DNA of 64,000 bases from Flavobacterium alkalisoli. GTDB lineage: Bacteria; Bacteroidota; Bacteroidia; Flavobacteriales; Flavobacteriaceae. Both the position numbers and the translations under genes were made by a program. The notes beneath the pieces are model-generated. The model was not told the origin of the DNA and ran no database searches. It was given only the letters and a program-made list of their open reading frames with translations. Location of the stretch: contig NZ_CP042831.1 in assembly GCF_008000935.1 (NCBI RefSeq), positions 1,860,001 through 1,924,000 of the forward strand, written 5' to 3'. Positions 1-64,000 of this stretch are shown one piece after another (position 1 is the stretch's first letter; the number at the start of each line of letters is the position of its first letter).

Positions 1-1
1 T

Positions 2-340
2 ATTCCAGATTTAACACCTTTTAAAAATACTGATTTTATTTTTACACCCAATGGTATAGGGGAGTGGAATGCAAAAGAAGTTAATAGGCGTAATCACTTT
101 GGAAAACGCTTTAAAGCTATAAAAGATGAATTAGGGTTAGGCGAGGAATACGGCCTTTATAGTTTCAGGCATACTTATATTACGAGGATTTATCGCGAAC
201 TAAGAAAAGAATTAACACCATTTGAGAGTAAAAGCCGTTTAATGCTTATTACCGGTCATAGTACCATGGATGCACTCGAGAAATATTTACGTGATATTGA
301 TGCGGAACTCCCGGAAGATTACTCGTATTTGATATCATAG
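2..340 (+). CDS. Tyrosine recombinase (integrase) of element A, C-terminal part
   Basis: The 5' end is cut off by the window edge; 112 residues remain. They contain the catalytic core motifs of phage integrases: YSFRHTYITR (Arg-His of box II), LMLITGHSTM, and the region around the nucleophilic tyrosine in ALEKYLRDID. It would catalyse site-specific integration and excision at the tRNA 3' end. Its place just inside the presumed left attachment site mirrors the integrase of element B at 26513. The two proteins differ clearly in sequence: this one keeps the canonical RHT box, the other does not. Confidence 0.9.
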   Translation: MPDLTPFKNTDFIFTPNGIGEWNAKEVNRRNHFGKRFKAIKDELGLGEEYGLYSFRHTYITRIYRELRKELTPFESKSRLMLITGHSTMDALEKYLRDIDAELPEDYSYLIS

Positions 341-363
341 TTAAGTTAAATTTATATGAAAAA

Positions 364-393
364 TTTGTTTTATAAAAAATTTTTATACATTTG
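364..393 (+). promoter_or_regulatory. Flavobacterial promoter for the HEPN/SecB cargo operon
   Basis: TTTG at 364-367, an 18-nt spacer, then TACATTTG at 386-393. This fits the Bacteroidetes primary sigma consensus (TTG/TTTG, 17-23 nt, TAnnTTTG). It lies between the integrase stop and the first gene of the three-gene operon. Confidence 0.6.
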
Positions 394-456
394 GGTCGTT
401 ATATTATTCTTAAATACTTTTATATAACCTATTCATTTCTTATTTTTATATAAAAT

Positions 457-876
457 TTGGATCACCTTAAATCGAAATCAGAATTCAATATTCTAGCATC
501 ACAAATGTTAATGGATGAAGATAATTACTCTTCCAGTGTTCATTGTGCATATTATGGGTGTTTTCAATTTATAAAATATAAATTAAATCAAATTGGACAT
601 AGTTACGATAGTATAGATACTGCAATTAGCTCATCTAAAACTAAACCAGTCAAGTTAACGACTCATGGCTATCCAATTGATTTAATGTGCAAGGAAATAA
701 ATAAAAAATTCAACGATAGTGGATTTACGGCAAGGGATATTAAAGGGAAAGTCAAAAGATTAAGGGCAATACGACTACTTTCAGATTATCACAATGAATT
801 TATTAGTTTCGATAAAGGAAATGAGGCGATAAAATTAAGTAATGAAGTAATAAGCTTTGTAAAATCAAAATTATAA
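457..876 (+). CDS. HEPN-domain protein, candidate toxin of a toxin-antitoxin-chaperone operon
   Basis: 139 residues from a TTG start; an in-frame ATG at 505 would give a 123-aa form. The protein is all-helical, with an early CAYYGCFQFIKYKL helix and a late helix holding R106-LLSDY-H112. That is an R-x5-H arrangement like the Rx4-6H active-site motif of HEPN ribonucleases, followed by a long C-terminal helix. HEPN proteins are commonly RNases in toxin-antitoxin and abortive-infection systems. It is the first gene of an operon with 878-1462 (1-nt gap) and the SecB-like gene at 1470. HEPN assignment is from motif and helix pattern only; catalysis is inferred. Confidence 0.55.
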   Translation: MDHLKSKSEFNILASQMLMDEDNYSSSVHCAYYGCFQFIKYKLNQIGHSYDSIDTAISSSKTKPVKLTTHGYPIDLMCKEINKKFNDSGFTARDIKGKVKRLRAIRLLSDYHNEFISFDKGNEAIKLSNEVISFVKSKL

Positions 877-877
877 A

Positions 878-1462
878 ATGGAATCAATAGAGTTTTTAAA
901 AAAACAGCTAAACAATATTTATGAATCTCTTCCATATTTAGAGATTAAATATGAGTATAAGCTGAAAATCAATACTCATATTATTGAAGTTAAGCCTATA
1001 CACTGCTATGAGAAAGATTCACAATATATTCGTCAGCAAATAGTTTTAGAGGAATTATTTGAAAATATGTTTCCTGATGAAGAAATCCTCTTTATGTCTG
1101 AAAATATACTTATAGGTATAGATAACCCTATACTTGAATTAGGAACATCAAAAGTATTAGGTAAAGTGCCGGTTTTAGAGTATGAAGTTGTTGGCGAAGA
1201 TGAGAAAGATGCTCAAAATTTTGATTTTGAGCAACTACTTATTCATATAAGTCATATGGATACTAATAATGAACATTTTTTTTATTGTGTACCAAAACCA
1301 ACAATTATTGATGAGTCTACAAATTATTTCGAAATTGCAGAAGATAAAAGTTTTTGGACAAAATCAATTGGTTTTATAAGGGAACATTTTAAACCGAAAA
1401 AAGATAATCATAAACAAAAAAAAGACTCTGAATATATTTCAGAGTCTTTTTTTTTAATATAA
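878..1462 (+). CDS. Unknown protein, candidate antitoxin between HEPN and SecB-like genes
   Basis: 194 residues, no membrane segment or signal peptide. The N-terminal two thirds look like a mixed alpha/beta domain with motifs PYLEIKYEYK, THIIEVKPIH and ILFMSENILIGIDNPILELG. The C-terminal third is acidic, then lysine-rich, and ends in a hydrophobic tail (FFLI). By position (toxin, antitoxin, chaperone) it could be the antitoxin, and the hydrophobic C-terminus could be the segment the SecB-like protein recognises; both are inference. The last codons overlap a strong terminator hairpin at 1416-1455. I do not recognise the family. Confidence 0.45.
   Translation: MESIEFLKKQLNNIYESLPYLEIKYEYKLKINTHIIEVKPIHCYEKDSQYIRQQIVLEELFENMFPDEEILFMSENILIGIDNPILELGTSKVLGKVPVLEYEVVGEDEKDAQNFDFEQLLIHISHMDTNNEHFFYCVPKPTIIDESTNYFEIAEDKSFWTKSIGFIREHFKPKKDNHKQKKDSEYISESFFLI
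1416..1455 (+). terminator. Intrinsic terminator inside the 3' end of the candidate antitoxin gene
   Basis: A-tract, stem gactctgaa (1424-1432), loop tatat, stem ttcagagtc (1438-1446), then nine T. It lies before the stop codon at 1460-1462 and upstream of the SecB-like gene, so it should reduce transcription of the chaperone gene relative to the first two genes. Confidence 0.75.
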
Positions 1463-1469
1463 TTGCACT

Positions 1470-1901
1470 ATGAAACCAATTAAAGCTCAGGCAGGAGTAG
1501 CCTTCAAATTTTTAAATTATAGAATTTCTAATTTTTCCTATAATGAATCCTCTGTTAAAGGGAATAATTTTGACATTGAGTTTGAACCTTCAGGAGAATA
1601 TAACTCGATAACGGGAGAATATACTTTAAAACTTAATTTCAGAGCCTTTAATAATGACCCTAAATTTGAAGTTATAACTGTAACTGCATTTGCAGATTAT
1701 ATTTTTGATCAACCATATAAAATTGAGGAACTACCAAAACACTTTTATTTGAGTGCTATTCCGATATTTTTTCCATATATAAGAGCATTTATTAGTACCT
1801 TGACATTACAAACAAATCATGAAAATGGTGTGATGTTATTGGGATTAATAAACTTTACAAATATGGCAGATGTTTTAAAAGAGAAAACAATTGCAAAATA
1901 A
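1470..1901 (+). CDS. SecB-like chaperone, third gene of the candidate TAC operon
   Basis: 143 residues, close to the usual SecB length. The C-terminal part has the SecB signature: FFPYIRAFISTLTLQTN followed by LLGLINFTNMAD, matching the family pattern FPYARE-I-L-V-G and L-PVNFDAL. The N-terminal half is beta-rich, as in the SecB fold. SecB proteins bind unfolded polypeptides; solitary SecB-like proteins next to toxin-antitoxin pairs act as chaperones for the antitoxin (HigBA-SecB of Mycobacterium, CmdTAC). It starts 7 nt after the preceding gene. Its position in mobile-element cargo, not near sec genes, supports a TAC role over export. Confidence 0.65.
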   Translation: MKPIKAQAGVAFKFLNYRISNFSYNESSVKGNNFDIEFEPSGEYNSITGEYTLKLNFRAFNNDPKFEVITVTAFADYIFDQPYKIEELPKHFYLSAIPIFFPYIRAFISTLTLQTNHENGVMLLGLINFTNMADVLKEKTIAK

Positions 1902-1956
1902 AAAATAAATTTTCAAGTTGTATAACTAGACTTATAGTAAATCTTATTTCTTAAAA

Positions 1957-1990
1957 TAAAAAAAGGCCTCTATTTTTAGAGGCCTTTTTT
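1957..1990. terminator. Bidirectional terminator after the SecB-like gene
   Basis: Stem aaaaggcctct / agaggcctttt with a short T-rich loop, A-tract on the left and T-tract on the right, so it can act on both strands. It ends the rightward cargo operon. Confidence 0.8.
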
Positions 1991-2068
1991 TATTCTGTCT
2001 ATTTTATTAAAAGATAATAAAGAAATAATAATATAACGCGCCCTGAACCGGGCAGGAATTTAAAATTT

Positions 2069-2130
2069 AGCCCCGGATTTAGTAACCACACCAAAATTAA
2101 CGGGGCTTTTCATTAACACACCTTACCTTG
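2069..2130. other. Paired hairpins with a 13-nt motif shared with element B
   Basis: On the plus strand agccccg ... cggggct (2069-2108) forms one stem-loop. The next stem pairs cattaaca (2111-2118) with tgttaatg, and its loop contains cacaccttacctt (2117-2129). The same 13-mer occurs at 44444-44456, inside the structured region of element B. The segment lies between the cargo operon and the end of the leftward late operon and has no coding capacity. Confidence 0.4.
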
Positions 2131-2146
2131 TTAATGGTGCGAATAT

Positions 2147-2176
2147 AAAAAAAACCGCTCAAATAAAAGCGGTTTT
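2147..2176 (-). terminator. Terminator of the element A late operon
   Basis: Read on the minus strand: stem aaaaccgct, seven- to eight-base loop, stem agcggtttt, followed by a T-run. It lies 32 bp past the stop of the last late gene. Element B has an equivalent at 28181-28208. Confidence 0.75.
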
Positions 2177-2207
2177 AGTATATGTTTAAGAGTATATTTT
2201 TGATAGT

Positions 2208-2591
2208 TTACCAGTTTACAATCTTTCCGTATTCATTTACGTAAACAGAAGCATTCGAAGGAATATTTCTCAATTCGTCGATTGATATATCCACAATCGG
2301 GCGGCTGCCATCAGCTTTATATGCCTCTATTGAACGGTAAACTATTTTTACGCCATCTTTCACCAAATACCATCCTTCGTCATTGCCCGGGCTTCTTACT
2401 ACCTTACCTTCATAAGGTGATGCGCTAACGCCGGCATTTGAATTGCTTCCGGTGTTTGCATTGTTGCCGGTGCTTATACCGGTATTTGCATTGCCGGTAC
2501 CGGTATTGCTACCGCCGAATATTTTATCTTTAAAAGTAAAAACGGCCGCCGCTCCTAATAGGGCAACGCCAAGAATCATTTTTTTATTCAT
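2208..2591 (-). CDS. Small membrane-anchored protein, last gene of late operon A
   Basis: 127 residues. An N-terminal membrane helix (residues 5-22, ILGVALLGAAAVFTF) is followed by a DKIFGG motif, a Gly/Asn/Thr-rich linker and a C-terminal domain of about 65 residues (YEGKVVRSPGNDEGWYLVKDG through YVNEYGKIVNW). The counterpart in element B is 28225-28593 with the same layout and the same DKIFGG and final NW. Probably a virion membrane or host-envelope protein, by its operon and topology. Family not recognised. Confidence 0.7.
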   Translation of the reverse strand: MNKKMILGVALLGAAAVFTFKDKIFGGSNTGTGNANTGISTGNNANTGSNSNAGVSASPYEGKVVRSPGNDEGWYLVKDGVKIVYRSIEAYKADGSRPIVDISIDELRNIPSNASVYVNEYGKIVNW

Positions 2592-2607
2592 AACTTAGGT
2601 TTTATAA

Positions 2608-4896
2608 TTATATAACTTCAAAATTTAGTTCGTTTATTTCCGTTGCAACAGCTTCGGCCTCTGCTTCCGTTTCAGGTTCTAAAGGGTTGTAAACTGTGCC
2701 GGTTGCTATATTATAGCGAATGGTTTCAATAGGTACTTTTGTATAGCGGTTTTTATCAAAGAATGCGTAGTTATCCGCAAAACTGGCTTCCTTAACCATT
2801 TTAATGATGATGTCACCATCGAAAACAACTTCAGAACCTCCTTTGGTTCGGCCGGTCGTGGTTTGCTGAAAAATGATTACAAACACTTTACCGTTAAACC
2901 TTTTGCGTAAATCTTCATCAAGGTGTATCGTTCCCACCATCCTAAGCAGCTTTTGCCAACTGTCAATGAAAATGATTTCATAATCCTTTACAAGGTCGTA
3001 CAAGTCCTGTTTGTCCTCCACATCGCCAACGGTATCAATATTTGCCTGCGCTTGGCCTGATAAGTATTTTTCTACCTTCTCTTTTGCTAAAGAGCTGTTC
3101 GGGTGTTCTTCCCCGGATATAAACAAACAACGGTTTCCGGGCGTTGCAAAGGCATTCATGAACTTGTATAAAGTGGTTGTTTTTCCTGCACCCTGCTCAC
3201 CATCCATCGTGATAACTACGCTATGTTCGGGCTTTCTTTCAACGGCCTGAAGGAACTTTCCAACCTCGCCCGCTACAGTAAAGAACTGTGCCGGCACTTC
3301 ATTGGCCGCCGCACCTATATTTTTTACTCGAGGGTTTTTTTGCGGCTGCGGCTGTGGCTGTGGTATTTCTATTGGTGTATTATTTATCTGCTGTGGTTCT
3401 GTTACCTCTGTGCCTTTAAGCCCTGAAGCTTTTCTTTTACCATTTAAACCAAATAGATTTAACTGTTTTGTTTGGCTCGATTTTCTTTTACGTGTTGCAA
3501 CGGGTTTGGCTTTTGCTTTAGATTCCTGGGCTTTGGCCTTTTCCTTTTTTTCCTTTTTCTCTTTAGCGGCCTTTTCTTTAGCGGCCTGCTTTAAATCCTC
3601 AAAGTATTTCGGCTCACCGGCACTATTGTACTGCAATAAATAATCCGTTGCGGCCTGTGCCTGCGTTGCGGCACGCATCAAAAACCTGTTATCATCCTGA
3701 AGGTGTGTTAATCGGTTATTCCATGACTTCAGGTAAGCAGGGAAATTTTTATCAGTGTGCCAAATGATACCGGCTTCAGCACTTAAAAACGTTGCCGTAA
3801 ACTCTGCGATTAGTTCCTCAAACGCATAATTTTTAGAACCAAATTTTCCTGAAAAATCACGCTGTAATCTCTTTTGATGGCCGGTACTGTGTGCAATCTC
3901 GTGGAAAAACGTTGCGTAATAATCCTGTGCCGCCTCAAAGTCATAGATATGCGGCATTGTGATGGTATCTTTACGAGGCGAATAAAATGCCTCATTGCCG
4001 CCAAATGCGTAACCCGGTGCGGGTACAGGATAGTTTTTTATAATGGCTTCCGCTATCGGCATCTTATATTCTTCCGCTGCCGGCAGTGGTTTTTCAATAA
4101 GGCCATGCTTAAAGTTTTTCAGGTCGAAATCAATGCCGGTTATATCAATGCCGTTAAAAACATTGTAATACTTCAGGATGGGTAGTTTATGCCTCTTTGC
4201 TATATCTTCAGCCGACTGTCCGGCAGCAAAAAAAGGTATCTTATCCCTGTTCTCATTTAGCAGTGCAATGAACTTTTTAAGGTCGTAACTGGCTATATCA
4301 ACTTTCCTTTCGGAATCATAGTATTTATAAAGCTCGGTAAAGTAAACTACCGGATAGCCTTTAGCACCTTTGTTAACCATACCGCCTAAACTTTCAATTT
4401 GCTTGAAAGTCATAAAAAAAGGATTTTTTAACGGCTCAAAGTCGGTAAGAAGGTAGCGGTTAACACCCCTGTACATTTTCTTAGAAACAAAATTGAAAGG
4501 CATTAGGTAGCCCGTTCCGTACTTTTTAGCAGACCATTTTTGTTTATAATCTTTGGTGTTGGCCAGTTTAATTTTTTCAATCATTTTATCAGTAATCATC
4601 TGATAAATTTCGTCTGCTGAAACGGCCTTCCCTAAACCGATAATTGTATCGTCCGAATCCTGTTCGCAATCCAAGCACTGTAAGAAGCTTTCCGGCACTG
4701 ATTCAATGGCCGGTGCTGTATTCTTACTAAACTTAAATTCATCTACGGTTGGATTGTCCGTTAAAGCTTTCTGAAGCCTTTCTGCAAGCTCGTATTGTTC
4801 CTGCTGTTTGGCATCGATTATCAAAACGTTTATATCTGTACGGTTTAACTTTGTCTTAGTGCCTATCAACCCGTTAAAGCTCTTAACTACTCCCAT
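2608..4896 (-). CDS. ArdC-like antirestriction metallopeptidase fused to a RecA-like ATPase
   Basis: 762 residues in two modules. Residues about 80-290 match the ArdC N-terminal ssDNA-binding region (MPFNFVSKKMYRGVNRYLLT, FMTFKQIESLGGMVNKGAKGYPV, KYYNVFNGIDITGI). A zinc metallopeptidase follows with HEIAHSTGH near residues 332-340 and a downstream EELIAEF glutamate. A Lys/Ala-rich linker (about 440-540) leads to a P-loop ATPase: Walker A GEQGAGKT near 565-572 and Walker B IIFIDSW near 639-645, with a RadA/DnaB-like end. ArdC proteins protect incoming DNA from restriction and are known in polyvalent proteins delivered with phage DNA. Element B has the same protein split in two at a run of ten A. 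Confidence 0.8.
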   Translation of the reverse strand: MGVVKSFNGLIGTKTKLNRTDINVLIIDAKQQEQYELAERLQKALTDNPTVDEFKFSKNTAPAIESVPESFLQCLDCEQDSDDTIIGLGKAVSADEIYQMITDKMIEKIKLANTKDYKQKWSAKKYGTGYLMPFNFVSKKMYRGVNRYLLTDFEPLKNPFFMTFKQIESLGGMVNKGAKGYPVVYFTELYKYYDSERKVDIASYDLKKFIALLNENRDKIPFFAAGQSAEDIAKRHKLPILKYYNVFNGIDITGIDFDLKNFKHGLIEKPLPAAEEYKMPIAEAIIKNYPVPAPGYAFGGNEAFYSPRKDTITMPHIYDFEAAQDYYATFFHEIAHSTGHQKRLQRDFSGKFGSKNYAFEELIAEFTATFLSAEAGIIWHTDKNFPAYLKSWNNRLTHLQDDNRFLMRAATQAQAATDYLLQYNSAGEPKYFEDLKQAAKEKAAKEKKEKKEKAKAQESKAKAKPVATRKRKSSQTKQLNLFGLNGKRKASGLKGTEVTEPQQINNTPIEIPQPQPQPQKNPRVKNIGAAANEVPAQFFTVAGEVGKFLQAVERKPEHSVVITMDGEQGAGKTTTLYKFMNAFATPGNRCLFISGEEHPNSSLAKEKVEKYLSGQAQANIDTVGDVEDKQDLYDLVKDYEIIFIDSWQKLLRMVGTIHLDEDLRKRFNGKVFVIIFQQTTTGRTKGGSEVVFDGDIIIKMVKEASFADNYAFFDKNRYTKVPIETIRYNIATGTVYNPLEPETEAEAEAVATEINELNFEVI

Positions 4897-4899
4897 AAT

Positions 4900-5367
4900 C
4901 TAACTTTCTATATAATATTCTTTCCCTAATATTTCAACTACCACAACAAAGGTTAGCTGCTCTAAAGAGAAGCCTTCGATAGTTATAACATTTTTTAATA
5001 CATTTTCCGGGGAAACCTCAAAGGGAATGTTTTTTAATTCAAGTGTATTTAACGCCGGTATGTGTACCATGTTAATTGCAAGTGTGGCCATGCCTAAAAA
5101 GTGGCCGTTACGGTACGCAATAGCCCTTTTGACACTTGCGAAGCTGCCGGCATAGATAGAAAAATCCTCTTTTGTCGGGTTTTCTATCGTTAAATCAAGA
5201 TTGAAAGTAAAATGGCTTAATCCTATTTTTACATTCCTTAACCCGGAAGGGTAAACATTCATTGCGCTGAAAACAGCCTTTAGTTTCTGAATCCTTCTAT
5301 AGCCGGCATAAGCTAACCCGGCAACACCAACAATAATCCCGGTTATAATGATGTGTTTCGTTTTCAT
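4900..5367 (-). CDS. Membrane-anchored LEA14/WHy-like protein
   Basis: 155 residues. An N-terminal membrane helix (about residues 6-23, IIITGIIVGVAGLAYAG) precedes a beta-rich domain with FTFNLDLTIENPTKEDFSIY, the NP-centred strand pattern of LEA_2/WHy (LEA14) domains, and a later LELKNIPFEV strand. LEA14-type domains are best known from plant stress proteins and some bacterial and archaeal secreted proteins; a phage-like operon is an unusual place for one. Sits between the M23 peptidase and the ArdC-ATPase with 1-3 nt gaps. The counterpart in B is 30968-31429. Function unknown; a virion membrane or infection-tube role is a guess. Confidence 0.6.
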   Translation of the reverse strand: MKTKHIIITGIIVGVAGLAYAGYRRIQKLKAVFSAMNVYPSGLRNVKIGLSHFTFNLDLTIENPTKEDFSIYAGSFASVKRAIAYRNGHFLGMATLAINMVHIPALNTLELKNIPFEVSPENVLKNVITIEGFSLEQLTFVVVVEILGKEYYIES

Positions 5368-5368
5368 T

Positions 5369-5848
5369 TTAAAATAGGTTGGTTGGGTCGATTAATCTGT
5401 TTAGGCTGTCTCTTACCTCAATGTGAACATGATTTGTCATTGCTGCCCCATGTTTGGCACTGATGTTTTGGGCTATGCCTATTTTTTCACCGGCAAGTAC
5501 TGTTTTAGGTATTACAACGGTCGGCGACATATAGAACATTTTAACCCTGTATTTCTCGTTCACGATTTCAACACCGGTATAACTCAAATCACTGGCATAA
5601 GGATAGGCCACGCGTGTAACCTTACCGGTTATCGGTGAGAATATATCTTCACCGGGAGCGGCCACAATATCAATTCCCTGATGTGTATGTGTTCCCCTGC
5701 GTGCGCCAAAAGAACCGCACCCGAGCGGATCGCATCCCCTTATTTTTTGTTTCTTGGTAATTGCTGCTAAAGCCTTGTTGCTGTTTGACATAAGAAGTAG
5801 TATTAAAGCGGCTGCAACACCTATGTAAATAATTTTTTTGGCAGCCAT
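5369..5848 (-). CDS. M23-family peptidoglycan endopeptidase with N-terminal membrane anchor
   Basis: 159 residues. Membrane segment at residues 5-20, then an M23 (LytM) domain with THQGIDIVAAPGEDI (zinc-binding His and Asp of HxxxD) and NHVHIEVRD (HxH). The zinc site appears complete. RGCDPLGCGSFGA upstream carries two cysteines conserved in the element B copy (31431-31907). It would cut peptide cross-links at entry or lysis. Its start overlaps the end of the spanin-like gene by 28 nt. Confidence 0.85.
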   Translation of the reverse strand: MAAKKIIYIGVAAALILLLMSNSNKALAAITKKQKIRGCDPLGCGSFGARRGTHTHQGIDIVAAPGEDIFSPITGKVTRVAYPYASDLSYTGVEIVNEKYRVKMFYMSPTVVIPKTVLAGEKIGIAQNISAKHGAAMTNHVHIEVRDSLNRLIDPTNLF

Positions 5849-6378
5849 GTTTTTATTTTACTGATTAAATAATTGATAAGGAAAAAAGCACATACCCAAC
5901 CGAAACAAGCACTGTATTTATAAAAGGCCGGGATAACTCTTACCGGCACTTCTTTTATTATCTCCGAACTTTCCTTTTTTAAATGGTCGGTTTGTTCCGT
6001 ACTCTGGACGTTTTGGGTTGCCGCTATATCGGCCAAAACCTCTAAGGTTTTCTTATGCTCGTTATAAAGAAGCTGATAGCGGTTATTGCCTGATTCTATT
6101 TCCCGGTTGATGCTTTTTAATATCTCACGCACCCGGGCATTGCAAAGGCTGTCACAATCGCTATTACCGGTATTCACATCGGGAAAATAAAAAGAGGCCT
6201 TATCCTTTATTTCCCGGTTAACTTCCGTAAGCTTTGAAATTACCTGTGTTAGGCTGTCAATATTAACGGTCGATTCCTCTTCCTTCAGAACCTTTTGCGT
6301 TCTGCATCCTGAAGCCAGGACACTGAAAAAAAGTGCAAAAAGAAACAGGATTGGCCATGTGCTTTTTATTTTTCTCAT
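5821..6378 (-). CDS. Candidate unimolecular spanin (lipoprotein with C-terminal membrane helix)
   Basis: 185 residues. The N-terminal signal ends in a lipobox (VLASGC, Cys25), giving a lipoprotein. A periplasmic helical, coiled-coil-prone region follows (TQVISKLTEVNREIKDK to ESSEIIKE), and a C-terminal membrane helix lies near residues 155-172 (FGWVCAFFLINYLI). One protein tied to the outer membrane by lipid and to the inner membrane by a C-terminal helix is the topology of u-spanins such as phage T1 gp11. Neighbours are a holin-like gene and a peptidase. The B copy is 31868-32461. Topology is clear; the spanin role is inferred. Confidence 0.6.
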   Translation of the reverse strand: MRKIKSTWPILFLFALFFSVLASGCRTQKVLKEEESTVNIDSLTQVISKLTEVNREIKDKASFYFPDVNTGNSDCDSLCNARVREILKSINREIESGNNRYQLLYNEHKKTLEVLADIAATQNVQSTEQTDHLKKESSEIIKEVPVRVIPAFYKYSACFGWVCAFFLINYLISKIKTWLPKKLFT

Positions 6379-6731
6379 TACTGAATTTTTAAAAGTTGGT
6401 TTATTTTCTTTTTGGCCGCCTCAAAGAGGTAATTCAATAAGTCCTCTAATTTGCTATGAAATAAGGAACTCATTGAACCGGCAAGGCTGCACATCATGTA
6501 AGTAAAAAGCTTATTGAAGTTTAGGAACTGGTCAAAAACCGCAAATACTATAAGGGCTATAAAAAAAGACATTAAGCCCTCGGTAAGCATTTTCCTGAAA
6601 GTGATTTTCATGCCTTTTTCATTCTGTTTGGCCACTTTGTAACCAGTTCCTAAGAGTACGGCAAAGACAAAGAGAAAAACGTCGTAAATCTCGTTTGGTA
6701 AGGTCTTGATAAATTCAATTATGTTTTTCAT
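6378..6731 (-). CDS. Holin-like membrane protein
   Basis: 117 residues using the ATG at 6731; an upstream in-frame start would run into the spike gene. At least two strong membrane segments (IYDVFLFVFAVLLGTGYKV and FFIALIVFAVFDQF) plus a third weaker one (TYMMCSLAGSMSSLF), and a charged amphipathic C-terminus. Size, topology and position next to the spanin and peptidase suggest a holin. Element B has a different short protein at this position (32464-32712). Confidence 0.55.
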   Translation of the reverse strand: MKNIIEFIKTLPNEIYDVFLFVFAVLLGTGYKVAKQNEKGMKITFRKMLTEGLMSFFIALIVFAVFDQFLNFNKLFTYMMCSLAGSMSSLFHSKLEDLLNYLFEAAKKKINQLLKIQ

Positions 6732-8128
6732 TATACTGGTATTAGGTTGTAGCGTGGTTCTATTCCAATCCAACTGTTTATCCATCCTGTTTTACGGTAA
6801 AGAACCGGCGGGGTTGTATTAGGGCAATACACTTCAAATCCTTCTAAGGCATCCGGGTATAAAGCGTTAATTTGCTCAATGGTAAATAAATCCGTTACAT
6901 CTGAATTAGTTATCTTGCAGGTGGCCGATATAATTCTATACTCAAAACTATTGTGAATAACCTCTAAAGTTGTTCCCGGTACAAGCACCATTGAAGTTTT
7001 ACCGTTTATTGTGCCGTTGTTAGTAACAGATAGTGTTACATTAGCTTGGCCTGAAACTTTGATAATAAAAGTTTTACCCTTGAACATTATATCTTTGTTA
7101 AGTTCAAGATTGTAGCCGGCATCTGAAAAAATTTCAATGAAGTAATCTTTAGCCCCAAGAACACTGGCACTCACATCATCGGTTAACTGCTTGACATAGC
7201 CCCAACCTCCCCTTACAAAGCCTGCATCCGGAATCGTTCTGTCGAATTGTATCATCCATTCGTTATTGTCAAGCTGATACTGAAGAAACCTTCTTACTTC
7301 TGTGTGGGTATTATAAAAACTTATACCGGCATCAAGAAAACCGTTTTGGCCTACACCAATCTGAAATTTTGCAAGGATTGGGTTTGAATTGTTACTTATA
7401 AAAAATACTGGTGAGGTCGGATTAGCACCATAGATATTAAAGAATACACCATTATTCATATAAGAATAGACATTCCCGGTTATATTTGCATCTGTGTTTA
7501 GCGTATCCATCCAAGATGGTGCCTGAGGTGTGGGAACTTTACCGATTCTTAATTTATTTTCGTTATTGACAAACAATACATTTTCCGGTTGTGTTTCAGA
7601 ATCAGCGGGTATCTTTGGAACATCAATTGTAACATCAAGATTTGAAACAACGGAGTCATAACCAATGGCTGTAAAAGCTTCATCGTTTATTTTTGGTATA
7701 AAATAAACCGGGTATTCATCCTCAAATAGAAAAAATTCACCTATTAACTCCGTTGGTTGGCCATCAATAAGAAAATAGAATTTTGTATCAAGGCCAAGCT
7801 CGTTATACGGTGCATAATCGTAGCCCTCGTAAAGCTCAACCATTGATTTATCCTCATACCCCGGGAAAGGAACTTCAGTATAAACCTCCATATTTCCGAT
7901 TTCCTCTATATCATCAAAGGTGTACGGTACAAACTGTGTAACACCCGCCCCCTTAATATTAAATTCCGATACGTTATTCAGGGAAAGGGAATTACCTCCC
8001 ATATCAACAGCCCTGTTAACCTCTGAGGTGTTATCTTCAATACCGAATTTACCACCGGTAGCACCACCGCCGTTGTTATCGCCTGTTAATGCAATAACGT
8101 CAATTCCTGTTCCTATCTGTCCGCTCAT
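6731..8128 (-). CDS. Putative receptor-binding spike or fibre protein
   Basis: 465 residues, beta-rich, no membrane helix. It starts MSGQIGTGIDVIAL; the element B counterpart (32736-34352) starts MNGIGTGVDYFNAL, so a shared N-terminal IGTG(I/V)D segment may anchor different receptor-binding domains. The middle (LRIGKVPTPQAPSWMDTL onward, about 190-350) resembles fibre-type sequences, and the C-terminus ends in a Trp-rich GWINSWIGIEP. Overlaps the next gene by one base and the lytic gene by 29. Receptor role inferred from position and variability. Confidence 0.55.
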   Translation of the reverse strand: MSGQIGTGIDVIALTGDNNGGGATGGKFGIEDNTSEVNRAVDMGGNSLSLNNVSEFNIKGAGVTQFVPYTFDDIEEIGNMEVYTEVPFPGYEDKSMVELYEGYDYAPYNELGLDTKFYFLIDGQPTELIGEFFLFEDEYPVYFIPKINDEAFTAIGYDSVVSNLDVTIDVPKIPADSETQPENVLFVNNENKLRIGKVPTPQAPSWMDTLNTDANITGNVYSYMNNGVFFNIYGANPTSPVFFISNNSNPILAKFQIGVGQNGFLDAGISFYNTHTEVRRFLQYQLDNNEWMIQFDRTIPDAGFVRGGWGYVKQLTDDVSASVLGAKDYFIEIFSDAGYNLELNKDIMFKGKTFIIKVSGQANVTLSVTNNGTINGKTSMVLVPGTTLEVIHNSFEYRIISATCKITNSDVTDLFTIEQINALYPDALEGFEVYCPNTTPPVLYRKTGWINSWIGIEPRYNLIPV

Positions 8129-8666
8129 TTTTTTTGTAGATTTTATAGCCGATTAACCCGGCAAGAATTAAGGCCAGTGTAATTAACAGGCCGTTACTGC
8201 TTTTTTTTTTTAATGGCATCCCGAGAATTGCGATAGCTTCCTGATAGTCCGATTCCGTAATTAAATCGGCGTATTGCTTGCCGTTCTCAACCGTTGCAAT
8301 GATTTTGCAAAGCGCGATTATAGTTTCCTGAGTTATCTCGAGCTTAACACTTGGCAATATTCCTAATGCTTTGGCCACATTCTGAATGTAAATGCCGGTG
8401 TGGTTCTCAAAGGAAGGTGAAAGCACGCTTATCAAGCTGTCAACGGTGTTAATGCCGCCGTTGATTTTGTTAATCATGTTTCGCATCATTGCCCGTATTC
8501 CGTAACGCAATTCCTTAAACTGTTCGAAGTGGCCATCCGTATTTTGGGAGTTTGGAATTTTACCTTGCCAATTCTCACTGGTTAAAATGAGGTTGGCCGG
8601 GTTGTTGTTGCGGATGCCACGAGGATAAGAAGCGTAAGCGGGGTTATTTAGAAAACTTTTTGCCAT
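8100..8666 (-). CDS. RGIRNNNP-type lytic/structural protein with C-terminal membrane helix
   Basis: 188 residues. The N-terminus has PRGIRNNNPANLILT, W-x-GKIP and FEQFKELRYGIRAMMRNM, and later SVLSPSFENHTGIYI. This pattern belongs to a phage protein family often annotated as structural protein P5 or muramidase-like. A membrane helix (residues about 160-177, GLLITLALILAGLIGYKI) ends in a short basic tail. Probably a virion-associated peptidoglycan-degrading enzyme anchored in a membrane. B copy: 34349-34897, same topology. Confidence 0.65.
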   Translation of the reverse strand: MAKSFLNNPAYASYPRGIRNNNPANLILTSENWQGKIPNSQNTDGHFEQFKELRYGIRAMMRNMINKINGGINTVDSLISVLSPSFENHTGIYIQNVAKALGILPSVKLEITQETIIALCKIIATVENGKQYADLITESDYQEAIAILGMPLKKKSSNGLLITLALILAGLIGYKIYKKNERTDRNRN

Positions 8667-9109
8667 TATACTGTTACTGTTTTAACTTTAGGCTTAGCCG
8701 TTGCAACGGGTTTCGCTTTAGGTTTGGAGTCCTGGGCTTTGGCTTTTTTATCTTTCCTGCCTATTGCTATGGCCGTAATGGCTACAGCGGCCAGTGTTCC
8801 TAATGCTAAATAAAGCCCGGTTCTGTCAGGCTTTGGCCTTGTAAAGTTTATTACTGATGAATCCAAAGGGTATAAGGTTATTTCTGAAGGTACAGCCTTA
8901 GCTAAAAATATCTGTTCTTTATATCCGGGGCTTGAAATCCTGATTGTTGAGTTTTCGTTCTCAGCAAAAAAAACATAGCTCCCAGTTTCTTCAGAACTTA
9001 GAATATTTGCCACTTGCTGACCTTGATTGTTCAATTCTGCTATTAAAGCTTGCTGATATATTGGGTAGCCATCATCCCCGACAACTTTACCCGAAATTTT
9101 GTAAGGCAT
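8666..9109 (-). CDS. Carboxypeptidase-regulatory-like beta-sandwich protein with membrane helix
   Basis: 147 residues. Residues 1-85 (KISGKVVGDDGYPIYQQALI, IRISSPGYKEQIFLA) resemble the CarboxypepD_reg / TonB-plug-associated beta-sandwich typical of Bacteroidetes surface proteins. One membrane helix follows (LYLALGTLAAVAITAIAIG, about 100-118), then a Lys/Ala/Pro-rich basic tail. B copy: 34897-35364. Likely displayed on one side of a virion or host membrane; exact role unknown. Confidence 0.6.
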   Translation of the reverse strand: MPYKISGKVVGDDGYPIYQQALIAELNNQGQQVANILSSEETGSYVFFAENENSTIRISSPGYKEQIFLAKAVPSEITLYPLDSSVINFTRPKPDRTGLYLALGTLAAVAITAIAIGRKDKKAKAQDSKPKAKPVATAKPKVKTVTV

Positions 9110-9110
9110 A

Positions 9111-9545
9111 TTATAAGTAGTTTGGAAATTTTAGGCTTAACTTTTGGTAATCGCTCGAGCTTAATTCGTTTTTAAGCCAGTAAGGCAAATCCTTTAAAGG
9201 CAAAGGATCTCCCCAAGGAATGTAATTGATTTGATTGCCGGCAGTACTGTTATAGCTTCTGTATTTAAAGGCAGCTACAACCTGTGCAAACTGAGCCTGT
9301 GTTACATTCCTAAGCGCACTGAAAATGGCATCTTCATCCGTACCGGTGTTTTTCATGGCATCATAGAGCTTTTCAGCTATTGTATTTGCATTGAAAGGTA
9401 CTGAAGGGTTAGTAGAACCTGTACCGTTGCCGGTTGGGTCGCCATTCCCGGAAATATCCGTTTTCTTTTTTACTACATTGTAGATTATAACCGTTGCGGC
9501 CAGTCCTGCAACAATGCCTAAGACTATTTTATTTTTTTTTGTCAT
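9111..9545 (-). CDS. Membrane-anchored annexin-like repeat protein 1
   Basis: 144 residues. N-terminal membrane helix (IVLGIVAGLAATVIIYNVV, residues 7-25), Gly/Asn-rich linker, then one annexin-like repeat: AEKLYDAMKNTGTDEDAIFS followed by ALRNV-x4-FAQVVAAFKYRSY and, after an insert, WLKNELSSSDYQKLSLKFP. This follows the annexin repeat order (LxxAMKGxGTDExxI, helix, helix, LKSELSGxFEKL). Annexin repeats bind lipid membranes, usually with calcium; here one repeat per protein is tethered to a membrane. B copy: 35369-35791. Likeness is by eye. Confidence 0.6.
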   Translation of the reverse strand: MTKKNKIVLGIVAGLAATVIIYNVVKKKTDISGNGDPTGNGTGSTNPSVPFNANTIAEKLYDAMKNTGTDEDAIFSALRNVTQAQFAQVVAAFKYRSYNSTAGNQINYIPWGDPLPLKDLPYWLKNELSSSDYQKLSLKFPNYL

Positions 9546-9556
9546 GGTTGGAGAAA

Positions 9557-10048
9557 TTAAAAAAGTCCGGGTAATATGAATCGTAATGTTTCCATTTTAC
9601 TGCCTGAAAATTGATCGTTCAACCACTCTACTAAATCCATTTCAGAAGTACCGGGAATGCTGCCCCTTCTCTTACCAAATGCGTTATAAACTTCAACCCA
9701 TCCATTGTAATTAAGTCCGGCTAATTGTTCCGCTACCACGTCAACATCAGCCCCAAAACCTAACATGGCCTGATAAATTGCCTCTGCTTTGGCTTTTGCC
9801 TGTGCTGTGTTTACGTTGGCCGGGTCTAACTGTGGATTTGTTCCAAGCTTTATGAAACGCTTTTTGTAAAGGGAATAGGCTATATAACCAATCGCTGCTG
9901 TAGCTACAACAGCGAGTGTTATTTTAGCAATGGAAACAGTAGATTTAACCGCACCGGCAATGGCCTCTTGTCCGGCGGGAGACGAAGCAAGTGCAAGAGC
10001 CGCCGGATTTGATAAGCCTTTTTGTTGTGTATTTTCTTTTACTGCCAT
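9557..10048 (-). CDS. Membrane-anchored annexin-like repeat protein 2
   Basis: 163 residues. Begins with a hydrophilic KENTQQKGLSNPAALALASS segment, membrane helix at about 40-58 (ITLAVVATAAIGYIAYSLY), then a repeat related to its neighbour: AEAIYQAMLGFGADVDVVAE, YNGWVEVYNAFGKR and VEWLNDQFSG. The GTDE of gene 9111-9545 is GADV here, so calcium-type acidic residues are less complete. Adjacent paralogues suggest duplication within the ancestor, since element B has the same pair (35369 and 35794). Confidence 0.55.
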   Translation of the reverse strand: MAVKENTQQKGLSNPAALALASSPAGQEAIAGAVKSTVSIAKITLAVVATAAIGYIAYSLYKKRFIKLGTNPQLDPANVNTAQAKAKAEAIYQAMLGFGADVDVVAEQLAGLNYNGWVEVYNAFGKRRGSIPGTSEMDLVEWLNDQFSGSKMETLRFILPGLF

Positions 10049-10063
10049 TGGTTGATTTTGATT

Positions 10064-10285
10064 TTAGAACATTGATTTAAGCAACTTCCAGTTTTTTTTA
10101 AGGGCTTCCCTTGCTTTTGGGTTAATCATTATTTGCTCAATACGTTCTTGGTCTTCCATATCGAGGCGGGAGAAATCCTGAAGGATTTTCTTTTTTTTCT
10201 GAAGGTCAAAGACGTTTCCGGCCTTTACTTCAAATGTTAGAGTTACTTCGCCGCTCATTTTTTCTGTGGTGTTTGGTGTTGACAT
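10064..10285 (-). CDS. Small late-operon protein of unknown function
   Basis: 73 residues, no membrane helix. It has a short beta segment (EVTLTFEVKAGNVFDL), a lysine-rich stretch, and a helical end with RLDMEDQERIEQIMINPKAR. The B copy (36295-36522) keeps VTITFQIKAGNPFDLKKK and DDQERIEQI, so the gene is real. Two to three bases after the upstream gene. May be an assembly or scaffold factor. Confidence 0.65.
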   Translation of the reverse strand: MSTPNTTEKMSGEVTLTFEVKAGNVFDLQKKKKILQDFSRLDMEDQERIEQIMINPKAREALKKNWKLLKSMF

Positions 10286-10287
10286 TG

Positions 10288-11085
10288 TTAAGTCTGAATT
10301 AGGTTATGTGTTTGTAATAGTTTTAATAGTTCGTTGCTAAAGTTTTCACTGGTGGTCATACCTTCAAGGACAGCACACAAATAGTAGGCAATACCTTCGC
10401 TTTGGGTTTTTATGGCCTCTACAAGGGCTTTTTTGTTGTCCGATAGTGTTTCGGTATCCTGAACCGGTGAAGTTCCGTTTAATCCACCCGGTGCGCCTTT
10501 AGCCTGCGCCAATGCCCCCATAACGGTTGGCAAAGCTCCGAGTAGTTCTGAAAGCAATTCTTTGTTGCCGGCTGCTTTATTTTCCGAAAAATCACGCTGA
10601 ATGATTTCTTTTTCAAGAGAGGCAACCTCTTTTTTCAAAGTCTCGTTTTCAAGTTTTAGCTTATCGTTCTCAGTTATTATTTTCGGGTAATCCTGATAGC
10701 GGTAAGCCACATCAAAGCCATTTAAACCGGCCATAAGTCCCATTAAAGGGTTATGGCCAGTCTGTGGCATGGTTAGGGCAGGAGAGGCAGAAGCTACCGG
10801 GGTTGCTTCTTGGTATTGTTCGCCTTTGGGGCGAAGCGATAATTTAACCGGTTGGCCATCATCCTTAAATGATGTGCCGTTTTTCCTGCGTGGGTTAATA
10901 GCGATTTGGGTGTGACCCTGTTCAACTATTTTATTGAAATATTTTTCCACGCTCCCGGCTTCTTCAACCATCTGAGCGGCCATCCTGTTAGTACATACTG
11001 TTTTGAATGTATCTGTATCAGTAATGGTTATTGCAAAATATTGGTCGTTCTTTAATTTTTCTATTATGGTTTCGAGTTGCTTCAT
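10288..11085 (-). CDS. Coiled-coil late protein of unknown function
   Basis: 265 residues. N-terminal alpha/beta domain to about residue 90 with PRRKNGTSFKDDG, a Pro/Gln linker, a conserved LMGLMAGLNGFDVAYRYQDYPK segment, a coiled coil at about 140-175 (ENDKLKLENETLKKEVASLE), and a helical C-terminus. The counterpart in B is 36509-37333 with the same MAYRYQDYPE segment. The mix of an oligomerising coiled coil and a beta domain fits a vertex, scaffold or DNA-organising protein; no family recognised. Confidence 0.65.
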   Translation of the reverse strand: MKQLETIIEKLKNDQYFAITITDTDTFKTVCTNRMAAQMVEEAGSVEKYFNKIVEQGHTQIAINPRRKNGTSFKDDGQPVKLSLRPKGEQYQEATPVASASPALTMPQTGHNPLMGLMAGLNGFDVAYRYQDYPKIITENDKLKLENETLKKEVASLEKEIIQRDFSENKAAGNKELLSELLGALPTVMGALAQAKGAPGGLNGTSPVQDTETLSDNKKALVEAIKTQSEGIAYYLCAVLEGMTTSENFSNELLKLLQTHNLIQT

Positions 11086-11088
11086 CTC

Positions 11089-11379
11089 TTAACATTCTTG
11101 CGGGTTGTACACTCTGTAATCTAAAATGGCATGTTTACTCTCTCCGGTAAATTTTACTTCAAGGGTAAGTTTACAGGCCGTACCATCACCCGGGAGATTG
11201 TAAGAACCCATAGGAACGCCAATTTCTTCCCTTAATGCCGGCACTGTACGTGGTACATCATTAACTATTACAGTTAAAGGGTCTGAACCGTAATTAGAAA
11301 GGGTTAGACTGGTGACGTTCTTTAAATTCATTTTTATGTCACTTCCGATTAATCTTGATATAAGGCCTGTTTTTTCCAT
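11089..11379 (-). CDS. Small beta-rich protein, candidate minor capsid protein
   Basis: 96 residues, predicted mostly beta (TSLTLSNYGSDPLTVIVNDV, GSYNLPGDGTACKLTLEVKF, HAILDYRVYN). B copy 37338-37622 is clearly homologous, sharing LTVTVNDV, PGDGTAC and AILDYR. It sits immediately downstream of the 121-aa beta-rich protein; both together resemble small capsid or vertex subunits. Structural role is inferred from position and composition. Confidence 0.55.
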   Translation of the reverse strand: MEKTGLISRLIGSDIKMNLKNVTSLTLSNYGSDPLTVIVNDVPRTVPALREEIGVPMGSYNLPGDGTACKLTLEVKFTGESKHAILDYRVYNPQEC

Positions 11380-11380
11380 T

Positions 11381-11746
11381 TTAGCACTGTTGTGTTAGGT
11401 CGTTTTCATAAATCAATACTAACTGGCATTTAAAGTCAGCAGTAAAATTGGCATCGCTGTTTACTTCAAAGGTGTACGCTTTGTTTCCTGTTTCGAAGTA
11501 TAGCGGCTTGCATCCTTCCTTGTACCCTGCTTCACGACTGCGATAGTTTCTAATATCCGCACTGGCTGATATTACCTCGCCATTGTCGTTTGTTATTTTA
11601 GCAGTTACAAATCCTGTGTTTGGTGCGGCATTGGTATAAATCACGCATCCAATTACTAATCCTGCCATCGGCTGAAAGGTAACAGAGTTGTTTCTGCTTC
11701 CGCTTGCAATGGTCAGGTTTACAATTTCTTCTTGTTTTTTGAACAT
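11381..11746 (-). CDS. Small beta-rich protein, candidate minor capsid protein
   Basis: 121 residues of beta-sandwich type: VNLTIASGSRNNSVTFQPMA, GLVIGCVIYTNAAPNTGFVT, RNYRSREAGYKEGCKPLYFE, CQLVLIYEND. The central YRSREAGYKEG loop is kept in B (LRSREAGYREG, 37625-37996). It begins just past the terminator that follows the 190-aa capsid candidate, so it should be expressed at a lower level by readthrough. Confidence 0.55.
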   Translation of the reverse strand: MFKKQEEIVNLTIASGSRNNSVTFQPMAGLVIGCVIYTNAAPNTGFVTAKITNDNGEVISASADIRNYRSREAGYKEGCKPLYFETGNKAYTFEVNSDANFTADFKCQLVLIYENDLTQQC

Positions 11747-11759
11747 GGTTTTTTCGAGT

Positions 11760-11793
11760 AAAAAAAGCCAAAAGCACTGCCTTTGGCTTTTTA
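11760..11793 (-). terminator. Conserved terminator after the capsid candidate gene
   Basis: Stem aaagccaaa / tttggcttt with loop agcactgcc and flanking A and T runs. The same sequence over about 30 nt occurs at the same place in element B (38012-38043), a much closer match than the nearby coding DNA. It would lower transcription of downstream genes relative to the capsid candidate. Confidence 0.75.
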
Positions 11794-11825
11794 ATTAACA
11801 AACATTAAACTAACCCGAACTATGA

Positions 11826-12398
11826 TTATGCGTTGCTTGCATCTGCAAACTCATACCCATCAAGCTCAACTTTTACTGCTGTACCGGCAGCAGCCAAACC
11901 GGCTGTAAGGATTTGAATATCGAAAGGAATATTAGGGCGAATTTGGAAAGGAACAACCGGCATGAAGTCTACATCTTTTTCAAATGAGTAATCATTTTTA
12001 GTGTAGGCACTGATAGGGTTGTTGAAGAAATCCCCTGAACCATCCTGAGCGATTTTAAGCTCACCATTTTTGTAAGGTGCGGGAGCCTCACTCTTGTAGG
12101 TTGCCGTTAGTATGTTTACATCTGCTGTAGTATCGAAAAGGACACGAACACCAGTAACAATAAAGCTACGGCCTTCATTCAGCATATTACCTTTGTCAAA
12201 GTTGGTACGGCCGATTTCTTTTTTAGTTCCTGCATCGATTAATTTTCCATCAGAAGTAAAATCCGAACTTCCTGAAATACCTGCTACGAAGTAGGTTTTT
12301 CTTTTAACTTTTTTTCCTGTTGGGGTTAATGCAACTCCGTTTCCGTTTTGGATGCTTGGTAGTAACCCTATTACTTCTGCAAATGATAAATGTTTCAT
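11826..12398 (-). CDS. Candidate major capsid protein (single beta-barrel size)
   Basis: 190 residues, beta-rich, no membrane helix. Conserved stretches with the B copy (38077-38649, also 190 aa): KKEIGRTNFDKGNMLNEGRS followed by FIVTGVRVLFDTTADVNILT, and KNGELKIAQDGSGDFFNNPI. Reasons to favour major capsid: identical length in both elements, central place in the late operon, longer 5' and 3' untranslated regions than other late genes, and a conserved terminator directly after it. Size fits a single jelly-roll. It does not resemble HK97-fold capsids. Structure prediction is needed to decide. Confidence 0.5.
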   Translation of the reverse strand: MKHLSFAEVIGLLPSIQNGNGVALTPTGKKVKRKTYFVAGISGSSDFTSDGKLIDAGTKKEIGRTNFDKGNMLNEGRSFIVTGVRVLFDTTADVNILTATYKSEAPAPYKNGELKIAQDGSGDFFNNPISAYTKNDYSFEKDVDFMPVVPFQIRPNIPFDIQILTAGLAAAGTAVKVELDGYEFADASNA

Positions 12399-12461
12399 CT
12401 TTTTAATTTTTAACTTTTTATGTATTGATTTTTAAACTTTTAATTAAGGCTTTTTTGATCG

Positions 12462-13007
12462 TTACGCACTGGCAGGCTTCGCCCAAATATCCTGCGAGTT
12501 CCAAATGTCACCGGCTAACCCGAAATTGCTGTTTTCTCTTTCAGCGTTAATGTCTGTATGCACGTAACGAGGTGAGAAAACAGGAGCGCTGTACATAAGA
12601 CCTTTTGTATCGTTGCAAGGGCAGCCTAAGCCTACCGTTTGAGCAAGGATTTTTTGTGTTTTGGTCGTTGCTGATACTTCAGGAGTAACACCGCCTCGAG
12701 CGGCCAAGGTTTTAACTATTTCTAAGCCTTGTACAACTGCGATACCTACACAAGCACCTTTTACAAGCGTTGCAACAAGGTCTTTACCTTCGATAAATAC
12801 GGCGGCCGTTCCTGCACCGACTGTCATAACTCCACGCTTTAATAAAGCTGTGTTTTCCTGTTTTTTAGCGGCTGCCGTATCTTCTGTAGCTTGATTTTCG
12901 TGTATAAGTCCGAAAATACCACGAGATGCGGCACCGCCTGCAAGAACACCACCAGTTAATGCGATGGTGTCTTTCACTTTTGTTCCTGATGGTTTTTTAA
13001 ATTCCAT
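12462..13007 (-). CDS. Virion membrane protein candidate with GLGCPC motif
   Basis: 181 residues. Two to three Ala/Gly-rich hydrophobic segments (IALTGGVLAGGAASRGIFGL, VMTVGAGTAAVFIEG, LVKGACVGIAVVQGLEIV) precede GLGCPCNDTKGL and a polar C-terminus with FSPRY. B copy 38726-39265 has the same layout and GLGCPCTDTMGMG. Likely an integral protein of an internal or enveloping membrane; the CPC pair could form a disulfide or bind metal. Confidence 0.6.
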   Translation of the reverse strand: MEFKKPSGTKVKDTIALTGGVLAGGAASRGIFGLIHENQATEDTAAAKKQENTALLKRGVMTVGAGTAAVFIEGKDLVATLVKGACVGIAVVQGLEIVKTLAARGGVTPEVSATTKTQKILAQTVGLGCPCNDTKGLMYSAPVFSPRYVHTDINAERENSNFGLAGDIWNSQDIWAKPASA

Positions 13008-13030
13008 GTGTTTATAATTGTTTTAAATTC

Positions 13031-14095
13031 TTACTTGGTTTTAGTGCGCTTTTTTGATCTCACGGCCTTCTTCTTCGAGGCTTTTGAAGCTGCTATTGCA
13101 ATGGCCACCACAAGTAAACCGCCTAATACTACTTTAGTGGTGTTTGATTTTTTACCTGTAGTATTGTTTGTAACATCATCTGAAGATGTATCTGTAATAA
13201 CTTCAGCTTCTATAACATCACTTCCTTTGTCTGTGGTCGTATTTGTTCCTTCTTTTGTCGGTACATTCGTTACAGGAGTGCCGCCGGTATTAACAGGAAC
13301 TTTAGGGATTATACCGCCACCCGGGTAAACAGGAAGGGTAGTAATGCCACCTGGCTGTAATTCGATTCCGGGTTTTGTGGTTGGTTTTGTAGAACCGGAA
13401 GCAAGAACATAATTTTCACCTGTAACCGTTGAAATAGTACTATTACTGAATAGCGGCATAAAGTTGTACTGGTTAATAGGGAAAGTTACCTCCTTAGTTG
13501 TCAGACTTAAGTTTTTTCTTTTAAGGCCTTCAGTAACCGCCATTACAATAAGATTGAAAGCCTGATAAATTACATAACTACGTTGGCGTAATGCGTTTGT
13601 AGAAAGTCCGGCTGTTTTTGTAACTTCAGGGTTATAGTGGTCTTGTACTGCATTAATCTTGTTAAGTACCGCATTAAGGCCTGTTAACATTGCAGTAGTA
13701 TCGCTTAATGCCAATGCGTTTGCAACGTCCTGTGTCAGATTTTCAGCGTATGGCTTAAATTGGGTCAACCATTGCTCTAAGATTCGGGTTTCTTCCAGTG
13801 TAAGCTCATCTTTAAGACTAAGGTTAGCATTAAGGCCGATACTCTGTAAACCGGTTTCAATATTCTGAGCCACATATTCAGTAATTGAATCAATTTCGTC
13901 GGCAAGCGCCCTACCAACAAAAGGGATAGCTCTTACACGGCCGGCAATAACACCCCCGACGTATCGTACTGCATCACCCACCCATTTACCTATTGGTGGT
14001 GTCCATCCAAATATCCTTAATCCTAAACCTTGCTTTCCGGATGCTATTGCGGGAAGGTTTCTTTCTACAGTTCTGTTTTGCTGTACTAAATTCAT
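13031..14095 (-). CDS. Late membrane-anchored protein with helical N-domain
   Basis: 354 residues. N-terminal GLRIFGWTPPIGKWVGDAVR then an amphipathic VGGVIAGRVRAIPFVGRALA, a helical middle, a Pro/Thr/Gly-rich linker (about 235-315), one membrane helix (VVLGGLLVVAIAIAASKA) and a very basic tail. B copy 39290-40285 is strongly similar up to residue about 250. Shares the linker-plus-helix-plus-basic-tail architecture with the neighbouring 487-aa protein, overlapping it by one base. Possibly a vertex or entry protein; family not recognised. Confidence 0.6.
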   Translation of the reverse strand: MNLVQQNRTVERNLPAIASGKQGLGLRIFGWTPPIGKWVGDAVRYVGGVIAGRVRAIPFVGRALADEIDSITEYVAQNIETGLQSIGLNANLSLKDELTLEETRILEQWLTQFKPYAENLTQDVANALALSDTTAMLTGLNAVLNKINAVQDHYNPEVTKTAGLSTNALRQRSYVIYQAFNLIVMAVTEGLKRKNLSLTTKEVTFPINQYNFMPLFSNSTISTVTGENYVLASGSTKPTTKPGIELQPGGITTLPVYPGGGIIPKVPVNTGGTPVTNVPTKEGTNTTTDKGSDVIEAEVITDTSSDDVTNNTTGKKSNTTKVVLGGLLVVAIAIAASKASKKKAVRSKKRTKTK

Positions 14096-15558
14096 TACTT
14101 TGTCTTTTTTACTTTTGTTTTTGTTGATGATTCAGAAGCCTTATTGGATTTATCACCGGGCTTTGCCGGTTTGTCTTTCATTTCTGAAAATATAAAAGCA
14201 GCACCGGCAGCAAAAAGGGCTACACCTGCAATACCGCCTAAACTTGCAGTTTTTAAATTTGTTCCGGTATAAGTAACTGTACCATTGTTATAGTTTGTAC
14301 CAGATCCTGTATTGTTTCCTGATCCTGTATTTGAAGGAGCGAAAACCGCGACAACCTCTTTGATATCGCTTAAAAATGTTTGAAGATTGAAGTTTGATTG
14401 GTTTTCTTTATCCCCGATGTAAGGGGTAATTACAAACTGTTTTACGTTGGTTGTATTTGCCTTTGGAGAAATTTTAGTAACTATAGTAGCCTGTGTTTGT
14501 TCAATACTGCTTCCTTTATCGAATCTCATTTCGATATCGAAAGTATTGTTAGGTACTTGTACTGTACTGGTTTCAATATCAAAGTAATATTTCAACCATT
14601 GCATGAAGCCGGTGTAAACAATATTGTAATAATATTCGCCCGCAGCTTGGTATAAATCAACGGCATTTTTTGAGCATGTACTTTTCCAACTGCCGCTTGC
14701 TTTAACCCTGCTATGGCTTTGCATTTGAGCAGCAACCCTTAATAGAGTATTGATTTTCGGGATTATATCATTACCGTTGTTTACAGCGAGGTTGACATCA
14801 TCTATCATTTTTTCAAATGCCGGCACGATGTTTTCCAGTGATGCATAAAAATCGTCAGTATCTAAAGAGCCTCCAATACAATTAGGTTTCCAACCACCTG
14901 AAAAAAGACTTTTAATGTTGTTAAGCGAAAGGTGTTTTGAGAGTTCAGAATAGGTAATCCCTAATCCTCTGTGGCTGCCATTTAATCCGTAATGTTCCAT
15001 ATCCATAAATAAATCACTGGTTTGTGTAAATACTGATTCCTGAAGTGTCTCTACCGTTCCATCAATAACAAAGTAACCTTCACTTAGCTTGCTGTTTTTT
15101 TGGTTCTTAGGAACGACAACATAAACATGCGTCCATAATTCAGGTGCAAACCCCGGTTGCTTAATTCGCCTTATATAGTGTTTGATACCAAGATTTGTAA
15201 GGATGCAGCTTGCAATTATCGTGTAGCTTTTACAGTCTATACCCTCAACCCTGCTATACCATGAACATGATGGACTGCGCAAGTACTGGGTTTCTTTATC
15301 GGCTTTGTATTGAAAATGCCAGTAACACCATTTGTGAATATCATTGCAGGTTTGTTGCAATGATTTGTTGCGAAAGAGTTCAGCAACCTTTGACATTTGG
15401 AAAGCATACATCTTAACCATGCCTGCCATTTTATCGACTGAGAAATCAGTCATGCCTTTACCAAGAAAAGTGGCTTTGCAGGTGGTTTTTGGTATTAGCT
15501 TTTCAAACTCTTTACCGGGTTTAATCTCTCTGTGTAGTAAGTAATCAAAATCGCTCAT
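14095..15558 (-). CDS. Transglutaminase-like cysteine protein with C-terminal membrane helix, first late gene
   Basis: 487 residues from the ATG at 15558. A longer reading to 15669 exists, but the B homologue (40285-41772) begins at the matching MSEFDFLL, fixing this start. Residues about 60-180 carry a transglutaminase-like triad: GIDCKSYT (Cys109), WTHVYVVV (His144), VIDGTV (Asp166). Members of this fold are proteases, amidases or cross-linking enzymes. A helical and beta region follows, then a Thr/Gly/Asn linker, a membrane helix (GGIAGVALFAAGAAFIF) and a basic tail. It could process virion proteins or act on the cell surface at entry. Confidence 0.7.
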   Translation of the reverse strand: MSDFDYLLHREIKPGKEFEKLIPKTTCKATFLGKGMTDFSVDKMAGMVKMYAFQMSKVAELFRNKSLQQTCNDIHKWCYWHFQYKADKETQYLRSPSCSWYSRVEGIDCKSYTIIASCILTNLGIKHYIRRIKQPGFAPELWTHVYVVVPKNQKNSKLSEGYFVIDGTVETLQESVFTQTSDLFMDMEHYGLNGSHRGLGITYSELSKHLSLNNIKSLFSGGWKPNCIGGSLDTDDFYASLENIVPAFEKMIDDVNLAVNNGNDIIPKINTLLRVAAQMQSHSRVKASGSWKSTCSKNAVDLYQAAGEYYYNIVYTGFMQWLKYYFDIETSTVQVPNNTFDIEMRFDKGSSIEQTQATIVTKISPKANTTNVKQFVITPYIGDKENQSNFNLQTFLSDIKEVVAVFAPSNTGSGNNTGSGTNYNNGTVTYTGTNLKTASLGGIAGVALFAAGAAFIFSEMKDKPAKPGDKSNKASESSTKTKVKKTK

Positions 15559-15577
15559 TGGTTGCTGAATCACATTG

Positions 15578-15666
15578 CAAAGATGCGATGCAACGATTTG
15601 CAAGTGATTCACTTTGCTATGTTTAGCCTTGATTTGATAACCTTTGGTAGCTTTTGATAACCTTTG
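15578..15666 (-). promoter_or_regulatory. Late promoter region of element A with paired direct repeats
   Basis: On the minus strand a degenerate -7 box CATCTTTG (15578-15585) lies 20 nt before the first late gene; it sits in atctttgcaatgtg, shared with element B. Upstream are two copies of tttgataacctttg (15633-15646 and 15653-15666) spaced exactly 20 bp, on one face of the helix. A weak core plus phased repeats suggests an activator-dependent late promoter. Confidence 0.4.
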
Positions 15667-15706
15667 CAACGGTTTGTTATATTTCGTTGCAATGCCTTCA
15701 TATAAT

Positions 15707-15739
15707 AAAAAACCCTGCTAAGGTTTAGCAGGATTTTTT
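15707..15739. terminator. Terminator upstream of the late operon
   Basis: Stem ccctgctaa / ttagcagg with A and T runs on either side. It isolates the late promoter from leftward transcription of the lipoprotein cargo. Confidence 0.7.
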
Positions 15740-15770
15740 GATTGAAGTAATTTATGTAATAACCAAAAGA

Positions 15771-15804
15771 AAAAAAGAGGTTGTTAAATTGAAACAACCT
15801 CTTT
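15771..15804. terminator. Terminator after the lipoprotein cargo cluster
   Basis: Stem aaagaggttgtt / aacaacctcttt, loop about 7 nt. A near copy lies at 17864-17899, suggesting the cargo unit was duplicated with its terminator. Confidence 0.75.
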
Positions 15805-15831
15805 AATTATTTTTACAAATTGAAAATTTTA

Positions 15832-15999
15832 TTAAGCTTTCTTAATTTTTTTTCTAGAAGAAACGCTATAGTAAATTATAAAGAAAACGATAGCCACATT
15901 GAAATACCTCTCAATTTTTAAATCCTGCTTATCATAAACAAAAGTATAAACGTCATATACTATCTTCAATATAACAAGTACTAAACTTGCAACAATCAT
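15832..15999 (-). CDS. Small two-helix membrane protein
   Basis: 55 residues from the ATG at 15999. Two hydrophobic segments (MIVASLVLVILKIVYDV and VAIVFFIIYYSV) flank a short charged loop, and the end is basic (SSRKKIKKA). Lies between the lipoprotein gene at 16039 and a terminator. No family recognised; could be a phage-encoded membrane modulator. Confidence 0.45.
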   Translation of the reverse strand: MIVASLVLVILKIVYDVYTFVYDKQDLKIERYFNVAIVFFIIYYSVSSRKKIKKA

Positions 16000-16038
16000 G
16001 TTCTTTTTCAAAATCAGTAAAAAATTAATTTCTTTGGA

Positions 16039-16485
16039 TTATTTTTTTTTCATTAAGGTTAAGGATTTCATTCTATCATTATTTTCGTTATTAACGATAA
16101 CATCCTTAATACAATATATCTTATCTGAAACAATATAAAATTTTAAATCATCTTTTCTTGAATCAGAATAATCCAGTATTAAAGAATTACCTTTTAAACT
16201 CCATTTACCTTCATAAACAGTTTCTCCAATTTTACAAAAGTTCATACTATGTGAAAAAAGACTATCTTCTTTAATCTCAATAAATTCATCATTAGCAGCT
16301 GTATATAGAAAGTTAAAAATACCTCTTGTATACATAATAGAAAAAGTTTCATTTCTATTAGGTTCAATACTATAATAAACTCCAGTTACAGATTGAGAAG
16401 GTAAAGGCGCTTCCTGAGAAGCACCTTTACATCCAATAATAAAAATTGGAAATAATAAAATTAATATATTAAAATTAATTTTCAC
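16039..16485 (-). CDS. Small lipoprotein of unknown function
   Basis: 148 residues. Signal peptide with lipobox ending IIGC (Cys19), then a beta-rich domain (GVYYSIEPNRNETFSIMYTR, GETVYEGKWSLKGNSLILDY). It starts 3 nt downstream of the 400-aa lipoprotein gene. The single-domain beta fold resembles small lipocalin-like Bacteroidetes lipoproteins, but I cannot assign a family. Confidence 0.6.
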   Translation of the reverse strand: MKINFNILILLFPIFIIGCKGASQEAPLPSQSVTGVYYSIEPNRNETFSIMYTRGIFNFLYTAANDEFIEIKEDSLFSHSMNFCKIGETVYEGKWSLKGNSLILDYSDSRKDDLKFYIVSDKIYCIKDVIVNNENNDRMKSLTLMKKK

Positions 16486-16488
16486 TTT

Positions 16489-17691
16489 TTAAAAAATAGA
16501 TAGTAAATCAGCCTTTGTTTTGCCTTCAAAAGTATTTAAATCGTTATCTAAAGTAGTGAATATATATTGATATTCAGCGTTAGAGTGAACATTTTTATAT
16601 GTATTAATCTTAGATCTAAGATAATTTGCTTCTGAAGTATTTATAATAACGTCATTACTGCCAGCAGCTAAAAAGTACAATGATTTTCGTCTTATAAAAT
16701 CCATTAATTGCTGTATATCAGCTGTGTTAGTATTATAAGTACCTGTAACCTTCCATACATGACCAATTTTATAATAAAAGTCAATATATTGCTGACCTTT
16801 TGTTGAAGAAGAAAAAATATTATCTCTTATGCTGTACATGGCAGCGCGTGCATTTTGAACGAATGTATAATCATCTTCTTCTTCAGGACCTGGATCTGTA
16901 CCCCCTTCTTCATCAGGACAGTCGTCGATATATGAGCTTTTACCGCAATATGAATCTTCTGTGTCTGTTACATGAGTGCAAAATCCAACCTTTTCAGAAT
17001 CACATTCTGTTAAAGTGCAATAGTGTTTACTTGCAGCTTCATTTGTATAAATAATAGGATACTGATCCAAGAGACTTAACTCGAAAGAATAATCCTCCTC
17101 TTCTTCTACATTTTTTAATTTAATTGTCTGTTGCTCGATAGGTCTATTTACTAGAAAGAATGAATCATTTTCTTCATTAATTTCATTTGAGATATAACCA
17201 AATACTTCTGAAAATATCCTCTGTTTATGAATTTTAGTAAGATTTTCGGCAGAAATTGCCTTAGAATCTTTTACCTGATATGTTTCAGTGATAAAATTGC
17301 CATCAATATTTTTAAGCAATGTAAATCCTGTTATATTTTCTTTTTGAAGCGAAAAGTTTAAATTATGTCCATAGAAAGCAATAGACGTAATTTTAGATAG
17401 GTCAGTAGTTGTGAAATTATAAGATGCAATAAGGTCTTCTACGATTAGTTCAAATTTTTCATTTATTATTAGGCTGTTAGCTGTAATTGATTTTTCATCA
17501 TTAAAATACTTTAGTTTAGCATTTCCAGTCGCATGATTATAATAATCATAAGGTTGTCCTAAAATTTTCAGATTAGCAAATGAACTAAGTTCTGTTGTAG
17601 AGTCTGTAGTATCATTAGATTCTGTACAATTAGTTGATAAAACAGCTATTGAAATAGCTAAAAGAATTGGTTTAAAATTTTTTAATTTCAT
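16489..17691 (-). CDS. Cargo lipoprotein, paralogue 1
   Basis: 400 residues. Lipoprotein signal (VLSTNC, Cys about 22), an N-terminal region of about 230 residues, a Cys-rich acidic stretch (YCTLTECDSEKVGFCTHVTD, CPDEEGG), and a helical C-terminal domain (DDYTFVQNARAAMYSIRDNI to the end). It is a clear paralogue of 18014-19207 over its full length, with the last 130 residues best conserved. It sits between the early and late operons, a usual place for lysogenic conversion genes. Surface-exposed, function unknown; receptor masking or superinfection exclusion is possible. Confidence 0.6.
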   Translation of the reverse strand: MKLKNFKPILLAISIAVLSTNCTESNDTTDSTTELSSFANLKILGQPYDYYNHATGNAKLKYFNDEKSITANSLIINEKFELIVEDLIASYNFTTTDLSKITSIAFYGHNLNFSLQKENITGFTLLKNIDGNFITETYQVKDSKAISAENLTKIHKQRIFSEVFGYISNEINEENDSFFLVNRPIEQQTIKLKNVEEEEDYSFELSLLDQYPIIYTNEAASKHYCTLTECDSEKVGFCTHVTDTEDSYCGKSSYIDDCPDEEGGTDPGPEEEDDYTFVQNARAAMYSIRDNIFSSSTKGQQYIDFYYKIGHVWKVTGTYNTNTADIQQLMDFIRRKSLYFLAAGSNDVIINTSEANYLRSKINTYKNVHSNAEYQYIFTTLDNDLNTFEGKTKADLLSIF

Positions 17692-17713
17692 TATGATGTG
17701 ATTTAAATTTTAA

Positions 17714-17721
17714 CAAATATA
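17714..17721 (-). promoter_or_regulatory. -7 box for cargo lipoprotein 1
   Basis: TATATTTG on the minus strand, 23 nt before the start codon, a perfect TAnnTTTG. No clear TTG is found at the -33 position. Confidence 0.4.
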
Positions 17722-17863
17722 TCTGTGTTTATCTTTTTTTAATTTAATATTTTGTTTTTTTTAACTTTTTTTTAACTTTTTGATTTTCTACAAGTTATTT
17801 ATTGAATTTTTATTTAAAATTCAGACTATATTGAAGTAATTTCGATAATTCCTAAATGGAACA

Positions 17864-17899
17864 ATAAAAAAGAGGTTGTTTATTTGAAACAACCTCCTT
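17864..17899. terminator. Terminator between the two paralogous lipoproteins
   Basis: Stem gaggttgttt / aaacaacctc with flanking A/T. Nearly the same as the hairpin at 15771-15804. Confidence 0.7.
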
Positions 17900-18013
17900 A
17901 AATGATTTACAAATTTAAAGTTTTATTAAGCTTAGATTCAATAGAATTATTAGTTACCCTTTACATACTATTATTAAAAATTCTAACAATATGTAAATTG
18001 AATTTTTCAATGG

Positions 18014-19207
18014 TTAAAATAAAGATAATAAATCTGCTTTAGTTTTATTTTCAAATGTATTTAAATCATTGTCTAATGTAGTAAATATGTATTGATACTC
18101 GGCATTGGAATGTACATTTTTAAGAGTAGCAATCATTGATCTAAGGTACGTGGCATCAGAGCTATCTATAATTACTGTACTACTACTTGCTGTAATTAAT
18201 AGTACTGATTTTCGGTCTATAAAATCCATTAAATCTTTTATATCAGCTGCATTGTTTTGATATGCACTAGTAACCTTCCATACATATCCTATCTTGTAGT
18301 AGAAATCAACATATTGTTGCCCCTTCGTAGATGATGATAAAATATTATCTCTTATGCTGTACATGGCAGCGCGTGCACTTTGGACGAATGTATAGTCATC
18401 ATCTCCTTCCGGTGGATTATCTCCCCATTCATCTCTTGGGCAAGGGCCATCTTCTTCATGGCTACTTTTTGCACATTCAGATGCTTCAGTATCTGTTTGA
18501 AATGTACAAAAACCACTTTGTTGGGAGGCACATTGGCTTTCGCTGCAATAATGGGTACTGGCACTTTCGTAAGTGAATATTATAGGAAATTGATCTAAAA
18601 GGTAAAGGTCTAAAGAATAATCATTTTCTTCTTCTCCATCTTTTAAAGTAATACTTTTTTGGATTGGGTGATCTTTTACTAAAATAAATGTATTATTATT
18701 TGAATCAATTTTATTTGTAATATAGCCAAATACATCTATAAAAATTTTATTCTTGTAATCTTTGGATAGATCTTCTATCAATGTCGCTTGTGAGTTTTTT
18801 ATTTTGTAAGTTTCTGTGATGAAACTATTATTGATATTTTTAAGCAGAGTGAAACCTGTTATGTTATTACTATTAACGGTTAGATTTAAGTTGTTGCCAT
18901 AAAAAACAATACTTGATACTTTTTCAAAATCTTCTATAGCTAAATTAAAAGAAGTGATAATATCCTCAACCATTAGCTGAAAATTATTTTCTAAAATTAA
19001 ACTGTGAGAGTTTATTTTTTTGTTAATGTTAAAGTACTTTAAATTAACATCTCCCATTCCATAATTATAGTATTTATAATCTTTTTGGAATACTTTTAAA
19101 TTTGAGTTAGTTGTAAGGTCATTTGTAGATGTAGGGTCGCTACAACTAGCAAGTATGACAACAAATAAAATTGCAATAATTGCTTTTGTTTTCATAAATG
19201 TCTTCAT
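18014..19207 (-). CDS. Cargo lipoprotein, paralogue 2
   Basis: 397 residues. Signal peptide and lipobox ILASCS (Cys about 22). Same order of parts as 16489-17691: beta/alpha N-region, Cys-rich linker (HYCSESQCASQQSGFCTFQT, ECAKSS, CPRDEWG), then the conserved DDYTFVQSARAAMYSIRDNI domain and a VHSNAEYQYIFTTLDNDLNT ending. The cysteine pattern is largely kept between the two, which suggests disulfides. Tandem duplication with diversification of the N-terminal half is the simplest reading. Confidence 0.6.
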   Translation of the reverse strand: MKTFMKTKAIIAILFVVILASCSDPTSTNDLTTNSNLKVFQKDYKYYNYGMGDVNLKYFNINKKINSHSLILENNFQLMVEDIITSFNLAIEDFEKVSSIVFYGNNLNLTVNSNNITGFTLLKNINNSFITETYKIKNSQATLIEDLSKDYKNKIFIDVFGYITNKIDSNNNTFILVKDHPIQKSITLKDGEEENDYSLDLYLLDQFPIIFTYESASTHYCSESQCASQQSGFCTFQTDTEASECAKSSHEEDGPCPRDEWGDNPPEGDDDYTFVQSARAAMYSIRDNILSSSTKGQQYVDFYYKIGYVWKVTSAYQNNAADIKDLMDFIDRKSVLLITASSSTVIIDSSDATYLRSMIATLKNVHSNAEYQYIFTTLDNDLNTFENKTKADLLSLF

Positions 19208-19334
19208 AAGATATGGTTTAAAATTTTAATAAATGTATCCAAATGTGAGTTTTTCTTATGCGTTTTAACATAAAATTAACCTTTAAATTCTGATTTGTAA
19301 GTATCTCAATTTTTATCCTCTCCATTTCCTTTAC

Positions 19335-19493
19335 TTATATTTTAAGTTTCCATAATAGAGTAATACCAATGCCTATTATCACGCACATTAACGCGCCTAT
19401 TGTTATTGTATACCCTCCAATTAGGTAGGAAGCTGTAACGACTACACCTAATGATACAGCCGTTACAATTGTTTTAATAAAGAAATTCAGCAT
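19335..19493 (-). CDS. Small two-helix membrane protein shared by both elements
   Basis: 52 residues from the ATG at 19493. Two membrane helices joined at SYLIGGY, ending WKLKI. The gene at 45532-45684 in element B encodes a related 50-aa protein (FIIGGIQ... EIWKLKG) at the equivalent place, directly after the gene homologous to 19499-19738. Conservation of a gene this short supports it being real. Confidence 0.6.
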   Translation of the reverse strand: MLNFFIKTIVTAVSLGVVVTASYLIGGYTITIGALMCVIIGIGITLLWKLKI

Positions 19494-19498
19494 AGATT

Positions 19499-19738
19499 TT
19501 ATTTTTTATAACCTTTTGGCAAACCATATGTATCTACAAACTCCATAAACTCGCAATTCCAAATATTTTGGACGTTGACAGGCTTATCTGAAGGCAATTT
19601 TCTGTTATCTGCGATTATTGTATTAATCCCATCACGAATTTGCCTTTCAGTCATCCCGCTTGCAACGTAAAGGGCTGTTAACTTCTTTTTATTTACAGAG
19701 TAGGGTAAGGTTTGTAATTCCATTTCTTGTGTGTTCAT
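19499..19738 (-). CDS. Small early protein shared by both elements
   Basis: 79 residues, soluble. Conserved with 45700-45942: PYSVNKKKL, MTERQI, INTIIADNRKLP and FMEFVDTYGLPKGY. Mixed helix and strand; no family recognised. In both elements it precedes the small two-helix membrane protein gene. Confidence 0.6.
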   Translation of the reverse strand: MNTQEMELQTLPYSVNKKKLTALYVASGMTERQIRDGINTIIADNRKLPSDKPVNVQNIWNCEFMEFVDTYGLPKGYKK

Positions 19739-19761
19739 ATTGGTTAACCTTTAGTTGGTGA

Positions 19762-20103
19762 TTAAATATTCTTTAGTTGTTGGTCAATTATGGTTTTATA
19801 TTTAAGGGTTACATTTTTTTCGTAATCAGTTCGGTTCTCACCCGGCCACATAAAGCATTTAAGGAGAACAACAGCTTCGCTTACTTTAAGAGTTAGTGTA
19901 AATTTGTCTTGGTAACTCTCAACTCTTTTGCGGAATGTCAGCCAAAGCCTGAAGCCTATATCCATTGATGCGAGTACATTTAAAAAATCTTCGATATCAA
20001 GGTTTTTAATATTCCATCGTAGCGCTTCCGAATAATGAAATATTTGTTCCTGCATAACTCTTATTTCATCGGGAGTTACTTTTGTAAGTTTTACTTTTTT
20101 CAT
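19762..20103 (-). CDS. Early-operon protein of unknown function
   Basis: 113 residues, mainly helical, without membrane segment. Start overlaps the stop of the upstream gene by 4 nt (ATGA-type coupling). A central DIGFRLWLTFRKRVESYQDK and a KCFMWPGEN segment are notable. It may correspond in position and size to 49299-49655 of element B, but I see only weak likeness. Confidence 0.5.
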   Translation of the reverse strand: MKKVKLTKVTPDEIRVMQEQIFHYSEALRWNIKNLDIEDFLNVLASMDIGFRLWLTFRKRVESYQDKFTLTLKVSEAVVLLKCFMWPGENRTDYEKNVTLKYKTIIDQQLKNI

Positions 20104-20330
20104 CCCTTTAGTACTGCTATTAGTTGATTACTCTTGTTATCGTAGAATTGCAACACTTGGGCTATTTTTGTGTAAGAGCTTCTTTCAAACCTTTTTATCA
20201 TTCCATCAATTATTGATTTTTCAGGCTTGTTTTTCTCTTTTTCAAGGCTGTACCAAGTGATGTTTTTCTCTCCCGGCTTTGTAAGTATCACAAGTTTGAT
20301 ACGGGCTGTGTGTTTATCGAAAATCGGCAT
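20100..20330 (-). CDS. Small early protein of unknown function
   Basis: 76 residues. A basic N-terminal strand region (KHTARIKLVILTKPGEKNIT) leads to a helix (IDGMIKRFERSSYTKIAQVL) and a final strand. Three nucleotides after the initiator candidate and overlapping the next gene. Its DNA neighbourhood suggests a replication accessory role, but no family is recognised. Confidence 0.5.
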   Translation of the reverse strand: MPIFDKHTARIKLVILTKPGEKNITWYSLEKEKNKPEKSIIDGMIKRFERSSYTKIAQVLQFYDNKSNQLIAVLKG

Positions 20331-20333
20331 AGG

Positions 20334-22025
20334 TTATGGTTTAAATGTTAATTCAAGTTTTTTAAGGGTTTCAGGCAGTTTTGCATAGAACTGAGCCGGA
20401 AGGTTATTCTCAACATAATCTATCAGTTCAGGCAGTGTGATTTTGTTTTTTAAGAATCGCTTGATCTGACTTTCAAACTTTTTAGAATGGTTTATGTCCG
20501 TTAGCCTTAAAGCTGCTTTGCGTTCTAGTTGCCTTTTTTTCACTGGCTCGCTTTCCATGTATTGTAAATGCCTTTGCCATGCTTTTTTGGTGTATTCAAA
20601 ACCAACTTCCTTATTTGTTTTTCTCGTAGTGTCGAAATAGTTAGAAGGGTAGAGCGGTGTTACACCGGTACGCAAGAACCATTTACGGGCGTGTTCCAGT
20701 CTCCATCGTATTTCCTGAATGCTATCGAAAACATTTGCTTTGTTGAATGGTAAACCGTTGTAAGTGCGGAATTTATTCTGCATCCAATGGTTAAGGGCAT
20801 TTTTCCAACAGCCAGGATAGATATTTGCATCCCTGTAAAGTTTAGTGGCTGTTTTAAAAATATCCTGAATAACAGTTTCGATATATTCCTCGTTGGTTAG
20901 GGTTCCGGCGTAGGCCTCTTTTTGCAGAATCCTTATATCGATTGGGATATAGTTATTAAACTCACCGGAAGCAAGGCCTAAAGCCAATTCCTGACGATGG
21001 ATTGTGCGCTCCCTAAGTTTATCGCTTAAAGTTTTTTCCTTTTTAACATTGTCGGCCGCGCCGCCCACCGGTGAATTTTCTACATTGCTCCCAGTGTTCC
21101 TGTAAAAAACGGTCTTGTAATGCAAAGAGGTTGTGACCGCAGGGAACACCTTATCATCAAAGGAGTGCGAAGCATCCTTACTTTTCTTATATTTATCTTT
21201 ATTTGTTCCTGTAGTATCATTGTTATCAGGTAACTTTTTCTCTCCATTTGGGGTAACGTGCTGATTTTCAGTAGTGGCAATTTTATTGGTTTGAAGGTCA
21301 AGAACTACCAAAATTTCAGGGTTTATCTCCACCTTAACACCTCTTGTATGTCCGAAAAAAGTCGATTTTGAGAAGATTCCAGCCTCTTCTAAACGTTGCC
21401 TATGGTTACGGATGGTTTTACCACAAACATCAATGCTATGAACGTTATTTCGCTTTAGCTGGGTTATAAAAAATGAATTAACGTCTAGTTCCTGAATTGG
21501 TCTGATCGTTTTAACGCCTAAACGCATGTATTCAGAGTTCCTTTTCATAAGCTGCGTGTTATACAGGTGCAGCATATTTTGGAATATTTGTTCTGTAGGA
21601 TATTTTATTGTTTGTATTCGTCTCTTTAGAAGTAGTTTTGATAGAGATTCCGGCTGTTTGTCAATTTCAGTATTGTATTCCCTGTTCGATAGGTCTTTGT
21701 ATCTCTTAGGAAAGAACTGTATAAATATTTGGTGTTCTTTTGAAAGGGTGTTAAAGGTTTCAGATTTGTAAAGCAGCTTTACTTTAGAATTGTGCTTATC
21801 AATAAGTTCGTTTTCTTCTAACGTTCGGAAATTGTAATCTGAAACATATTTACGGTAGTTATCCATAGTTTGCGAATACGCTTCTTCTATAATGGCCGGG
21901 TAGATAGCTTTAATACTATTATCCGGAGGCAAAGCAATCGCTTTAGGTTCTTTTATTTGCGGAGATTGAACGCCAAAAAGGTTAACGGCTAATTCTCCAA
22001 ATTTTATTGTTTCCTGACTTCTCAT
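20334..22025 (-). CDS. Candidate replication initiator with winged-helix region (element A)
   Basis: 563 residues from the ATG at 22025; the open frame extends to 22073, but that part lies in a hairpin. The middle has a helix-turn-helix-like stretch (DVCGKTIRNHRQRLEEAGIF) followed by a strand (GVKVEINPEILVVLD), as in winged-helix replication or DnaD/DnaT-like proteins. An Asn/Lys/Thr-rich linker and a helical, aromatic-rich C-terminal region follow. No Walker A motif, so it is not itself a helicase; it probably recruits the host machinery. It occupies the position held by the primase-helicase in element B. Confidence 0.5.
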   Translation of the reverse strand: MRSQETIKFGELAVNLFGVQSPQIKEPKAIALPPDNSIKAIYPAIIEEAYSQTMDNYRKYVSDYNFRTLEENELIDKHNSKVKLLYKSETFNTLSKEHQIFIQFFPKRYKDLSNREYNTEIDKQPESLSKLLLKRRIQTIKYPTEQIFQNMLHLYNTQLMKRNSEYMRLGVKTIRPIQELDVNSFFITQLKRNNVHSIDVCGKTIRNHRQRLEEAGIFSKSTFFGHTRGVKVEINPEILVVLDLQTNKIATTENQHVTPNGEKKLPDNNDTTGTNKDKYKKSKDASHSFDDKVFPAVTTSLHYKTVFYRNTGSNVENSPVGGAADNVKKEKTLSDKLRERTIHRQELALGLASGEFNNYIPIDIRILQKEAYAGTLTNEEYIETVIQDIFKTATKLYRDANIYPGCWKNALNHWMQNKFRTYNGLPFNKANVFDSIQEIRWRLEHARKWFLRTGVTPLYPSNYFDTTRKTNKEVGFEYTKKAWQRHLQYMESEPVKKRQLERKAALRLTDINHSKKFESQIKRFLKNKITLPELIDYVENNLPAQFYAKLPETLKKLELTFKP

Positions 22026-22050
22026 TACTCTATTTTTTAACCTGTCCGCT

Positions 22051-22071
22051 GCGGGTGCATATAACACCCGC
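22051..22071 (-). promoter_or_regulatory. Perfect GC-rich hairpin in the leader of the initiator gene
   Basis: Stem gcgggtg / cacccgc with a seven-base loop, about 26 nt before the initiator start. Without a following T-run it is unlikely to be a terminator; it could control translation or processing, or mark an origin feature. Confidence 0.4.
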
Positions 22072-22113
22072 ATGCATCAAGGGAATTTTGAGCGTATTGC
22101 TCCCAGTGCTTTA

Positions 22114-22422
22114 TTAATTGAAAATTGATTTTGAATGTGTAAGCTTGATTTTGATAAAGCGGCTTTCAGGATTTAGATTGATGAAAACAGGCTTTATTCC
22201 TTCGCTTTTAAAGCAGTCTAATGCTTTTTTGTAATCCATGTTTTCATGATCAGAAAACACTATGTGCAGCATGGTTGTAGTATCTTCCTGCTGATGGCCG
22301 GATATGATACCGGCCACACAGGATAAACCTGCAAGTAGTAAAACAGGTTTTTGTAATAGAGTAGGAAGCTTTTCCAATACCGGGAACTTCCCGGCATTTG
22401 GATAAAAGTGATTATTCTCCAT
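22114..22422 (-). CDS. Small early protein with one membrane segment
   Basis: 102 residues from the ATG at 22422 (an upstream TTG is possible). It has a hydrophobic segment (KPVLLLAGLSCVAGIISGH) and a C-terminal alpha/beta part (MLHIVFSDHENMDYKKALDC). Not recognised. Upstream lies a cluster of ttgcaacgg repeats (22453-22475). Confidence 0.4.
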   Translation of the reverse strand: MENNHFYPNAGKFPVLEKLPTLLQKPVLLLAGLSCVAGIISGHQQEDTTTMLHIVFSDHENMDYKKALDCFKSEGIKPVFINLNPESRFIKIKLTHSKSIFN

Positions 22423-22572
22423 GATTAAAATGTGGTTTGGTTTAGGGTTTTTTGCAACGGTTCGTTGCAACGGTGGTGTTATAAATGTGTTATTTCTTTT
22501 TGAGTTATAATATTTTTCTGTAATTTTGTTTCTTCCATGGTTAGCCGCTCTAACGGCTATTATGGTTTAGGG

Positions 22573-22602
22573 CAGGCGAGGGTGGTACCTCGCCTCATTT
22601 TT
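22573..22602. terminator. Hairpin after the 70-aa early gene
   Basis: Stem aggcgagg / cctcgcct, six-base loop, then a T-run on the plus strand. On the minus strand it follows the stop at 22604 without a T-run, so it may be an attenuator or RNA-stability element for the early operon. Confidence 0.45.
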
Positions 22603-22603
22603 T

Positions 22604-22816
22604 TTATACCGGTGTCAAAGGATTACCATATTTTTTTACTTTCCTATCGGTTAATATCTTCAAAGCCATTTCTTTATATTCTTGTATTAGGTTATCCATA
22701 TTCTCGTTAACCTTCTTAGTTTTTTCCTTTTTGGTCATGCCCAACATTAAGAATAGCCTGTTTTTCTCCTCTTCCGGGAGAGCCTGAATAACGTTGTATG
22801 CAGTTTCGGCTTTCAA
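22604..22816 (-). CDS. Small helical early protein
   Basis: 70 residues, entirely helical and charged (AETAYNVIQALPEEEKNRLF, MDNLIQEYKEMALKILTDRK). Typical of short Bacteroidetes element proteins next to the repressor; not recognised. Confidence 0.5.
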   Translation of the reverse strand: MKAETAYNVIQALPEEEKNRLFLMLGMTKKEKTKKVNENMDNLIQEYKEMALKILTDRKVKKYGNPLTPV

Positions 22817-22887
22817 TTGGTTTATAACTTGTTTTCTTACTAAAAATGTTAAAGTGGCATGGTTTTTATTCTACTCCGTTGCAACGG

Positions 22888-23091
22888 TTATGCAAGGGGA
22901 GAATTAGAATAAGATTTTACAAAAAGGATATTTAATATAGTCGATTTACCAAGGTTAAACTCATCCATTAGTATTGGGTAAGTTTCTCTGCAGGTCATAG
23001 ATGTTTTAAGTTCATCGTAGCGGCTCAATATTTTCTTATTGCGGCGCATCTTCTTTTCTCGTACTGTTTCTCTCCGTATTGCCATTGCCAT
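22888..23091 (-). CDS. Small helix-turn-helix protein, first early gene of element A
   Basis: 67 residues. A basic N-terminus (IRRETVREKKMRRNKKIL) is followed by a helix-turn-helix-like segment (RETYPILMDEFNLGKSTILN). First gene of the leftward early operon, divergent from the repressor across an operator-rich gap. Candidate early transcription regulator (Cro-like role), by position. Confidence 0.5.
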   Translation of the reverse strand: MAMAIRRETVREKKMRRNKKILSRYDELKTSMTCRETYPILMDEFNLGKSTILNILFVKSYSNSPLA

Positions 23092-23119
23092 AATTATTAA
23101 ATGTCTATATTTATAAAGA

Positions 23120-23194
23120 CAAATCTAATATTATTATTCGGAATAATCTAATAAAATACGGAATAAATCGTATAAAATTATATTTATTCCTGTA
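23120..23194. promoter_or_regulatory. Early promoter and operator array of element A
   Basis: Leftward -7 box TAGATTTG (minus, 23120-23127). A near-palindrome attattcggaataat (23133-23147) lies where the -33 region would be. Two further related half-sites form an inverted pair: tacggaataaat (23157-23168) and atttattcctgta (23182-23194). The shared GGAATAA core suggests binding by the divergently encoded HTH repressor. Confidence 0.5.
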
Positions 23195-23234
23195 ATCTTT
23201 TGATTTATAAGGGTTTTTGAAATCCGAATATTAT

Positions 23235-23615
23235 ATGAAAAACTTTATATCTGAAAATATATCATATCTTGTCAAAGAGAATAATTACAGGCAGGATGAC
23301 TTTGGGATTCTCTTTGATTTAAAAAAGGGAGTGATAAATCAATATATACAGGGTAAGAGCTTGCCTAAGATTGAAACACTCCAAAAAATTTGCTCTCACT
23401 TTAAAATTACTTTAGATGATTTAGTTAATTCTGAATTATCTGAAGCGGCATATAAAAGCAAATCGCAACAACAAGTTGCAACAGAACAAAACACACCTTA
23501 CAATAACGAAAAAGATGCTATTATAGCTGCGCAACGGGAAACTATCGAAACACAAAAGGAACTGATAGCAACTTTGCGTAGTCGGCTTGACAGTACTCAG
23601 ACGAAAGCGTCATAG
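23235..23615 (+). CDS. XRE-type HTH repressor of element A
   Basis: 126 residues from the ATG at 23235 (a TTG at 23217 is also in frame). The N-terminal HTH covers residues about 8-60: YRQDDFGILFDLKKGVINQY and IETLQKICSHFKITLDDLVN, the standard XRE pattern. The C-terminal region is Gln/Lys-rich and ends in a coiled coil (AQRETIETQKELIATLRSRL), likely for oligomerisation. No S24 peptidase domain, unlike the repressor of element B. Expected to hold the leftward early promoter silent in the lysogen. Confidence 0.75.
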   Translation: MKNFISENISYLVKENNYRQDDFGILFDLKKGVINQYIQGKSLPKIETLQKICSHFKITLDDLVNSELSEAAYKSKSQQQVATEQNTPYNNEKDAIIAAQRETIETQKELIATLRSRLDSTQTKAS

Positions 23616-23874
23616 TTATCAATTGGACGGTGTTTAAGAATTGAACTAAATTTTAAATGCTTATATATGAATATTATTTCAACGTTAGGATGTTGCAAAG
23701 TGCCTTAATGTAGATTGTATTCAATTACCTCTTGCGGGCGAATGTAAAAAAGCAGCTAAACTTGAATATATGGAAAAGGCTGGAAACAAGAGTCTTTATT
23801 TAAGTTCAATGAGACTCTATTAAAAATGAAGAATTTTAAAGAGAAGTAAACGAAAATATGTTAAATTTGATACT

Positions 23875-24549
23875 ATGGAAATATCAAGTTTAACAGTAAA
23901 GTTAATAATACTCCTTGTTCCGGGGCTTATTTCTTATTTTATCTACAGAAGAATAACAATAAGAGAGACTAAGAGAAGTGACTTAATGTTTATAGTTGTT
24001 TCTATACTTTTAGGGTTTTTGTCTTACGCTTCAATTCATTATTTATTTAATTTTTTTGTCATAGTTCATAATTTATTTAGTATAGAAGATTGGTCCAGTT
24101 TTCACTTAATCACTTTAACATACATAACTGAGGATTATCCAATACAATACGACGAAGTAGCTTACGCAATATTATCGGGTACGATAATTGCTGTAACATT
24201 TGGAAAGATGGACTCGTCAAATATAATAAACAGACTTGCTTACAAATTTAGAGTCACCGAAAAATTAAATGACCAGAGTATATATAATCAGTATCTTTTA
24301 AACGATCAATTAACATGGGTATACGTTAGGGATATAGAAAATAATTTGACTTACTTAGGAGCAGTAGCCTTATTCTCTGACAAAGAAAACGATAAAGAAA
24401 TTGTATTAAATGACGTGACAGTTTATACTTTTCCTGATAGTCAAGAGTTATATAAAATACAATCAATATACTTGAATTTTGGAAATGGTAATATTATACT
24501 TGAAGAAGCAAAATTAGAAGAAAATGAGCAACTCGAACTCCCACTCTAA
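23875..24549 (+). CDS. Membrane protein, DUF6338-like, right-arm cargo
   Basis: 224 residues. Two or three N-terminal membrane helices (VKLIILLVPGLISYFIYRRI, MFIVVSILLGFLSYASIHYL, VAYAILSGTIIAVTFG), then a cytoplasmic beta-rich domain (WVYVRDIENNLTYLGAVALF). The early PG within a helix followed by YRR recalls the DUF6338 family. The stop overlaps a proline-rich mini-gene (24524-24688). About 260 bp before it hold no convincing gene. Cargo near an attachment site suggests a defence or conversion role, unproven. Confidence 0.55.
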   Translation: MEISSLTVKLIILLVPGLISYFIYRRITIRETKRSDLMFIVVSILLGFLSYASIHYLFNFFVIVHNLFSIEDWSSFHLITLTYITEDYPIQYDEVAYAILSGTIIAVTFGKMDSSNIINRLAYKFRVTEKLNDQSIYNQYLLNDQLTWVYVRDIENNLTYLGAVALFSDKENDKEIVLNDVTVYTFPDSQELYKIQSIYLNFGNGNIILEEAKLEENEQLELPL

Positions 24550-24688
24550 TCCACGAAGATGGAAGGTTTCATTAGTGAGAAATACCCAAACGAAACCAGC
24601 GACAAACAATGTACCAAGGAGTAGAGTATCACCTCCGCCTCCTGCACGACCAATACCTCCTATAAGACCTGTGCTAAAGAAAGGATAA
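24524..24688 (+). CDS. Proline-rich mini-protein overlapping the membrane-protein gene
   Basis: 54 residues from the ATG at 24524, overlapping the upstream stop by 26 nt. Polar Ser/Asn/Arg N-terminus and a proline-rich end (SPPPPARPIPPIRP). Resembles in style the mini-protein at 24839-24994. Too short to assign a family. Confidence 0.4.
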   Translation: MSNSNSHSNPRRWKVSLVRNTQTKPATNNVPRSRVSPPPPARPIPPIRPVLKKG

Positions 24689-24838
24689 ACTTAGATACAA
24701 GTTTTAAATTAAGGGAGATTTTTATTACACAAAACTTCTTATTTCAAACAATTTTTACTAACAATCTGTTAGTAAGTATTTTGTTAATGTAAGAGATTAT
24801 TGTTTAACTTGCTGTAAGTAACTTAAACACACTTTACT

Positions 24839-24994
24839 ATGAAAAACTTTATAAGTGAGGAAAGAAAACCTCAAAGACCTTCTAACCCTCCAAGTCGTCA
24901 AACACCTCCTCCTAGAGAATTCCCTAAACCGACTGGACCATATCCGGGAAAAGAAGAAAGAAGTTTACCTAGAGTAACGCCTCCTAAAAGATAA
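24839..24994 (+). CDS. Proline-rich mini-protein
   Basis: 51 residues: MKNFISEERKPQRPSNPPSR, TPPPREFPKPTGPYPGKEER and an ending VTPPKR. The first six residues equal those of the element A repressor (MKNFIS), which may reflect a shared expression context. It follows the other proline-rich mini-gene by 150 nt and ends against the convergent gene at 24984. Confidence 0.4.
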   Translation: MKNFISEERKPQRPSNPPSRQTPPPREFPKPTGPYPGKEERSLPRVTPPKR

Positions 24995-25481
24995 ATATAA
25001 AGAAGACTACAACTCCAATTAGGCCAAAACTCATTAGTAAAATTGAAAAAATAGTTAGGAAATTATTTATCTTTTCGTAATTAGATATTTCGCATTCGTG
25101 TTTTTGTATTTCTGCTAAGAATTCACTTCTTTCACGACTTTCTTCTTCGCATTGAAAATCTATCACTGTGATACAATAATCATTTTGATGAACTTTGCTT
25201 GCACACCATTGAGAGAAGAAATTGGTGATTACTGCAAATAATAATAAAAATGCTGATAGATGAATTATCCAGTGAACGTCTTCAGTTTTAGAGCTGTAAA
25301 ATTTAATTGTTTCCAAGCATACATATATGCCTGTGCCGGAAATAACTATTAGTAATGTATCAAGTCTCTGGTGACTGTAAAAAAGAGCTTCCCATACGCG
25401 TTTCTGTCTTTCTTGAGTAGAAAGTCTTACAAGAGCAACTTTGGATTTTTTGGTTTTCTTTTTTGACATACTGTAAGGCAT
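24984..25481 (-). CDS. Membrane protein, right-arm cargo
   Basis: 165 residues; a second ATG three to five codons in is also possible. Basic N-terminus, two membrane helices (LDTLLIVISGTGIYVCLETI, IIHLSAFLLLFAVITNFF), a charged helical segment, and a third helix at the C-terminus (FLTIFSILLMSFGLIGVVVF). The plan recalls SLATT-type pore-forming cargo proteins, but no hallmark motif is visible. Confidence 0.5.
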   Translation of the reverse strand: MPYSMSKKKTKKSKVALVRLSTQERQKRVWEALFYSHQRLDTLLIVISGTGIYVCLETIKFYSSKTEDVHWIIHLSAFLLLFAVITNFFSQWCASKVHQNDYCITVIDFQCEEESRERSEFLAEIQKHECEISNYEKINNFLTIFSILLMSFGLIGVVVFFIFIF

Positions 25482-25549
25482 TACTGTTAATAATCAAATA
25501 TACAAATTTCAACCCCTCCTTAAACAAGAGGGATTTATAATTATATTAT

Positions 25550-25738
25550 ATGAAACTATCTAAAATACCAAGTTCTGATTTAAAAGCATTGTCTGACCAT
25601 ATAAAAGATATGATAGAATATGTGAGGGAAAAGGATAGCAGTGATAAAGAGTTAAACACCTTATTTGCTTTACATCTTAAAATAACTGATGTGTTAGATA
25701 GTAGGGTCTATAAAATACTAAAAGAATTAAAATGGTAA
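25550..25738 (+). CDS. Small helical protein, right-arm cargo
   Basis: 62 residues, helical and charged (PSSDLKALSDHIKDMIEYVR, LNTLFALHLKITDVLDSRVY). Starts the pair with the membrane protein at 25780. Not recognised. Confidence 0.4.
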   Translation: MKLSKIPSSDLKALSDHIKDMIEYVREKDSSDKELNTLFALHLKITDVLDSRVYKILKELKW

Positions 25739-25779
25739 AATAAACACTATTACTTTATAATAACTAACAATGTGGAATA

Positions 25780-26196
25780 ATGGATGATTTCAATCTCGAA
25801 CAAAAAATGAGAGAAGCTGCTGAACGAGACGCAAGAATGAAGAAGCGTGAAGATGAGGCAGTTGCGGATATAACTAAGTATTTCGATAGAATACATGATT
25901 ATATTTCAAACTACAACAACTTACTTATTGGAGCTTTTTTTGCACTCGCTCAATTTCAAGAAAATATTTCTCGATGGACTATATTATTTCCAGTATTGAA
26001 TCTATGGTTCCTGATCCTTATAAATTACAGACAGATGGAAAATGCGAGATTTTTAGCTGACATTAATAATAAGCCCGTTGGTGAAGTTGTAAAATATGGT
26101 AAATCTATTTCCAGAACTAACGGTTTATCTCTTTTAGCTATTCTGTCAACTTTGATTGTAACAGTAGCTTTTCTCTGCTATCTTGCAGCTTATTAG
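25780..26196 (+). CDS. Two-helix membrane protein, right-arm cargo
   Basis: 138 residues. Charged N-terminal helix (EQKMREAAERDARMKKREDE), a first hydrophobic region split by a short loop (NNLLIGAFFALAQF and ILFPVLNLWFLILINY), and a C-terminal helix (GLSLLAILSTLIVTVAFLCY). Last gene of element A before the attachment site. Function unknown; membrane-acting effectors are common at this place in mobile elements. Confidence 0.5.
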   Translation: MDDFNLEQKMREAAERDARMKKREDEAVADITKYFDRIHDYISNYNNLLIGAFFALAQFQENISRWTILFPVLNLWFLILINYRQMENARFLADINNKPVGEVVKYGKSISRTNGLSLLAILSTLIVTVAFLCYLAAY

Positions 26197-26346
26197 AGAA
26201 TAAAGAAATAATGTAAATTAGGTATACGTATGAAAATTAATAAAGCTTTAAAATTGAACATAAAGCTGAATACGATTTATAAATAATACATATAACAAAG
26301 CCAGTAAAACCGCTTGTTTTTATTGCGTTTTAGGGAGAATTAAAAT

Positions 26347-26388
26347 TCATAACCCTGAGGTCACGGGTTCAACTCCCGTCTTCGCTAC
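26347..26388 (+). other. tRNA 3'-half / attachment site at the element A/B junction
   Basis: From the CAT anticodon through a variable region, a complete T-arm (acgggttcaactcccgt) and the acceptor 3' strand ttcgctac. The 5' side does not pair, so this is a tRNA fragment, not a gene. Its last 15 nt (26374-26388) recur at 53283-53297. Consistent with a tRNA carrying a CAT anticodon as the integration target. Confidence 0.75.
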
Positions 26389-26393
26389 TTAGT

Positions 26394-26433
26394 GAACCGA
26401 AAATCCAGTATAAACTAGGGTTTTCGGTTTTTT
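26394..26433 (+). terminator. Terminator just inside element B
   Basis: Stem aaccgaaaa / ttttcggtt extended by cc / gg, loop about 14 nt, then a T-run. It would stop transcripts running out of the attachment site before the integrase gene. Confidence 0.7.
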
Positions 26434-26512
26434 GGCTTTTATAGCCGTGTCAAATTTGTGTCGAACCTTTGCAGTTTCTTAAATTGTTGAATTTCAGAGG
26501 CCGTAAAAAAAA

Positions 26513-27682
26513 ATGCCAAATTTTAACCACTTACTTCCGCGTGCAAATAGTATTGTATTTGTCGATTACAAACCAGCAGAATTACGAATTAATAAAGACT
26601 GGTTAATTATCTATTATGCTAAAAATCCAATGACTGAGAAGATGGAACGCTTCAGAATGCGCGTACCAGTATTAAAAAACAAGTCAGAACGCACCCGTCA
26701 TGCTAACAGAATTGTTGCCGAAATCAATAAAAAGCTTGCTTCAGGATGGTCGCCTTGGCTTGAAACGCCGGGTAAATCTTTCAAAGCGTTTGAGGAAGGT
26801 TGCAACAGGTTCTTAGATAATACCGAAAAAGAGATAGGAGATGGCATCAAACGGCCTGATACACTCAGGGCTTATAAGTCATATCTAAATATGATTAAAA
26901 CCTACTTACAGGAAAAAGCGATCAAAATTACCTTTGCTATTGAATTTAATAAGGATGTTGCAATCGGATATCTTGACTGGATCTATTATGAAAGGCAAAA
27001 TTCTCCCAATACGTATAACAATCACCTGCAATTCCTTTGCACATTCGGAAATTTTTTAATTGAGCGCGGATATATTAAAGAGAATCCGACTAACGAAATC
27101 TCGAAGAAAAGAAAACAGCTTAAAAAACGTAAGGTAATAGACCCACACATCAAGACTTTACTTAGTGAGAAGCTCCCACTTTTCAATTTTAATTATTACG
27201 CCTTGTGTATGGTGACTTATTACTGCATGGTAAGACGTACAGAAATTACAAAGCTGAAAGTATCGGACTTTAATCTCACTGAAGATTATATAACGATACC
27301 TGGAACGGTAAGTAAAAACAGAAAGGACGAATATGTTACCATTCCTAAAGAGCTTAAAGTAATACTTGAAAGACATTTCGAAGGGGCGCAATACAACAAT
27401 TTTGCATTTTCGGCCAATGATTTTAAAGCCGGAAAACATCAATTACCACCGAAACGTATTTCTGATTCATGGGTACAGGTCAGAAAGCATTTAGGTTTAG
27501 GCACCCAGTTTCAGTTTTACAGCTTAAAAGATACCGGGATAACTGACTTATTCGGACTTGGAATTTCGCCTTTAAAAATTCGTGATCAGGCACGCCACTA
27601 TGATTTGAAGATTACTGAACTGTACACTCCGAGAAGCGGGGGAGGGGATGAATCTTTAAAAAACTCAGGTGCAAAATTCTAG
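26513..27682 (+). CDS. Tyrosine recombinase (integrase) of element B
   Basis: 389 residues, usual for this family in Bacteroidetes. N-terminal Arm-like region, SAM-like core-binding domain at about 80-205 (NTYNNHLQFLCTFGNFLIER), catalytic domain after 210. Box I is MVRRTEITKLKV. Box II is SLKDTGITDLF, with Lys and Asp where Arg/His-x-x-Arg residues usually stand. Then RDQARHYDLKITELYT with the presumed Tyr nucleophile. Lies 124 bp inside the left attachment site. The unusual box II recalls the KHTG variants of Bacteroidetes integrases. Confidence 0.9.
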   Translation: MPNFNHLLPRANSIVFVDYKPAELRINKDWLIIYYAKNPMTEKMERFRMRVPVLKNKSERTRHANRIVAEINKKLASGWSPWLETPGKSFKAFEEGCNRFLDNTEKEIGDGIKRPDTLRAYKSYLNMIKTYLQEKAIKITFAIEFNKDVAIGYLDWIYYERQNSPNTYNNHLQFLCTFGNFLIERGYIKENPTNEISKKRKQLKKRKVIDPHIKTLLSEKLPLFNFNYYALCMVTYYCMVRRTEITKLKVSDFNLTEDYITIPGTVSKNRKDEYVTIPKELKVILERHFEGAQYNNFAFSANDFKAGKHQLPPKRISDSWVQVRKHLGLGTQFQFYSLKDTGITDLFGLGISPLKIRDQARHYDLKITELYTPRSGGGDESLKNSGAKF

Positions 27683-27849
27683 TAAATCTTACACCTTGCG
27701 CGACTAAATAAAATAAAACCGAAAAAAAGTATAAACTTTATAAACAATGCAAAATGAAATTATAACTAATTGATATATAGTGTTTTAAAATTGTAAATTT
27801 GATTACATTTCTGTTTATAAACCACTTTATAAACTTGTAAACAAGACAT

Positions 27850-27893
27850 AAAAAAAGCCCTGAATGATCACGCCAACGAGTTCAGGGCTTTTG
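27850..27893 (+). terminator. Terminator after the element B integrase
   Basis: Stem aaagccctgaa / ttcagggcttt around a 16-nt loop with a T-run. 168 bp past the integrase stop; the gap holds no gene. Confidence 0.7.
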
Positions 27894-28086
27894 ATATAAC
27901 AGCTTATTTTTATATCCCTACTAATTTATAAAAAAAATATTAGTTAAGATTAAATACTTAAAAGTTTAATATAATTTCCTATTTGTTAAAAAATGTTTAT
28001 TTTAGACCAGCTCAAACATAAACTGTATTCCCTACATCACCCCTCATTGTATTTTGCTTGGTTAGCACTTTGGGGGGATTTTTTTT

Positions 28087-28125
28087 ATAAAGTCCCGACC
28101 TTTTCTTCAAAAGCCGGGACTTTAT
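28087..28125. repeat. Inverted repeat between integrase and late operon of element B
   Basis: ataaagtcccg (28087-28097) pairs with cgggactttat (28115-28125). Another imperfect G/C hairpin lies at about 28035-28080, and tgacaaaa / ttttgtca at 28141-28165. Apart from these hairpins the 27894-28180 interval holds nothing I can call a gene. Element A has hairpins in the same place (2069-2130). Confidence 0.5.
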
Positions 28126-28180
28126 CTAATCACCACCATATGACAAAAATACCTAACTTTTGTCACTTACTAAGTTATAA

Positions 28181-28208
28181 AAAAAAACACGCCGTGTAAA
28201 GCGTGTTT
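28181..28208 (-). terminator. Terminator of the element B late operon
   Basis: On the minus strand stem aaacacgc, eight-base loop, stem gcgtgttt, followed by a T-run. Lies 17 bp past the last late gene, as in element A. Confidence 0.75.
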
Positions 28209-28224
28209 AACTATTTTTTATCTT

Positions 28225-28593
28225 TTACCAATTTGTTACCTGGCCATAGTCGTTAATATATTGCCTTGTATTACTCGGAATTGCTTTAAATTCTTCGGCA
28301 GAAACATCCTGTACTGGTATAGCTCCGGCAGCTTGCCAACCTATTGGAGAAAGGAATACAACCTTTTGCCCGTTTATTACTTTGTACCATCCCTGATCAA
28401 ATGAAAGGTTTCGGATTACCTGCCCTTCGTATGGACTACCGTTTACAATCTGTGCGGCACCAGTATCAGTATTTGCACCGGCTGGTAACTGGTTGGCTGT
28501 TGTTGTAGTCCCGCCGAAAATTTTATCCCGGAACATAAAGGCTACTGCTCCAGCTACGAGCAACCCGCCTATTAAAAGCTTCTTATTTTTCAT
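28225..28593 (-). CDS. Small membrane-anchored protein, last gene of late operon B
   Basis: 122 residues, counterpart of 2208-2591. N-terminal membrane helix (LLIGGLLVAGAVAFMF) then RDKIFGG, a Thr/Ala/Gly linker, and the conserved domain YEGQVIRNLSFDQGWYKVIN through YINDYGQVTNW. Confidence 0.7.
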   Translation of the reverse strand: MKNKKLLIGGLLVAGAVAFMFRDKIFGGTTTTANQLPAGANTDTGAAQIVNGSPYEGQVIRNLSFDQGWYKVINGQKVVFLSPIGWQAAGAIPVQDVSAEEFKAIPSNTRQYINDYGQVTNW

Positions 28594-28607
28594 ATCTATA
28601 GATTTAT

Positions 28608-29234
28608 TTATTCAACATCAAAGTTTAGTTTCTCTAAATCGACTGTTACGCCTTCAATTTCTGTATTGCCTGCGCCTTCAGTCCGTAACATTGTACCAGA
28701 GTATATATTAAATTTCAATTCAGGCGTAGGAATGCTGTTATAGCGGTTTTTATCGGGATAGATATAGTTTTCCCTGTAATCCTCAAATTTCTCTGTCATA
28801 AGGATTATATCACCGTCAAATTGCGATTTAGTACCACCGCGCATAGAACCGTTAGAGGTTTGCTGAAAAACAATTACAAAGAGTTTTCCATCGTACTTTT
28901 TTCTAAGGTCTTTATCTACCTCATATCTCGGAATTAATTCCTGTAGCTTTTGGAAACTGTCAATAAAAATTACCTCATTTTCCTCGATTAGTTTTTCGAG
29001 ATCCTGAAGGCTTTTAACTTCCGGGTTATCTACATTATTTAAAGCGGTAGCGTTTAAGTATTGCAATGCCTTATCTTCGTATAATGATGATTCAGGGTGT
29101 TCCTCCATTGAAGCATGGCCACAACGATAATTTTGAGCAAAGGCATTCATTACCTGGAATAAAAAACGCGTTTTACCGCTTCCTTGCCCTCCAGTCATGG
29201 TAATAACTACACTCTCTTTGGTTTTTTTTTTCAA
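28608..29234 (-). CDS. RecA-like ATPase, separated second half of the ArdC-ATPase protein (element B)
   Basis: 208 residues if read from the TTG at 29234. Walker A TGGQGSGKT near the N-terminus, Walker B VIFIDSF, then a FVIVFQQTSNGSMRGG segment and FDGDIILM, matching the C-terminal module of the 762-aa element A protein. It lies in the +2/-1 frame relative to 29173-30966 and overlaps it by 62 nt. One added A (or a -1 slip) in the A10 run at 29222-29231 would fuse both. It may be made as a fusion by slippage, separately, or be the product of a mutation. Confidence 0.7.
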   Translation of the reverse strand: MKKKTKESVVITMTGGQGSGKTRFLFQVMNAFAQNYRCGHASMEEHPESSLYEDKALQYLNATALNNVDNPEVKSLQDLEKLIEENEVIFIDSFQKLQELIPRYEVDKDLRKKYDGKLFVIVFQQTSNGSMRGGTKSQFDGDIILMTEKFEDYRENYIYPDKNRYNSIPTPELKFNIYSGTMLRTEGAGNTEIEGVTVDLEKLNFDVE

Positions 29235-30966
29235 TCCTTCCTAAAAAATCGCTTATTTCTTGGTTATCTATTCTGTAATATTCTCTAACCACATTTTGTT
29301 TTTGTTGCAGCCTATGAGCTATAGAACCAGGGCGCGGTTGAGGAACTGCCGGAACAGTTTCAATAACAGGGTTTACTACTTCAGCTACAACCTCTATATT
29401 TTCTATTGCTGCGGCTTTTAAACCAGTTTGCTTTTTACGGCCATTAAGCCCGAAAAGGTCGAATTGTTTATTAGAGTTCTCTAATTTTTTATTAGAAGAA
29501 ATAGTTCTCTTTCGGTTAACTCTTGGCTTATCCTGAGTGTTTTTTACAACAGACTTAACCAAAGGTTTTATGGGTGTTTTCGCATTGGTTGATGCAGGGC
29601 CCTTTTTTGTAGATGCCTTTTTCTTTGTAACCGTAACCTTTGGTTTAGCTGCTGTAATCTTCTTTAGGTCATTATAATATTTTGGCTCTCCGTTTTTATC
29701 AATTTGTAAAATAAAATCAGCGGCTTTTTGTGCTTCTGTAGCTGCACGCATTAGAAAACGGTTATCATCTTCCAAATGCGTTAACGCTGCATTCCATGAT
29801 TTAAGGTAAGCCGGGTGGTTAGTATTGGTATGCCATAAAATACCCGCTTCTGCACATAGGAAAGTAGCAGCAAATTCAGCGACTAATTCTTCAAATGCAT
29901 ATTTTTTAGACCCGAAACTTCCTGAAAAATCTCTTTCTAGCCTATCAGGATGGCCAGTACTGTGAGCAAATTCATGAAACAACGTTCTATAATAATCCTG
30001 AGCCGTCTCAAAGCTTTTAAAATGTGGTAGGGTAACGCTATCATTAGTAGGAGAATAAAACGCCCTGTCACCACCAAATTTTAAACCAGGTTGCGGACTA
30101 GGATAATGGGTAACAATTGCTTCGGGAATTGGCATTTTTTCCTCACTATCGGTAGTGATTGGCTGCTCAATAAAACCATTTTTGAAATTATCTAAATCAA
30201 AATCAATCCCATCAATATCAACACCATTAAAAACGTTGTAATATTTCAGGATTGGTAACTTGTGCATTTGAGCAATTTCCTCGGCCGTAAAACCGTTTTG
30301 AAATTCAGGAATATGTTTTTTGTTATCCTTTAGTAACTGGATATATTTTTTAAGATCATAGCTTGCGATATCGACTTTTTTATCAGCATCTACATATTTG
30401 TACAGTAGTGTAAAATAAACAACAGGGAAACCTTTACTGCCTTTCCTCAGTCGACCTCCTAAATCTTCTATTTGCTTGAAAGTCAAAAAGAAAGGGTTTG
30501 CCATAGGCTCAAGTTCAGTAAGCAGAATAACATTAATTCCTCTGTATCTGTTTTTACTCACAAAGTTGAAAGGAATAGTATAACCTGTAGTGTCAAAGAT
30601 TCCCGATTTCCATTTTCTTTTATAGTCAGATGAATTTGCTTCCTTAATTTTATCTATCATCTTATCGGTTATCATTTGATAGATTTCATTAGGTGAAACA
30701 GCCTTACCAAGCCCGATAATATTTTCGTCTGTATCTTCAAGGCAGTCAAGACAACGGATAAAGCTTTCCGGCACCACTTCAATTGCTGGAGCAGAAAGCT
30801 TACTAAAACGTAATTTTGAATCTTTTGGATTAGAAAGGAGTACAGACTGCAAACGCTCAACTATTGCAAACTGTTCCTCGTTTCTTGCTTCCTCAATAAG
30901 AGCCAAAATTTGTTTTTTAGTTACCTGTTTGCCTAAAAGGCTATTAAATTTATCGACTACACTCAT
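29173..30966 (-). CDS. ArdC-like antirestriction metallopeptidase (element B)
   Basis: 597 residues. ArdC-type N-domain (IPFNFVSKNRYRGINVILLT, FLTFKQIEDLGGRLRKGSKG) and HEFAHSTGH metallopeptidase motif near 328-336 with the downstream EELVAEF. Lys/Ala/Thr-rich linker, then SDFLGRIEKK where the element A protein continues into its ATPase. Here the frame runs on for about 20 unrelated residues to a stop, after an A10 run. The N-terminal module is complete, so it should work as an ArdC-type protein without the shift. Confidence 0.75.
   Translation of the reverse strand: MSVVDKFNSLLGKQVTKKQILALIEEARNEEQFAIVERLQSVLLSNPKDSKLRFSKLSAPAIEVVPESFIRCLDCLEDTDENIIGLGKAVSPNEIYQMITDKMIDKIKEANSSDYKRKWKSGIFDTTGYTIPFNFVSKNRYRGINVILLTELEPMANPFFLTFKQIEDLGGRLRKGSKGFPVVYFTLLYKYVDADKKVDIASYDLKKYIQLLKDNKKHIPEFQNGFTAEEIAQMHKLPILKYYNVFNGVDIDGIDFDLDNFKNGFIEQPITTDSEEKMPIPEAIVTHYPSPQPGLKFGGDRAFYSPTNDSVTLPHFKSFETAQDYYRTLFHEFAHSTGHPDRLERDFSGSFGSKKYAFEELVAEFAATFLCAEAGILWHTNTNHPAYLKSWNAALTHLEDDNRFLMRAATEAQKAADFILQIDKNGEPKYYNDLKKITAAKPKVTVTKKKASTKKGPASTNAKTPIKPLVKSVVKNTQDKPRVNRKRTISSNKKLENSNKQFDLFGLNGRKKQTGLKAAAIENIEVVAEVVNPVIETVPAVPQPRPGSIAHRLQQKQNVVREYYRIDNQEISDFLGRIEKKNQRECSYYHDWRARKR
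29222..29231 (-). other. A10 slippery run at the ArdC/ATPase frame break
   Basis: Ten A on the minus strand exactly where the two frames must join. Such a run permits -1 ribosomal slipping (A AAA AAA type) or polymerase slippage that adds one A; either restores the fused frame found in element A, whose matching position has no homopolymer. A sequencing indel or true frameshift mutation is the alternative. Confidence 0.5.
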
Positions 30967-30967
30967 A

Positions 30968-31429
30968 TTAACCCTCTATTGTATATTCGTTTCCAAATAC
31001 ATCTACAACAGCCATAATGTTGAAGATATCTAAACTCAGATTTTGGACTGAAAGCAATCCGATAGCATTTTCGGTTGCTACCTCCAACGGAATGTTTTTA
31101 ACCGTAAGACTGGCCTGTGGTGGTATCTCAATAGCATCAAGGTTTACGGTTGCCATTCCTATAAATTTATCGCCCATGTAAACCATAACCCTTTTTAAAC
31201 TTGCCAGTGAGGCACCGGAGACAGAAAAGGCTTCCTGAGTAGGATTTGTAATTGTTATGTCAAGATTGAAAGTGATTTTAGAAACCGTGTATTTAAAGTT
31301 TCTTATACCTGAAGGTTCGATGGTCATTTGGTCGAATATTGCCTTTAAGGTTTTCACTTTGTTATAACCTATTATTGCAATACCTGCCAATGCAATTGAA
31401 GCTGCTATTATGATGGTTTTTGCTTTCAT
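30968..31429 (-). CDS. Membrane-anchored LEA14/WHy-like protein (element B)
   Basis: 153 residues, counterpart of 4900-5367. N-terminal helix (IIIAASIALAGIAIIGYNKV), FNLDITITNPTQEAFSVSGA with the NP-centred WHy pattern, and LTVKNIPLEV. Conserved between the elements, including gene spacing (1-2 nt). Confidence 0.6.
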   Translation of the reverse strand: MKAKTIIIAASIALAGIAIIGYNKVKTLKAIFDQMTIEPSGIRNFKYTVSKITFNLDITITNPTQEAFSVSGASLASLKRVMVYMGDKFIGMATVNLDAIEIPPQASLTVKNIPLEVATENAIGLLSVQNLSLDIFNIMAVVDVFGNEYTIEG

Positions 31430-31430
31430 A

Positions 31431-31907
31431 CTAAAACAAGGTTGTAGGGTCTATTAATTTTCCCAGTGCATTGCGTACTTCAATATGTACGTGGTTAATC
31501 ATTGATGCACCATGTTTGGCACTTATATTTTGAGCTACCGCAATTTTACTTCCTGCCATTACAACTGAACCAACAGGAACGGCAGGAGCTATGTAAAATA
31601 TTTTGACGGTGTATTGTTCGTTTTCTATCTCCAGTCTCTTATAACTCATATCTGAGGCATAGGGATAAGCAATTCGGTTTACCTTCCCTGTAATAGGTGA
31701 AAGTATATCCTGCCCGGGTGTTGCTATAATATCAATTCCCTGATGTGTACGTGTACCTCTAGGTGCGCCAAAATGCCCGCATCCTAACGGGTCGCAGCCT
31801 CTAAGCTGCTGGTTTGGCGTTAATGCGGCAAAAGCTTTGTTTCCTTTCATAAGTAATGCTATTAAGGCTATACCGCCCCCGATGTAAAGAATTTTTTTGT
31901 ACCCCAT
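31431..31907 (-). CDS. M23-family peptidoglycan endopeptidase (element B)
   Basis: 158 residues. Short membrane segment, LRGCDPLGCGHFGAPRGTRT, HQGIDIIATPGQDI and NHVHIEVRN: the zinc ligands are intact. Counterpart of 5369-5848. Overlaps the spanin-like gene by 40 nt. Confidence 0.85.
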   Translation of the reverse strand: MGYKKILYIGGGIALIALLMKGNKAFAALTPNQQLRGCDPLGCGHFGAPRGTRTHQGIDIIATPGQDILSPITGKVNRIAYPYASDMSYKRLEIENEQYTVKIFYIAPAVPVGSVVMAGSKIAVAQNISAKHGASMINHVHIEVRNALGKLIDPTTLF

Positions 31908-32461
31908 GATTTTACCCGGTTAAAAATTGTAAAGACTATTAACAGGGCTGCAGCCCAACCTAAATAAGCACTGTAACGCCAAAAAGCAGGAATAACCTTT
32001 ATAATTACAGGCTTTACCACTTCGCTTTCTTCGCTTTTAAACTGCTCTCTATTGGTTTCTGTATTGCTGTCCTGAGTTTCGGCCATCTTAGCCAGTAAGT
32101 CAATTGTTTTGCTATGCTCGTTATATAGAAGCTGGTATTTGTTGTTTCCCGATTCTATTACCCTGTTTACCGTCACCAGCATTTCACGCATACGGGCATT
32201 ACAAATACTGTCGCATTCGTCATTACCTGTATTTAAATCAGGGATATATATGCTGGTTTTGTCGTTGATCTCCCTGTTTACTTTGGTAAGTTTTTTAATC
32301 TCCAGTAAAAGGCTGTCGATGTTCGTTTTATTTTCGGTTTGTACTACAACTTTTTGCGGCCTTTTAAAAGCACCGCAACCAATAGGTAAAACAGAAATGG
32401 CAAGCATCAATAAAATGAAGCTGAACCAATAGAACAGGGGATGTGTAATTAATTTTTTCAT
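31868..32461 (-). CDS. Candidate unimolecular spanin (element B)
   Basis: 197 residues. Signal with lipobox VLPIGC, coiled-coil-prone periplasmic region (SLLLEIKKLTKVNREINDKT), conserved DSICNARMREML, and C-terminal membrane helix (YLGWAAALLIVFTIFNRV). Same topology as 5821-6378, with Cys pair DECDSICNAR kept. Confidence 0.6.
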   Translation of the reverse strand: MKKLITHPLFYWFSFILLMLAISVLPIGCGAFKRPQKVVVQTENKTNIDSLLLEIKKLTKVNREINDKTSIYIPDLNTGNDECDSICNARMREMLVTVNRVIESGNNKYQLLYNEHSKTIDLLAKMAETQDSNTETNREQFKSEESEVVKPVIIKVIPAFWRYSAYLGWAAALLIVFTIFNRVKSWGTKKFFTSGAV

Positions 32462-32463
32462 AG

Positions 32464-32712
32464 TTAAGCTGCTTTACAGTTTCTACATTGGTTTTTGTGT
32501 TGTTCCAGTTCTGTCCGAAGTCTTAAAACTTCTTTTTTCAAATCTTCAACTTCTGCGCGGTTATCGGCTATAAAGTCGCGGTAAGCTTTTTGAAGTTCCT
32601 GTATTGCGTTGGTTTCTGTAATTTGTACCTGAGCATTACGAGATTTCCATGCTATTATAAAACCAGTAATAGTAGTGCCGCCCAGTAGTAAGTTTAAAAT
32701 TTCAGGTAAGGA
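32464..32712 (-). CDS. Short membrane/coiled-coil protein in the holin position (element B)
   Basis: 82 residues from the ATG at 32712; a longer frame would overlap the spike gene. N-terminal hydrophobic segment (ILNLLLGGTTITGFIIAW), then a coiled coil (EVEDLKKEVLRLRTELEQHK) and a C-terminal CRNC motif. Not homologous to the multi-span protein at the same place in element A. Could be a pinholin/antiholin-like lysis protein. Confidence 0.5.
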   Translation of the reverse strand, partial: SLPEILNLLLGGTTITGFIIAWKSRNAQVQITETNAIQELQKAYRDFIADNRAEVEDLKKEVLRLRTELEQHKNQCRNCKAA

Positions 32713-32735
32713 CATATAATTGAGTTTTGGGGTTA

Positions 32736-34352
32736 TTAAGTAATCGCTTTCCAGCTTCCGGGAGTTCCGGCCGCAGTGCATATCCAGGCAAATACACCTG
32801 AAGCTAAATCTTTATTATAAACTATATCACCCTCCTCAAAAGTTCCAATTGTTGGGATAGCATTTAGAGACATTTTTTTTGTTTCAGTAATAATCGGGAT
32901 GGTTTGGTTATAGTTTTTATTATGTTTTATTGAAGCTTTTGCAAATATTATTGAGCCTGAATTAGCTGATGCAATTCTGATTTTAATATATCTAACATCA
33001 TCACTTTTAAGTACTCCGATATTTGCAGTTGATCTGTTTGAGGATGTTATATAATTATTGCTTACAAGACTCCATTGTAAAAAGGTTGACGAAATAATAT
33101 CGTTTGTTGGTTCTTCAATTATCTGATTTTTAGACGAGTCGTATAATGTGACAGTCATTCTAAACAAAGAAATGTCGGAGACAAAAGAAAATCCGAAAGG
33201 ATTGATCCCGCAAGGAACTAAGCCTGTTTCTAAAAAAACAAATGAAGCAGGGATTGAAATATTATCTGAATTAATAGTTACACCTTGTAAATTAAAGTTT
33301 TTAGACTTGCAGTTTATTTCGTGTATTATTCTTTCTTCTAAAGTTAAATCAAGCTGATTGTTTACTGAATTGTTTGTGCCATTATCCGTAAATGCAGGGG
33401 TGTTAGATTCTCTTAATATAGCACCTTTTAAACCTGAATAGCTTTTGAATAACTGGTTGTCAAAAGTAGCTTCGTCAAAAGTTATGCTGTTGGCACCCTC
33501 AAAACGACAATCATAAAAAATATTTGAAAAACCTTTCTTTATGTGGATAGTGCTATTTTCAAAAGATGGTTTATGAAAGATATTATGATTATGAGGGTAA
33601 TTTCCATCTACAATTAAAGTGGTTAACCTCCCAACCCAAAATATATTCTCATTTATCCACCCTATGGTTGATGCTAAAGGCTCACTAAACAATTCGAGAT
33701 CATCAACATACCCAATATTAATCCTATTGTAAGCACACGATGCTATCAAAGAATTGTCCCCGTCAGCATATATTAGTAATTTTTTAGCTCTATTTATTTT
33801 TAAATCAATGTTTTTAGCCCCCTGTAATTGAATAGTGGCATTATTTACAAGATTAAAAGAAATTTCACAAGGAGTGGTTACAGCTGAGCGATATCCTATA
33901 ATAAATTTTGAAGTTAGCTCACCTGTTAAAGTTCCTTCAAACTTTATGCTACGCACCTGAAAGGCATCTATTTCACCTGTAAAATATAGTATCTTCCCTA
34001 ATTTAAGAAATAATGTTCCTCCGTTATTCAGACAATAGCTGATAGCTTTTAATAACGCTTCTCTGTCGTCTGTTACACCGTCACACTTAGCTCCAAACCA
34101 TTGAACATCAATCGTAGGTGAAGGGGTTAAATCTCTTTGCCAAAAACCCGAACCCATTCCAATTGCATCAAACACAACTCCGTCGTCTTTAACTAAACCT
34201 GTAACATAATTAAATATGCCGCCTTGAACAGTATCCTGTACATATACAATTTTATTACTCCCTTTATAATTTTTTAACTGAGTAATAGTATCAACAATAG
34301 ACACCCCTTTAAGTGCATTGAAATAATCAACTCCTGTACCTATTCCGTTCAT
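32736..34352 (-). CDS. Putative spike protein with pectate-lyase-like beta-helix domain
   Basis: 538 residues. N-terminal IGTGVDY shared with the element A spike. Residues about 75-130 (IDVQWFGAKCDGVTDDREAL, NNGGTLFLKLGKILYFTGEI) match the start of the pectate-lyase-3 / tailspike right-handed beta-helix family, with long beta-rich repeats after. Such domains bind or cut surface polysaccharides. C-terminal about 50 residues (GTFEEGDIVYNKDLASGVFA, GTPGSWKAIT) are typical of fibre ends. Suggests a receptor change relative to element A. Confidence 0.65.
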   Translation of the reverse strand: MNGIGTGVDYFNALKGVSIVDTITQLKNYKGSNKIVYVQDTVQGGIFNYVTGLVKDDGVVFDAIGMGSGFWQRDLTPSPTIDVQWFGAKCDGVTDDREALLKAISYCLNNGGTLFLKLGKILYFTGEIDAFQVRSIKFEGTLTGELTSKFIIGYRSAVTTPCEISFNLVNNATIQLQGAKNIDLKINRAKKLLIYADGDNSLIASCAYNRINIGYVDDLELFSEPLASTIGWINENIFWVGRLTTLIVDGNYPHNHNIFHKPSFENSTIHIKKGFSNIFYDCRFEGANSITFDEATFDNQLFKSYSGLKGAILRESNTPAFTDNGTNNSVNNQLDLTLEERIIHEINCKSKNFNLQGVTINSDNISIPASFVFLETGLVPCGINPFGFSFVSDISLFRMTVTLYDSSKNQIIEEPTNDIISSTFLQWSLVSNNYITSSNRSTANIGVLKSDDVRYIKIRIASANSGSIIFAKASIKHNKNYNQTIPIITETKKMSLNAIPTIGTFEEGDIVYNKDLASGVFAWICTAAGTPGSWKAIT

Positions 34353-34897
34353 CGTGATTTGTGTTTATTATAAAGTTTGTAGGCAATTATTACTGCTAAG
34401 ACAATGGCAAGCAGGATAATTAAGCCTTTACTGTTACTTTTTTTTTTTAAAGTGATGCCAAGTATTGCAATGGCGTCATTATAATCTTTATCGGTAATCA
34501 GGTCAGCGTAAAGCTGCCCGTTTTCTGCTACCGCGATAATCTTACATAGAGAGATAAGCGTTTCCTGGCTTAAATCAATCTGAATATTTGGAGAAATGCC
34601 AATCGCGTTAGCAACCATAGTAATATATGCGGCCGTATTATTCTCAAATGCTGGAGAAAGCACGCTTATCAGTTTGCTTACGGTATTTGTTCCGCTGTTT
34701 ACCTTACTGATAATGTTACGCATCATAGCACGAAGGCCATAGCGTAACTCGGTAAACTGTTCAAATTTTCCGTCGGTATTCTGACTTACAGGAATTTTAC
34801 CCTGCCAGGCTATACTTGTAATCACAAGATTAGCGGGATTATTGTTTCTCAATCCGCGAGGGTAAGCATCCTTATTTAAAAAACTGGTGTAAGGCAT
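34349..34897 (-). CDS. RGIRNNNP-type lytic/structural protein with membrane helix (element B)
   Basis: 182 residues, counterpart of 8100-8666. PRGLRNNNPANLVIT, FEQFTELRYGLRAMMRN, LSPAFENNTAAYI and a C-terminal membrane helix (GLIILLAIVLAVIIAYKLY). Its start overlaps the spike gene's beginning region by 4 nt at the far end. Confidence 0.65.
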   Translation of the reverse strand: MPYTSFLNKDAYPRGLRNNNPANLVITSIAWQGKIPVSQNTDGKFEQFTELRYGLRAMMRNIISKVNSGTNTVSKLISVLSPAFENNTAAYITMVANAIGISPNIQIDLSQETLISLCKIIAVAENGQLYADLITDKDYNDAIAILGITLKKKSNSKGLIILLAIVLAVIIAYKLYNKHKSR

Positions 34898-35364
34898 TAT
34901 ACAGTTACGGTTTTTACAGGGCGTGCCTGTGGTTTTGTATTCGTTTTTGGTTTAGCTGCCGGAAGGCTTTTAACCGGGGCAGTAGCCGCTTGTTTCTTTT
35001 GGTCATTCTTTTGTATGGCATAGGCTGCTATTGCTACTAAGGCGATAGTACCTAATGCTATATATAAACCAGCGTTGGTGGGTTTGGTTCTTGTAAAATT
35101 GATCACGGATGAATCCAAAGCGTATAGGGTTATTTTAGGGTAGGGAACATCTTTAGCCGCGAACTTTAATTCTTTATAGCCGGGGCTGGATATCCTGATT
35201 AATGAATTTTCACCAAGTGGCAGGAAAATAAAATCGCCAGTATCAGCATCGGACAAAACACTGGCTATCTGTTCTCCCTTATTGTTTAATTCTTCAATTA
35301 GGGCGGACTGGTAAATGGGGTAGCCGTCATCGCCGACTATTTTCCCGATGATCTTGTACGGCAT
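34897..35364 (-). CDS. Carboxypeptidase-regulatory-like beta-sandwich membrane protein (element B)
   Basis: 155 residues, counterpart of 8666-9109. KIIGKIVGDDGYPIYQSALI, LIRISSPGYKELKFAA, membrane helix (LYIALGTIALVAIAAYAI), basic Pro/Lys-rich tail ending in KTVTV, identical to the element A tail end. Confidence 0.6.
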   Translation of the reverse strand: MPYKIIGKIVGDDGYPIYQSALIEELNNKGEQIASVLSDADTGDFIFLPLGENSLIRISSPGYKELKFAAKDVPYPKITLYALDSSVINFTRTKPTNAGLYIALGTIALVAIAAYAIQKNDQKKQAATAPVKSLPAAKPKTNTKPQARPVKTVTV

Positions 35365-35368
35365 AATT

Positions 35369-35791
35369 TTATAGTTGATTATATTTTAAACTCAGTGCGT
35401 AATAATCATCACTTGACAACTCGGTTTTAAGCCATACATTCAATGGCTCTAGCGGTAGGGGGCTAAATGGGTTTACTCTTATCTGATTACCCAAAAACTT
35501 ATTATAGCTGCGTTTGCCAAACTTTTGAAACACCTGGTCAAACTGTGATGCGTTTACATTCTTTAAAGCTGCGAATATGGCCTGTTCATCTGTACCGCTT
35601 TCCTTCATGGCATCATAAAGCTTTTCGGCTACTTTACCCGCATCAAAAATGGCTGTGCTAGTACCGCCTGTAATTGGGTCGATAATGGCACCGGAAGAAT
35701 CGGTTTTCTTTTTAACCACATAATACAGTACCACACCTGCGGCGATTACTCCGGCAGCTATTAAGACTGTTTTTTTAGTTTTTGCATCCAT
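35369..35791 (-). CDS. Membrane-anchored annexin-like repeat protein 1 (element B)
   Basis: 140 residues. Membrane helix (TVLIAAGVIAAGVVLYYVV), short linker, then VAEKLYDAMKESGTDEQAIF, ALKNVNASQFDQVFQKFGKR and VWLKTELSSDDYYALSLKY. The AMK-x-x-GTDE sequence is the most annexin-like of the four copies. Counterpart of 9111-9545. Confidence 0.6.
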   Translation of the reverse strand: MDAKTKKTVLIAAGVIAAGVVLYYVVKKKTDSSGAIIDPITGGTSTAIFDAGKVAEKLYDAMKESGTDEQAIFAALKNVNASQFDQVFQKFGKRSYNKFLGNQIRVNPFSPLPLEPLNVWLKTELSSDDYYALSLKYNQL

Positions 35792-35793
35792 GA

Positions 35794-36279
35794 TTAAAAG
35801 GCTACGGGTATTAGTAATGATATTTTCGAACGGTCTAGCTGACTTGTAAACTGATTATTCAGCCACTCGGTTAAGGTCATTTCGTTGCCTATTGTCGGCT
35901 TTCTTTTACCAAAGGCATTGTACACCTTTACCCAAGCATTATAATTGATGCCGGATAAAGCCTCCAGCACGGTTTCAAGGTCTGCGCCCCATCCGTACAT
36001 GGCATTGTATAATGCGTCGGCTTTTGCGTTTGCAACGGCTTCAGAAATGTTGGAAGGCTCGTAATTTGGATTTGTGGCCAATGAAACAAACCTGTTTTTA
36101 TAAAGGTTATAAGCAACATAACCGCCAACGCCAACAACTAAGGCTACAGCAACGATTTTAACCACTGTAAAAGTGGTATCAATTGCGCCTGTTACGGCTT
36201 TTTGTCCCGCGGGCGATGAAGCGACGGTAGCAAGAACCGCGGGATTACTCAAGCCTTTTTTTGTTTTGGTTACTGCCAT
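35794..36279 (-). CDS. Membrane-anchored annexin-like repeat protein 2 (element B)
   Basis: 161 residues. N-terminal LSNPAVLATVASSPAGQKAV (as in the A copy), membrane helix (IVAVALVVGVGGYVAYNLY), then DALYNAMYGWGADLETVLEA, YNAWVKVYNAFGKRKP and TEWLNNQFTSQ. Counterpart of 9557-10048. Confidence 0.55.
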   Translation of the reverse strand: MAVTKTKKGLSNPAVLATVASSPAGQKAVTGAIDTTFTVVKIVAVALVVGVGGYVAYNLYKNRFVSLATNPNYEPSNISEAVANAKADALYNAMYGWGADLETVLEALSGINYNAWVKVYNAFGKRKPTIGNEMTLTEWLNNQFTSQLDRSKISLLIPVAF

Positions 36280-36294
36280 TGCAATAGTGTTTTT

Positions 36295-36522
36295 TTATGT
36301 GAACATTGCCTTTAACATAAGCCACTTATCTTTTAGGGCTTTTAAGGCTTTTGGACTTTTTATAATTTGCTCGATTCTTTCCTGATCGTCCATTTCTAAA
36401 CGGGCAAAGGCTTCGAGGTTTTCTTTTTTCTTTTTCAGGTCAAAGGGATTCCCCGCTTTGATTTGAAAGGTGATAGTGACTTCATTCGTCATTGTATTGG
36501 TGGGTTGGTTATTCTGTGCCAT
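36295..36522 (-). CDS. Small late protein (element B)
   Basis: 75 residues, counterpart of 10064-10285, sharing VTITFQIKAGNPFDLKKK and LEMDDQERIEQI. Overlaps the upstream coiled-coil gene by 14 nt. Confidence 0.65.
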   Translation of the reverse strand: MAQNNQPTNTMTNEVTITFQIKAGNPFDLKKKKENLEAFARLEMDDQERIEQIIKSPKALKALKDKWLMLKAMFT

Positions 36523-37333
36523 GTGTGTTAGCTTGATGTTTTTGAATTAGTGTAAATAGTTCGTTTGCAAATTCTTGGTTGTTTAACATCCCGTGTAAAA
36601 CAGAATATAGATTTTGCGCAATTGTCTCGCTTTGCTGAGTTATGGCAGTAATAAGAGCCTGTTTATACTCTCCTAAACCTTCAGTAGTCACAGCAGCGTT
36701 AAGCCCTTCGGGTGCTGCTGCACCTTTTGCCATCATAGAAGCGGCTAGGGGAGCAAGGGCAGTAACTAAGGAGTTAATCATTTCCTTATTGCCTGAAGCC
36801 TTCGTTTCAGAAAATTCATTCTTGATAGCTTCAATTTTCCTTTCTGAAAGTTCATCTTTAAGCCTTTCAACTTCAGTTCGTAGTCTGTCTCTTTCTGCCT
36901 TTACTTCCGGGTAATCCTGATAGCGGTAAGCCATATCCATATTTAAACCACCCATTAACCCCGAAAAAGGATTTTGCGGGGCTGGGTAGTTATTGGCAGG
37001 GGGATTATAAGAAGGCATGGGCGTTGCCTGGGTTATCGGTTCTGCCTGAGTAGGTTTAAAGGTTATTGTTATCGGTGCGCCATCATCTTTCCAACTGTTG
37101 CCGTTACGTCTGCGTAACTGGATAGCAACGGTACTGTAGTTTTGAGAAAGCCAGTTAAAGTAATCTTCGACTGTGCCTTTTTCCTGAGCCATTGCTTCAC
37201 CTGTTTTGCTGTTGCAAATAGGTTTAAAGCCAACGGCATCGGTAATCGTAACAGCAAAAGTCTGGGCTTTTCCAGTTGATGCTATGGCACCGTTTTTTAG
37301 TTTTTGAATTATGTCTAAAACTTCTTGCTTCAT
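36509..37333 (-). CDS. Coiled-coil late protein (element B)
   Basis: 274 residues, counterpart of 10288-11085: RRRNGNSWKDDGAPITI, GLNMDMAYRYQDYPEVKAER, coiled coil (RLRTEVERLKDELSERKIEA) and a helical Ala-rich C-terminus. The MAYRYQDYP junction is the best conserved stretch. Confidence 0.65.
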   Translation of the reverse strand: MKQEVLDIIQKLKNGAIASTGKAQTFAVTITDAVGFKPICNSKTGEAMAQEKGTVEDYFNWLSQNYSTVAIQLRRRNGNSWKDDGAPITITFKPTQAEPITQATPMPSYNPPANNYPAPQNPFSGLMGGLNMDMAYRYQDYPEVKAERDRLRTEVERLKDELSERKIEAIKNEFSETKASGNKEMINSLVTALAPLAASMMAKGAAAPEGLNAAVTTEGLGEYKQALITAITQQSETIAQNLYSVLHGMLNNQEFANELFTLIQKHQANTHGTE

Positions 37334-37337
37334 CGTC

Positions 37338-37622
37338 TTAACATTTTTTGATTAATCTGTAATCTAGTATGGCATTCTTGCTAGTGCCATTAAACTTTAC
37401 AACAAGTGTAACATCACAGGCTGTCCCGTCGCCAGGTATATTGAATGAACCATAAGGCACGCCAATTTCAGTATTGAAAGCGGGTACTTTTCGGGACACA
37501 TCATTAACCGTAACTGTAAGATCATCTGCACCATAATTGGCAAGCGTTAAACTGGTAACACCTTCTAAAATGATTTTATCATCGTTGGTTATAAGCTGGG
37601 AGTTAAAGCCTGATTTGTTCAT
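37338..37622 (-). CDS. Small beta-rich minor capsid candidate (element B)
   Basis: 94 residues, counterpart of 11089-11379: LTLANYGADDLTVTVNDVSR, FNIPGDGTACDVTLVVKF, AILDYRLIKKC. C-terminal Cys is kept in both. Confidence 0.55.
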   Translation of the reverse strand: MNKSGFNSQLITNDDKIILEGVTSLTLANYGADDLTVTVNDVSRKVPAFNTEIGVPYGSFNIPGDGTACDVTLVVKFNGTSKNAILDYRLIKKC

Positions 37623-37624
37623 GA

Positions 37625-37996
37625 TTAACAGTTGTTATCTTTTGTAAAGTCGTTTTCGTACACCAACACTAATTGTGCGGTAAAGTTTTCGGTAAAGTTG
37701 TCTGTAGCAATCACACTAAACGTATAAGATTTACCTGTAGACTCCAGGAATAGAGGTACTAAGCCTTCCCTATATCCAGCCTCACGGCTTCTTAAATGGT
37801 TAATGTGGACTAACGGAATGATTTCTTCGCCGTCGTCAGTCTTAAAGCTCGCCTGAATAGTGCCGGTATTAGCAGCGTTGTTATGATACACCGCACAACC
37901 TATGATTAAACCTGCTCTAGGTCTAATTGTAGCTGTAGCCGACGCGCTGCCACTGGCGATACTTAGGTTAACTCTTTCTATAAGTGGTTTTGACAT
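37625..37996 (-). CDS. Small beta-rich minor capsid candidate (element B)
   Basis: 123 residues from the ATG at 37996; the longer frame to 38029 runs into the conserved terminator. Counterpart of 11381-11746: VNLSIASGSASATATIRPRA, HLRSREAGYREGLVPLFLES, AQLVLVYENDFTKD. Confidence 0.55.
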   Translation of the reverse strand: MSKPLIERVNLSIASGSASATATIRPRAGLIIGCAVYHNNAANTGTIQASFKTDDGEEIIPLVHINHLRSREAGYREGLVPLFLESTGKSYTFSVIATDNFTENFTAQLVLVYENDFTKDNNC

Positions 37997-38011
37997 GGAG
38001 TTTATGAGTTT

Positions 38012-38043
38012 AAAAAAAGCCAAAAGCACTGCCTTTGGCTTTT
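38012..38043 (-). terminator. Conserved terminator after the capsid candidate (element B)
   Basis: Same hairpin as 11760-11793: stem aaagccaaa / tttggcttt, loop agcactgcc. 34 bp past the stop of the 190-aa gene. Confidence 0.75.
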
Positions 38044-38076
38044 CTGATTAACAATCTATCTAACTAACACAAACTA

Positions 38077-38649
38077 TTATTTGTCAGCCTCTACAAACTC
38101 GACACAATCAAGCTCTAGACGGTATGCCTGATCAGCAGCAGCTGCTCCGGCAAGAAGTGCCTGTATTTTGAATGATACATCTTCTCTGATGAAGAATGGA
38201 ACTACAGTTTGAAATTCATCTTCAGTCGGGATACTTGCGTTATACTTGCAGAATGGTCCGATTGGATTCTCAAATAGATTTCCTGAACCGTCCTGAGAGA
38301 TAACAAGCTCACCATTTTTGAAGTTAGCAGGCGCAGCAGAAAGCCATGTAGCAGTTTTTACAGCTACCGAGGCAGTTGTGTCAAACAAAATGCGTACACC
38401 TGTAACTAGCAGGTTACGGCCTTTGTTTAATTTGTTACCGCCGTCAAAGTTGGTAATACCTATCTCTTTATTTGTTTTCTGTTCGATCAGCTGACCGTCA
38501 GAAGGTAGAGAGGCGGCTAGACCAGCAAGGTACATTACCTTACGTCTTACTTTCATTTTTGCGCCATTTATAGAGGTCACTGAAACTCCATTCCCTTGCT
38601 GGGCGTTAGGGATAAATGCTACAGCATCTTTTACAGTTAATTTTTCCAT
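38077..38649 (-). CDS. Candidate major capsid protein (element B)
   Basis: 190 residues, the same length as 11826-12398. Shared: QQGNGVSVT, NKEIGITNFDGGNKLNKGRN, LVTGVRILFDTTASVAVKTA, FKNGELVISQDGSGNLFENP, and a final LELDCVEFVEA. Flanked by untranslated gaps of 76 bp upstream and the conserved terminator downstream. Confidence 0.5.
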   Translation of the reverse strand: MEKLTVKDAVAFIPNAQQGNGVSVTSINGAKMKVRRKVMYLAGLAASLPSDGQLIEQKTNKEIGITNFDGGNKLNKGRNLLVTGVRILFDTTASVAVKTATWLSAAPANFKNGELVISQDGSGNLFENPIGPFCKYNASIPTEDEFQTVVPFFIREDVSFKIQALLAGAAAADQAYRLELDCVEFVEADK

Positions 38650-38725
38650 TTGTATTGGGATTTAAAATTGTTTGACTTATTTGATTTTAGTGAATTTTTC
38701 TTTTTTGGGATTTTTGGGAGGCTAT

Positions 38726-39265
38726 TTATATAGCCGGACTTACCGCTAACGGGTCAGGTAAAGCAAAAAGGTCAAGTGCCGAATTACCTAAACCTCTCTC
38801 TGCACTCATATCAAGATTGTAGCGAGGTGATAAAGCCATTGGGATAACTGAACCCATACCCATAGTATCAGTACAAGGGCAACCTAATCCGGCTACACGC
38901 GCTAAGAATTTCTTAGGAGCTGTAGTTGCAGCAGCTTCAGGGGTTACTCCGCTACGCTTCGCAAGGGTTGCAATAGCTTCAAGGGTTTGTATAGCAGCCA
39001 TACCGATTAAAGTGCCTTTTGCCGCACTCGTTATGCTGTCGTTTCCTTCAAGAAAAACCGCGCCTGCTCCGGTTGCCGCGATAAGCAAAGCACGCTTAAC
39101 AAGGGCTGCGTTTTCCTGTTTTTTCTGTTCTGCGGTATCTTCTGTTGCTGCCGGACTGTGAATAAGCCCGAAAACACCTTTAGAAACCGCACCACCTACG
39201 ATTACACCACCAGTTAAGGCGGCTGTGTCTGTCACTTTTTTAGCTGATGGCTTCTTTAGTTTCAT
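38726..39265 (-). CDS. Virion membrane protein candidate with GLGCPC motif (element B)
   Basis: 179 residues, counterpart of 12462-13007. Hydrophobic segments (TAALTGGVIVGGAVSKGVFG, LIAATGAGAVFLEG, GTLIGMAAIQTLEAIATL), GLGCPCTDTMGMG, and LSPRYN near the C-terminus. Confidence 0.6.
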   Translation of the reverse strand: MKLKKPSAKKVTDTAALTGGVIVGGAVSKGVFGLIHSPAATEDTAEQKKQENAALVKRALLIAATGAGAVFLEGNDSITSAAKGTLIGMAAIQTLEAIATLAKRSGVTPEAAATTAPKKFLARVAGLGCPCTDTMGMGSVIPMALSPRYNLDMSAERGLGNSALDLFALPDPLAVSPAI

Positions 39266-39289
39266 TTATTTTAAAATTTAAGATTCGTA

Positions 39290-40285
39290 CTATTTTTTAC
39301 TTTTTTTACTACCTCTAGCCCTGCTTATACCATACACTAGCGCACCACCTGCAACCCACCAAAGCCAGTTGGGTACTTTTTTAGTTTCATTTGCTGCGGT
39401 TGTTGCCGGAGTGTTGTCGGTAGTTGTTGTACCTCCGGTATTGGTTGTAGTGGTATTACCAGTATTTACAGGCTGTACTTTTACAGGTTCGGTTATTACT
39501 TTGCCAGGTACGTTAGTAACTAAATCGGTACCGCCTCCTATTGGCTTTGTAGGTTTAGTGCCTGAGCCAGCAAGTACATAGTTTTCACCCGTTACCGATG
39601 TTATGGCACTGCTACTAAACAGCGGCATAAAATTGTACTGGTTCATTGGGAAGGATACCTGCTTAGTTGTAAGATTCAGGTTTTTACTTTTAAGCCCTTC
39701 GGTAATAGCTAATACTATTAGGCTAAACGCCTGATAAATTACATAGCTTCTTTGCTTTAATGCATTATCTGAAAGTCCGGGTGTTTTTGTAACGTCAGGG
39801 TTATAATGATCCTGTATAGCGTTAATCTTATTCAGTACTGCATTAATACCCGTTAGCATTGCATTGGTGTCGGTTAATGCCAATGCATTTACAACTTCCA
39901 GAGTTAGGTTCTCTGCATACGGTTTAAAAACGGCTAACCACTGTTCTAATATTTGCTTTTCAGATTCCGTTAGCTCAGTACCTATATAATTGCCTTCGCT
40001 GTCAAACACACGAGCATTAAGTCCCCATTCTGTAAATCTCGTCTCAATTACTTGTGCAGCTAATTCAGTAAGTGAGTCTATTTCGTCGGCTATAGCCCTT
40101 CCAACAAAAGGTATTGACCTAACACGACCTGCAATAGCACCGCCAACGTATCGTACTGCACCTGCTATCCAATCACCTATTGGTGGTGTCCAGCCAAATA
40201 TCCTTAACCCTAATCCTTGTACATTTGCCATTGCAATTGCAGGAAGGTTTCTTTCTACAGTTTTATTTTGTTGTACTAAATTCAT
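39290..40285 (-). CDS. Late membrane-anchored protein with helical N-domain (element B)
   Basis: 331 residues, counterpart of 13031-14095. LRIFGWTPPIGDWIAGAVRY, a helical middle with ITEGLKSKNLNLTTKQVSFP and MNQYNFMPLFSSSAITSVTG, Thr/Gly-rich linker, membrane helix (WLWWVAGGALVYGISRA), basic tail. Confidence 0.6.
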   Translation of the reverse strand: MNLVQQNKTVERNLPAIAMANVQGLGLRIFGWTPPIGDWIAGAVRYVGGAIAGRVRSIPFVGRAIADEIDSLTELAAQVIETRFTEWGLNARVFDSEGNYIGTELTESEKQILEQWLAVFKPYAENLTLEVVNALALTDTNAMLTGINAVLNKINAIQDHYNPDVTKTPGLSDNALKQRSYVIYQAFSLIVLAITEGLKSKNLNLTTKQVSFPMNQYNFMPLFSSSAITSVTGENYVLAGSGTKPTKPIGGGTDLVTNVPGKVITEPVKVQPVNTGNTTTTNTGGTTTTDNTPATTAANETKKVPNWLWWVAGGALVYGISRARGSKKSKK

Positions 40286-41772
40286 TATTTCGAGGTTGTT
40301 GTTTTAGATTGAGATTTTGCCGGAGTAGCTTTACCAGCAGGTTTGTCTTTCATGCCACTAAAGATGTAAGCTACACCACCAGCAAAAAGTAAGAAACCAA
40401 AAACACCACCCATGCTGGCCATTTTTACATTATTTCCAGTATAGGTAATTGTGCCGTCGTTGTTTTTGCCTGAGCCTGTGCTGATTCCTGAGCCTGAACT
40501 TGTGCCAGTTCCCGAGCCTGAGTTAGAAGGGGTAAAGGCTGCAACAACTTTGTTGATGCCTCCTAAAAATTCCTGAATATTGAAGTTTGATTGGTTTTCG
40601 GGTTCACCAATATATGGAGTGATAACAAATTGTTTTACGCTTGTAGTACCTGCTTTAGGTGAAATCTTTGTAACTATAGTGGCCTGTGTTGTTTCAATAC
40701 TGCTGTTTTTATCGAATTTCATTTCGATATCGAACGTATTGTTAGGCACTTGTATCACGCTGGTTTGAATATCGAAATAGTATTGCAACCATTGAAGGAA
40801 GCCAGTATATACAATGTTGTAGTAGTATTCGCCTGCCGATTTGTACAGGTCAACCGCATTTTTAGAACATCTGCTTTTCCAGTCACCACTTGCCTTAACA
40901 GCACTATGGCTTTTCATTTGTGCGGCAACCCTTAATAGCTTATTTATTTTTGTAAAAATGTCGCTTCCATTATTTACAGCAAGGTTAACATCGTCTATCA
41001 TTTTTTCAAATGCCGGAACAATGTTAGCAAGAGCCGCGTAAAAATCATCGGTATCAAGAGAACCACCAATACAGCTAGGCGACCAGCCACCTGAAAACAA
41101 ACCTTTGATGTTATTTAGCGAAAGGTGTTTTGATAGTTCGGAATACGAAATTCCCAATCCTTGTTGGTAATTTCGCTGTGCAAAGCTGCCGTTTAATCCG
41201 TAATGCTGCATACTCATATCTAAATCGCTTGTTTCTGTGTATAATGATTCGTTCATCGTGTCAACCGTGCCGTCTATCACGTAATAGCCTTTTTTCAATG
41301 TCCCTTTTTCTTGGTCAGTCGGAACTATTACGTACACGTGTGTCCATAATTGAGGCAAATAACCGGGTTGCTTTATTTTTCTTATGTAGTGCTTAATGCC
41401 TAAACAGGTAAGGATGCAGCTTGCAATAATTGAATAGCTTTTACAGTCTATCCCTTTAAACCTGTCGTACCACCAAGCATAGGAAGGCGAGCGTAAAAGC
41501 TGGGTTTCATCATCTGCCTTATATTGAAAATGGTCATAGCACCATTCATGGATACTTTTACACGTTAATTGCAATGAACTTTTTTTCAGTAACGGTGCGA
41601 CTTTTTCCATCTGAAAGGCATATTTGTTAACCATTTTTGCCATTTCGTTTACAGAAAAGTCGGTCATGCCGTCGCCTAAATAGGTTGTTTTACCTTCCGA
41701 TTTTGGGATTAGCCTATCATATTGCTTACCGCTTAGTACTTTTCTGTTTAATAGGAAATCAAATTCGCTCAT
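40285..41772 (-). CDS. Transglutaminase-like cysteine protein, first late gene (element B)
   Basis: 495 residues, counterpart of 14095-15558. FKGIDCKSYSIIASCILTCL (Cys), LWTHVYVIV (His), YVIDGTVDTM (Asp). C-terminal membrane helix (MGGVFGFLLFAGGVAYIFSG) after a Ser/Gly/Thr linker and a basic tail. The start MSEFDFLL sets the start of the element A gene. Confidence 0.7.
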   Translation of the reverse strand: MSEFDFLLNRKVLSGKQYDRLIPKSEGKTTYLGDGMTDFSVNEMAKMVNKYAFQMEKVAPLLKKSSLQLTCKSIHEWCYDHFQYKADDETQLLRSPSYAWWYDRFKGIDCKSYSIIASCILTCLGIKHYIRKIKQPGYLPQLWTHVYVIVPTDQEKGTLKKGYYVIDGTVDTMNESLYTETSDLDMSMQHYGLNGSFAQRNYQQGLGISYSELSKHLSLNNIKGLFSGGWSPSCIGGSLDTDDFYAALANIVPAFEKMIDDVNLAVNNGSDIFTKINKLLRVAAQMKSHSAVKASGDWKSRCSKNAVDLYKSAGEYYYNIVYTGFLQWLQYYFDIQTSVIQVPNNTFDIEMKFDKNSSIETTQATIVTKISPKAGTTSVKQFVITPYIGEPENQSNFNIQEFLGGINKVVAAFTPSNSGSGTGTSSGSGISTGSGKNNDGTITYTGNNVKMASMGGVFGFLLFAGGVAYIFSGMKDKPAGKATPAKSQSKTTTSK

Positions 41773-41791
41773 GTGTTACTGAAATACATTG

Positions 41792-41870
41792 CAAAGATTT
41801 GATTTATAGATTTTTGAGTGCGGAAAGTTGCGGGAAGATGTGGCAGGATGTCGGAAGATGTCGGAAGATG
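41792..41870 (-). promoter_or_regulatory. Late promoter region of element B with 10-bp tandem repeats
   Basis: Degenerate -7 box AATCTTTG (minus, 41792-41799) within atctttgcaatgt, shared with element A. Upstream, four tandem 10-mers of the form (c/t)(g/c)g(g/c)a(a/g)gatg fill 41831-41870, one per helical turn. Likely activator-binding sites. Confidence 0.4.
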
Positions 41871-41976
41871 CCGAACGTTGCAACTCTTTTGAGGGCAGAG
41901 GGTTGCAATAGATGTTCAGTTTGATTGCAAAAATTGCTATATTAGTGTTTAATAACCTTTTACACACCTTATAACC

Positions 41977-42102
41977 ATGAAAGAAGAGAGGAAGAATATT
42001 AAAGTTGTTCGTGTTCTTCGAGATTCTAAAACAGGCAAAATTATTATTGAAGATTATAATAAAAAGCGAAATGAACCAGGCGACTCTGAGAAAAAAAAAT
42101 AA
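41977..42102 (+). CDS. Very small basic protein divergent from late operon B
   Basis: 41 residues: MKEERKNIKVVRVLRDSKTG, KIIIEDYNKKRNEPGDSEKK and K. Strand-like start, charged end. It overlaps the next gene by 32 nt in another frame, suggesting translational coupling. No element A counterpart seen. Confidence 0.45.
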   Translation: MKEERKNIKVVRVLRDSKTGKIIIEDYNKKRNEPGDSEKKK

Positions 42103-42412
42103 ACAAAACACTGAACCCACCTTATATAGTTATTTTACCGACATGATTAAATGGATTTATTATCACCTTACTGTAGACTTATTTTATAAAACCCAACTAG
42201 CGTTAATTGATATTGGAGAAATAGAAGGAAAAGAAGCGGTTATTTTTAAAGAGTTATCAATTGAGCAGTTTCTCTGTAAAATGGATGATAACTATCTGCT
42301 GTACTTAAAAAATGTGAGTACGGGACCCGAAATGCAAAAGGAGTACAGATTATTAAAAGCTTTATATAGGGAATGTAAGAGATACAGAAATGATATTTTA
42401 CGGAATCTATAA
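42071..42412 (+). CDS. Small helical protein divergent from late operon B
   Basis: 113 residues from the ATG at 42071 (alternative ATG at 42143). Helical, with YYHLTVDLFYKTQLALIDIG and YRLLKALYRECKRYRNDILR. Not recognised. Position next to the late promoter makes a regulatory role possible. Confidence 0.45.
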   Translation: MNQATLRKKNKQNTEPTLYSYFTDMIKWIYYHLTVDLFYKTQLALIDIGEIEGKEAVIFKELSIEQFLCKMDDNYLLYLKNVSTGPEMQKEYRLLKALYRECKRYRNDILRNL

Positions 42413-42419
42413 AGTATAT

Positions 42420-42457
42420 AGAAAAAGGGAGCTGCCTATTTAGGCAACCCCCTTTTA
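42420..42457. terminator. Terminator after the divergent small genes
   Basis: Nested hairpin: aaaaggg / ccctttt outside, tgcc / ggca inside, near a T-run. Serves the rightward pair, and possibly the convergent gene at 42480. Confidence 0.6.
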
Positions 42458-42479
42458 ACAAGTTAAAAAAAAGTAGTAT

Positions 42480-43172
42480 CTAGGTTTTTATTGTACTAAA
42501 GTTTCTATATGCCTGGAAAATAAATCCCAAAGTAAATATTATCAACAAAGCTCTTACCGGATAAGCATTTTCGACAAAAAACGCCGAAAGAATAAAAGCA
42601 GCTCCTGTAGCAATTACCCTGTTTCGATAATCATATAATGATAGTTTACCGTCACTTAGCTTTATCATTAAGAGAGAAAAGAAGCTTACCATCCCAATGA
42701 AAAATACAAGGCTGTTATTTTCATTATCCTGTTCCCAAACTGAAGTTACAATTAACCCAACTGATATAAGCATTCCCAGAAGGACGTTTGCTAAATTAAC
42801 TTCCGATTTCAGTATGTATTTTTTTGATTGCCCATAAATTGAAACATCAAAATTTTGGAATTTGTTTTCGTCTAAAAACATACCAGTTAAACATTTTCTT
42901 TTTAGAATGTCATAATACATTATCGGAAATTTGTCCCTAAAGTCCATATATACTCCTAAGTATAAATTCGTTTGTCCTTTTGGTACTTCAATTTTTGAAC
43001 GAAGGAAGTCAAGCTTTATGATAATAAATTCTACCTCATTATCTAAAGTAACCTGATGGTGTTCATTATGCATAATTTTGGTAAGCACTTTTCCTTTATC
43101 ATCGCAAATTTTTATTCTTCTTGCGTGATACCAATTATAAGGCAGCACTAATTTAATATCTAAGCTTCTCAT
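42480..43172 (-). CDS. Cargo membrane protein of element B
   Basis: 230 residues. The N-terminal 130 residues form a soluble beta-rich domain (DIKLVLPYNWYHARRIKICD, TNLYLGVYMDFRDKFPIMYY). Four membrane helices follow (VLLGMLISVGLIVTSVW, LVFFIGMVSFFSLLMIKL, VIATGAAFILSAFFVENA, ALLIIFTLGFIFQAY). Nineteen bases after the lipoprotein gene, so probably cotranscribed. It could be the immunity or export partner of that lipoprotein; this is inference. Family unknown. Confidence 0.5.
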   Translation of the reverse strand: MRSLDIKLVLPYNWYHARRIKICDDKGKVLTKIMHNEHHQVTLDNEVEFIIIKLDFLRSKIEVPKGQTNLYLGVYMDFRDKFPIMYYDILKRKCLTGMFLDENKFQNFDVSIYGQSKKYILKSEVNLANVLLGMLISVGLIVTSVWEQDNENNSLVFFIGMVSFFSLLMIKLSDGKLSLYDYRNRVIATGAAFILSAFFVENAYPVRALLIIFTLGFIFQAYRNFSTIKT

Positions 43173-43190
43173 GATAAAAATGTTTTTATG

Positions 43191-43979
43191 TTAGCTTGCC
43201 ATTATTGAAGAAACAGCTGCACATCCTACTAAAGCTACAAGGCCTCCCCAGCCACCAAAAACGCTGGCTGCCGCAACAGCACCACTTTGAATACCAGCCA
43301 AAGCACCTGCTGTATCTGCACCTGCTATACGTACAATTTTACTTTCATTACGTAAAGCTTGTTGAGTTTGAGACAGATTAGGGTTTCCCGGTTCTTCATA
43401 CCAAAAATAATGTGATCCGCTTGCTATTGATCCGGTTTGAAGGAATGCCTTTTGTAGAGAACTGTCCATTTGGCTGTCGTTTTGTACCTGGCTTTCAAAA
43501 GAGGCTATAGCATTATAATAAGTAGACACATCGCCTTCGTTGTCATCTATTTTATTCATTAGATCAACGGCATAAGTATATTGTTCGTAAGTACTGATCT
43601 TATCAACATACATGTCGTTAAAAATAGAATTTATCTTAGCTATATCTGCACCTGCATTTACAACTTCAAAAAGTTTCTCTCTGAAAACCGGATCCTGATC
43701 TAAAACCTGAGTTAATGTTATAGGAGATCCTGATGCTTTTAATTCGTCGTCAACAAAAGCCACTACCGCATCGAAATCAGTTATAGCGCCATTTGCATCT
43801 TTGTATGCTTCATATTTACGAACAATGTCATTATGAAGTTCTCCCGGATCAACATCGCTACCATCGGTGCTTTTAGTAATTAAGTTTCCTGAACTTTTTT
43901 CAGGTGTAGAAGACTCATCTGAACAAGAAGTAAAAGAGATTAATAAAAAAAGGCTAAAAAATGAAAATAAATTTTTCAT
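43191..43979 (-). CDS. Cargo lipoprotein with glycine-rich bacteriocin-like C-terminus
   Basis: 262 residues. Lipobox ISFTSC (Cys19), an acidic helical middle (about 40-200), and a hydrophobic Gly/Ala-rich end (GALAGIQSGAVAAASVFGGW, GGLVALVGCAAVSSIMAS) like small pore-forming bacteriocin tails. Related tails occur in Bacteroidetes lipoproteins. Placed between late and early modules, where element A has its lipoprotein pair; the sequences are unrelated. Surface toxin or exclusion factor is possible. Confidence 0.5.
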   Translation of the reverse strand: MKNLFSFFSLFLLISFTSCSDESSTPEKSSGNLITKSTDGSDVDPGELHNDIVRKYEAYKDANGAITDFDAVVAFVDDELKASGSPITLTQVLDQDPVFREKLFEVVNAGADIAKINSIFNDMYVDKISTYEQYTYAVDLMNKIDDNEGDVSTYYNAIASFESQVQNDSQMDSSLQKAFLQTGSIASGSHYFWYEEPGNPNLSQTQQALRNESKIVRIAGADTAGALAGIQSGAVAAASVFGGWGGLVALVGCAAVSSIMAS

Positions 43980-44360
43980 AATAATAAAGTAATTTAGTTG
44001 GTGCCTACTTTCAGTATTTAAGGTCTCTGTTTCAGCATTTCAGACCATACTTTCATATTGTCTGAATCCTAAATTAAGGATATACTAGTTTTTATAGTAC
44101 ATGTATATTTCATAGTGTAAGGCGTGTTATTTTTTCAAAACTATCGAAATAATAGACATTGAAAGTTAATGTCATGTTAATGTTACTCCTATAAATGTTA
44201 AAAGCTCAAATAATGATAACTTTTTTATAGGAAAAATCATATTTATTTAATATTTGGTTGATTTATTTGAATTATGTTTAAAGAATATGACAAATACTGA
44301 TAATCTTCAGCATAAGTCATTAATCGAGCTTATTTTGTACTAAGGATCAAGGTTATATTT

Positions 44361-44641
44361 AAAAAAGCCCCCCAAAGTCAATCTTGAGAGGCTTTTGAAA
44401 AAGAAAAACTAATATTTTAAGTAAACCCCTCATGCAAATAAACCACACCTTACCTTAATTTACTTTGCCGCCTTTCGGCTGAGGGGTTATAATTAATTTT
44501 TTAGTAGGGAGGAATTAATGAAATCCTCCGACAATTAAAAACTTCTCACGGTATTTTAATAGCGGTTGCCACAGTCGGAGGACATAAAGTCTTTTGTGGC
44601 GAATTTCCGTATTACCGATACCGTGAGAAGTTGCAAATATA
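44361..44641 (-). ncRNA. Candidate structured non-coding RNA of element B
   Basis: Minus-strand transcript. Promoter: TTTG (minus, 44662-44665), 20-nt spacer, TATATTTG (44634-44641). The RNA would begin with a perfect 14-bp closing stem (44619-44632 with 44540-44553). Segment 44574-44581 (gtcggagg, plus strand) inside that loop is complementary to 44525-44532 (cctccgac) outside it, a pseudoknot. Then a cccctca / tgagggg hairpin with an inner gccgaaaggc, the 13-mer shared with element A (44444-44456), and a terminator at 44361-44396 (11 bp with G-U pairs, T-run). No open reading frame. Confidence 0.55.
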
Positions 44642-44797
44642 CAGAATCATCAATCATCAATCAAAATTTAAAATGAACAAATGTCAAAAAAATAGCAGTA
44701 AAAACGATCATCTGTTAGCCTTATACAGTTCCAAATTAAGCATGGTAAGTTGGCGGTTGATGCATATAGAGAAGTTCGATCTCTTGAATTTGTAGAG

Positions 44798-44861
44798 AAT
44801 TGAGGCACAAAAAATGCAAGCTTTGATCACACTTTGAGGATATGTAAAATGTGCCTCAATT
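44798..44861. repeat. 12-bp inverted repeat after early operon B
   Basis: aattgaggcaca (44798-44809) and tgtgcctcaatt (44850-44861), perfect, 40-nt loop. It lies past the last early gene (stop at 45020) and upstream of the ncRNA promoter; terminator or protein-binding site. The rest of 43980-45019 outside this and the ncRNA shows no gene. Confidence 0.5.
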
Positions 44862-45019
44862 ACTTTGTAAAGATATTCAATAGCAATGAATTAAGAAAGA
44901 AAATTATATGCAAAAAGCTTTTTTAAAGAAAATTTAACTACTACATTCTTGCAATTTGCTTGACATTTTACGCTTGTTACCTAATCGGGTTAGTATCATA
45001 ATCACAATGTTTGCAATAG

Positions 45020-45253
45020 TTATTTTGAGTGAAAATTAATTTTAAGACCTCTTCTCAGTTTGAAGGTGTATTGCTGCGCCGTGCCTTCCGAAACTGTCTT
45101 AAAATGCTTTATTTTAAGTTCTTCACCTACAAGGGCAGAATATTTGCCTGCGCCAACCAATGTTGTAGTATTTTGGTTGGTATCAGTAACACGTATTACA
45201 AAGTGTTTATTGATATAGGCGCGCTCACGATTATTTGACTTTAGTGCTGGCAT
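45020..45253 (-). CDS. Small early protein of unknown function
   Basis: 77 residues, strand-rich and basic (KHFVIRVTDTNQNTTTLVGA, YTFKLRRGLKINFHSK). Last gene of early operon B, 2 nt after the ASCH-like gene. Not recognised. Confidence 0.5.
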   Translation of the reverse strand: MPALKSNNRERAYINKHFVIRVTDTNQNTTTLVGAGKYSALVGEELKIKHFKTVSEGTAQQYTFKLRRGLKINFHSK

Positions 45254-45255
45254 AA

Positions 45256-45528
45256 TTATATTTTTTCAATACCTAAAACAACATATCCATCTTTAAGTCC
45301 ATATTCCTTACCTTTTACTATGTAGGTTATTCTGCGATGAACGAAACTTCCTGTATATCTATCTTCTTTTGGGTCTTCAGGATCCCAATAGTCTTTTGGC
45401 TCAAACTCTTCTAAGAGTAATTCATCATCTATTTGAAAGTGTCTGTCATTCTTTCTTATCTCAAAATTCTTTCTGCCATCTTTTACGGCATTAAAATGAG
45501 TTGGTAATGTTTTTAATTTATGTAACAT
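45256..45528 (-). CDS. DUF3850 / ASCH-like domain protein
   Basis: 90 residues. HKLKTLPTHFNAVKDGRKNF with EIRKNDRHFQIDDELLLEEF and TYIVKGKEYGLKDGYVVLGI follows the DUF3850 pattern (K-x-FE-R-ND-R-F-GD-L-L-E). ASCH-superfamily proteins bind RNA or modified nucleosides, and DUF3850 is common in phages. Likely RNA-related early function. Confidence 0.75.
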   Translation of the reverse strand: MLHKLKTLPTHFNAVKDGRKNFEIRKNDRHFQIDDELLLEEFEPKDYWDPEDPKEDRYTGSFVHRRITYIVKGKEYGLKDGYVVLGIEKI

Positions 45529-45531
45529 ATC

Positions 45532-45684
45532 TTATCCTTTTAATTTCCATATTTCAGATAACACCGCACCTGCTATTAAGCATATAGCCGCACCAGCTAT
45601 TAACTGTATTCCTCCAATGATGAAAGCGGCAGCAAATGCCACTGTTACCATTCCAACTGTAACTAAAATTTTAGCTTGTTTCAT
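45532..45684 (-). CDS. Small two-helix membrane protein shared by both elements
   Basis: 50 residues from the ATG at 45684, related to 19335-19493 (IIGG hinge, WKLK ending). Gene order relative to the conserved 80-aa gene is the same in both elements. Confidence 0.6.
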   Translation of the reverse strand: MKQAKILVTVGMVTVAFAAAFIIGGIQLIAGAAICLIAGAVLSEIWKLKG

Positions 45685-45699
45685 ATCGTAAGGTTTTGG

Positions 45700-45942
45700 T
45701 TAAAATACTTTTGGTTTTTCGTAGCCTTTTGGCGCACCATAAGTGGCAACGAACTCCATAAATTCTATATGTAGTAGCTGGCTAACTCGCGGCCTGTAGT
45801 TTTTTGGCAGGTTGCGGGTGGCAACTATAATTGTGTTGATGTTGTCGAGTATAAATCGTTCGGTCATTTGGTCGATATACATTTCTACCAGTTCACCTTT
45901 TTTTACAGAAAATGGCAGGGGCTTTAAATTTGTGTTTTCCAT
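45700..45942 (-). CDS. Small early protein shared by both elements
   Basis: 80 residues. PFSVKKGELVEMYI, MTERFILDNINTIIVATRNL and FMEFVATYGAPKGYEKP, matching 19499-19738. Confidence 0.6.
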   Translation of the reverse strand: MENTNLKPLPFSVKKGELVEMYIDQMTERFILDNINTIIVATRNLPKNYRPRVSQLLHIEFMEFVATYGAPKGYEKPKVF

Positions 45943-45953
45943 GTTCAGTGTGG

Positions 45954-46193
45954 TTAAGAAGGGTTATTGCGGTTATAAATCTCTTGGTACAGTTGTCTTA
46001 TTTTATCCCAAACAGAAACTTCATCTTTAATGGGCTTATCTCTGTAAACTCCATCGCCTTTTTTGACTTTTCCTCTATTGCAAACCTCTATTTTATAGTT
46101 ACCCGAATTAACTGCGGTAAGAGGTACAGGGTAGATAAAGACAAAATTGTCATTGCACCATTTAGCGTATTTATGAAATTCCTTTGCATCCAT
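45954..46193 (-). CDS. Small early protein of unknown function
   Basis: 79 residues. Short helix (EFHKYAKWCNDNFVFIYPV), a basic strand region and a C-terminal helix (VSVWDKIRQLYQEIYNRNNP). Directly downstream of the primase-helicase with 2 nt between. Not recognised. Confidence 0.5.
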   Translation of the reverse strand: MDAKEFHKYAKWCNDNFVFIYPVPLTAVNSGNYKIEVCNRGKVKKGDGVYRDKPIKDEVSVWDKIRQLYQEIYNRNNPS

Positions 46194-46195
46194 AA

Positions 46196-49066
46196 TTAGA
46201 AGGGTAAATCTTCAGTATCTACTTTTTTAGGTAATTCAGCCTCTTTAGCTTCAATAGTTTCTACATCAACAGTTGCATTATCTGTCTTTATATAGTAATG
46301 CTCCAGTACCTGGCGTTTGCCTTGTTGATCTTCATACGGTTTTTTAATTGTACCGTCACTGCCTAATAATTCTTTCGGGTTAAGTATCCAGCCATTAAAC
46401 TTACAGAAGGCATCCAGCGCATTTTTCTGTTTTTGCACGCTCATAACTCTGCCGGAAACAAAGGCTTTGTATTCGTCCTGAATTTCTTTGCGGGGAATAA
46501 AGGTGTTAAGCTTATCATCACAGAAATAGCTTTTAGCCCATTCGTAAAAATTGTCGCCCATAAGCTGCATAAGGTTACGTTTCTTAACATTGCCTTCCGG
46601 TGCCTCATGGCGTTCGCTGCTGCTTAAATAGAATTGCAAACACTGTATGCAGAAGTTATAAAACAGATTGAAATCATTATGGCTAAAATTTTCATCAAAC
46701 ATTCGCTTCCCGCCAAAATCGTCAACTATCTGCCTGCGCTCCTGATACTCGTCGGTTAGTTCGTGGTAATAGTCACTAAATACCATCAATTGCAATCGTC
46801 TGATAGTTGAAGGGTCTAAAGTGGTAGGTACAAAGTTTGTTGTAATGGTTAGTTTAGGCGACTGCTTAAACGGAATCTCAAAGGCTTTACCGTGCTTCGG
46901 GTTAACTCTCAATGTACCTGTAAGTATAGAGAAGAAGAAACCGAAATTTAATGTGTAATGAGCATCATCAAGAAAAATAACATCTGTATCCTCGTCTATA
47001 CCATCATAAATAAACTGGTTACGCAATAAGTCCTGATTACGGCCTTCTAAATAGAAATAGTTTTTAAAGTATTCCAGTATCTTAGAAACTCCAAATGATT
47101 TTCCCGAGCCTCCGTGGCTTTCGCTGGCCACTTCAGGTAATTTATTATCCATAATATACACACACCACGGCTTTGCATCATCTTTATATGAATGCAACAG
47201 GTAGCCTATTGTATAAATCTTATTGATTAAATGCAGTTTTTGCTCGTGTATGGAATCGGGGTCAAGATTAGCCCCGGCGATATTAAAACGGTTATCGTTA
47301 TAGTACTTCTCTTTTGCCTCTTTGCTCTTATCCTTAAACGGCTCTTCCAACTCATTACGCCAATGCACACGCGAGCCGTTAATAAGGTAGTTTAAGAACA
47401 TATTCTCTTTTTCCAGTACTTCAATATCCCAATCGCCGGAAGCATCTTTTTGTATCTTGAATTGCGGGTCGGTTAATTTTATATTGTGTTTTAGAACCTT
47501 ATTCTGCCAAACATAGTTGGTAATTTTTGTAGGGTGTACTTCTTCTATACCTTCAGCAGTAATGCGCACGGTTTTGTTATTGAAATAGAATAACTGATCG
47601 CTTACACCCGCGATTTTAAAATTAAGTTCTTTACTAGGTAGGGATTGCAAACCTTTTTCATTTAGAAACTGGCTACTTATAACCATGTTAAGCACTTCAA
47701 GCGAAATATGATTCTCTTTAAGCCAATCCTGTACAAAGCTTTTAATTTCAGGGGTTGTAACCTCACGGACAACATTACCATCTATCTTGATGAAAATAAA
47801 GGTATTTTGTCCCTTTTGTTGGTTACGGTGCTGAAGCTTGTACATATAGAAACCCTGATGCTCCAAGAAGTAAAGAAGGGATACATAGTTATATTTATAG
47901 GCACCCGTTTTTTTGTTCCATTTCCACCATTTAAACTCCAGTGCATGGGTTATTAGCTTTTCTAATGCACCTTTTGTTTTTTCTAGTCCTAAATGTTTGT
48001 AATTGCCTATCCAGTCTCTAAAGTCTTTTTTATTGGTTTCAAGTAGTTTTTTAGGTAGCCAAATGGTTTTTAGGTCAAGGAATTGCAAACCCAGTTTTAC
48101 AGCCATTTTAACGCCTGTAGTATCAATATCCGGCAGGTAATAAACCTGTTTGCATATTTCTTTTAACTGTCGGTATTCTTCAAAATCCAGTTGCTCTGAT
48201 TCACTGTTTAACCAAACAACATCATAACCAAGCGATGCAATATTAAGACTGTCTGAACCTCCTGAGCCAACAATAATGCAAGGCAGTAAAACCTCGTCTA
48301 ATTGTTCTTTTGCTTCTTTTGCTGCGCTACTTTGACTATCGCCATAGGCTTTTACAACATTCCTTAATCGCTGTATTTCTTTAAGGTCTACCTGGCTAAA
48401 AACCCTGTCCCAACCGTAAATATGCCTTTGTGGTTTTTCGCCCAGGAAACGAAAACGGTAAGCCTTATCATTCTTTGGCTCGTATATCTTTACAAATTTC
48501 TCTTCTTTAAAAGCGTAAATAGGATATTCAGCGGTTGCAGTAACAGTATTAAGTAACTTGGTTTTGGTTTGTTTTCCGTTAACATCGCGTTTATAAGAAA
48601 CGTACTGATAGCTTTTTACACTATAGAAATTATACTCTTTACAAGTATCATCTGTAAGGAAAGGTGCAAACAATTCGGCTTGCTGTATAGTATCGAAATA
48701 CTCAATCTCATAAAAGCCAGTTTCTAAGTCAGTATTTTTATGCTCACGCAATGGCTTAAACTGTTGTAATGTTTTAGCCTCCAGTCCAAAGAACTGGTAC
48801 AGGAATTTCATAGCGGGAAGGAACTCCAAATTTTCTTCCTGCATACAAAGGTCAATACAATTTAAACCGTTATCACCCGAGCCGAAATCTTTAATGTACC
48901 AAACACCCTCTTTGCAAAACAGGTGCGTACTTCCGGTGCGTTCGTCACGGATTTTAAAGCCTTTGTTTTTATCTTCAAAACCAACTGACTGCGGGTACAC
49001 ACTGTGAAAGTATTCTAACCCGCCATTGGTTTTGTCGAAAAGGTATGTTTTATCGTATTGCAACAT
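46196..49066 (-). CDS. Primase-helicase: DnaG-type zinc finger, TOPRIM and SF3 helicase
   Basis: 956 residues. The N-terminus resembles CHC2 zinc-binding domains (GFKIRDERTGSTHLFCKEGV, WYIKDFGSGDNGLNCIDLCM), though a full Cys/His set is not obvious. TOPRIM at about 260-330 (CIIVGSGGSDSLNIASLGYD, YYLPDIDTTGVKMAVKLGLQ with DxD). SF3-type helicase at about 650-800: Walker A HGGSGKS (about 650-656), Walker B VIFLDDAH (about 694-701), sensor LTITTNFVPTTLDPSTIRRL. It would prime and unwind element DNA. Element A has an unrelated initiator in this place. Confidence 0.8.
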   Translation of the reverse strand: MLQYDKTYLFDKTNGGLEYFHSVYPQSVGFEDKNKGFKIRDERTGSTHLFCKEGVWYIKDFGSGDNGLNCIDLCMQEENLEFLPAMKFLYQFFGLEAKTLQQFKPLREHKNTDLETGFYEIEYFDTIQQAELFAPFLTDDTCKEYNFYSVKSYQYVSYKRDVNGKQTKTKLLNTVTATAEYPIYAFKEEKFVKIYEPKNDKAYRFRFLGEKPQRHIYGWDRVFSQVDLKEIQRLRNVVKAYGDSQSSAAKEAKEQLDEVLLPCIIVGSGGSDSLNIASLGYDVVWLNSESEQLDFEEYRQLKEICKQVYYLPDIDTTGVKMAVKLGLQFLDLKTIWLPKKLLETNKKDFRDWIGNYKHLGLEKTKGALEKLITHALEFKWWKWNKKTGAYKYNYVSLLYFLEHQGFYMYKLQHRNQQKGQNTFIFIKIDGNVVREVTTPEIKSFVQDWLKENHISLEVLNMVISSQFLNEKGLQSLPSKELNFKIAGVSDQLFYFNNKTVRITAEGIEEVHPTKITNYVWQNKVLKHNIKLTDPQFKIQKDASGDWDIEVLEKENMFLNYLINGSRVHWRNELEEPFKDKSKEAKEKYYNDNRFNIAGANLDPDSIHEQKLHLINKIYTIGYLLHSYKDDAKPWCVYIMDNKLPEVASESHGGSGKSFGVSKILEYFKNYFYLEGRNQDLLRNQFIYDGIDEDTDVIFLDDAHYTLNFGFFFSILTGTLRVNPKHGKAFEIPFKQSPKLTITTNFVPTTLDPSTIRRLQLMVFSDYYHELTDEYQERRQIVDDFGGKRMFDENFSHNDFNLFYNFCIQCLQFYLSSSERHEAPEGNVKKRNLMQLMGDNFYEWAKSYFCDDKLNTFIPRKEIQDEYKAFVSGRVMSVQKQKNALDAFCKFNGWILNPKELLGSDGTIKKPYEDQQGKRQVLEHYYIKTDNATVDVETIEAKEAELPKKVDTEDLPF

Positions 49067-49293
49067 TAGTTAACAGCTATAGGGTGGAAAACTTCAATAT
49101 TTCTTACATCCTGTACTATCTTTTCATCATTGGCCATAATGGCGTTAATTTCGCCTAGTAACTGATTGTAAATTGATAAAAGTGTTTTCTTTTCCTGCGG
49201 GGTAAAGCCTTCGGCAATTTCAAGTACTTCAATTTGCCTTTCAAGCTGTTTTTTGTACTCCGGTAGCTGGGTTATATAGATAAGTGCTTTCAT
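49066..49293 (-). CDS. Small helical early protein
   Basis: 75 residues, helical (LPEYKKQLERQIEVLEIAEG, TLLSIYNQLLGEINAIMAND). Overlaps the primase-helicase start by one base, so translationally coupled. Not recognised. Confidence 0.5.
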   Translation of the reverse strand: MKALIYITQLPEYKKQLERQIEVLEIAEGFTPQEKKTLLSIYNQLLGEINAIMANDEKIVQDVRNIEVFHPIAVN

Positions 49294-49298
49294 AGTGG

Positions 49299-49655
49299 TT
49301 ATTGTTGTGTTTGTTGTATTTCTCTTTGAAGTCTTGCAATGGTTCTTTCAATATTGATTATTCTAGGCTTGATGCATTTATCAATTTGTATATCAAGCTG
49401 ATTTCCATCACTTACAGTAGGGTACCAAAACCCTTCCAATGGGGGGAGGTTTAATCCTGAATCTTGCATCAATTCATTTATAAGTATATTTCCAGTAGTA
49501 CGATTTTTATTTACATCAAGCCAAAAACAAAAGCCTAGACGTATACTGAGTTTTCTACAGCGTGTCAATAAGGTTTCGTACGTTTTACAGTCTAATACAC
49601 TCTTGTAATCTTCAAGCATCCTCTTAAGAATCTTTATTATATCCCGCTTTTCCAT
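49299..49655 (-). CDS. Early protein of unknown function
   Basis: 118 residues. Helical N-terminus (DIIKILKRMLEDYKSVLDCK), a central RLGFCFWLD, and a helical C-terminus (ERTIARLQREIQQTQQ). Similar size and position class to 19762-20103 of element A; homology doubtful. Confidence 0.5.
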   Translation of the reverse strand: MEKRDIIKILKRMLEDYKSVLDCKTYETLLTRCRKLSIRLGFCFWLDVNKNRTTGNILINELMQDSGLNLPPLEGFWYPTVSDGNQLDIQIDKCIKPRIINIERTIARLQREIQQTQQ

Positions 49656-49656
49656 A

Positions 49657-49914
49657 CTATTTGTTTTTAATGATTTTCGATTTCTTAATCTTTAAAAGCT
49701 TCAGCCTTTTTTGTTCGGAAGCAAGCAGGTTTAGAATATGGCTTTCAACCGTTTCATTTTTGCGGCCACCTACAATATTCTGAATACTGGAAGCTGAGTA
49801 CGGTTCGCCTTTTTGATTATACACACCATTTTTATTAAGGTATTCTATAATCTTGCCGCTGTACTGCTTGCCAAGTGTGGTAACTATCTTTTTTTTAAGT
49901 GCTGCGTTAATCAT
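49657..49914 (-). CDS. Small DNA-binding-like early protein
   Basis: 85 residues. KIIEYLNKNGVYNQKGEPYS then ASSIQNIVGGRKNETVESHI recalls the helix-turn-helix found in recombinase and phage regulator fragments. Basic C-terminus (KRLKLLKIKKSKIIKNK). Likely a regulatory or nucleoid-type protein; moderate confidence only. Confidence 0.5.
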   Translation of the reverse strand: MINAALKKKIVTTLGKQYSGKIIEYLNKNGVYNQKGEPYSASSIQNIVGGRKNETVESHILNLLASEQKRLKLLKIKKSKIIKNK

Positions 49915-49921
49915 TGGGTCG

Positions 49922-50338
49922 TTATTTACATTCTATAAAAGTGAACCTTCTTTTTGTAGACGGGTCAAGCTCTAACAGTTCTGCTGGTGATGGAGGAGGA
50001 GTGGTGTTAAGAATCACTATTATCTGCTTAAACATATAATCGTAAGCAGGTTTATTTTGTGGCTCAACAAGGAATACACCAGTAACTTTTGAAGCTACAG
50101 CATACAGGTGTTGCAATGTTTTTAAACCAGTAATAATCAAATAATCCTTATCTTCTATTTCATTAAGTATAAAATGATTATTAAAAAGCTTACGGGTCTC
50201 CAAACTGTTTAAATACAATACCTTTTCAGGTTTCGTACTGTATTTTGCTAACTCTTTAGCTTTGGCTATCGCTTTTTTATGGTCGTTGCCATATAACACA
50301 ATGCCTTTATTATAATCCGTTCCTGGTATATTTTCCAT
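49922..50338 (-). CDS. Early protein with Rossmann-like alternation
   Basis: 138 residues. Alternating strands and helices: GIVLYGNDHKKAIAKAKELA, KVLYLNSLETRKLFNNHFIL, DYLIITGLKTLQHLYAVA and TGVFLVEPQ. This looks like a P-loop or Rossmann fold, but Walker A is absent. Not recognised. Confidence 0.5.
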   Translation of the reverse strand: MENIPGTDYNKGIVLYGNDHKKAIAKAKELAKYSTKPEKVLYLNSLETRKLFNNHFILNEIEDKDYLIITGLKTLQHLYAVASKVTGVFLVEPQNKPAYDYMFKQIIVILNTTPPPSPAELLELDPSTKRRFTFIECK

Positions 50339-50427
50339 CTTTACGTTATTATGTATTGAATGCAGTAATTGTAATTGTCTATAAGTTCTTTTATATCGGT
50401 ATTTTCAAGGGGGGGGTAGCGTCAAAC

Positions 50428-50497
50428 GGCACAAAAATCGTTTTGTCCGTGGGGGAGTAGTGGTACAGGCTTTTAATCTTTTGGTGCAGCCTGTACC
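50428..50497. repeat. Two hairpins between early genes of element B
   Basis: acggcacaaaa / ttttgtccgt (50428-50451, one bulge) and ggtacaggc (50462-50470) / gcctgtacc (50489-50497, perfect). A G8 run lies just left, near 50409-50416. The 170-bp gap has no gene. Could be a processing site, an attenuator or origin structure. Confidence 0.45.
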
Positions 50498-50508
50498 GTC
50501 TGTTTTGC

Positions 50509-50709
50509 TTAGGAGTTGCCATTGTAGAAAATGTCCTTTAGTTCCTTTTCTACTGGTGTTACATCTTCCATCAAATTGTTATACAATTCAGGCTCATTTT
50601 CCTTAATACATGGTTCGCACCAAAAAATCCCGTTAACACCTGGCTCGTTTATTCTTTGCAATGGTCTATCAAAAACAGATACACCACATTTTTCGCATTT
50701 ACCTGCCAT
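50509..50709 (-). CDS. Small zinc-ribbon-like protein
   Basis: 66 residues with two Cys pairs: CEKC at residues 4-7 and CEPC at about 31-34 (GIFWCEPCIKENEPELYNNL). Four cysteines in this spacing fit a zinc ribbon. Early gene; nucleic-acid binding is likely. Confidence 0.6.
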   Translation of the reverse strand: MAGKCEKCGVSVFDRPLQRINEPGVNGIFWCEPCIKENEPELYNNLMEDVTPVEKELKDIFYNGNS

Positions 50710-50736
50710 AATCCTATATGTTAGTTTATAAATATG

Positions 50737-50916
50737 TTACAAGCTGTTGTATTGCAATAGTTTAGCTTTTTGTTTTGCTATTGCGTTTTTAAAAACTTCG
50801 ACTTGTAGTCGGGTGTAGTTTGGTAATTCAGGAAGGAGTATAAATTCTGCTAAAAGCAGCTGTGCAATGGTTTTGCAATTCCTGATAATTGTTCTGATTT
50901 CGTGCGGTGTGTACAT
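50737..50916 (-). CDS. Small helical protein, first early gene of element B
   Basis: 59 residues from the ATG at 50916: MYTPHEIRTIIRNCKTIAQL and a basic C-terminal helix (FKNAIAKQKAKLLQYNSL). First gene of the leftward early operon, about 240 nt from its promoter at 51158-51188. Not recognised. Confidence 0.5.
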   Translation of the reverse strand: MYTPHEIRTIIRNCKTIAQLLLAEFILLPELPNYTRLQVEVFKNAIAKQKAKLLQYNSL

Positions 50917-51106
50917 TGTTAAAAGGTTTTTAATGATTACACAAAATTTTTAGTAACAAATAATTACTTGTTAAATAATGGCACAATCATTGGTTAGTAC
51001 ACTGCGGGCGTTGCAATGGGATTACCTCTCATTGTGAATTATTTTTTTGCTTATCTCGAAATGTTAAAAAACCTTTCGGGGCACACGATTTTTTTATTAT
51101 ACTTGT

Positions 51107-51189
51107 TGTTGGCTTTTTGTGTGCTTTTCGTTGGCTTTTTGTGCGTTTTCGATATAGCAAATATACAAACAAGATTGAAACATACAAAC
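51107..51189 (-). promoter_or_regulatory. Leftward early promoter and operator repeats of element B
   Basis: Minus strand: TTTG (51185-51188), 19-nt spacer, TATATTTG (51158-51165), a consensus promoter. Direct repeats: atacaaac at 51163-51170 and 51182-51189 overlap both boxes, 19 bp apart. Downstream in the leader, gttggctttttgtg occurs twice about 22 bp apart (about 51107 and 51129). The boxes are well placed for control by the divergent repressor. An apparent 61-residue frame across here is likely chance. Confidence 0.55.
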
Positions 51190-51203
51190 ATATTTGAATA
51201 AAT

Positions 51204-51884
51204 ATGACAAATATTTACAACCGTTTATTGCAATTATCTGAAAATAAAGGGTTTAAGTCTGTTAATGAATTTGCTATTAAAGGCTTGAATTATACATCTT
51301 CAGAGAAATTAAACAGGCTTAAGAAAGAAAATGCCAAGCCTAGTTTTGATATTCTTGAAGATATTTCAAACAAGTTTGAAGATGTTAACCTAAACTGGTT
51401 TATTACCGGAGAAGGTAAAATGTTGAAGATTTACGAGCAAAACGACGAAAAGACACAAGTAAATGAACAATCAACTGAATACGTAACCGGCAAATCCTTA
51501 CCACTTATACCGGTTAGTGCAATGGCAGGATTTGGCACAATAGATCAAACAATATTGGAAAGAGATTGCGAACGTTTTGTAGTCCCAAATTTTAAAACCG
51601 CCGATTTTGTTATTACAGTAAGCGGAAACTCTATGCAGCCTAAATACAACAGTGGGGACGTTGTGGCCTGCAAGAAATTAAATATTAACGATGTGTTTTT
51701 CCAGTGGGGTAAAGTATATGTATTAGATACGGACCAGGGAGCACTTTTAAAAAGAATAAGAAAAGGAAAAGACGACGATCATATTCTAGTGGTTAGTGAT
51801 AACCCGGAGTACGATCCGTTTGATTTACATAAAAGCAAGCTTAACGCGATTGCAATTGTTACGGGCGTTATACGATTAGTTTAA
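51204..51884 (+). CDS. LexA-like (S24) phage repressor of element B
   Basis: 226 residues. N-terminal HTH to about residue 70 (SVNEFAIKGLNYTSSEKLNR, WFITGEGKML). C-terminal S24 peptidase domain: a possible cleavage pair in SAMAGFG (about 105-110), SGNSMQP with Ser143, and ALLKRI with Lys183, the Ser-Lys dyad. Such repressors cut themselves when RecA filaments form, linking induction to DNA damage. Divergent from the early operon it should control. Confidence 0.9.
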   Translation: MTNIYNRLLQLSENKGFKSVNEFAIKGLNYTSSEKLNRLKKENAKPSFDILEDISNKFEDVNLNWFITGEGKMLKIYEQNDEKTQVNEQSTEYVTGKSLPLIPVSAMAGFGTIDQTILERDCERFVVPNFKTADFVITVSGNSMQPKYNSGDVVACKKLNINDVFFQWGKVYVLDTDQGALLKRIRKGKDDDHILVVSDNPEYDPFDLHKSKLNAIAIVTGVIRLV

Positions 51885-51957
51885 AGGCAGGAAATACTTA
51901 GTTCGATTAGAATACACACCACGACAAAGTATTTAATAACCTTTAATAAGTAATCAC

Positions 51958-52530
51958 ATGAAGAAAATTTTTACTCTAGCGGCTATTGTTGCAACCGCTT
52001 TCACATTTGCTCAGGATAACGATGCTTCGGGCAAATACAACAACCTTTCATTAAACTTTATGGCTTCAGAACCGCATCAGGGCGGTTTAAGTTATGAAAC
52101 TAATTTCTTAACCAGCAAGCATGGCAGCGAAGGCAGAACCAACGTGCTTAACTTATCTGTTGGAACGATGTCTTATGATGTAGAGTTTCTTTCTATAGAC
52201 GGTACCGGATTTGTTGCAGAACTGGGAGGTCGTCAGTACTATGGTAAAAACAAAGCAGAATTTAAAGGCCTTTACTCGTCAAACTATCTTTCGTATGGTA
52301 ACATCAGCTTTGATGAAGATACCATGTTTGGTAAGTTCGACGGTACGTACAGTTATTTCTCATTCTTCAGCCCGGAGATAGGTTACAAGTTTGCGTTTGG
52401 CAATTTCACACTTGATCCGTTTGTAGGTGCTATCTGGAAAATTGAAATAAAAGGTCAGGGAGATGTAGACAACGTAAACGTTGACGAATGGGCTTTTAGA
52501 GGCGGACTTAAGCTAGGTTATAAATTTTAA
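51958..52530 (+). CDS. Outer-membrane beta-barrel protein, right-arm cargo
   Basis: 190 residues. Signal peptide (MKKIFTLAAIVATAFTFAQ) and an eight-strand-type barrel pattern with alternating aromatic strands, ending GGLKLGYKF with a terminal Phe as outer-membrane porins have. Family like small OmpW/opacity-type barrels of Bacteroidetes. Located behind the repressor, so it is probably expressed in the lysogen and changes the cell surface. Confidence 0.65.
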   Translation: MKKIFTLAAIVATAFTFAQDNDASGKYNNLSLNFMASEPHQGGLSYETNFLTSKHGSEGRTNVLNLSVGTMSYDVEFLSIDGTGFVAELGGRQYYGKNKAEFKGLYSSNYLSYGNISFDEDTMFGKFDGTYSYFSFFSPEIGYKFAFGNFTLDPFVGAIWKIEIKGQGDVDNVNVDEWAFRGGLKLGYKF

Positions 52531-52535
52531 TCTAG

Positions 52536-52850
52536 ATGAATCCACTAAAATATATACACGGAAAGAATACTTCGTATTATCCAACAGAAGAAGTTATTTA
52601 TAGTGAAGATATTTTATTTAAAGATTCACTTTGTGTTTATTGGTTTAGAAATATCCATGATGATAATATTACTATTTGTGGCTTAAATTATTATAATAAT
52701 GAAGGAGGCAACAAAAGTTTTAAGAATTGTAAAGTAACACCTTCGGCAGTAAGTGTATTTAAAAATCTCAGTGAAGATGGTGTGGGATTAATGATGGAAG
52801 ATATAAAGAATACAGAAGAGCATTATTTTAAAATTGACGATAAGTGTTAA
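52536..52850 (+). CDS. Unknown small protein, right-arm cargo
   Basis: 104 residues, five bases after the beta-barrel gene. Beta-rich with aromatic strands (CVYWFRNIHDDNITICGLNY, GVGLMMEDIKNTEEHYFKID). No signal peptide. Not recognised. Confidence 0.5.
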   Translation: MNPLKYIHGKNTSYYPTEEVIYSEDILFKDSLCVYWFRNIHDDNITICGLNYYNNEGGNKSFKNCKVTPSAVSVFKNLSEDGVGLMMEDIKNTEEHYFKIDDKC

Positions 52851-53051
52851 TTGTTTATATTTTTTTTATAAACAGTATATATAAAAATAAACAATAATAT
52901 AAACAGTAAAACACTTGTATTTTCTGCCTTTCGCCTTTTGTTTACAAAGTTTATACTTTATTTTAAAAACTATAGAGGGTTAGGGAGGGAAAAAGGGCAA
53001 AGCCCGAGCATAGAGCAAAAAAAGCTCCCTGCGGGGTTAAAAGAATAAGGT

Positions 53052-53149
53052 GTAAGGACAATACTTCAAAGAGCTATTTGCTGGGCGCAAATACCTTCTT
53101 TGTGCGTTGTCCTTACGGGTTTTTTATTTATCGCACTCCGTGCGATAAG
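53052..53149 (+). terminator. Compound terminator and second hairpin at the right end of element B
   Basis: Long stem: gtaaggacaa (53052-53061) with ttgtccttac (53107-53116), inner caaag/ctttg, inner tatttgc/gcaaata, then a T-run. A second hairpin ttatcgcac / gtgcgataa follows at 53129-53149. Upstream (52980-53040) further short hairpins include gggcaaagccc. The remainder of 52851-53282 shows no gene. Probably terminates the right-arm operon; may also serve excision. Confidence 0.6.
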
Positions 53150-53282
53150 TTTAGAATGCTAATAAAATGAAGGTGCGGCCTGTGTCAAAATTGTGCCACA
53201 TTTCTTTAAGAATTATAAATAGTGAAGTTTGTAAAGTATTGATATACAACATTGACGGTTTGCTAAGTAGACGAAAATAAAA

Positions 53283-53297
53283 TCCCGTCTTCGCTAC
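53283..53297 (+). other. Right attachment site of element B
   Basis: tcccgtcttcgctac, equal to 26374-26388. The bases to the left do not extend the tRNA likeness, and the bases to the right continue into a tRNA-type terminator. Confidence 0.8.
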
Positions 53298-53308
53298 AAA
53301 ATTTCTAA

Positions 53309-53341
53309 AAAGCTGTAAGAAAAACTCTTGCAGCTTTTTTT
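53309..53341 (+). terminator. Terminator of the (off-window) tRNA gene
   Basis: aaaaagctgtaag / cttgcagcttttt with a T-run, 12 nt past the att core. Originally it would have ended the target tRNA transcript. Confidence 0.7.
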
Positions 53342-53604
53342 GTTTTTATACCTCTGTGATTTTTTAGTTTAAAGCAATTTTGAATCTTAAAAATGATTAT
53401 TGTTTTTTACTTTTTATACCTCTTTTTATTTGTTTTTCATTTCAAATTTTTCACGCAGTAAAATATTACATATTTAACTCTTTGCTAAAGAGTTTTTTTC
53501 GTGTTATTTCTAAAAAAAAACATAAAAAAATAACAGGTTATTGCAACTTTGTTATTTAATTAACAAACGTATAATTCTTACATCTTTTAACAGATTAAAC
53601 TGGT

Positions 53605-53612
53605 TATATTTG
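53605..53612 (+). promoter_or_regulatory. -7 box upstream of the T9SS adhesin gene
   Basis: TATATTTG, a perfect TAnnTTTG, 70 nt before the start codon. No clear TTG is found at the right distance. The rest of 53342-53682 is AT-rich and empty. Confidence 0.4.
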
Positions 53613-53682
53613 TTAAAGAGCCAGTATTTTTATGGCTTAAACATAAATTACGCTAATTAATTATCAACTAAATTTTTTTTCT

Positions 53683-56600
53683 ATGAAGTTAAAATTACCT
53701 CGTTTTCTTTGTGCGCTGGTTCCTTTAATGTCGCTATCTGCGGCTGCTCAGGAGTACGTGCCTCTTACCGTAACATCGGGCTATAATGCAGACGTGGTTG
53801 CAAATGGTGCTGGTAGTGCTGCTTCATCTACCAGTATTCAGGTTGACAACGACAGTTTTGCTTTTTTAAGTACTGACTTTGTTTCGCCAAGTAATGCATC
53901 ATATTCAGGAGCTTTGCCAGCTACAGGTTTAGTAAATTCAGCAGCTACTGCAGGATTAAGCTATCAGTTTGCTCCATTTAGCGGTAACAACTCTATGCGC
54001 ATTCCTACTTCTGCTACCAGTTTAACAGCGGTTTTTTCTAATCAGGTAATGGCTAGTAAGCTTTATTTGCTTGGTACGTCAGGAAGTGGACAGTCAACAA
54101 TATCAGTAACAGTTAATTTTACTGATGCGACTTCGCAAGTTTCTACAGGTTTAATACTGCCTGACTGGTTTAACAGTACATTGCAACCGGTAGCTGTATC
54201 TGGTTTTGGTAGGGTTAGTATTGCTACTAATGCTATTGAAACTCCAACTGGAAACCCAAGGCTTTATCAGTTAACAGTAAATATTGATGCTGCAAATCAG
54301 GGTAAGCTTATTGAAAGTGTTCAGGTAACTAAAACATCTACTGCTGCCAGTGTTGTAAACATTATGGCTTTTACTGCAGATGCTATTCCTTCTTGTCCGG
54401 CTCCAACTAATCTTACTTCTTCTTCTACGCCAGATAGCGGTACAGTATCATGGTCTCCTGCGCCGGTAGTGCCTTCAGGAGGATATGATTATTACATGTC
54501 TGCAACAAACACTCCTCCTACAGAGACTACCGAGGTTACTAATGTAGCTAATACTGTTAACTCGGTTACATTTGAAGATTTAACAGCAGGTACTACATAT
54601 TATGTATGGGTGAGATCTAATTGTGGAACGGATGATTTAGGTAACTGGGTAATGACTACCGTTACTCCGGGACAATTAACTGTTGCTTATGACGGAGGTG
54701 TATCATCTACTGAGTATATGACAAATGCATCACCAACATCAGTTTCTACATGTCCTGCTTTAGTTTCTGTAGATGTGCCGGAAGGATACCAAGTTGCGTC
54801 TGTTAGCGTAGCTTATAGTATGACTTCTTTTGGAAGTACATGGAAATCAGATCAGGTTTCGAGAGTTAAATGTATTACTACAGGCTTAGCTGAATCACAG
54901 GTTTATGCAGGTGTAGGTAATACAGCAGGTACAATGTTATATAACAGAACAGGACTTAATATTGCGGCCGGTGCAACAGGTACGATTCAGTTTGAACTTG
55001 GTCCTTGGAGGACTTTTGGTTCTACTGGTTGCGGAACTACAAATGCTCAGCTTGATAGTTTTTCTGTAACAGTTACATATGAACCATTTGTATGTGATTT
55101 ACCTGCGCCTGATGCTGATGATCAGATAGCGTGTGGAGGTATTGGATTTACTGTTTCTGATCTAATGGTTAGCGGTGCTGCAAATGTTGAATTCAATTGG
55201 TATGCCACTGAAGATGCTACTGAACCTTTAGATACTGAGACTCTTATCGAAGAAGATGGTACTTATTATGTTTCTCAATATATAGGAACTTGTGAGAGTG
55301 ACAGAACAGCAGTAGCTGTAACTGTTAACTCTGTAAATCCTCCAACTGCAGATGCAGAACAAACAGTTTGTCCGGGATCTCTTATTGCAGATTTAACAGC
55401 TGAGGCTGAAACAGGAGGAGTTCTTTTATGGTTCTTAACAGCTGATGCTCCAAACCCTGTTGGTACAAATACCCCTCTTACTGAAGGTTCGTATTTTGTA
55501 TGTCAGCAAAAAACAGGTTGCCGTAGCCCAAGAGTTGAGGTTGAGGTAGTATTTACAGATGTTCCGCTTCCAACTGTTGAAGATCAGGAAGTTTGCCAGG
55601 GTGCTACAATTGCCGATCTTGTTGTTGAGGGTGATGAAGGTGCAGCTATCCACTGGTATGCTACTGCTGATTCTCCTTTTGTTCTTAACGGAACTACAGT
55701 TTTACAGGAAGGTACTTATTTTGTGGCTCAGGCTCCGGAAAACTGTGGAGATAGCGACAGAGTAGAGGTCCAAATTACTTTTACAGAAATTCCTATGCCA
55801 ACAGCATCTGCCAGCCAGTCTCTTTGTGAAGGTGCAACAGTGGGCGATTTAATGGCTCTTGCAGAAGGTGAAGGTATGCTAAACTGGTATGCTACAGCCG
55901 ATGCTCCAAATCCGTTAGCTGAATCAACATTAATTCAGCCGGGATCTTATTTTGTTTCTTTTGAGCAGGAAGGTTGTGGAGAAAGTGACAGGGTTGAGGT
56001 TGTGGTAGACTTTAATGAGATTGCTGCTCCCGGAACTGAAACTAACCAATATTTTTGTGGTAGTGTAACTGTTGATGAATTATTCTCTGTTGCTCTTCCT
56101 GGTGCTCAGGTACAATGGTATGCTACAGAAGAGTCTGAAGAGCCAATTGCTATGGGTACTCAACTTGAGCCGGGAACGTATTTTGCAAGACAGGTAATTG
56201 CAGGATGTGTAAGTGCTGCAAACGATACTCATGTATTTATTAATGCTGTGCCGGATGCTCCAACAGGAGATGAAAACCAATCTTTTGCTGAAGGTTCTGT
56301 TGTGGAGTCTCTTGAGGTTACTGCTGCCGGAAACGGTACTTTAAATTACTATGTGATGGTAGAAGGTGAGATGGTAGCTGTAGAGCCGGGTGATGAACTA
56401 ATGGATGATACAGTTTACTATGTTACGCAAACTGTAGAGGGTTGTGAAAGTGAGCCTCTTGAAGTTGAGGTTGCTATAACTTTAGGTGTAAGTGACTTTG
56501 CTGCTGCAGGTTTACAGGTTTATCCTAACCCTGTTGAAAGTATGCTAACTATTACTAGTAAAGAGTTTGTTTCTCAAATAACCATTACCAACCTGTTAGG

Positions 56601-56736
56601 TCAAAAAGTAATGGATGTTTCTGTAAATGCTAACAATACTGAGATAAATGTTTCTTCTCTGCCACAGGGTACTTATATCCTTCAGGTATATGGAGAAGAA
56701 GGAAAATCTTACTCTACTAAAATTATGAGAAAATAA
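53683..56736 (+). CDS. Secreted T9SS multidomain surface protein
   Basis: 1017 residues. Signal peptide (residues 1-23, ending SLSAAAQ). An N-terminal beta region to about 230, a fibronectin type III domain (about 235-330: CPAPTNLTSSSTPDSGTVSW, YYVWVRSNCG), another beta domain, then at least five Ig-like repeats of about 75-80 residues, each with an early Cys (TVCPGSLIADL, EVCQGATIADL, SLCEGATVGDL) and WYAT-D. The last 75 residues (LQVYPNPVESMLTIT to IMRK) are a type IX sorting domain. Exported through PorV/SprA-type T9SS and likely an adhesin. Confidence 0.85.
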   Translation: MKLKLPRFLCALVPLMSLSAAAQEYVPLTVTSGYNADVVANGAGSAASSTSIQVDNDSFAFLSTDFVSPSNASYSGALPATGLVNSAATAGLSYQFAPFSGNNSMRIPTSATSLTAVFSNQVMASKLYLLGTSGSGQSTISVTVNFTDATSQVSTGLILPDWFNSTLQPVAVSGFGRVSIATNAIETPTGNPRLYQLTVNIDAANQGKLIESVQVTKTSTAASVVNIMAFTADAIPSCPAPTNLTSSSTPDSGTVSWSPAPVVPSGGYDYYMSATNTPPTETTEVTNVANTVNSVTFEDLTAGTTYYVWVRSNCGTDDLGNWVMTTVTPGQLTVAYDGGVSSTEYMTNASPTSVSTCPALVSVDVPEGYQVASVSVAYSMTSFGSTWKSDQVSRVKCITTGLAESQVYAGVGNTAGTMLYNRTGLNIAAGATGTIQFELGPWRTFGSTGCGTTNAQLDSFSVTVTYEPFVCDLPAPDADDQIACGGIGFTVSDLMVSGAANVEFNWYATEDATEPLDTETLIEEDGTYYVSQYIGTCESDRTAVAVTVNSVNPPTADAEQTVCPGSLIADLTAEAETGGVLLWFLTADAPNPVGTNTPLTEGSYFVCQQKTGCRSPRVEVEVVFTDVPLPTVEDQEVCQGATIADLVVEGDEGAAIHWYATADSPFVLNGTTVLQEGTYFVAQAPENCGDSDRVEVQITFTEIPMPTASASQSLCEGATVGDLMALAEGEGMLNWYATADAPNPLAESTLIQPGSYFVSFEQEGCGESDRVEVVVDFNEIAAPGTETNQYFCGSVTVDELFSVALPGAQVQWYATEESEEPIAMGTQLEPGTYFARQVIAGCVSAANDTHVFINAVPDAPTGDENQSFAEGSVVESLEVTAAGNGTLNYYVMVEGEMVAVEPGDELMDDTVYYVTQTVEGCESEPLEVEVAITLGVSDFAAAGLQVYPNPVESMLTITSKEFVSQITITNLLGQKVMDVSVNANNTEINVSSLPQGTYILQVYGEEGKSYSTKIMRK

Positions 56737-56755
56737 TTTTTTAATAATATATAAT

Positions 56756-56782
56756 AAAAAGGGCGCTGTTAAGCGCCCTTTT
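56756..56782 (+). terminator. Terminator of the T9SS protein gene
   Basis: aaagggcgct / agcgcccttt with loop gtta and a T-run, about 20 bp past the stop. Confidence 0.8.
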
Positions 56783-56839
56783 GTTTTTTAAAGCCCTATA
56801 ATACTAATTGGTTAAATTGCATACAGGGCTTTTATTGTA

Positions 56840-57088
56840 TTACGAATGCTGTAGCTCCAGCTCGTTATAATTTTTGTTACTGTTAGTTTCAGGTATTTCC
56901 ACATACTTTATTTTAAACATGGAGCGAATTATGACAGCCGTACATAAAATACTTATAATTAATACTGTTAGGTGAACAGCTTTAAAGATAAGATAGTTGG
57001 CTTCTCCTGTTTTGGTAAATTCTACAGAAAGGTTGTATCCTGAAATTGCCATCAGCACAACCGTTGGTATCAGCAATACTAGTTTCAT
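56840..57088 (-). CDS. Small two-helix membrane protein
   Basis: 82 residues. An N-terminal helix (LVLLIPTVVLMAISGYNLSV) and a second (AVHLTVLIISILCTAVIIRS), then a polar tail. No family recognised. Chromosomal, alone on its strand. Confidence 0.55.
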   Translation of the reverse strand: MKLVLLIPTVVLMAISGYNLSVEFTKTGEANYLIFKAVHLTVLIISILCTAVIIRSMFKIKYVEIPETNSNKNYNELELQHS

Positions 57089-57252
57089 ACTATTTATTTT
57101 TTATTGATTTGTATACTGCAATTTCGCTCTTATAAATCATAATTTTAGCTAATCATTTACTAATTAATACTTAAAATTTATATTGTAACTAATTAGTTAA
57201 CAGAATGATAAAAACATGTCTCGTTTTAAAGGGTAATAATGTAAATGTGCAT

Positions 57253-57260
57253 TACGTTTG
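57253..57260 (+). promoter_or_regulatory. -7 box for the 57279 gene
   Basis: TACGTTTG, a TAnnTTTG match, 19 nt before the first ATG. It supports transcription of the following small gene. Confidence 0.35.
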
Positions 57261-57278
57261 TATTAAAGTATGTGAGAA

Positions 57279-57581
57279 ATGAAAAGTTGTGTAAAAGAAT
57301 TTTGTAATTTTAGAACGAATATGAAGCTGAATGAGTACAAACAATTAAGTGATGAAAGGCAGTATGATATACTTTGGGATAAAGGTGTTTTAGTTGACGC
57401 CTGTATTGAAGGTAAAGTAAAAAAACTGCTATATGCCATAGACAATTTTTTTGTTGAACTATGGTGCGATTTGTTAACCAATAATGTGAGCTGGAAGCTC
57501 AGTTTTAAGCAAGGGCGGCTTTTAGAGAAATATCTTAACCGATATCCCCTGGAGTTTATTTACAATATAGAGAAGGAATAA
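57279..57581 (+). CDS. Small conserved-type protein of unknown function
   Basis: 100 residues from the ATG at 57279; the ATG at 57321 (MKLNEYKQL) would give 86. Helical, with QYDILWDKGVLVDACIEGKV and FFVELWCDLLTNNVSWKLSF. Resembles short Bacteroidetes hypothetical proteins; function unknown. Confidence 0.5.
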   Translation: MKSCVKEFCNFRTNMKLNEYKQLSDERQYDILWDKGVLVDACIEGKVKKLLYAIDNFFVELWCDLLTNNVSWKLSFKQGRLLEKYLNRYPLEFIYNIEKE

Positions 57582-57613
57582 AAAAAAGGCACTCATTGAG
57601 TGCCTTTTTTTTA
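57580..57613. terminator. Shared bidirectional terminator
   Basis: ggcactca / tgagtgcc flanked by an A-run and a T-run, between convergent genes 57279 and pfkB. Confidence 0.8.
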
Positions 57614-58555
57614 TTTTATTGTTACAGCTTTATCAATTAGCCAGTTGTAAAGGCGTTCGGCATCTTTTACATTAAAGAGTCCTGTACCCGGATTCATGGT
57701 TGCGGCCGTGCCACAGGCAACACCCATGCAGGCCATTTGAGCAGGAGATCCGTTTTTTGCTAATACAGATACCATTCCGGCAACCATACTGTCTCCGGCA
57801 CCTACAGTGCTTAATTTTTTTACAGAAGGGGCAGGTATGTGCAGGCAGTTATCGGCGGTTACAAGATACGCTCCCTGCGGTCCCATAGATACTACTATCA
57901 TTTGGGCTTTTCCTTCTTCAATAAGTTTTTTGGCTGCTTGGTCAGCCACTTCGTTGTCCAAGGTTTCAATGCCTGTTAGGCGGCTTAATTCGCCCAGGTT
58001 TGGCTTTAGCAGGTAAACACCTTCTTCCAGTATTGCCGTAAGTGCATCGCCGGATGTATCGGCTACCACTTTAGCATTTTTCTGTTTAGCAATGGCTGTT
58101 ATTTGTCTAAGCACGGCAGCGTCCATCTCCGGAGGAAGACTTCCGCTTATAACAACTATTTCGGGAAAAGGAGAGAAGCTGTTAATGGTTTCTATTATTT
58201 GATTAACCTCTTCATTGCTTACAACTTCGCCGGGCATACCAAAACGGTACTGCTCGTTACTTGCTGTATCTACAACGGTAAAGTTTTCACGGGTTTCTCC
58301 CTGAGTATTTACAGGTAGTATGTCTACTTTTTCTTTTAATAGTAATTCTTCAAGGAGTTTACCGGTGCGCCCGCCCGATGTGAATAAAGCTGTGGAATTT
58401 ATACCAAGCCTCACGAGTCCGCGGGATACATTAATGCCTCCACCTCCAGGCTCATATTTAGGGGGTGTGCAGCGCAGCTTTTTTTCCGGTTTAATATTGG
58501 CGACTTCACTGCTTTTGTCTACAGTGGGATTTAGTGTAATAGTAAGTACTTTCAT
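57611..58555 (-). CDS. pfkB: 6-phosphofructokinase 2 family (PfkB)
   Basis: 314 residues, the usual length. PfkB-family ribokinase fold: TLNPTVDKSSEV at the N-terminus, CTPPKYEPGGGGINVSRGLV (sugar-phosphate site), ISGSLPP, VKPN-type LKPNLGEL, and the nucleotide-site signature STVGAGDSMVAGMV with the catalytic Asp. Closely follows E. coli PfkB through KLRCT-P-EPGGGGINV. Transfers phosphate from ATP to fructose 6-phosphate; a role with fructose 1-phosphate or tagatose 6-phosphate cannot be excluded. Single gene, own terminator. Confidence 0.85.
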   Translation of the reverse strand: MKVLTITLNPTVDKSSEVANIKPEKKLRCTPPKYEPGGGGINVSRGLVRLGINSTALFTSGGRTGKLLEELLLKEKVDILPVNTQGETRENFTVVDTASNEQYRFGMPGEVVSNEEVNQIIETINSFSPFPEIVVISGSLPPEMDAAVLRQITAIAKQKNAKVVADTSGDALTAILEEGVYLLKPNLGELSRLTGIETLDNEVADQAAKKLIEEGKAQMIVVSMGPQGAYLVTADNCLHIPAPSVKKLSTVGAGDSMVAGMVSVLAKNGSPAQMACMGVACGTAATMNPGTGLFNVKDAERLYNWLIDKAVTIK

Positions 58556-58683
58556 TAAGGTTTAGGCTTATTATTTAGATGAAAGCTAATTTACCAAAAT
58601 GATTAGGTTTTGCAAGTGTGCAAAAAGTAAAAATTAATAAAGCAAGTGGAAGGTGTGTGGGGTGAGTGTGTGTGAAGGAAAGA

Positions 58684-58986
58684 TTAAGGCTGTAAAAAAC
58701 GCTCCAGTATGCTATATTCGTTGCTTAGCTCGATATAATAGCAGTCTTTAGGGATTTCTACATCAAATTTTGAGATTTGTTTATCGGTAAAACCACGTTG
58801 TTTAAGCTCCTCTTTAGTGTGAAGTAGTACAGGCTCGTCGCCCACGTAATACAAATTTGCATCATTTTTGCTAATTTCTTTAACGTGACCTGAGATGCCA
58901 TAATCCATCGAATTATACAGTAAATCTTTTTCCAGCTCTTCGTCTGAAAGCTGGTTAATCCATGCTTTAAGGTCTTTCAGCTTCAT
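58684..58986 (-). CDS. Small acidic protein of unknown function
   Basis: 100 residues: MKLKDLKAWINQLSDEELEK, a beta part (EISKNDANLYYVGDEPVLLH), FTDKQISKFDVEIPKDC. Soluble, no family recognised. The 58987-59367 gap contains only AT-rich sequence with no gene or strong hairpin. Confidence 0.55.
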   Translation of the reverse strand: MKLKDLKAWINQLSDEELEKDLLYNSMDYGISGHVKEISKNDANLYYVGDEPVLLHTKEELKQRGFTDKQISKFDVEIPKDCYYIELSNEYSILERFLQP

Positions 58987-59367
58987 AGGCTATAATTATT
59001 TTTAATGCTTAGCCTTTGGGGGACTAATCGGTTAATACACATAAAAATACGACGTAAAAATATTAAAATTTTGTTAATCTTTTATTAATAATCTTACTTT
59101 TTTGCTGTAGAAAAAAATAATTTATTATATCATAATCATCCCTAAGGCTAGATTTGTTCAGCTATTGCTCATTTTTAACCATTTTTAATAAACTAAGAAA
59201 ACAATGTATTTGATAGTGACTTTGATTGTCAAAATGTTGAGTTAAATAAGCCTATATATTAAGTAGATTTGAATGGATTAAGATAAGGTTAACTTCAGGC
59301 TTTATTCAATAAAACCAGAGGTTAAGCGTTATATTAGCAGCTTAAAGGTGTTTAAAGAAAGTTTTTA

Positions 59368-59667
59368 ATGAAGAAATTAGATGTAAAACATACCGCATTC
59401 CATATTTTGATAGGAGTTTATTTTTTATGGGTTGCAGTAATAACTGTGCTAATAGGTATGACAGCCTTTAATGAGATTAACCATATAAATTCAGGGGTTA
59501 ATGAAGTGTTCCTGTTCTGGATACTTTTAAACCTGTTTATGGGTACGGCAATTTTTACGGTAATAAGAATGTTTAGAAATAAAACTATACTAAACCGCAT
59601 AGTGCTTTACAGCTATGTATTTGTTGTAGGTGCTTCGGCGGGGGTTTGGTATTTGGTAAAAGCATAA
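59368..59667 (+). CDS. Three-helix membrane protein
   Basis: 99 residues with three membrane segments (FHILIGVYFLWVAVITVLIG, VFLFWILLNLFMGTAIFTVI, IVLYSYVFVVGASAGVWYLV). Not recognised. Own terminator follows. Confidence 0.55.
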   Translation: MKKLDVKHTAFHILIGVYFLWVAVITVLIGMTAFNEINHINSGVNEVFLFWILLNLFMGTAIFTVIRMFRNKTILNRIVLYSYVFVVGASAGVWYLVKA

Positions 59668-59699
59668 AAAAACCGCTGCTAAGGGTTGCAGCGGTTTTT
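59665..59699 (+). terminator. Terminator after the three-helix membrane protein
   Basis: aaaaccgctgc / gcagcggtttt, loop taagggtt. The following 59700-59887 region contains no gene. Confidence 0.8.
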
Positions 59700-59887
59700 A
59701 ACCAAATAAACAATCTAAAATAACCTAACCTTTTTATGAAGATTTGTATTATATAGATGCAAATAATATAAAAAGGTTGCTTGATTAAAGAAAATATTTG
59801 TGTACTTTGTAAATCGTAACCCCAACTGTTATTTATAATAGATTTAGTGGGGTATAATGTATATTTGCGTTTTATTTTTAATGTAGA

Positions 59888-60172
59888 ATGGATAAGAAAA
59901 GCGAAGATTTTTATAGGAGACTTCATGAAGAATTAGCCGGATCAACCACTTGGCCCTCTGAATATTTATTTAAATTCATTGTGCCTTCAGAACCGGAAAA
60001 AATTAAAGAAATAGAAAAAGCCTTTGACCAAATGGGGGCAGTAATTGAAACAACACAATCCAAAACAGGAAAGTATACCAGTGTTTCAATAAATGTAACT
60101 ATGAAAAGTGCCCAGGCTGTGGTAGATAAATATATTGAAATGTCTACCATAGAAGGTATCATTTCACTTTAA
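59888..60172 (+). CDS. DUF493 family protein
   Basis: 94 residues: SEDFYRRLHEELAGSTTWPS, EYLFKFIVPSEPEKIKEIEK, TSVSINVTMKSAQAVVDKYI. Matches the DUF493 (YbeD-like) family, a small ACT-like fold that is mostly unstudied. First of a run with DUF4290 and murA, gaps of 10 and 16 nt, so likely one operon. Confidence 0.8.
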   Translation: MDKKSEDFYRRLHEELAGSTTWPSEYLFKFIVPSEPEKIKEIEKAFDQMGAVIETTQSKTGKYTSVSINVTMKSAQAVVDKYIEMSTIEGIISL

Positions 60173-60182
60173 AAACAAAAAA

Positions 60183-60878
60183 ATGAAATACAATCCTGAC
60201 GATGCCATAGGATATCTGGAATATAATGCCGAAAGGCCTAAACTTATTATTCCGGAATATGGCAGGCATCTGCAAAAACTTATAGAACAGGCTGTAGAAC
60301 TGGAAGACAGGGAAGAGCGTAACAAAGCTGCAAAATATATCATATCGGTTATGGGAAGCCTTAACCCGCACCTGCGTGACGTGCCCGATTTTCAGCATAA
60401 GCTATGGGATCAGATTTTTATAATGTCTGATTTTAAGCTGGATGTTGATTCTCCATATCCTATACCTTCTAAAGAGATGCTGGAGCAAAAACCGGATACG
60501 CTTGGTTATCCGCAAAACTTCCCTAAATACCGCTTTTATGGTAACAACATTAAATACATGATTGATGTTGCCAATAAATGGGAAGAAGGTGACCTTAAAA
60601 CTGCGCTGATTATGGTTATAGCTAACCATATGAAAAAATCATACCTGAGCTGGAATAAGGATACCGTAAAGGATGAGGTTATTTTTGAACACCTACTTGA
60701 GCTTTCGGGAGGAAAAATAAACCTTCTTAAAACGGATGAAGAGCTTTCTGCCTCTACCGATTTAATGAGGGTTAATAAGAAAACCAGTAATAAGACCCAG
60801 TTTAGCAATAATGGCAAACAGAAAGGTCACAGAAACAACAACACTAAGAACCAAAACAATAAAAACAGAAAATCCTAA
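60183..60878 (+). CDS. DUF4290 family protein
   Basis: 231 residues. MKYNPDDAIGYLEYNAERPK, LIIPEYGRHLQKLIEQAVEL and GSLNPHLRDVPDFQHKLWDQ are typical of DUF4290, restricted to Bacteroidetes and usually just upstream of murA, as here. Ends in an Asn/Lys-rich tail. Function unknown; the constant murA linkage suggests a cell-wall connection. Confidence 0.8.
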   Translation: MKYNPDDAIGYLEYNAERPKLIIPEYGRHLQKLIEQAVELEDREERNKAAKYIISVMGSLNPHLRDVPDFQHKLWDQIFIMSDFKLDVDSPYPIPSKEMLEQKPDTLGYPQNFPKYRFYGNNIKYMIDVANKWEEGDLKTALIMVIANHMKKSYLSWNKDTVKDEVIFEHLLELSGGKINLLKTDEELSASTDLMRVNKKTSNKTQFSNNGKQKGHRNNNTKNQNNKNRKS

Positions 60879-60894
60879 ATTTCTTTAACGCCGC

Positions 60895-62205
60895 ATGGGA
60901 ACATTTAAAATTGAAGGAGGAGTACAATTAAAAGGAGAAATAACGCCTCAGGGTGCAAAAAATGAAGCTTTACAAGTGTTATGTACTGTATTGCTTACAC
61001 CCGAAAAAGTTACGATTACCAATATTCCGGATATTATTGACGTAAATAAGCTTATTACACTTTTAAAGAATTTAGGCGTAAAGATTGAGAAATTAGGACA
61101 CGGTGCTTATACATTTCAGGCTGATGAGGTAAATCTTGCTTACCTTGAATCGGAAGCTTTTAAAGAAGAAGGCAAGTCACTTAGAGGGTCTATAATGATT
61201 GTAGGTCCGCTATTGGCTCGCTTCGGTAAAGGTTATATCCCTAAACCGGGTGGTGATAAAATAGGAAGAAGAAGACTTGATACCCACTTTGAGGGCTTTA
61301 TTAACCTGGGAGCTAAATTCCGTTACAATAAAGAAGACTATTTTTATGGTGTAGAAGCCGACAGACTTAAGGGTACTTACATGCTTTTAGATGAAGCATC
61401 GGTTACCGGTACAGCAAACATTATTATGGCTGCCGTACTTGCTGAAGGCAAAACGACTATATATAATGCAGCTTGTGAGCCATACCTGCAGCAGCTTTGT
61501 AAAATGCTTAACAGTATGGGAGCTAAAATTACAGGGGTAGGATCTAACCTTGTGGAAATTGAAGGTGTGGAAAAACTGGGAGGTTGTGAGCATAGAATCC
61601 TACCGGATATGATCGAGATAGGAAGCTGGATTGGTCTTGCTGCTATGACCAGAAGTGAAATTACCATTAAAAATGTTAGCTGGGATAATTTAGGTATTAT
61701 TCCAAGTACTTTTAGAAAACTAGGTATTACACTTGAGCGTAGGGGAGATGATATTTATATTCCTGCTCATGCAGATGGTTATGAAATTCAAAATTACATT
61801 GACGGTTCTATACTTACCATTGCTGATGCTCCGTGGCCGGGCTTTACACCCGATTTATTGAGTATTGTACTCGTTGTGGCAACACAGGCAAGAGGTAGTG
61901 TGCTTATCCATCAAAAGATGTTTGAAAGCCGCCTTTTCTTTGTAGACAGGCTTATAGATATGGGTGCAAAAATTATCCTTTGCGATCCGCACAGGGCTAC
62001 GGTTATCGGTCACGATTTCAAATCGCAGCTTAAAGGTATTATGATGTCTTCACCAGATATCAGGGCGGGTATATCTCTTGTTATTGCAGCACTTTCTGCT
62101 AAAGGTGTAAGTACAATTCAAAACATAGACCAGATAGACAGAGGTTATGAAAGAATAGACGAGAGGTTAAGAGCACTTGGTGCTAAAATTACCAGAGAGT
62201 CTTAA
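60895..62205 (+). CDS. murA: UDP-N-acetylglucosamine 1-carboxyvinyltransferase (MurA)
   Basis: 436 residues, full length. First committed step of peptidoglycan synthesis: adds enolpyruvate from PEP to UDP-GlcNAc in the cytoplasm. GAKNEAL holds the conserved Lys-Asn pair; RGSIMIVGPLLARFGKGYIP leads to the active-site loop PGGDKIGRRRLDTH, where position 121 is Asp. In E. coli this residue is Cys115, the fosfomycin target. TPDLLSIV and RGYERIDERL near the C-terminus are family-typical. Third gene of the DUF493-DUF4290-murA operon. Confidence 0.95.
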   Translation: MGTFKIEGGVQLKGEITPQGAKNEALQVLCTVLLTPEKVTITNIPDIIDVNKLITLLKNLGVKIEKLGHGAYTFQADEVNLAYLESEAFKEEGKSLRGSIMIVGPLLARFGKGYIPKPGGDKIGRRRLDTHFEGFINLGAKFRYNKEDYFYGVEADRLKGTYMLLDEASVTGTANIIMAAVLAEGKTTIYNAACEPYLQQLCKMLNSMGAKITGVGSNLVEIEGVEKLGGCEHRILPDMIEIGSWIGLAAMTRSEITIKNVSWDNLGIIPSTFRKLGITLERRGDDIYIPAHADGYEIQNYIDGSILTIADAPWPGFTPDLLSIVLVVATQARGSVLIHQKMFESRLFFVDRLIDMGAKIILCDPHRATVIGHDFKSQLKGIMMSSPDIRAGISLVIAALSAKGVSTIQNIDQIDRGYERIDERLRALGAKITRES

Positions 62206-62225
62206 TTCTCTTACTCGACGATAAT

Positions 62226-62260
62226 AAAAAAAAGAGCTGAAATTTTTCAGCTCTTTTTTT
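62226..62260 (+). terminator. Terminator of the murA operon
   Basis: aaagagctgaaa / tttcagctcttt with A- and T-runs on either side. Confidence 0.8.
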
Positions 62261-62296
62261 TATTAAATTTGGTTAGATTCTTTGAAGTAAGATTTT

Positions 62297-63106
62297 TTGA
62301 AAACTCAAAACACAATAAGATCATTTTATAAACCTATTCAACCAACGGCTGTTAGAGAAGAGGGTTTAATGTATAAAGAACTTCTTCCTGATTTTAGATT
62401 GAAGGATCTTATATATTGTTATTGGGAGCTGAAAACTACACAAAAACTTTCGGAAGCATACACTTATAATGTAGTGGCAGATGGTTGTATAGATGTGTTT
62501 TTTGAGCTTAACAACCCTCAAAACAGTTATGTGATGGGGTTTAGTAACAGTAATACAGAGTTTTCCATAGATAAAAGATTTCATTACATAGGCATACGCT
62601 TTTTGCCTACAGCTTTTACCCGCCTTTTTAATGTAAGAGCAACTGAATTGAGTAGTCGTTTTGAATCGCTTTATGATGTTGTACCTGCCCTATCAAAGTT
62701 TATTTCTTTTAAAATAAAAGATAATTCTACTTTTGAACAGATTACCTCTTTATTAAATGATTTTTTCTGTAATTATCTCAGTATACATGACGTTGATGCC
62801 GATAAACGTTTTTTTAATGCTCTCTTGATTACATTAAAATATAAAGGGAATTTAAATGTTGAGACTGGCCTGGATACAGGTGTTAGCTTAAGGCAGTTGA
62901 GGAGAATGTTTGAACATTATATTGGGACTAACGTAAAAACGTTTTGTAAAGTGGTACGATTCCAAAATCTTTTAAACTTATCACAACAGGAAGGAAGCGA
63001 CATAAATAAACTTTTTTATGATGCAGGATATTACGATCAGGCACATTTTATAAAAGATTTTAAAAATCTTTATGGAATTACCCCTGGCAAATCACTACAA
63101 AAATAA
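62297..63106 (+). CDS. AraC-family transcriptional regulator
   Basis: 269 residues from a TTG; the ATG at 62369 would give 245 and also keep the domains. The N-terminal domain (YKELLPDFRLKDLIYCYWEL, VVADGCIDVFFEL, YIGIRFLPTAFTRLF) fits DUF6597-type sensor domains. C-terminal AraC HTH: VSLRQLRRMFEHYIGTNVKT, CKVVRFQNLL, FYDAGYYDQAHFIKDFKNLY, GITPGK. The adjacent rightward glyoxalase-fold gene may be its target. Confidence 0.85.
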   Translation: MKTQNTIRSFYKPIQPTAVREEGLMYKELLPDFRLKDLIYCYWELKTTQKLSEAYTYNVVADGCIDVFFELNNPQNSYVMGFSNSNTEFSIDKRFHYIGIRFLPTAFTRLFNVRATELSSRFESLYDVVPALSKFISFKIKDNSTFEQITSLLNDFFCNYLSIHDVDADKRFFNALLITLKYKGNLNVETGLDTGVSLRQLRRMFEHYIGTNVKTFCKVVRFQNLLNLSQQEGSDINKLFYDAGYYDQAHFIKDFKNLYGITPGKSLQK

Positions 63107-63171
63107 TGTCCGTTTTTTACAATTATAAGTGCTGGATTTAAGCAAACTTTGCTTTATCAAACAATCAAAAG

Positions 63172-63621
63172 ATGAGACATTTATTAATTACTCTTGTGGT
63201 TGCCGTATCATTCAGCAGCTATTCACAAACTAAAAAGACGAAAATTATGAAGTTAAACGCAGGGATTATTACAGAAAAACTGAGTGAAACCAAAAAGTTT
63301 TATACTGAGAATTTAAATTTTGGGGTAACATTTGAAAATGATTTTTTTATTTTACTGCATACACCGGGGCATGAGTCAGAAATTAGTTTTTTACTTCCGG
63401 AGCATCCCTCTCAACAACCTTTATTTCAACAACCTTTTAAAGGTGAAGGTGTTTATATTACACTAGAAGTGGAGGATGTTGATAAGGTTTATGAAGAAAT
63501 AAAAAACAAAGGCATTCCAATTAAAATTGAATTGAGAGATGAGCCTTGGGGAGACAGGCATTTTGCTATTATTGATCCCAATGGTGTAGGTATAGATATT
63601 GTGAAATATACTGCGAAATAA
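63172..63621 (+). CDS. Exported glyoxalase/VOC-fold protein
   Basis: 149 residues. A signal peptide (MRHLLITLVVAVSFSSYSQ) is followed by one VOC unit (LNAGIITEKLSETKKFYTEN, YITLEVEDVDKVYEEIKNKG, DRHFAIIDPNGVGIDIVKY). VOC proteins include glyoxalases, dioxygenases and resistance proteins; a single unit usually dimerises. The ATG at 63247 would give a cytoplasmic form without signal; the clear hydrophobic leader favours the longer start. Confidence 0.8.
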   Translation: MRHLLITLVVAVSFSSYSQTKKTKIMKLNAGIITEKLSETKKFYTENLNFGVTFENDFFILLHTPGHESEISFLLPEHPSQQPLFQQPFKGEGVYITLEVEDVDKVYEEIKNKGIPIKIELRDEPWGDRHFAIIDPNGVGIDIVKYTAK

Positions 63622-63660
63622 TCAAAAAACCCCATCTTTACAGATGGGGTTTTTTGATTG
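63620..63660. terminator. Bidirectional terminator between convergent genes
   Basis: aatcaaaaaaccccatct / gatggggttttttgatt, almost uninterrupted palindrome with a five-base loop. Confidence 0.85.
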
Positions 63661-63696
63661 ATGACTGAACCTTAGTATGAGTTTATATGTGGGGTA

Positions 63697-64000
63697 TTAA
63701 AGATTGTCTACTATATCTAAGAATTTAAGCCCGAACATTATACCGTCAGTTGCAAAGCCTCCCTGATAGGCCCTTACGTAATCTACCCTGAATACCCTGA
63801 ATTTACCAAAACCAATATTGTCAAATCCGGCGGTAAATTCATGATAGGGTTTGTAATCCGGCGTAGCGATGCCGTGATAGCCTACTACAAGATTCCATTG
63901 TAATTTATTAAGTAAAGGAACTTTGTTCATTATAAAGCCTTTAAAGTTGTGTTCTGCATGCGACTCAAAATAAGAATCGTTAGTGCTGTGAGAGTAATAA
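63697..64000 (-). CDS. C-terminal end of a DUF5686-type outer-membrane protein (partial)
   Basis: The gene continues past the right edge. The visible end reads SHAEHNFKGFIMNKVPLLNK, LVVGYHG, FTAGFDNIGFGKFRVFRVDY and FGLKFLD, the last beta strands of the DUF5686 family of large Bacteroidetes outer-membrane proteins (carboxypeptidase-regulatory plug plus barrel). The internal ATG at 63930 is not the true start, since the frame is open to the window edge. Confidence 0.75.
   Translation of the reverse strand, partial: YYSHSTNDSYFESHAEHNFKGFIMNKVPLLNKLQWNLVVGYHGIATPDYKPYHEFTAGFDNIGFGKFRVFRVDYVRAYQGGFATDGIMFGLKFLDIVDNL

Follow-up and report, generated by a model that had tools for sequence, protein, structure and literature searches.

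Two tandem prophages at tRNA-Met of Flavobacterium alkalisoli as probable relatives of the tailless phage SSIP-1

The window (the whole stretch of 64,000 nucleotides analysed here) contains two tandem prophages at tRNA-Met, element A of 27.4 kb and element B of 26.9 kb, and both are quite probably temperate tailless phages related to SSIP-1. We infer that they form virions with a membrane, over which they very probably build an icosahedral shell. The assignment as temperate phages is made by sequence, from the integration at tRNA-Met with an integrase and att repeats, the conserved late operon and the homology to SSIP-1. The tailless, membrane-containing reading, put forward already in a preliminary description of this DNA, follows from the relationship to SSIP-1 and is the best supported one. 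According to two reviews, SSIP-1 is icosahedral and membrane-containing and is tentatively grouped with sphaerolipoviruses or single-barrel viruses (PMC6260650, PMC4958249). The lineage had been called unplaced; SSIP-1 is itself unclassified and there is no ratified taxon for its relatives, but a position next to SSIP-1 can now be assigned to the lineage.

Layout of the elements and the late operon of A

The gene of integrase A starts about 0.9 kb to the left of the window (L022:17085-18341 in locus coordinates) and is adjoined by tRNA-Met (L022:16956-17030). The right end of element B lies at about 53298, and the same pattern of integration at tRNA-Met is found in two other genera. The features are as follows, with the strand given as + or -.

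1..340, +, C-terminal part of integrase A (whole protein 418 aa)
2208..2591, -, A01, 127 aa, orthologue in B
2608..4896, -, A02, 762 aa, RecA/RadA-like ATPase joined to a polyvalent part with ArdC-N and zincin (MPTase-PolyVal) domains
4900..5367, -, A03, 155 aa, N-terminal membrane anchor, family-wide conservation
5369..5848, -, A04, 159 aa, anchored M23 peptidase (Pfam, 2.1e-8)
5821..6378, -, A05, 185 aa, hydrophobic segment at each end, Cys after the first
6378..6785, -, A06, 135 aa, holin-like (phrog_6384, 1.3e-5)
6731..8128, -, A07, 465 aa, variable spike position
8100..8666, -, A08, 188 aa, lysozyme-like domain and C-terminal membrane helix (phrog_873 'endolysin', 2.5e-34)
8666..9109, -, A09, 147 aa, membrane helix and basic tail
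9111..9545, -, A10, 144 aa, N-terminal anchor and annexin-repeat-like segment (PF00191, 6.3e-6)
9557..10048, -, A11, 163 aa, anchored
10064..10285, -, A12, 73 aa, small conserved protein
10288..11085, -, A13, 265 aa, coiled-coil-like, L-N-G motifs, best SSIP-1 match gp33
11089..11379, -, A14, 96 aa, small conserved protein, present in small viral contigs too
11381..11746, -, A15, 121 aa, predicted eight-stranded beta protein (pLDDT 90.6)
11826..12398, -, A16, 190 aa, major capsid protein candidate, predicted beta-sandwich
12462..13007, -, A17, 181 aa, membrane protein, best SSIP-1 match structural gp44
13031..14095, -, A18, 354 aa, C-terminal membrane helix and basic tail
14095..15558, -, A19, 487 aa, transglutaminase-like domain, C-terminal membrane helix, basic tail
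20334..22073, -, R579-type early-region protein of A, 579 aa, replication role guessed
26345..26388, +, attR for A, attL for B, 44 bp repeating the 3' end of tRNA-Met
26513..27682, +, tyrosine integrase, given to element B by position
28225..41772, -, late operon of B, syntenic to that of A
38077-38649, capsid candidate of B, 51% identical to A16
46196..49066, -, R956-type early-region protein of B (phrog_28855, a family with no function assigned)
51204..51884, +, CI/LexA-like repressor of B (Peptidase_S24)
53283..53298, +, candidate attR of B, 16-bp repeat of the tRNA-Met end

The late operon of A runs from 15558 to 2208 as 19 leftward ORFs almost without gaps, in agreement with the roughly 20 tightly packed genes described before. 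That operon is real, but the homologous one of tandem prophage B at 28225-41772 had been left unmentioned. The arrangement in A is not a product of chance, since element B and relatives have the genes in the same order. A Kyte-Doolittle scan (19-residue window, cut-off 1.6) detects a membrane segment in 11 of the 19 late proteins, where at least nine had been noted. The lysis-type genes are the holin-like A06, the M23 peptidase A04 and the lysozyme-like A08, to which A05 may be added as spanin-like by appearance only. The protein of B at the place of A07 (32736-34352) matches tail-spike/depolymerase and 'tail fiber/spike' families (best 4.5e-37) and would fit a receptor-binding protein. Some labels attached to A08 might mislead: the PHROGs category of phrog_873 is 'head and packaging', and A08 also matches 'tape measure' (2.8e-13), 'head protein' (2.8e-12) and 'tail injection transglycosylase' (1.5e-10), all over about 115-120 residues within far longer profiles and overlapping the lysozyme-like match.

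In keeping with the preliminary description, the Pfam and PHROGs scans made detect none of the families for terminase, portal, HK97 capsid, tube, sheath and baseplate; nor does a secretion or conjugation family appear there. These scans covered 20 proteins (all 19 late-operon products of A plus the early protein of 579 aa) and, with PHROGs, 10 more, seven of which were also scanned with Pfam; most small early ORFs and the B late genes having an A orthologue lay outside. Within the same scope, the proposed search for a packaging ATPase returned no FtsK/HerA or packaging-ATPase family (P9/A32); the sole late ATPase found is instead RecA/RadA-like, and gp40, its homologue in SSIP-1, hits RadA structures at 4e-7.

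Homology to SSIP-1 and spread of the module

The comparison with SSIP-1 covered 34 of its 57 annotated proteins. A19 is a homologue of structural gp34 (7.7e-17; hhalign 95.8%), with Cys109, His144 and Asp166 invariant in all eight aligned sequences, and the ATPase domain of A02 is related to gp40 (hhalign 96.7%, E 3e-10). Three further matches stand at the top of their lists above 990 shuffled proteins, A13 with gp33 (6e-5) and, weakly, A17 with gp44 (0.0085) and A16 with gp46 (0.003-0.01); for the last pair, comparing the profiles directly gives no significant score (hhalign 0.6%). The second SSIP-1 hit of A13, the annotated anti-repressor gp29 (0.025), likewise exceeds the shuffles. A14 and A15 have no match among the 34 of 57 proteins searched. 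The SSIP-1 record labels gp34, gp40, gp43, gp44 and gp46 structural and gp33 hypothetical. The host of SSIP-1 belongs in or near Bacteroidota.

The late module recurs in 69 of the 80 genome loci fetched, besides its syntenic copy in B. Among environmental relatives, the loci of Flavobacterium beibuense F44-8 and F. rakeshii JCM 17928 have the late genes in complete order. The A16 alignment is too variable for scans, and A16 alone matched nothing in the viral contigs; A19 was used instead, and worked. Its profile has hits in 20 of the 397 genomes searched from the family of the host, while a phylum-wide set of 395 genomes gave 11; each count includes the genome analysed here. The same module occurs in small viral contigs, of which five of the 11 whole ones have terminal repeats, and the contigs with terminal repeats and module measure 11-13 kb, which would leave little room for a tail. 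It is also carried by two plasmids of Persicobacter sp. JZB09, CP012856 and CP012854 (47.6 and 48.8 kb), and polyvalent proteins of Persicobacter have matches to A02 as well as to gp43.

In searches of 50,697 phage records, A19, the capsid-position protein and A19 of locus L108, and bases 1-8000 of L108 DNA found no match; gp34 of SSIP-1 found itself (two records) and two weak hits (3e-4 and 1e-3). In the viral contigs, gp46 had no hit beyond SSIP-1 itself, and the L107 capsid protein none beyond the contig it comes from. The small-virus ATPase is weakly similar to A02 (64%) and has no link to gp40 (3.6%). The ArdC/zincin part of A02 was rejected as a lineage marker, as 58 phage records match it, including Caulobacter phages with antirestriction proteins.

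SSIP-1 thereby gains numerous flavobacterial relatives, present as prophages wherever att sites were inspected, as well as small circular and plasmid forms. Virion genes hitherto unnamed become recognisable, cultured hosts exist for cryo-EM, and it becomes possible to study how a single-barrel shell, an ATPase other than FtsK and a protease resembling transglutaminases would act together.

Capsid candidates and a possible maturation protease

The late proteins folded were A16 and A15. The 190-aa beta-rich protein named earlier as capsid candidate, A16, has a predicted beta-sandwich fold (pLDDT 82) with viral fold matches and is the best capsid candidate; A15 is a candidate for a second shell protein. 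The double jelly-roll comparison proposed earlier (FLiP, PM2, PRD1) does not fit, because A16 is one small predicted sandwich. The best 50 of 1471 fold hits, many of them unnamed, include SPV1 capsid VP4 (probability 1.00, E 1.8e-3, TM 0.46) and two BFVD entries, I1ZBH9/I1ZBI0, of 211 and 256 aa, which by their equal lengths and consecutive accessions would be SSIP-1 gp46/gp47; the best viral match has the length of gp46. The matches have TM-scores of 0.46/0.42 with rmsd 9, and the hits also take in unrelated beta proteins. PDB sequence searches with A16 and with the ATPase of B gave chance-level hits only. A and B have one A16-type gene each, and the A16 profile yields 84 hits in 83 loci, two copies occurring only in L107; this profile barely scores gp45, and a diverged second copy could escape it.

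An L-N-G-type motif recurs in four late proteins, A13, A17, A19 and A02, and its recurrence beside the transglutaminase-like Cys-His-Asp protein A19 suggests a maturation protease. That L-N-G is instead a short sequence for docking, for instance of scaffold to shell, with A19 a structural or cross-linking protein, has in our estimate somewhat below an even chance. The motif stands in tandem repeats in A17 of loci L043 and L074, as docking motifs may have; against docking, it lies 26-28 residues past the presumed catalytic Asp in 12 of 16 listed A19 cases, in A02 near the start and between the domains, and in A13 within linkers, and A19 retains its Cys-His-Asp set. The patterns were picked after viewing the sequences. 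With kinship of the sequences not removed, LN[GA] co-occurs in A13 and A19 (p 0.013) and shows no co-occurrence for A13/A17 (0.69) or A13/A02 (1.0). LN[GA] alone is not significant in A17 (8/33, expected 4.7) or A18 (5/19, expected 4.8) and is somewhat raised in A16 (11/35, expected 6.3); L[GA][SAN]P exceeds expectation in A10 (7/31, expected 0.8) and A16 (3/35, expected 0.7). A10 and A11 were pooled into one profile by the analyst's choice, which does not imply homology. The raised counts in A10 and A16 are not predicted by the four-protein reading, and the four-letter lists show no clear motif at the Capnocytophaga, Kordia and Tenacibaculum loci.

With A19 read as a protease, the life cycle might run as follows. 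Once the repressor is relieved, the integrase would excise the element and the late operon would be expressed. A16, with A15 and perhaps A14, would form an icosahedral shell of single beta-sandwich proteins overlying a host-derived membrane that bears the anchored A03, A08-A11 and A17-A19, some with basic tails towards the DNA. The RadA-like domain of A02 could serve in packaging, which is a guess, or enter with the DNA alongside the ArdC/zincin part; RadA-like proteins act in recombination too. At L-N-G-type sites A19 would process A13, A17, A02 and its own chain; A04-A06 would lyse the cell, and at the next entry A07 at the vertex would recognise the host and A08 cut peptidoglycan. A bolder proposal, which we hold to be rather unlikely, is a separate high-rank lineage of icosahedral viruses with a membrane, made up of these prophages and the small circular viruses, with a one-barrel shell, a RadA-type motor replacing FtsK-HerA, and an anchored transglutaminase-fold protease whose motif has drifted while the same four kinds of protein carry it. 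If so, the one-capsid state would predate the duplication seen in L107 and perhaps in SSIP-1, and the cut motif would be G-L-N-G in Flavobacterium-type elements and [MIL]-[SA]-G in small viruses.

Comparison with other virus lineages

A sphaerolipovirus of the P23-77 type with single-barrel capsid proteins is an improbable identity for A. Sphaerolipoviridae (P23-77, SH1) have small single-barrel shell proteins and an internal membrane, as in our reading of A, and the two vertical single-barrel capsid proteins of Sphaerolipoviridae/Singelaviria might have counterparts in the adjacent A16 and A15, both predicted beta proteins; the tentative grouping of SSIP-1 points the same way. However, their packaging ATPase is of the P9/A32 type whereas the late ATPase found in A is RadA-like, and no sphaerolipovirus name occurs among the best 50 of the 1471 A16 fold hits, many unnamed. 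SPV1 (Portogloboviridae), whose VP4 matches A16 in fold, is icosahedral with an inner lipid layer according to its ICTV profile. Its hosts are archaeal, unlike that of A.

A satellite, a gene-transfer agent or a divergent tailed phage with undetected head and tail genes is very improbable. Many late proteins match no family, and the B spike and A08 match families named after tails or heads, but the links to a tailless isolate, the small size of the terminal-repeat contigs and the lack of terminase, portal or HK97 hits in the scans made speak against it. Only a minimal chance is left for a double-jelly-roll phage of the FLiP/PhiCjT23 type: these are likewise tailless, membrane-containing and hosted by Flavobacterium, in which PhiCjT23-like prophages occur (PMC9719478), but they have a double jelly-roll capsid and ssDNA of 7.6-9 kb, their prophages are 6-8 kb at dif rather than 24-27 kb at tRNA-Met, and FLiP is not named among the same 50 fold hits. 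A secretion, conjugation or contractile apparatus, suggested by the many anchored proteins, is scarcely credible beside an integrase with tRNA att sites, a repressor, a holin, a spike and relatives in viral contigs.

Two other candidates were rejected as relatives: prophage fF4 of Flavobacterium columnare belongs to the myoviruses (PMC7761591), and the Charybdis elements, at about 4.6 kb, are of another kind (PMC12324425). The 2025 ICTV bacterial summary (PMC12451628), searched by word, gave no mention of Flavobacterium, jelly or tailless.

The Persicobacter plasmids resemble A and B in carrying A03-A19-A16-A15-A14-A13-A10 in order, with a polyvalent protein and an ATPase. Only CP012854 has a detectable A17 homologue and A08, and both are plasmid-sized circles with further large genes, unlike A and B. 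SSIP-1 shares with A and B an integrase gene (gp13), homologues in gp34, gp40, gp43 and gp33, weaker candidate ones in gp44 and gp46, and a partly identical order, gp33-gp34 and gp44-gp45-gp46 being adjacent. An internal membrane and a T=49 icosahedron are given as its features. Two capsid protein types are reported for it, in contrast to a single A16-type gene, and counterparts of A14 and A15 are not found among its 34 proteins searched. Its ATPase and polyvalent protein are separate, whereas they are fused in A02, and it is a 43.8-kb circular virus, compared with the 24-27 kb tRNA-Met prophages described here.

Organization of the two tandem elements

The source genome is a single contig of 3.99 Mb, of which the window represents bases 1860001–1924000. 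About 1 kb to the left of the window is a tRNA-Met gene adjoined by an integrase, and since the end of this gene recurs at two sites inside the window, two prophages can be delimited in tandem, element A of about 27.4 kb and element B of about 26.9 kb, with the following features.

15558–2208, leftward: late operon of element A, 19 tightly packed genes, numbered A01 to A19 from 2208 upwards
2608–4896, leftward: A02, an ArdC/zincin protein with a C-terminal ATPase (Pfam and PHROGs scans)
9111–9545, leftward: A10, an anchored phage protein with an annexin-repeat-like segment over Pfam's cut-off
16489–17691 and 18014–19207: tandem pair of similar lipoprotein-like genes (72% identity across 300 bases), possibly cargo, lying between the late genes of element A and its early genes
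26345–26388: exact copy of the last 44 bases of tRNA-Met
26513–27682: tyrosine integrase, assigned to element B by position
28225–41772: second late operon, in element B, with the same gene order as in element A
29173–29234: point in element B, at a run of A, where the A02 gene, a single frame in element A, falls into two frames that overlap
53283–53298: last 15 bases of tRNA-Met plus one base beyond, repeated

The packed leftward operon and the many membrane-helix proteins of the preliminary description were both borne out, the latter by a hydrophobicity scan in which 11 of the 19 late proteins have a membrane segment. Other family matches of the late genes in Pfam and PHROGs comprise M23 peptidase, holin-like and lysozyme-like proteins, and a weak transglutaminase-like match. 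Terminase, portal, HK97 and tail-machine families, which that description had not seen (a terminase or portal match in the operon being named there as counting against its reading), were absent from 20 proteins scanned with Pfam and PHROGs, from 10 further ones scanned with PHROGs and from 7 of those 10 with Pfam, a set that took in a minority of the small early ORFs and, of the late genes of B, those lacking an orthologue in A.

Element B carries an S24-type repressor, and its capsid candidate is 51% identical to that of A. The break in its A02 gene may be due to slippage, mutation or an assembly error; several Tenacibaculum loci likewise have A02 in adjacent pieces. Like tRNA-Met patterns were found outside the genus, with a 45-bp repeat and 23.8 kb (G193), and with a 21-bp repeat inside the tRNA and about 26.5 kb (G039). 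Beside one and the same late module stand two types of large early protein, R579 (42 matches), present in A, and R956 (27 matches), present in B, which suggests that replication modules are exchanged among loci with a common late module.

Breadth of the family and its small forms

Among named relatives, those closest to the capsid candidate A16 are from Flavobacterium (74% and 62%; names as the sources give them). With the own genome always counted, A16 as sole query matched 8 of 299 genomes in the host's family and the A19 profile 20 of 397 (four partial or weak: G077, G154, G156, G323); phylum-wide, this profile matched 11 of 395 (three partial or weak: G154, G661, G668). From one genome per species, 99 relatives were found and 80 kept, belonging to Flavobacterium, Tenacibaculum, Capnocytophaga, Kordia, Aquimarina, Bizionia, Leeuwenhoekiella, Mesonia, Maribacter and others. 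A16 and A17 occur in the same 69 of the 80 loci and A13 in 68 of these; of the 11 loci lacking A16, all but L076 stop no more than about 2.3 kb from the A19 match. A03-A19-A16-A13-A10 is also present at L139–L141, in two genomes from other families of the class.

A19 was found in nine viral-contig loci, some on contigs of 9–13 kb, and the capsid-position protein of one such contig retrieved 14 loci, its own included. In 17 loci (L108–L124, with L109 and L113 on one contig) the module keeps its gene order over whatever length the contigs cover; 11 are whole contigs, five of which (11.2–12.7 kb) have terminal direct repeats of 55–123 bases, as circular genomes do. A 21.8-kb viral contig (L107/L127) has two A16-type capsid genes side by side, an apparent duplication and the sole such case among 83 loci with A16.

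Five Persicobacter plasmid records have an A19 match, and both of those examined carry the module. These two (L144 and L145; 47.6 and 48.8 kb), from Persicobacter sp. JZB09 and typed non-mobilizable, look like phage-plasmids of the same family as A and B. A19 is also matched by CP012861, a 632-kb plasmid of that strain, and by two P. psychrovividus records.

A19 and a recurrent motif

In A19, Cys109, His144 and Asp166, which from the transglutaminase fold we take to be the catalytic set, are kept in all eight aligned members. When tetrapeptides were counted over 13 late families and 35 clusters of loci, G-L-N-G was the commonest, with 34 locus-family cases (A02 10, A13 6, A17 5, A18 1, A19 12), against 10–16 for the top tetrapeptide of any one of 20 shuffles. 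A broader pattern was found in A02 (14/18, expected 1.3), A13 (20/34, 2.2), A17 (15/33, 1.9), A19 (18/34, 3.2) and also A10 (7/31, 1.7); elsewhere it gave 0/25 for A14, 0/31 for A15, 3/35 for A16 and 2/19 for A18. The small viruses have a different pattern in the same kinds of protein, namely the counterparts of A13 (12/16), A17 (13/13) and A19 (9/13) and an ATPase (7/16) linked weakly to that of A02, with 1.0–2.4 expected in loci not thinned for relatedness; their capsid-position proteins gave 0/17.

From these patterns, we lean slightly towards the motifs being substrate sites of a maturation protease, for which A19 would be the candidate enzyme. Because the patterns were chosen after the sequences had been viewed, this is put forward as a hypothesis, the main alternative being a docking motif.

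The capsid candidate and the relationship to SSIP-1

The AlphaFold2 model of the 190-aa A16 (23 sequences; pLDDT 81.9, pTM 0.80) has about seven long strands, in keeping with the beta-rich protein first described. Among 1471 matches to predicted viral structures, four at E≤0.001, the best was I1ZBH9 (E 8.3e-5, probability 1.00, TM 0.46, rmsd 9.1); the capsid protein VP4 of SPV1 ranked 7 (E 1.8e-3, probability 1.00) and I1ZBI0 ranked 10, with unrelated beta proteins further down. As their 211 and 256 residues equal the lengths of gp46 and gp47, consecutive structural proteins of the tailless virus SSIP-1, we infer that I1ZBH9 and I1ZBI0 are these two. The 121-aa A15 is confidently predicted as an eight-stranded beta protein (43 sequences; pLDDT 90.6, pTM 0.83), so the shell may be built from A16 and A15.

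These fold matches led to direct tests of the late proteins on SSIP-1, for which 57 proteins are annotated and 34 were compared. In a search controlled by 990 shuffled proteins of that virus, the top matches were gp34 for A19 (6e-17), gp44 for A17 (0.0085) and gp46 for A16 (0.003–0.01), all annotated structural, and gp33, annotated hypothetical, for A13 (6e-5); A13 also matches gp29, annotated anti-repressor (0.025), likewise above the shuffles, and A14 and A15 matched none of the proteins tested. A19 against gp34 gave 7.7e-17 and 95.8% in hhalign, and the A02 ATPase against gp40 96.7%. L143, a relative from a different family of the phylum, matches gp34 (2e-32), gp40 (7e-30) and gp35 (1e-7), and the Persicobacter polyvalent proteins match gp43 (4e-35 and 1e-33) and A02 (3e-96 and 8e-95). 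Direct hhalign of A16 with gp46 gave 0.6%, which counts against that link; one of the two A16-type genes of L107 aligns with A16 at 88%, and L107 may be a bridge. Since gp34, gp40, gp43 and gp33, and more weakly gp44 and gp46, are linked by sequence, the proposal of a tailless, membrane-containing phage is supported.

Only one late ATPase was found, RecA/RadA-like by sequence, and its SSIP-1 homologue gp40 has a match to bacterial RadA at 4e-7. A protein of a 12.6-kb viral contig (L108:5541–6263) resembles PAPS reductase by eye, and SSIP-1 gp25 is annotated phosphoadenosine phosphosulfate reductase.

SSIP-1 is left unclassified by NCBI, and no ratified family is claimed for elements A and B. 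SSIP-1-like prophages of flavobacteria have no apparent description among the titles and abstract openings listed, a source thin for subscription journals. New here are the link to SSIP-1, temperate life at tRNA-Met, the wide spread of the family, its small circular members and, possibly, a protease with its motifs.
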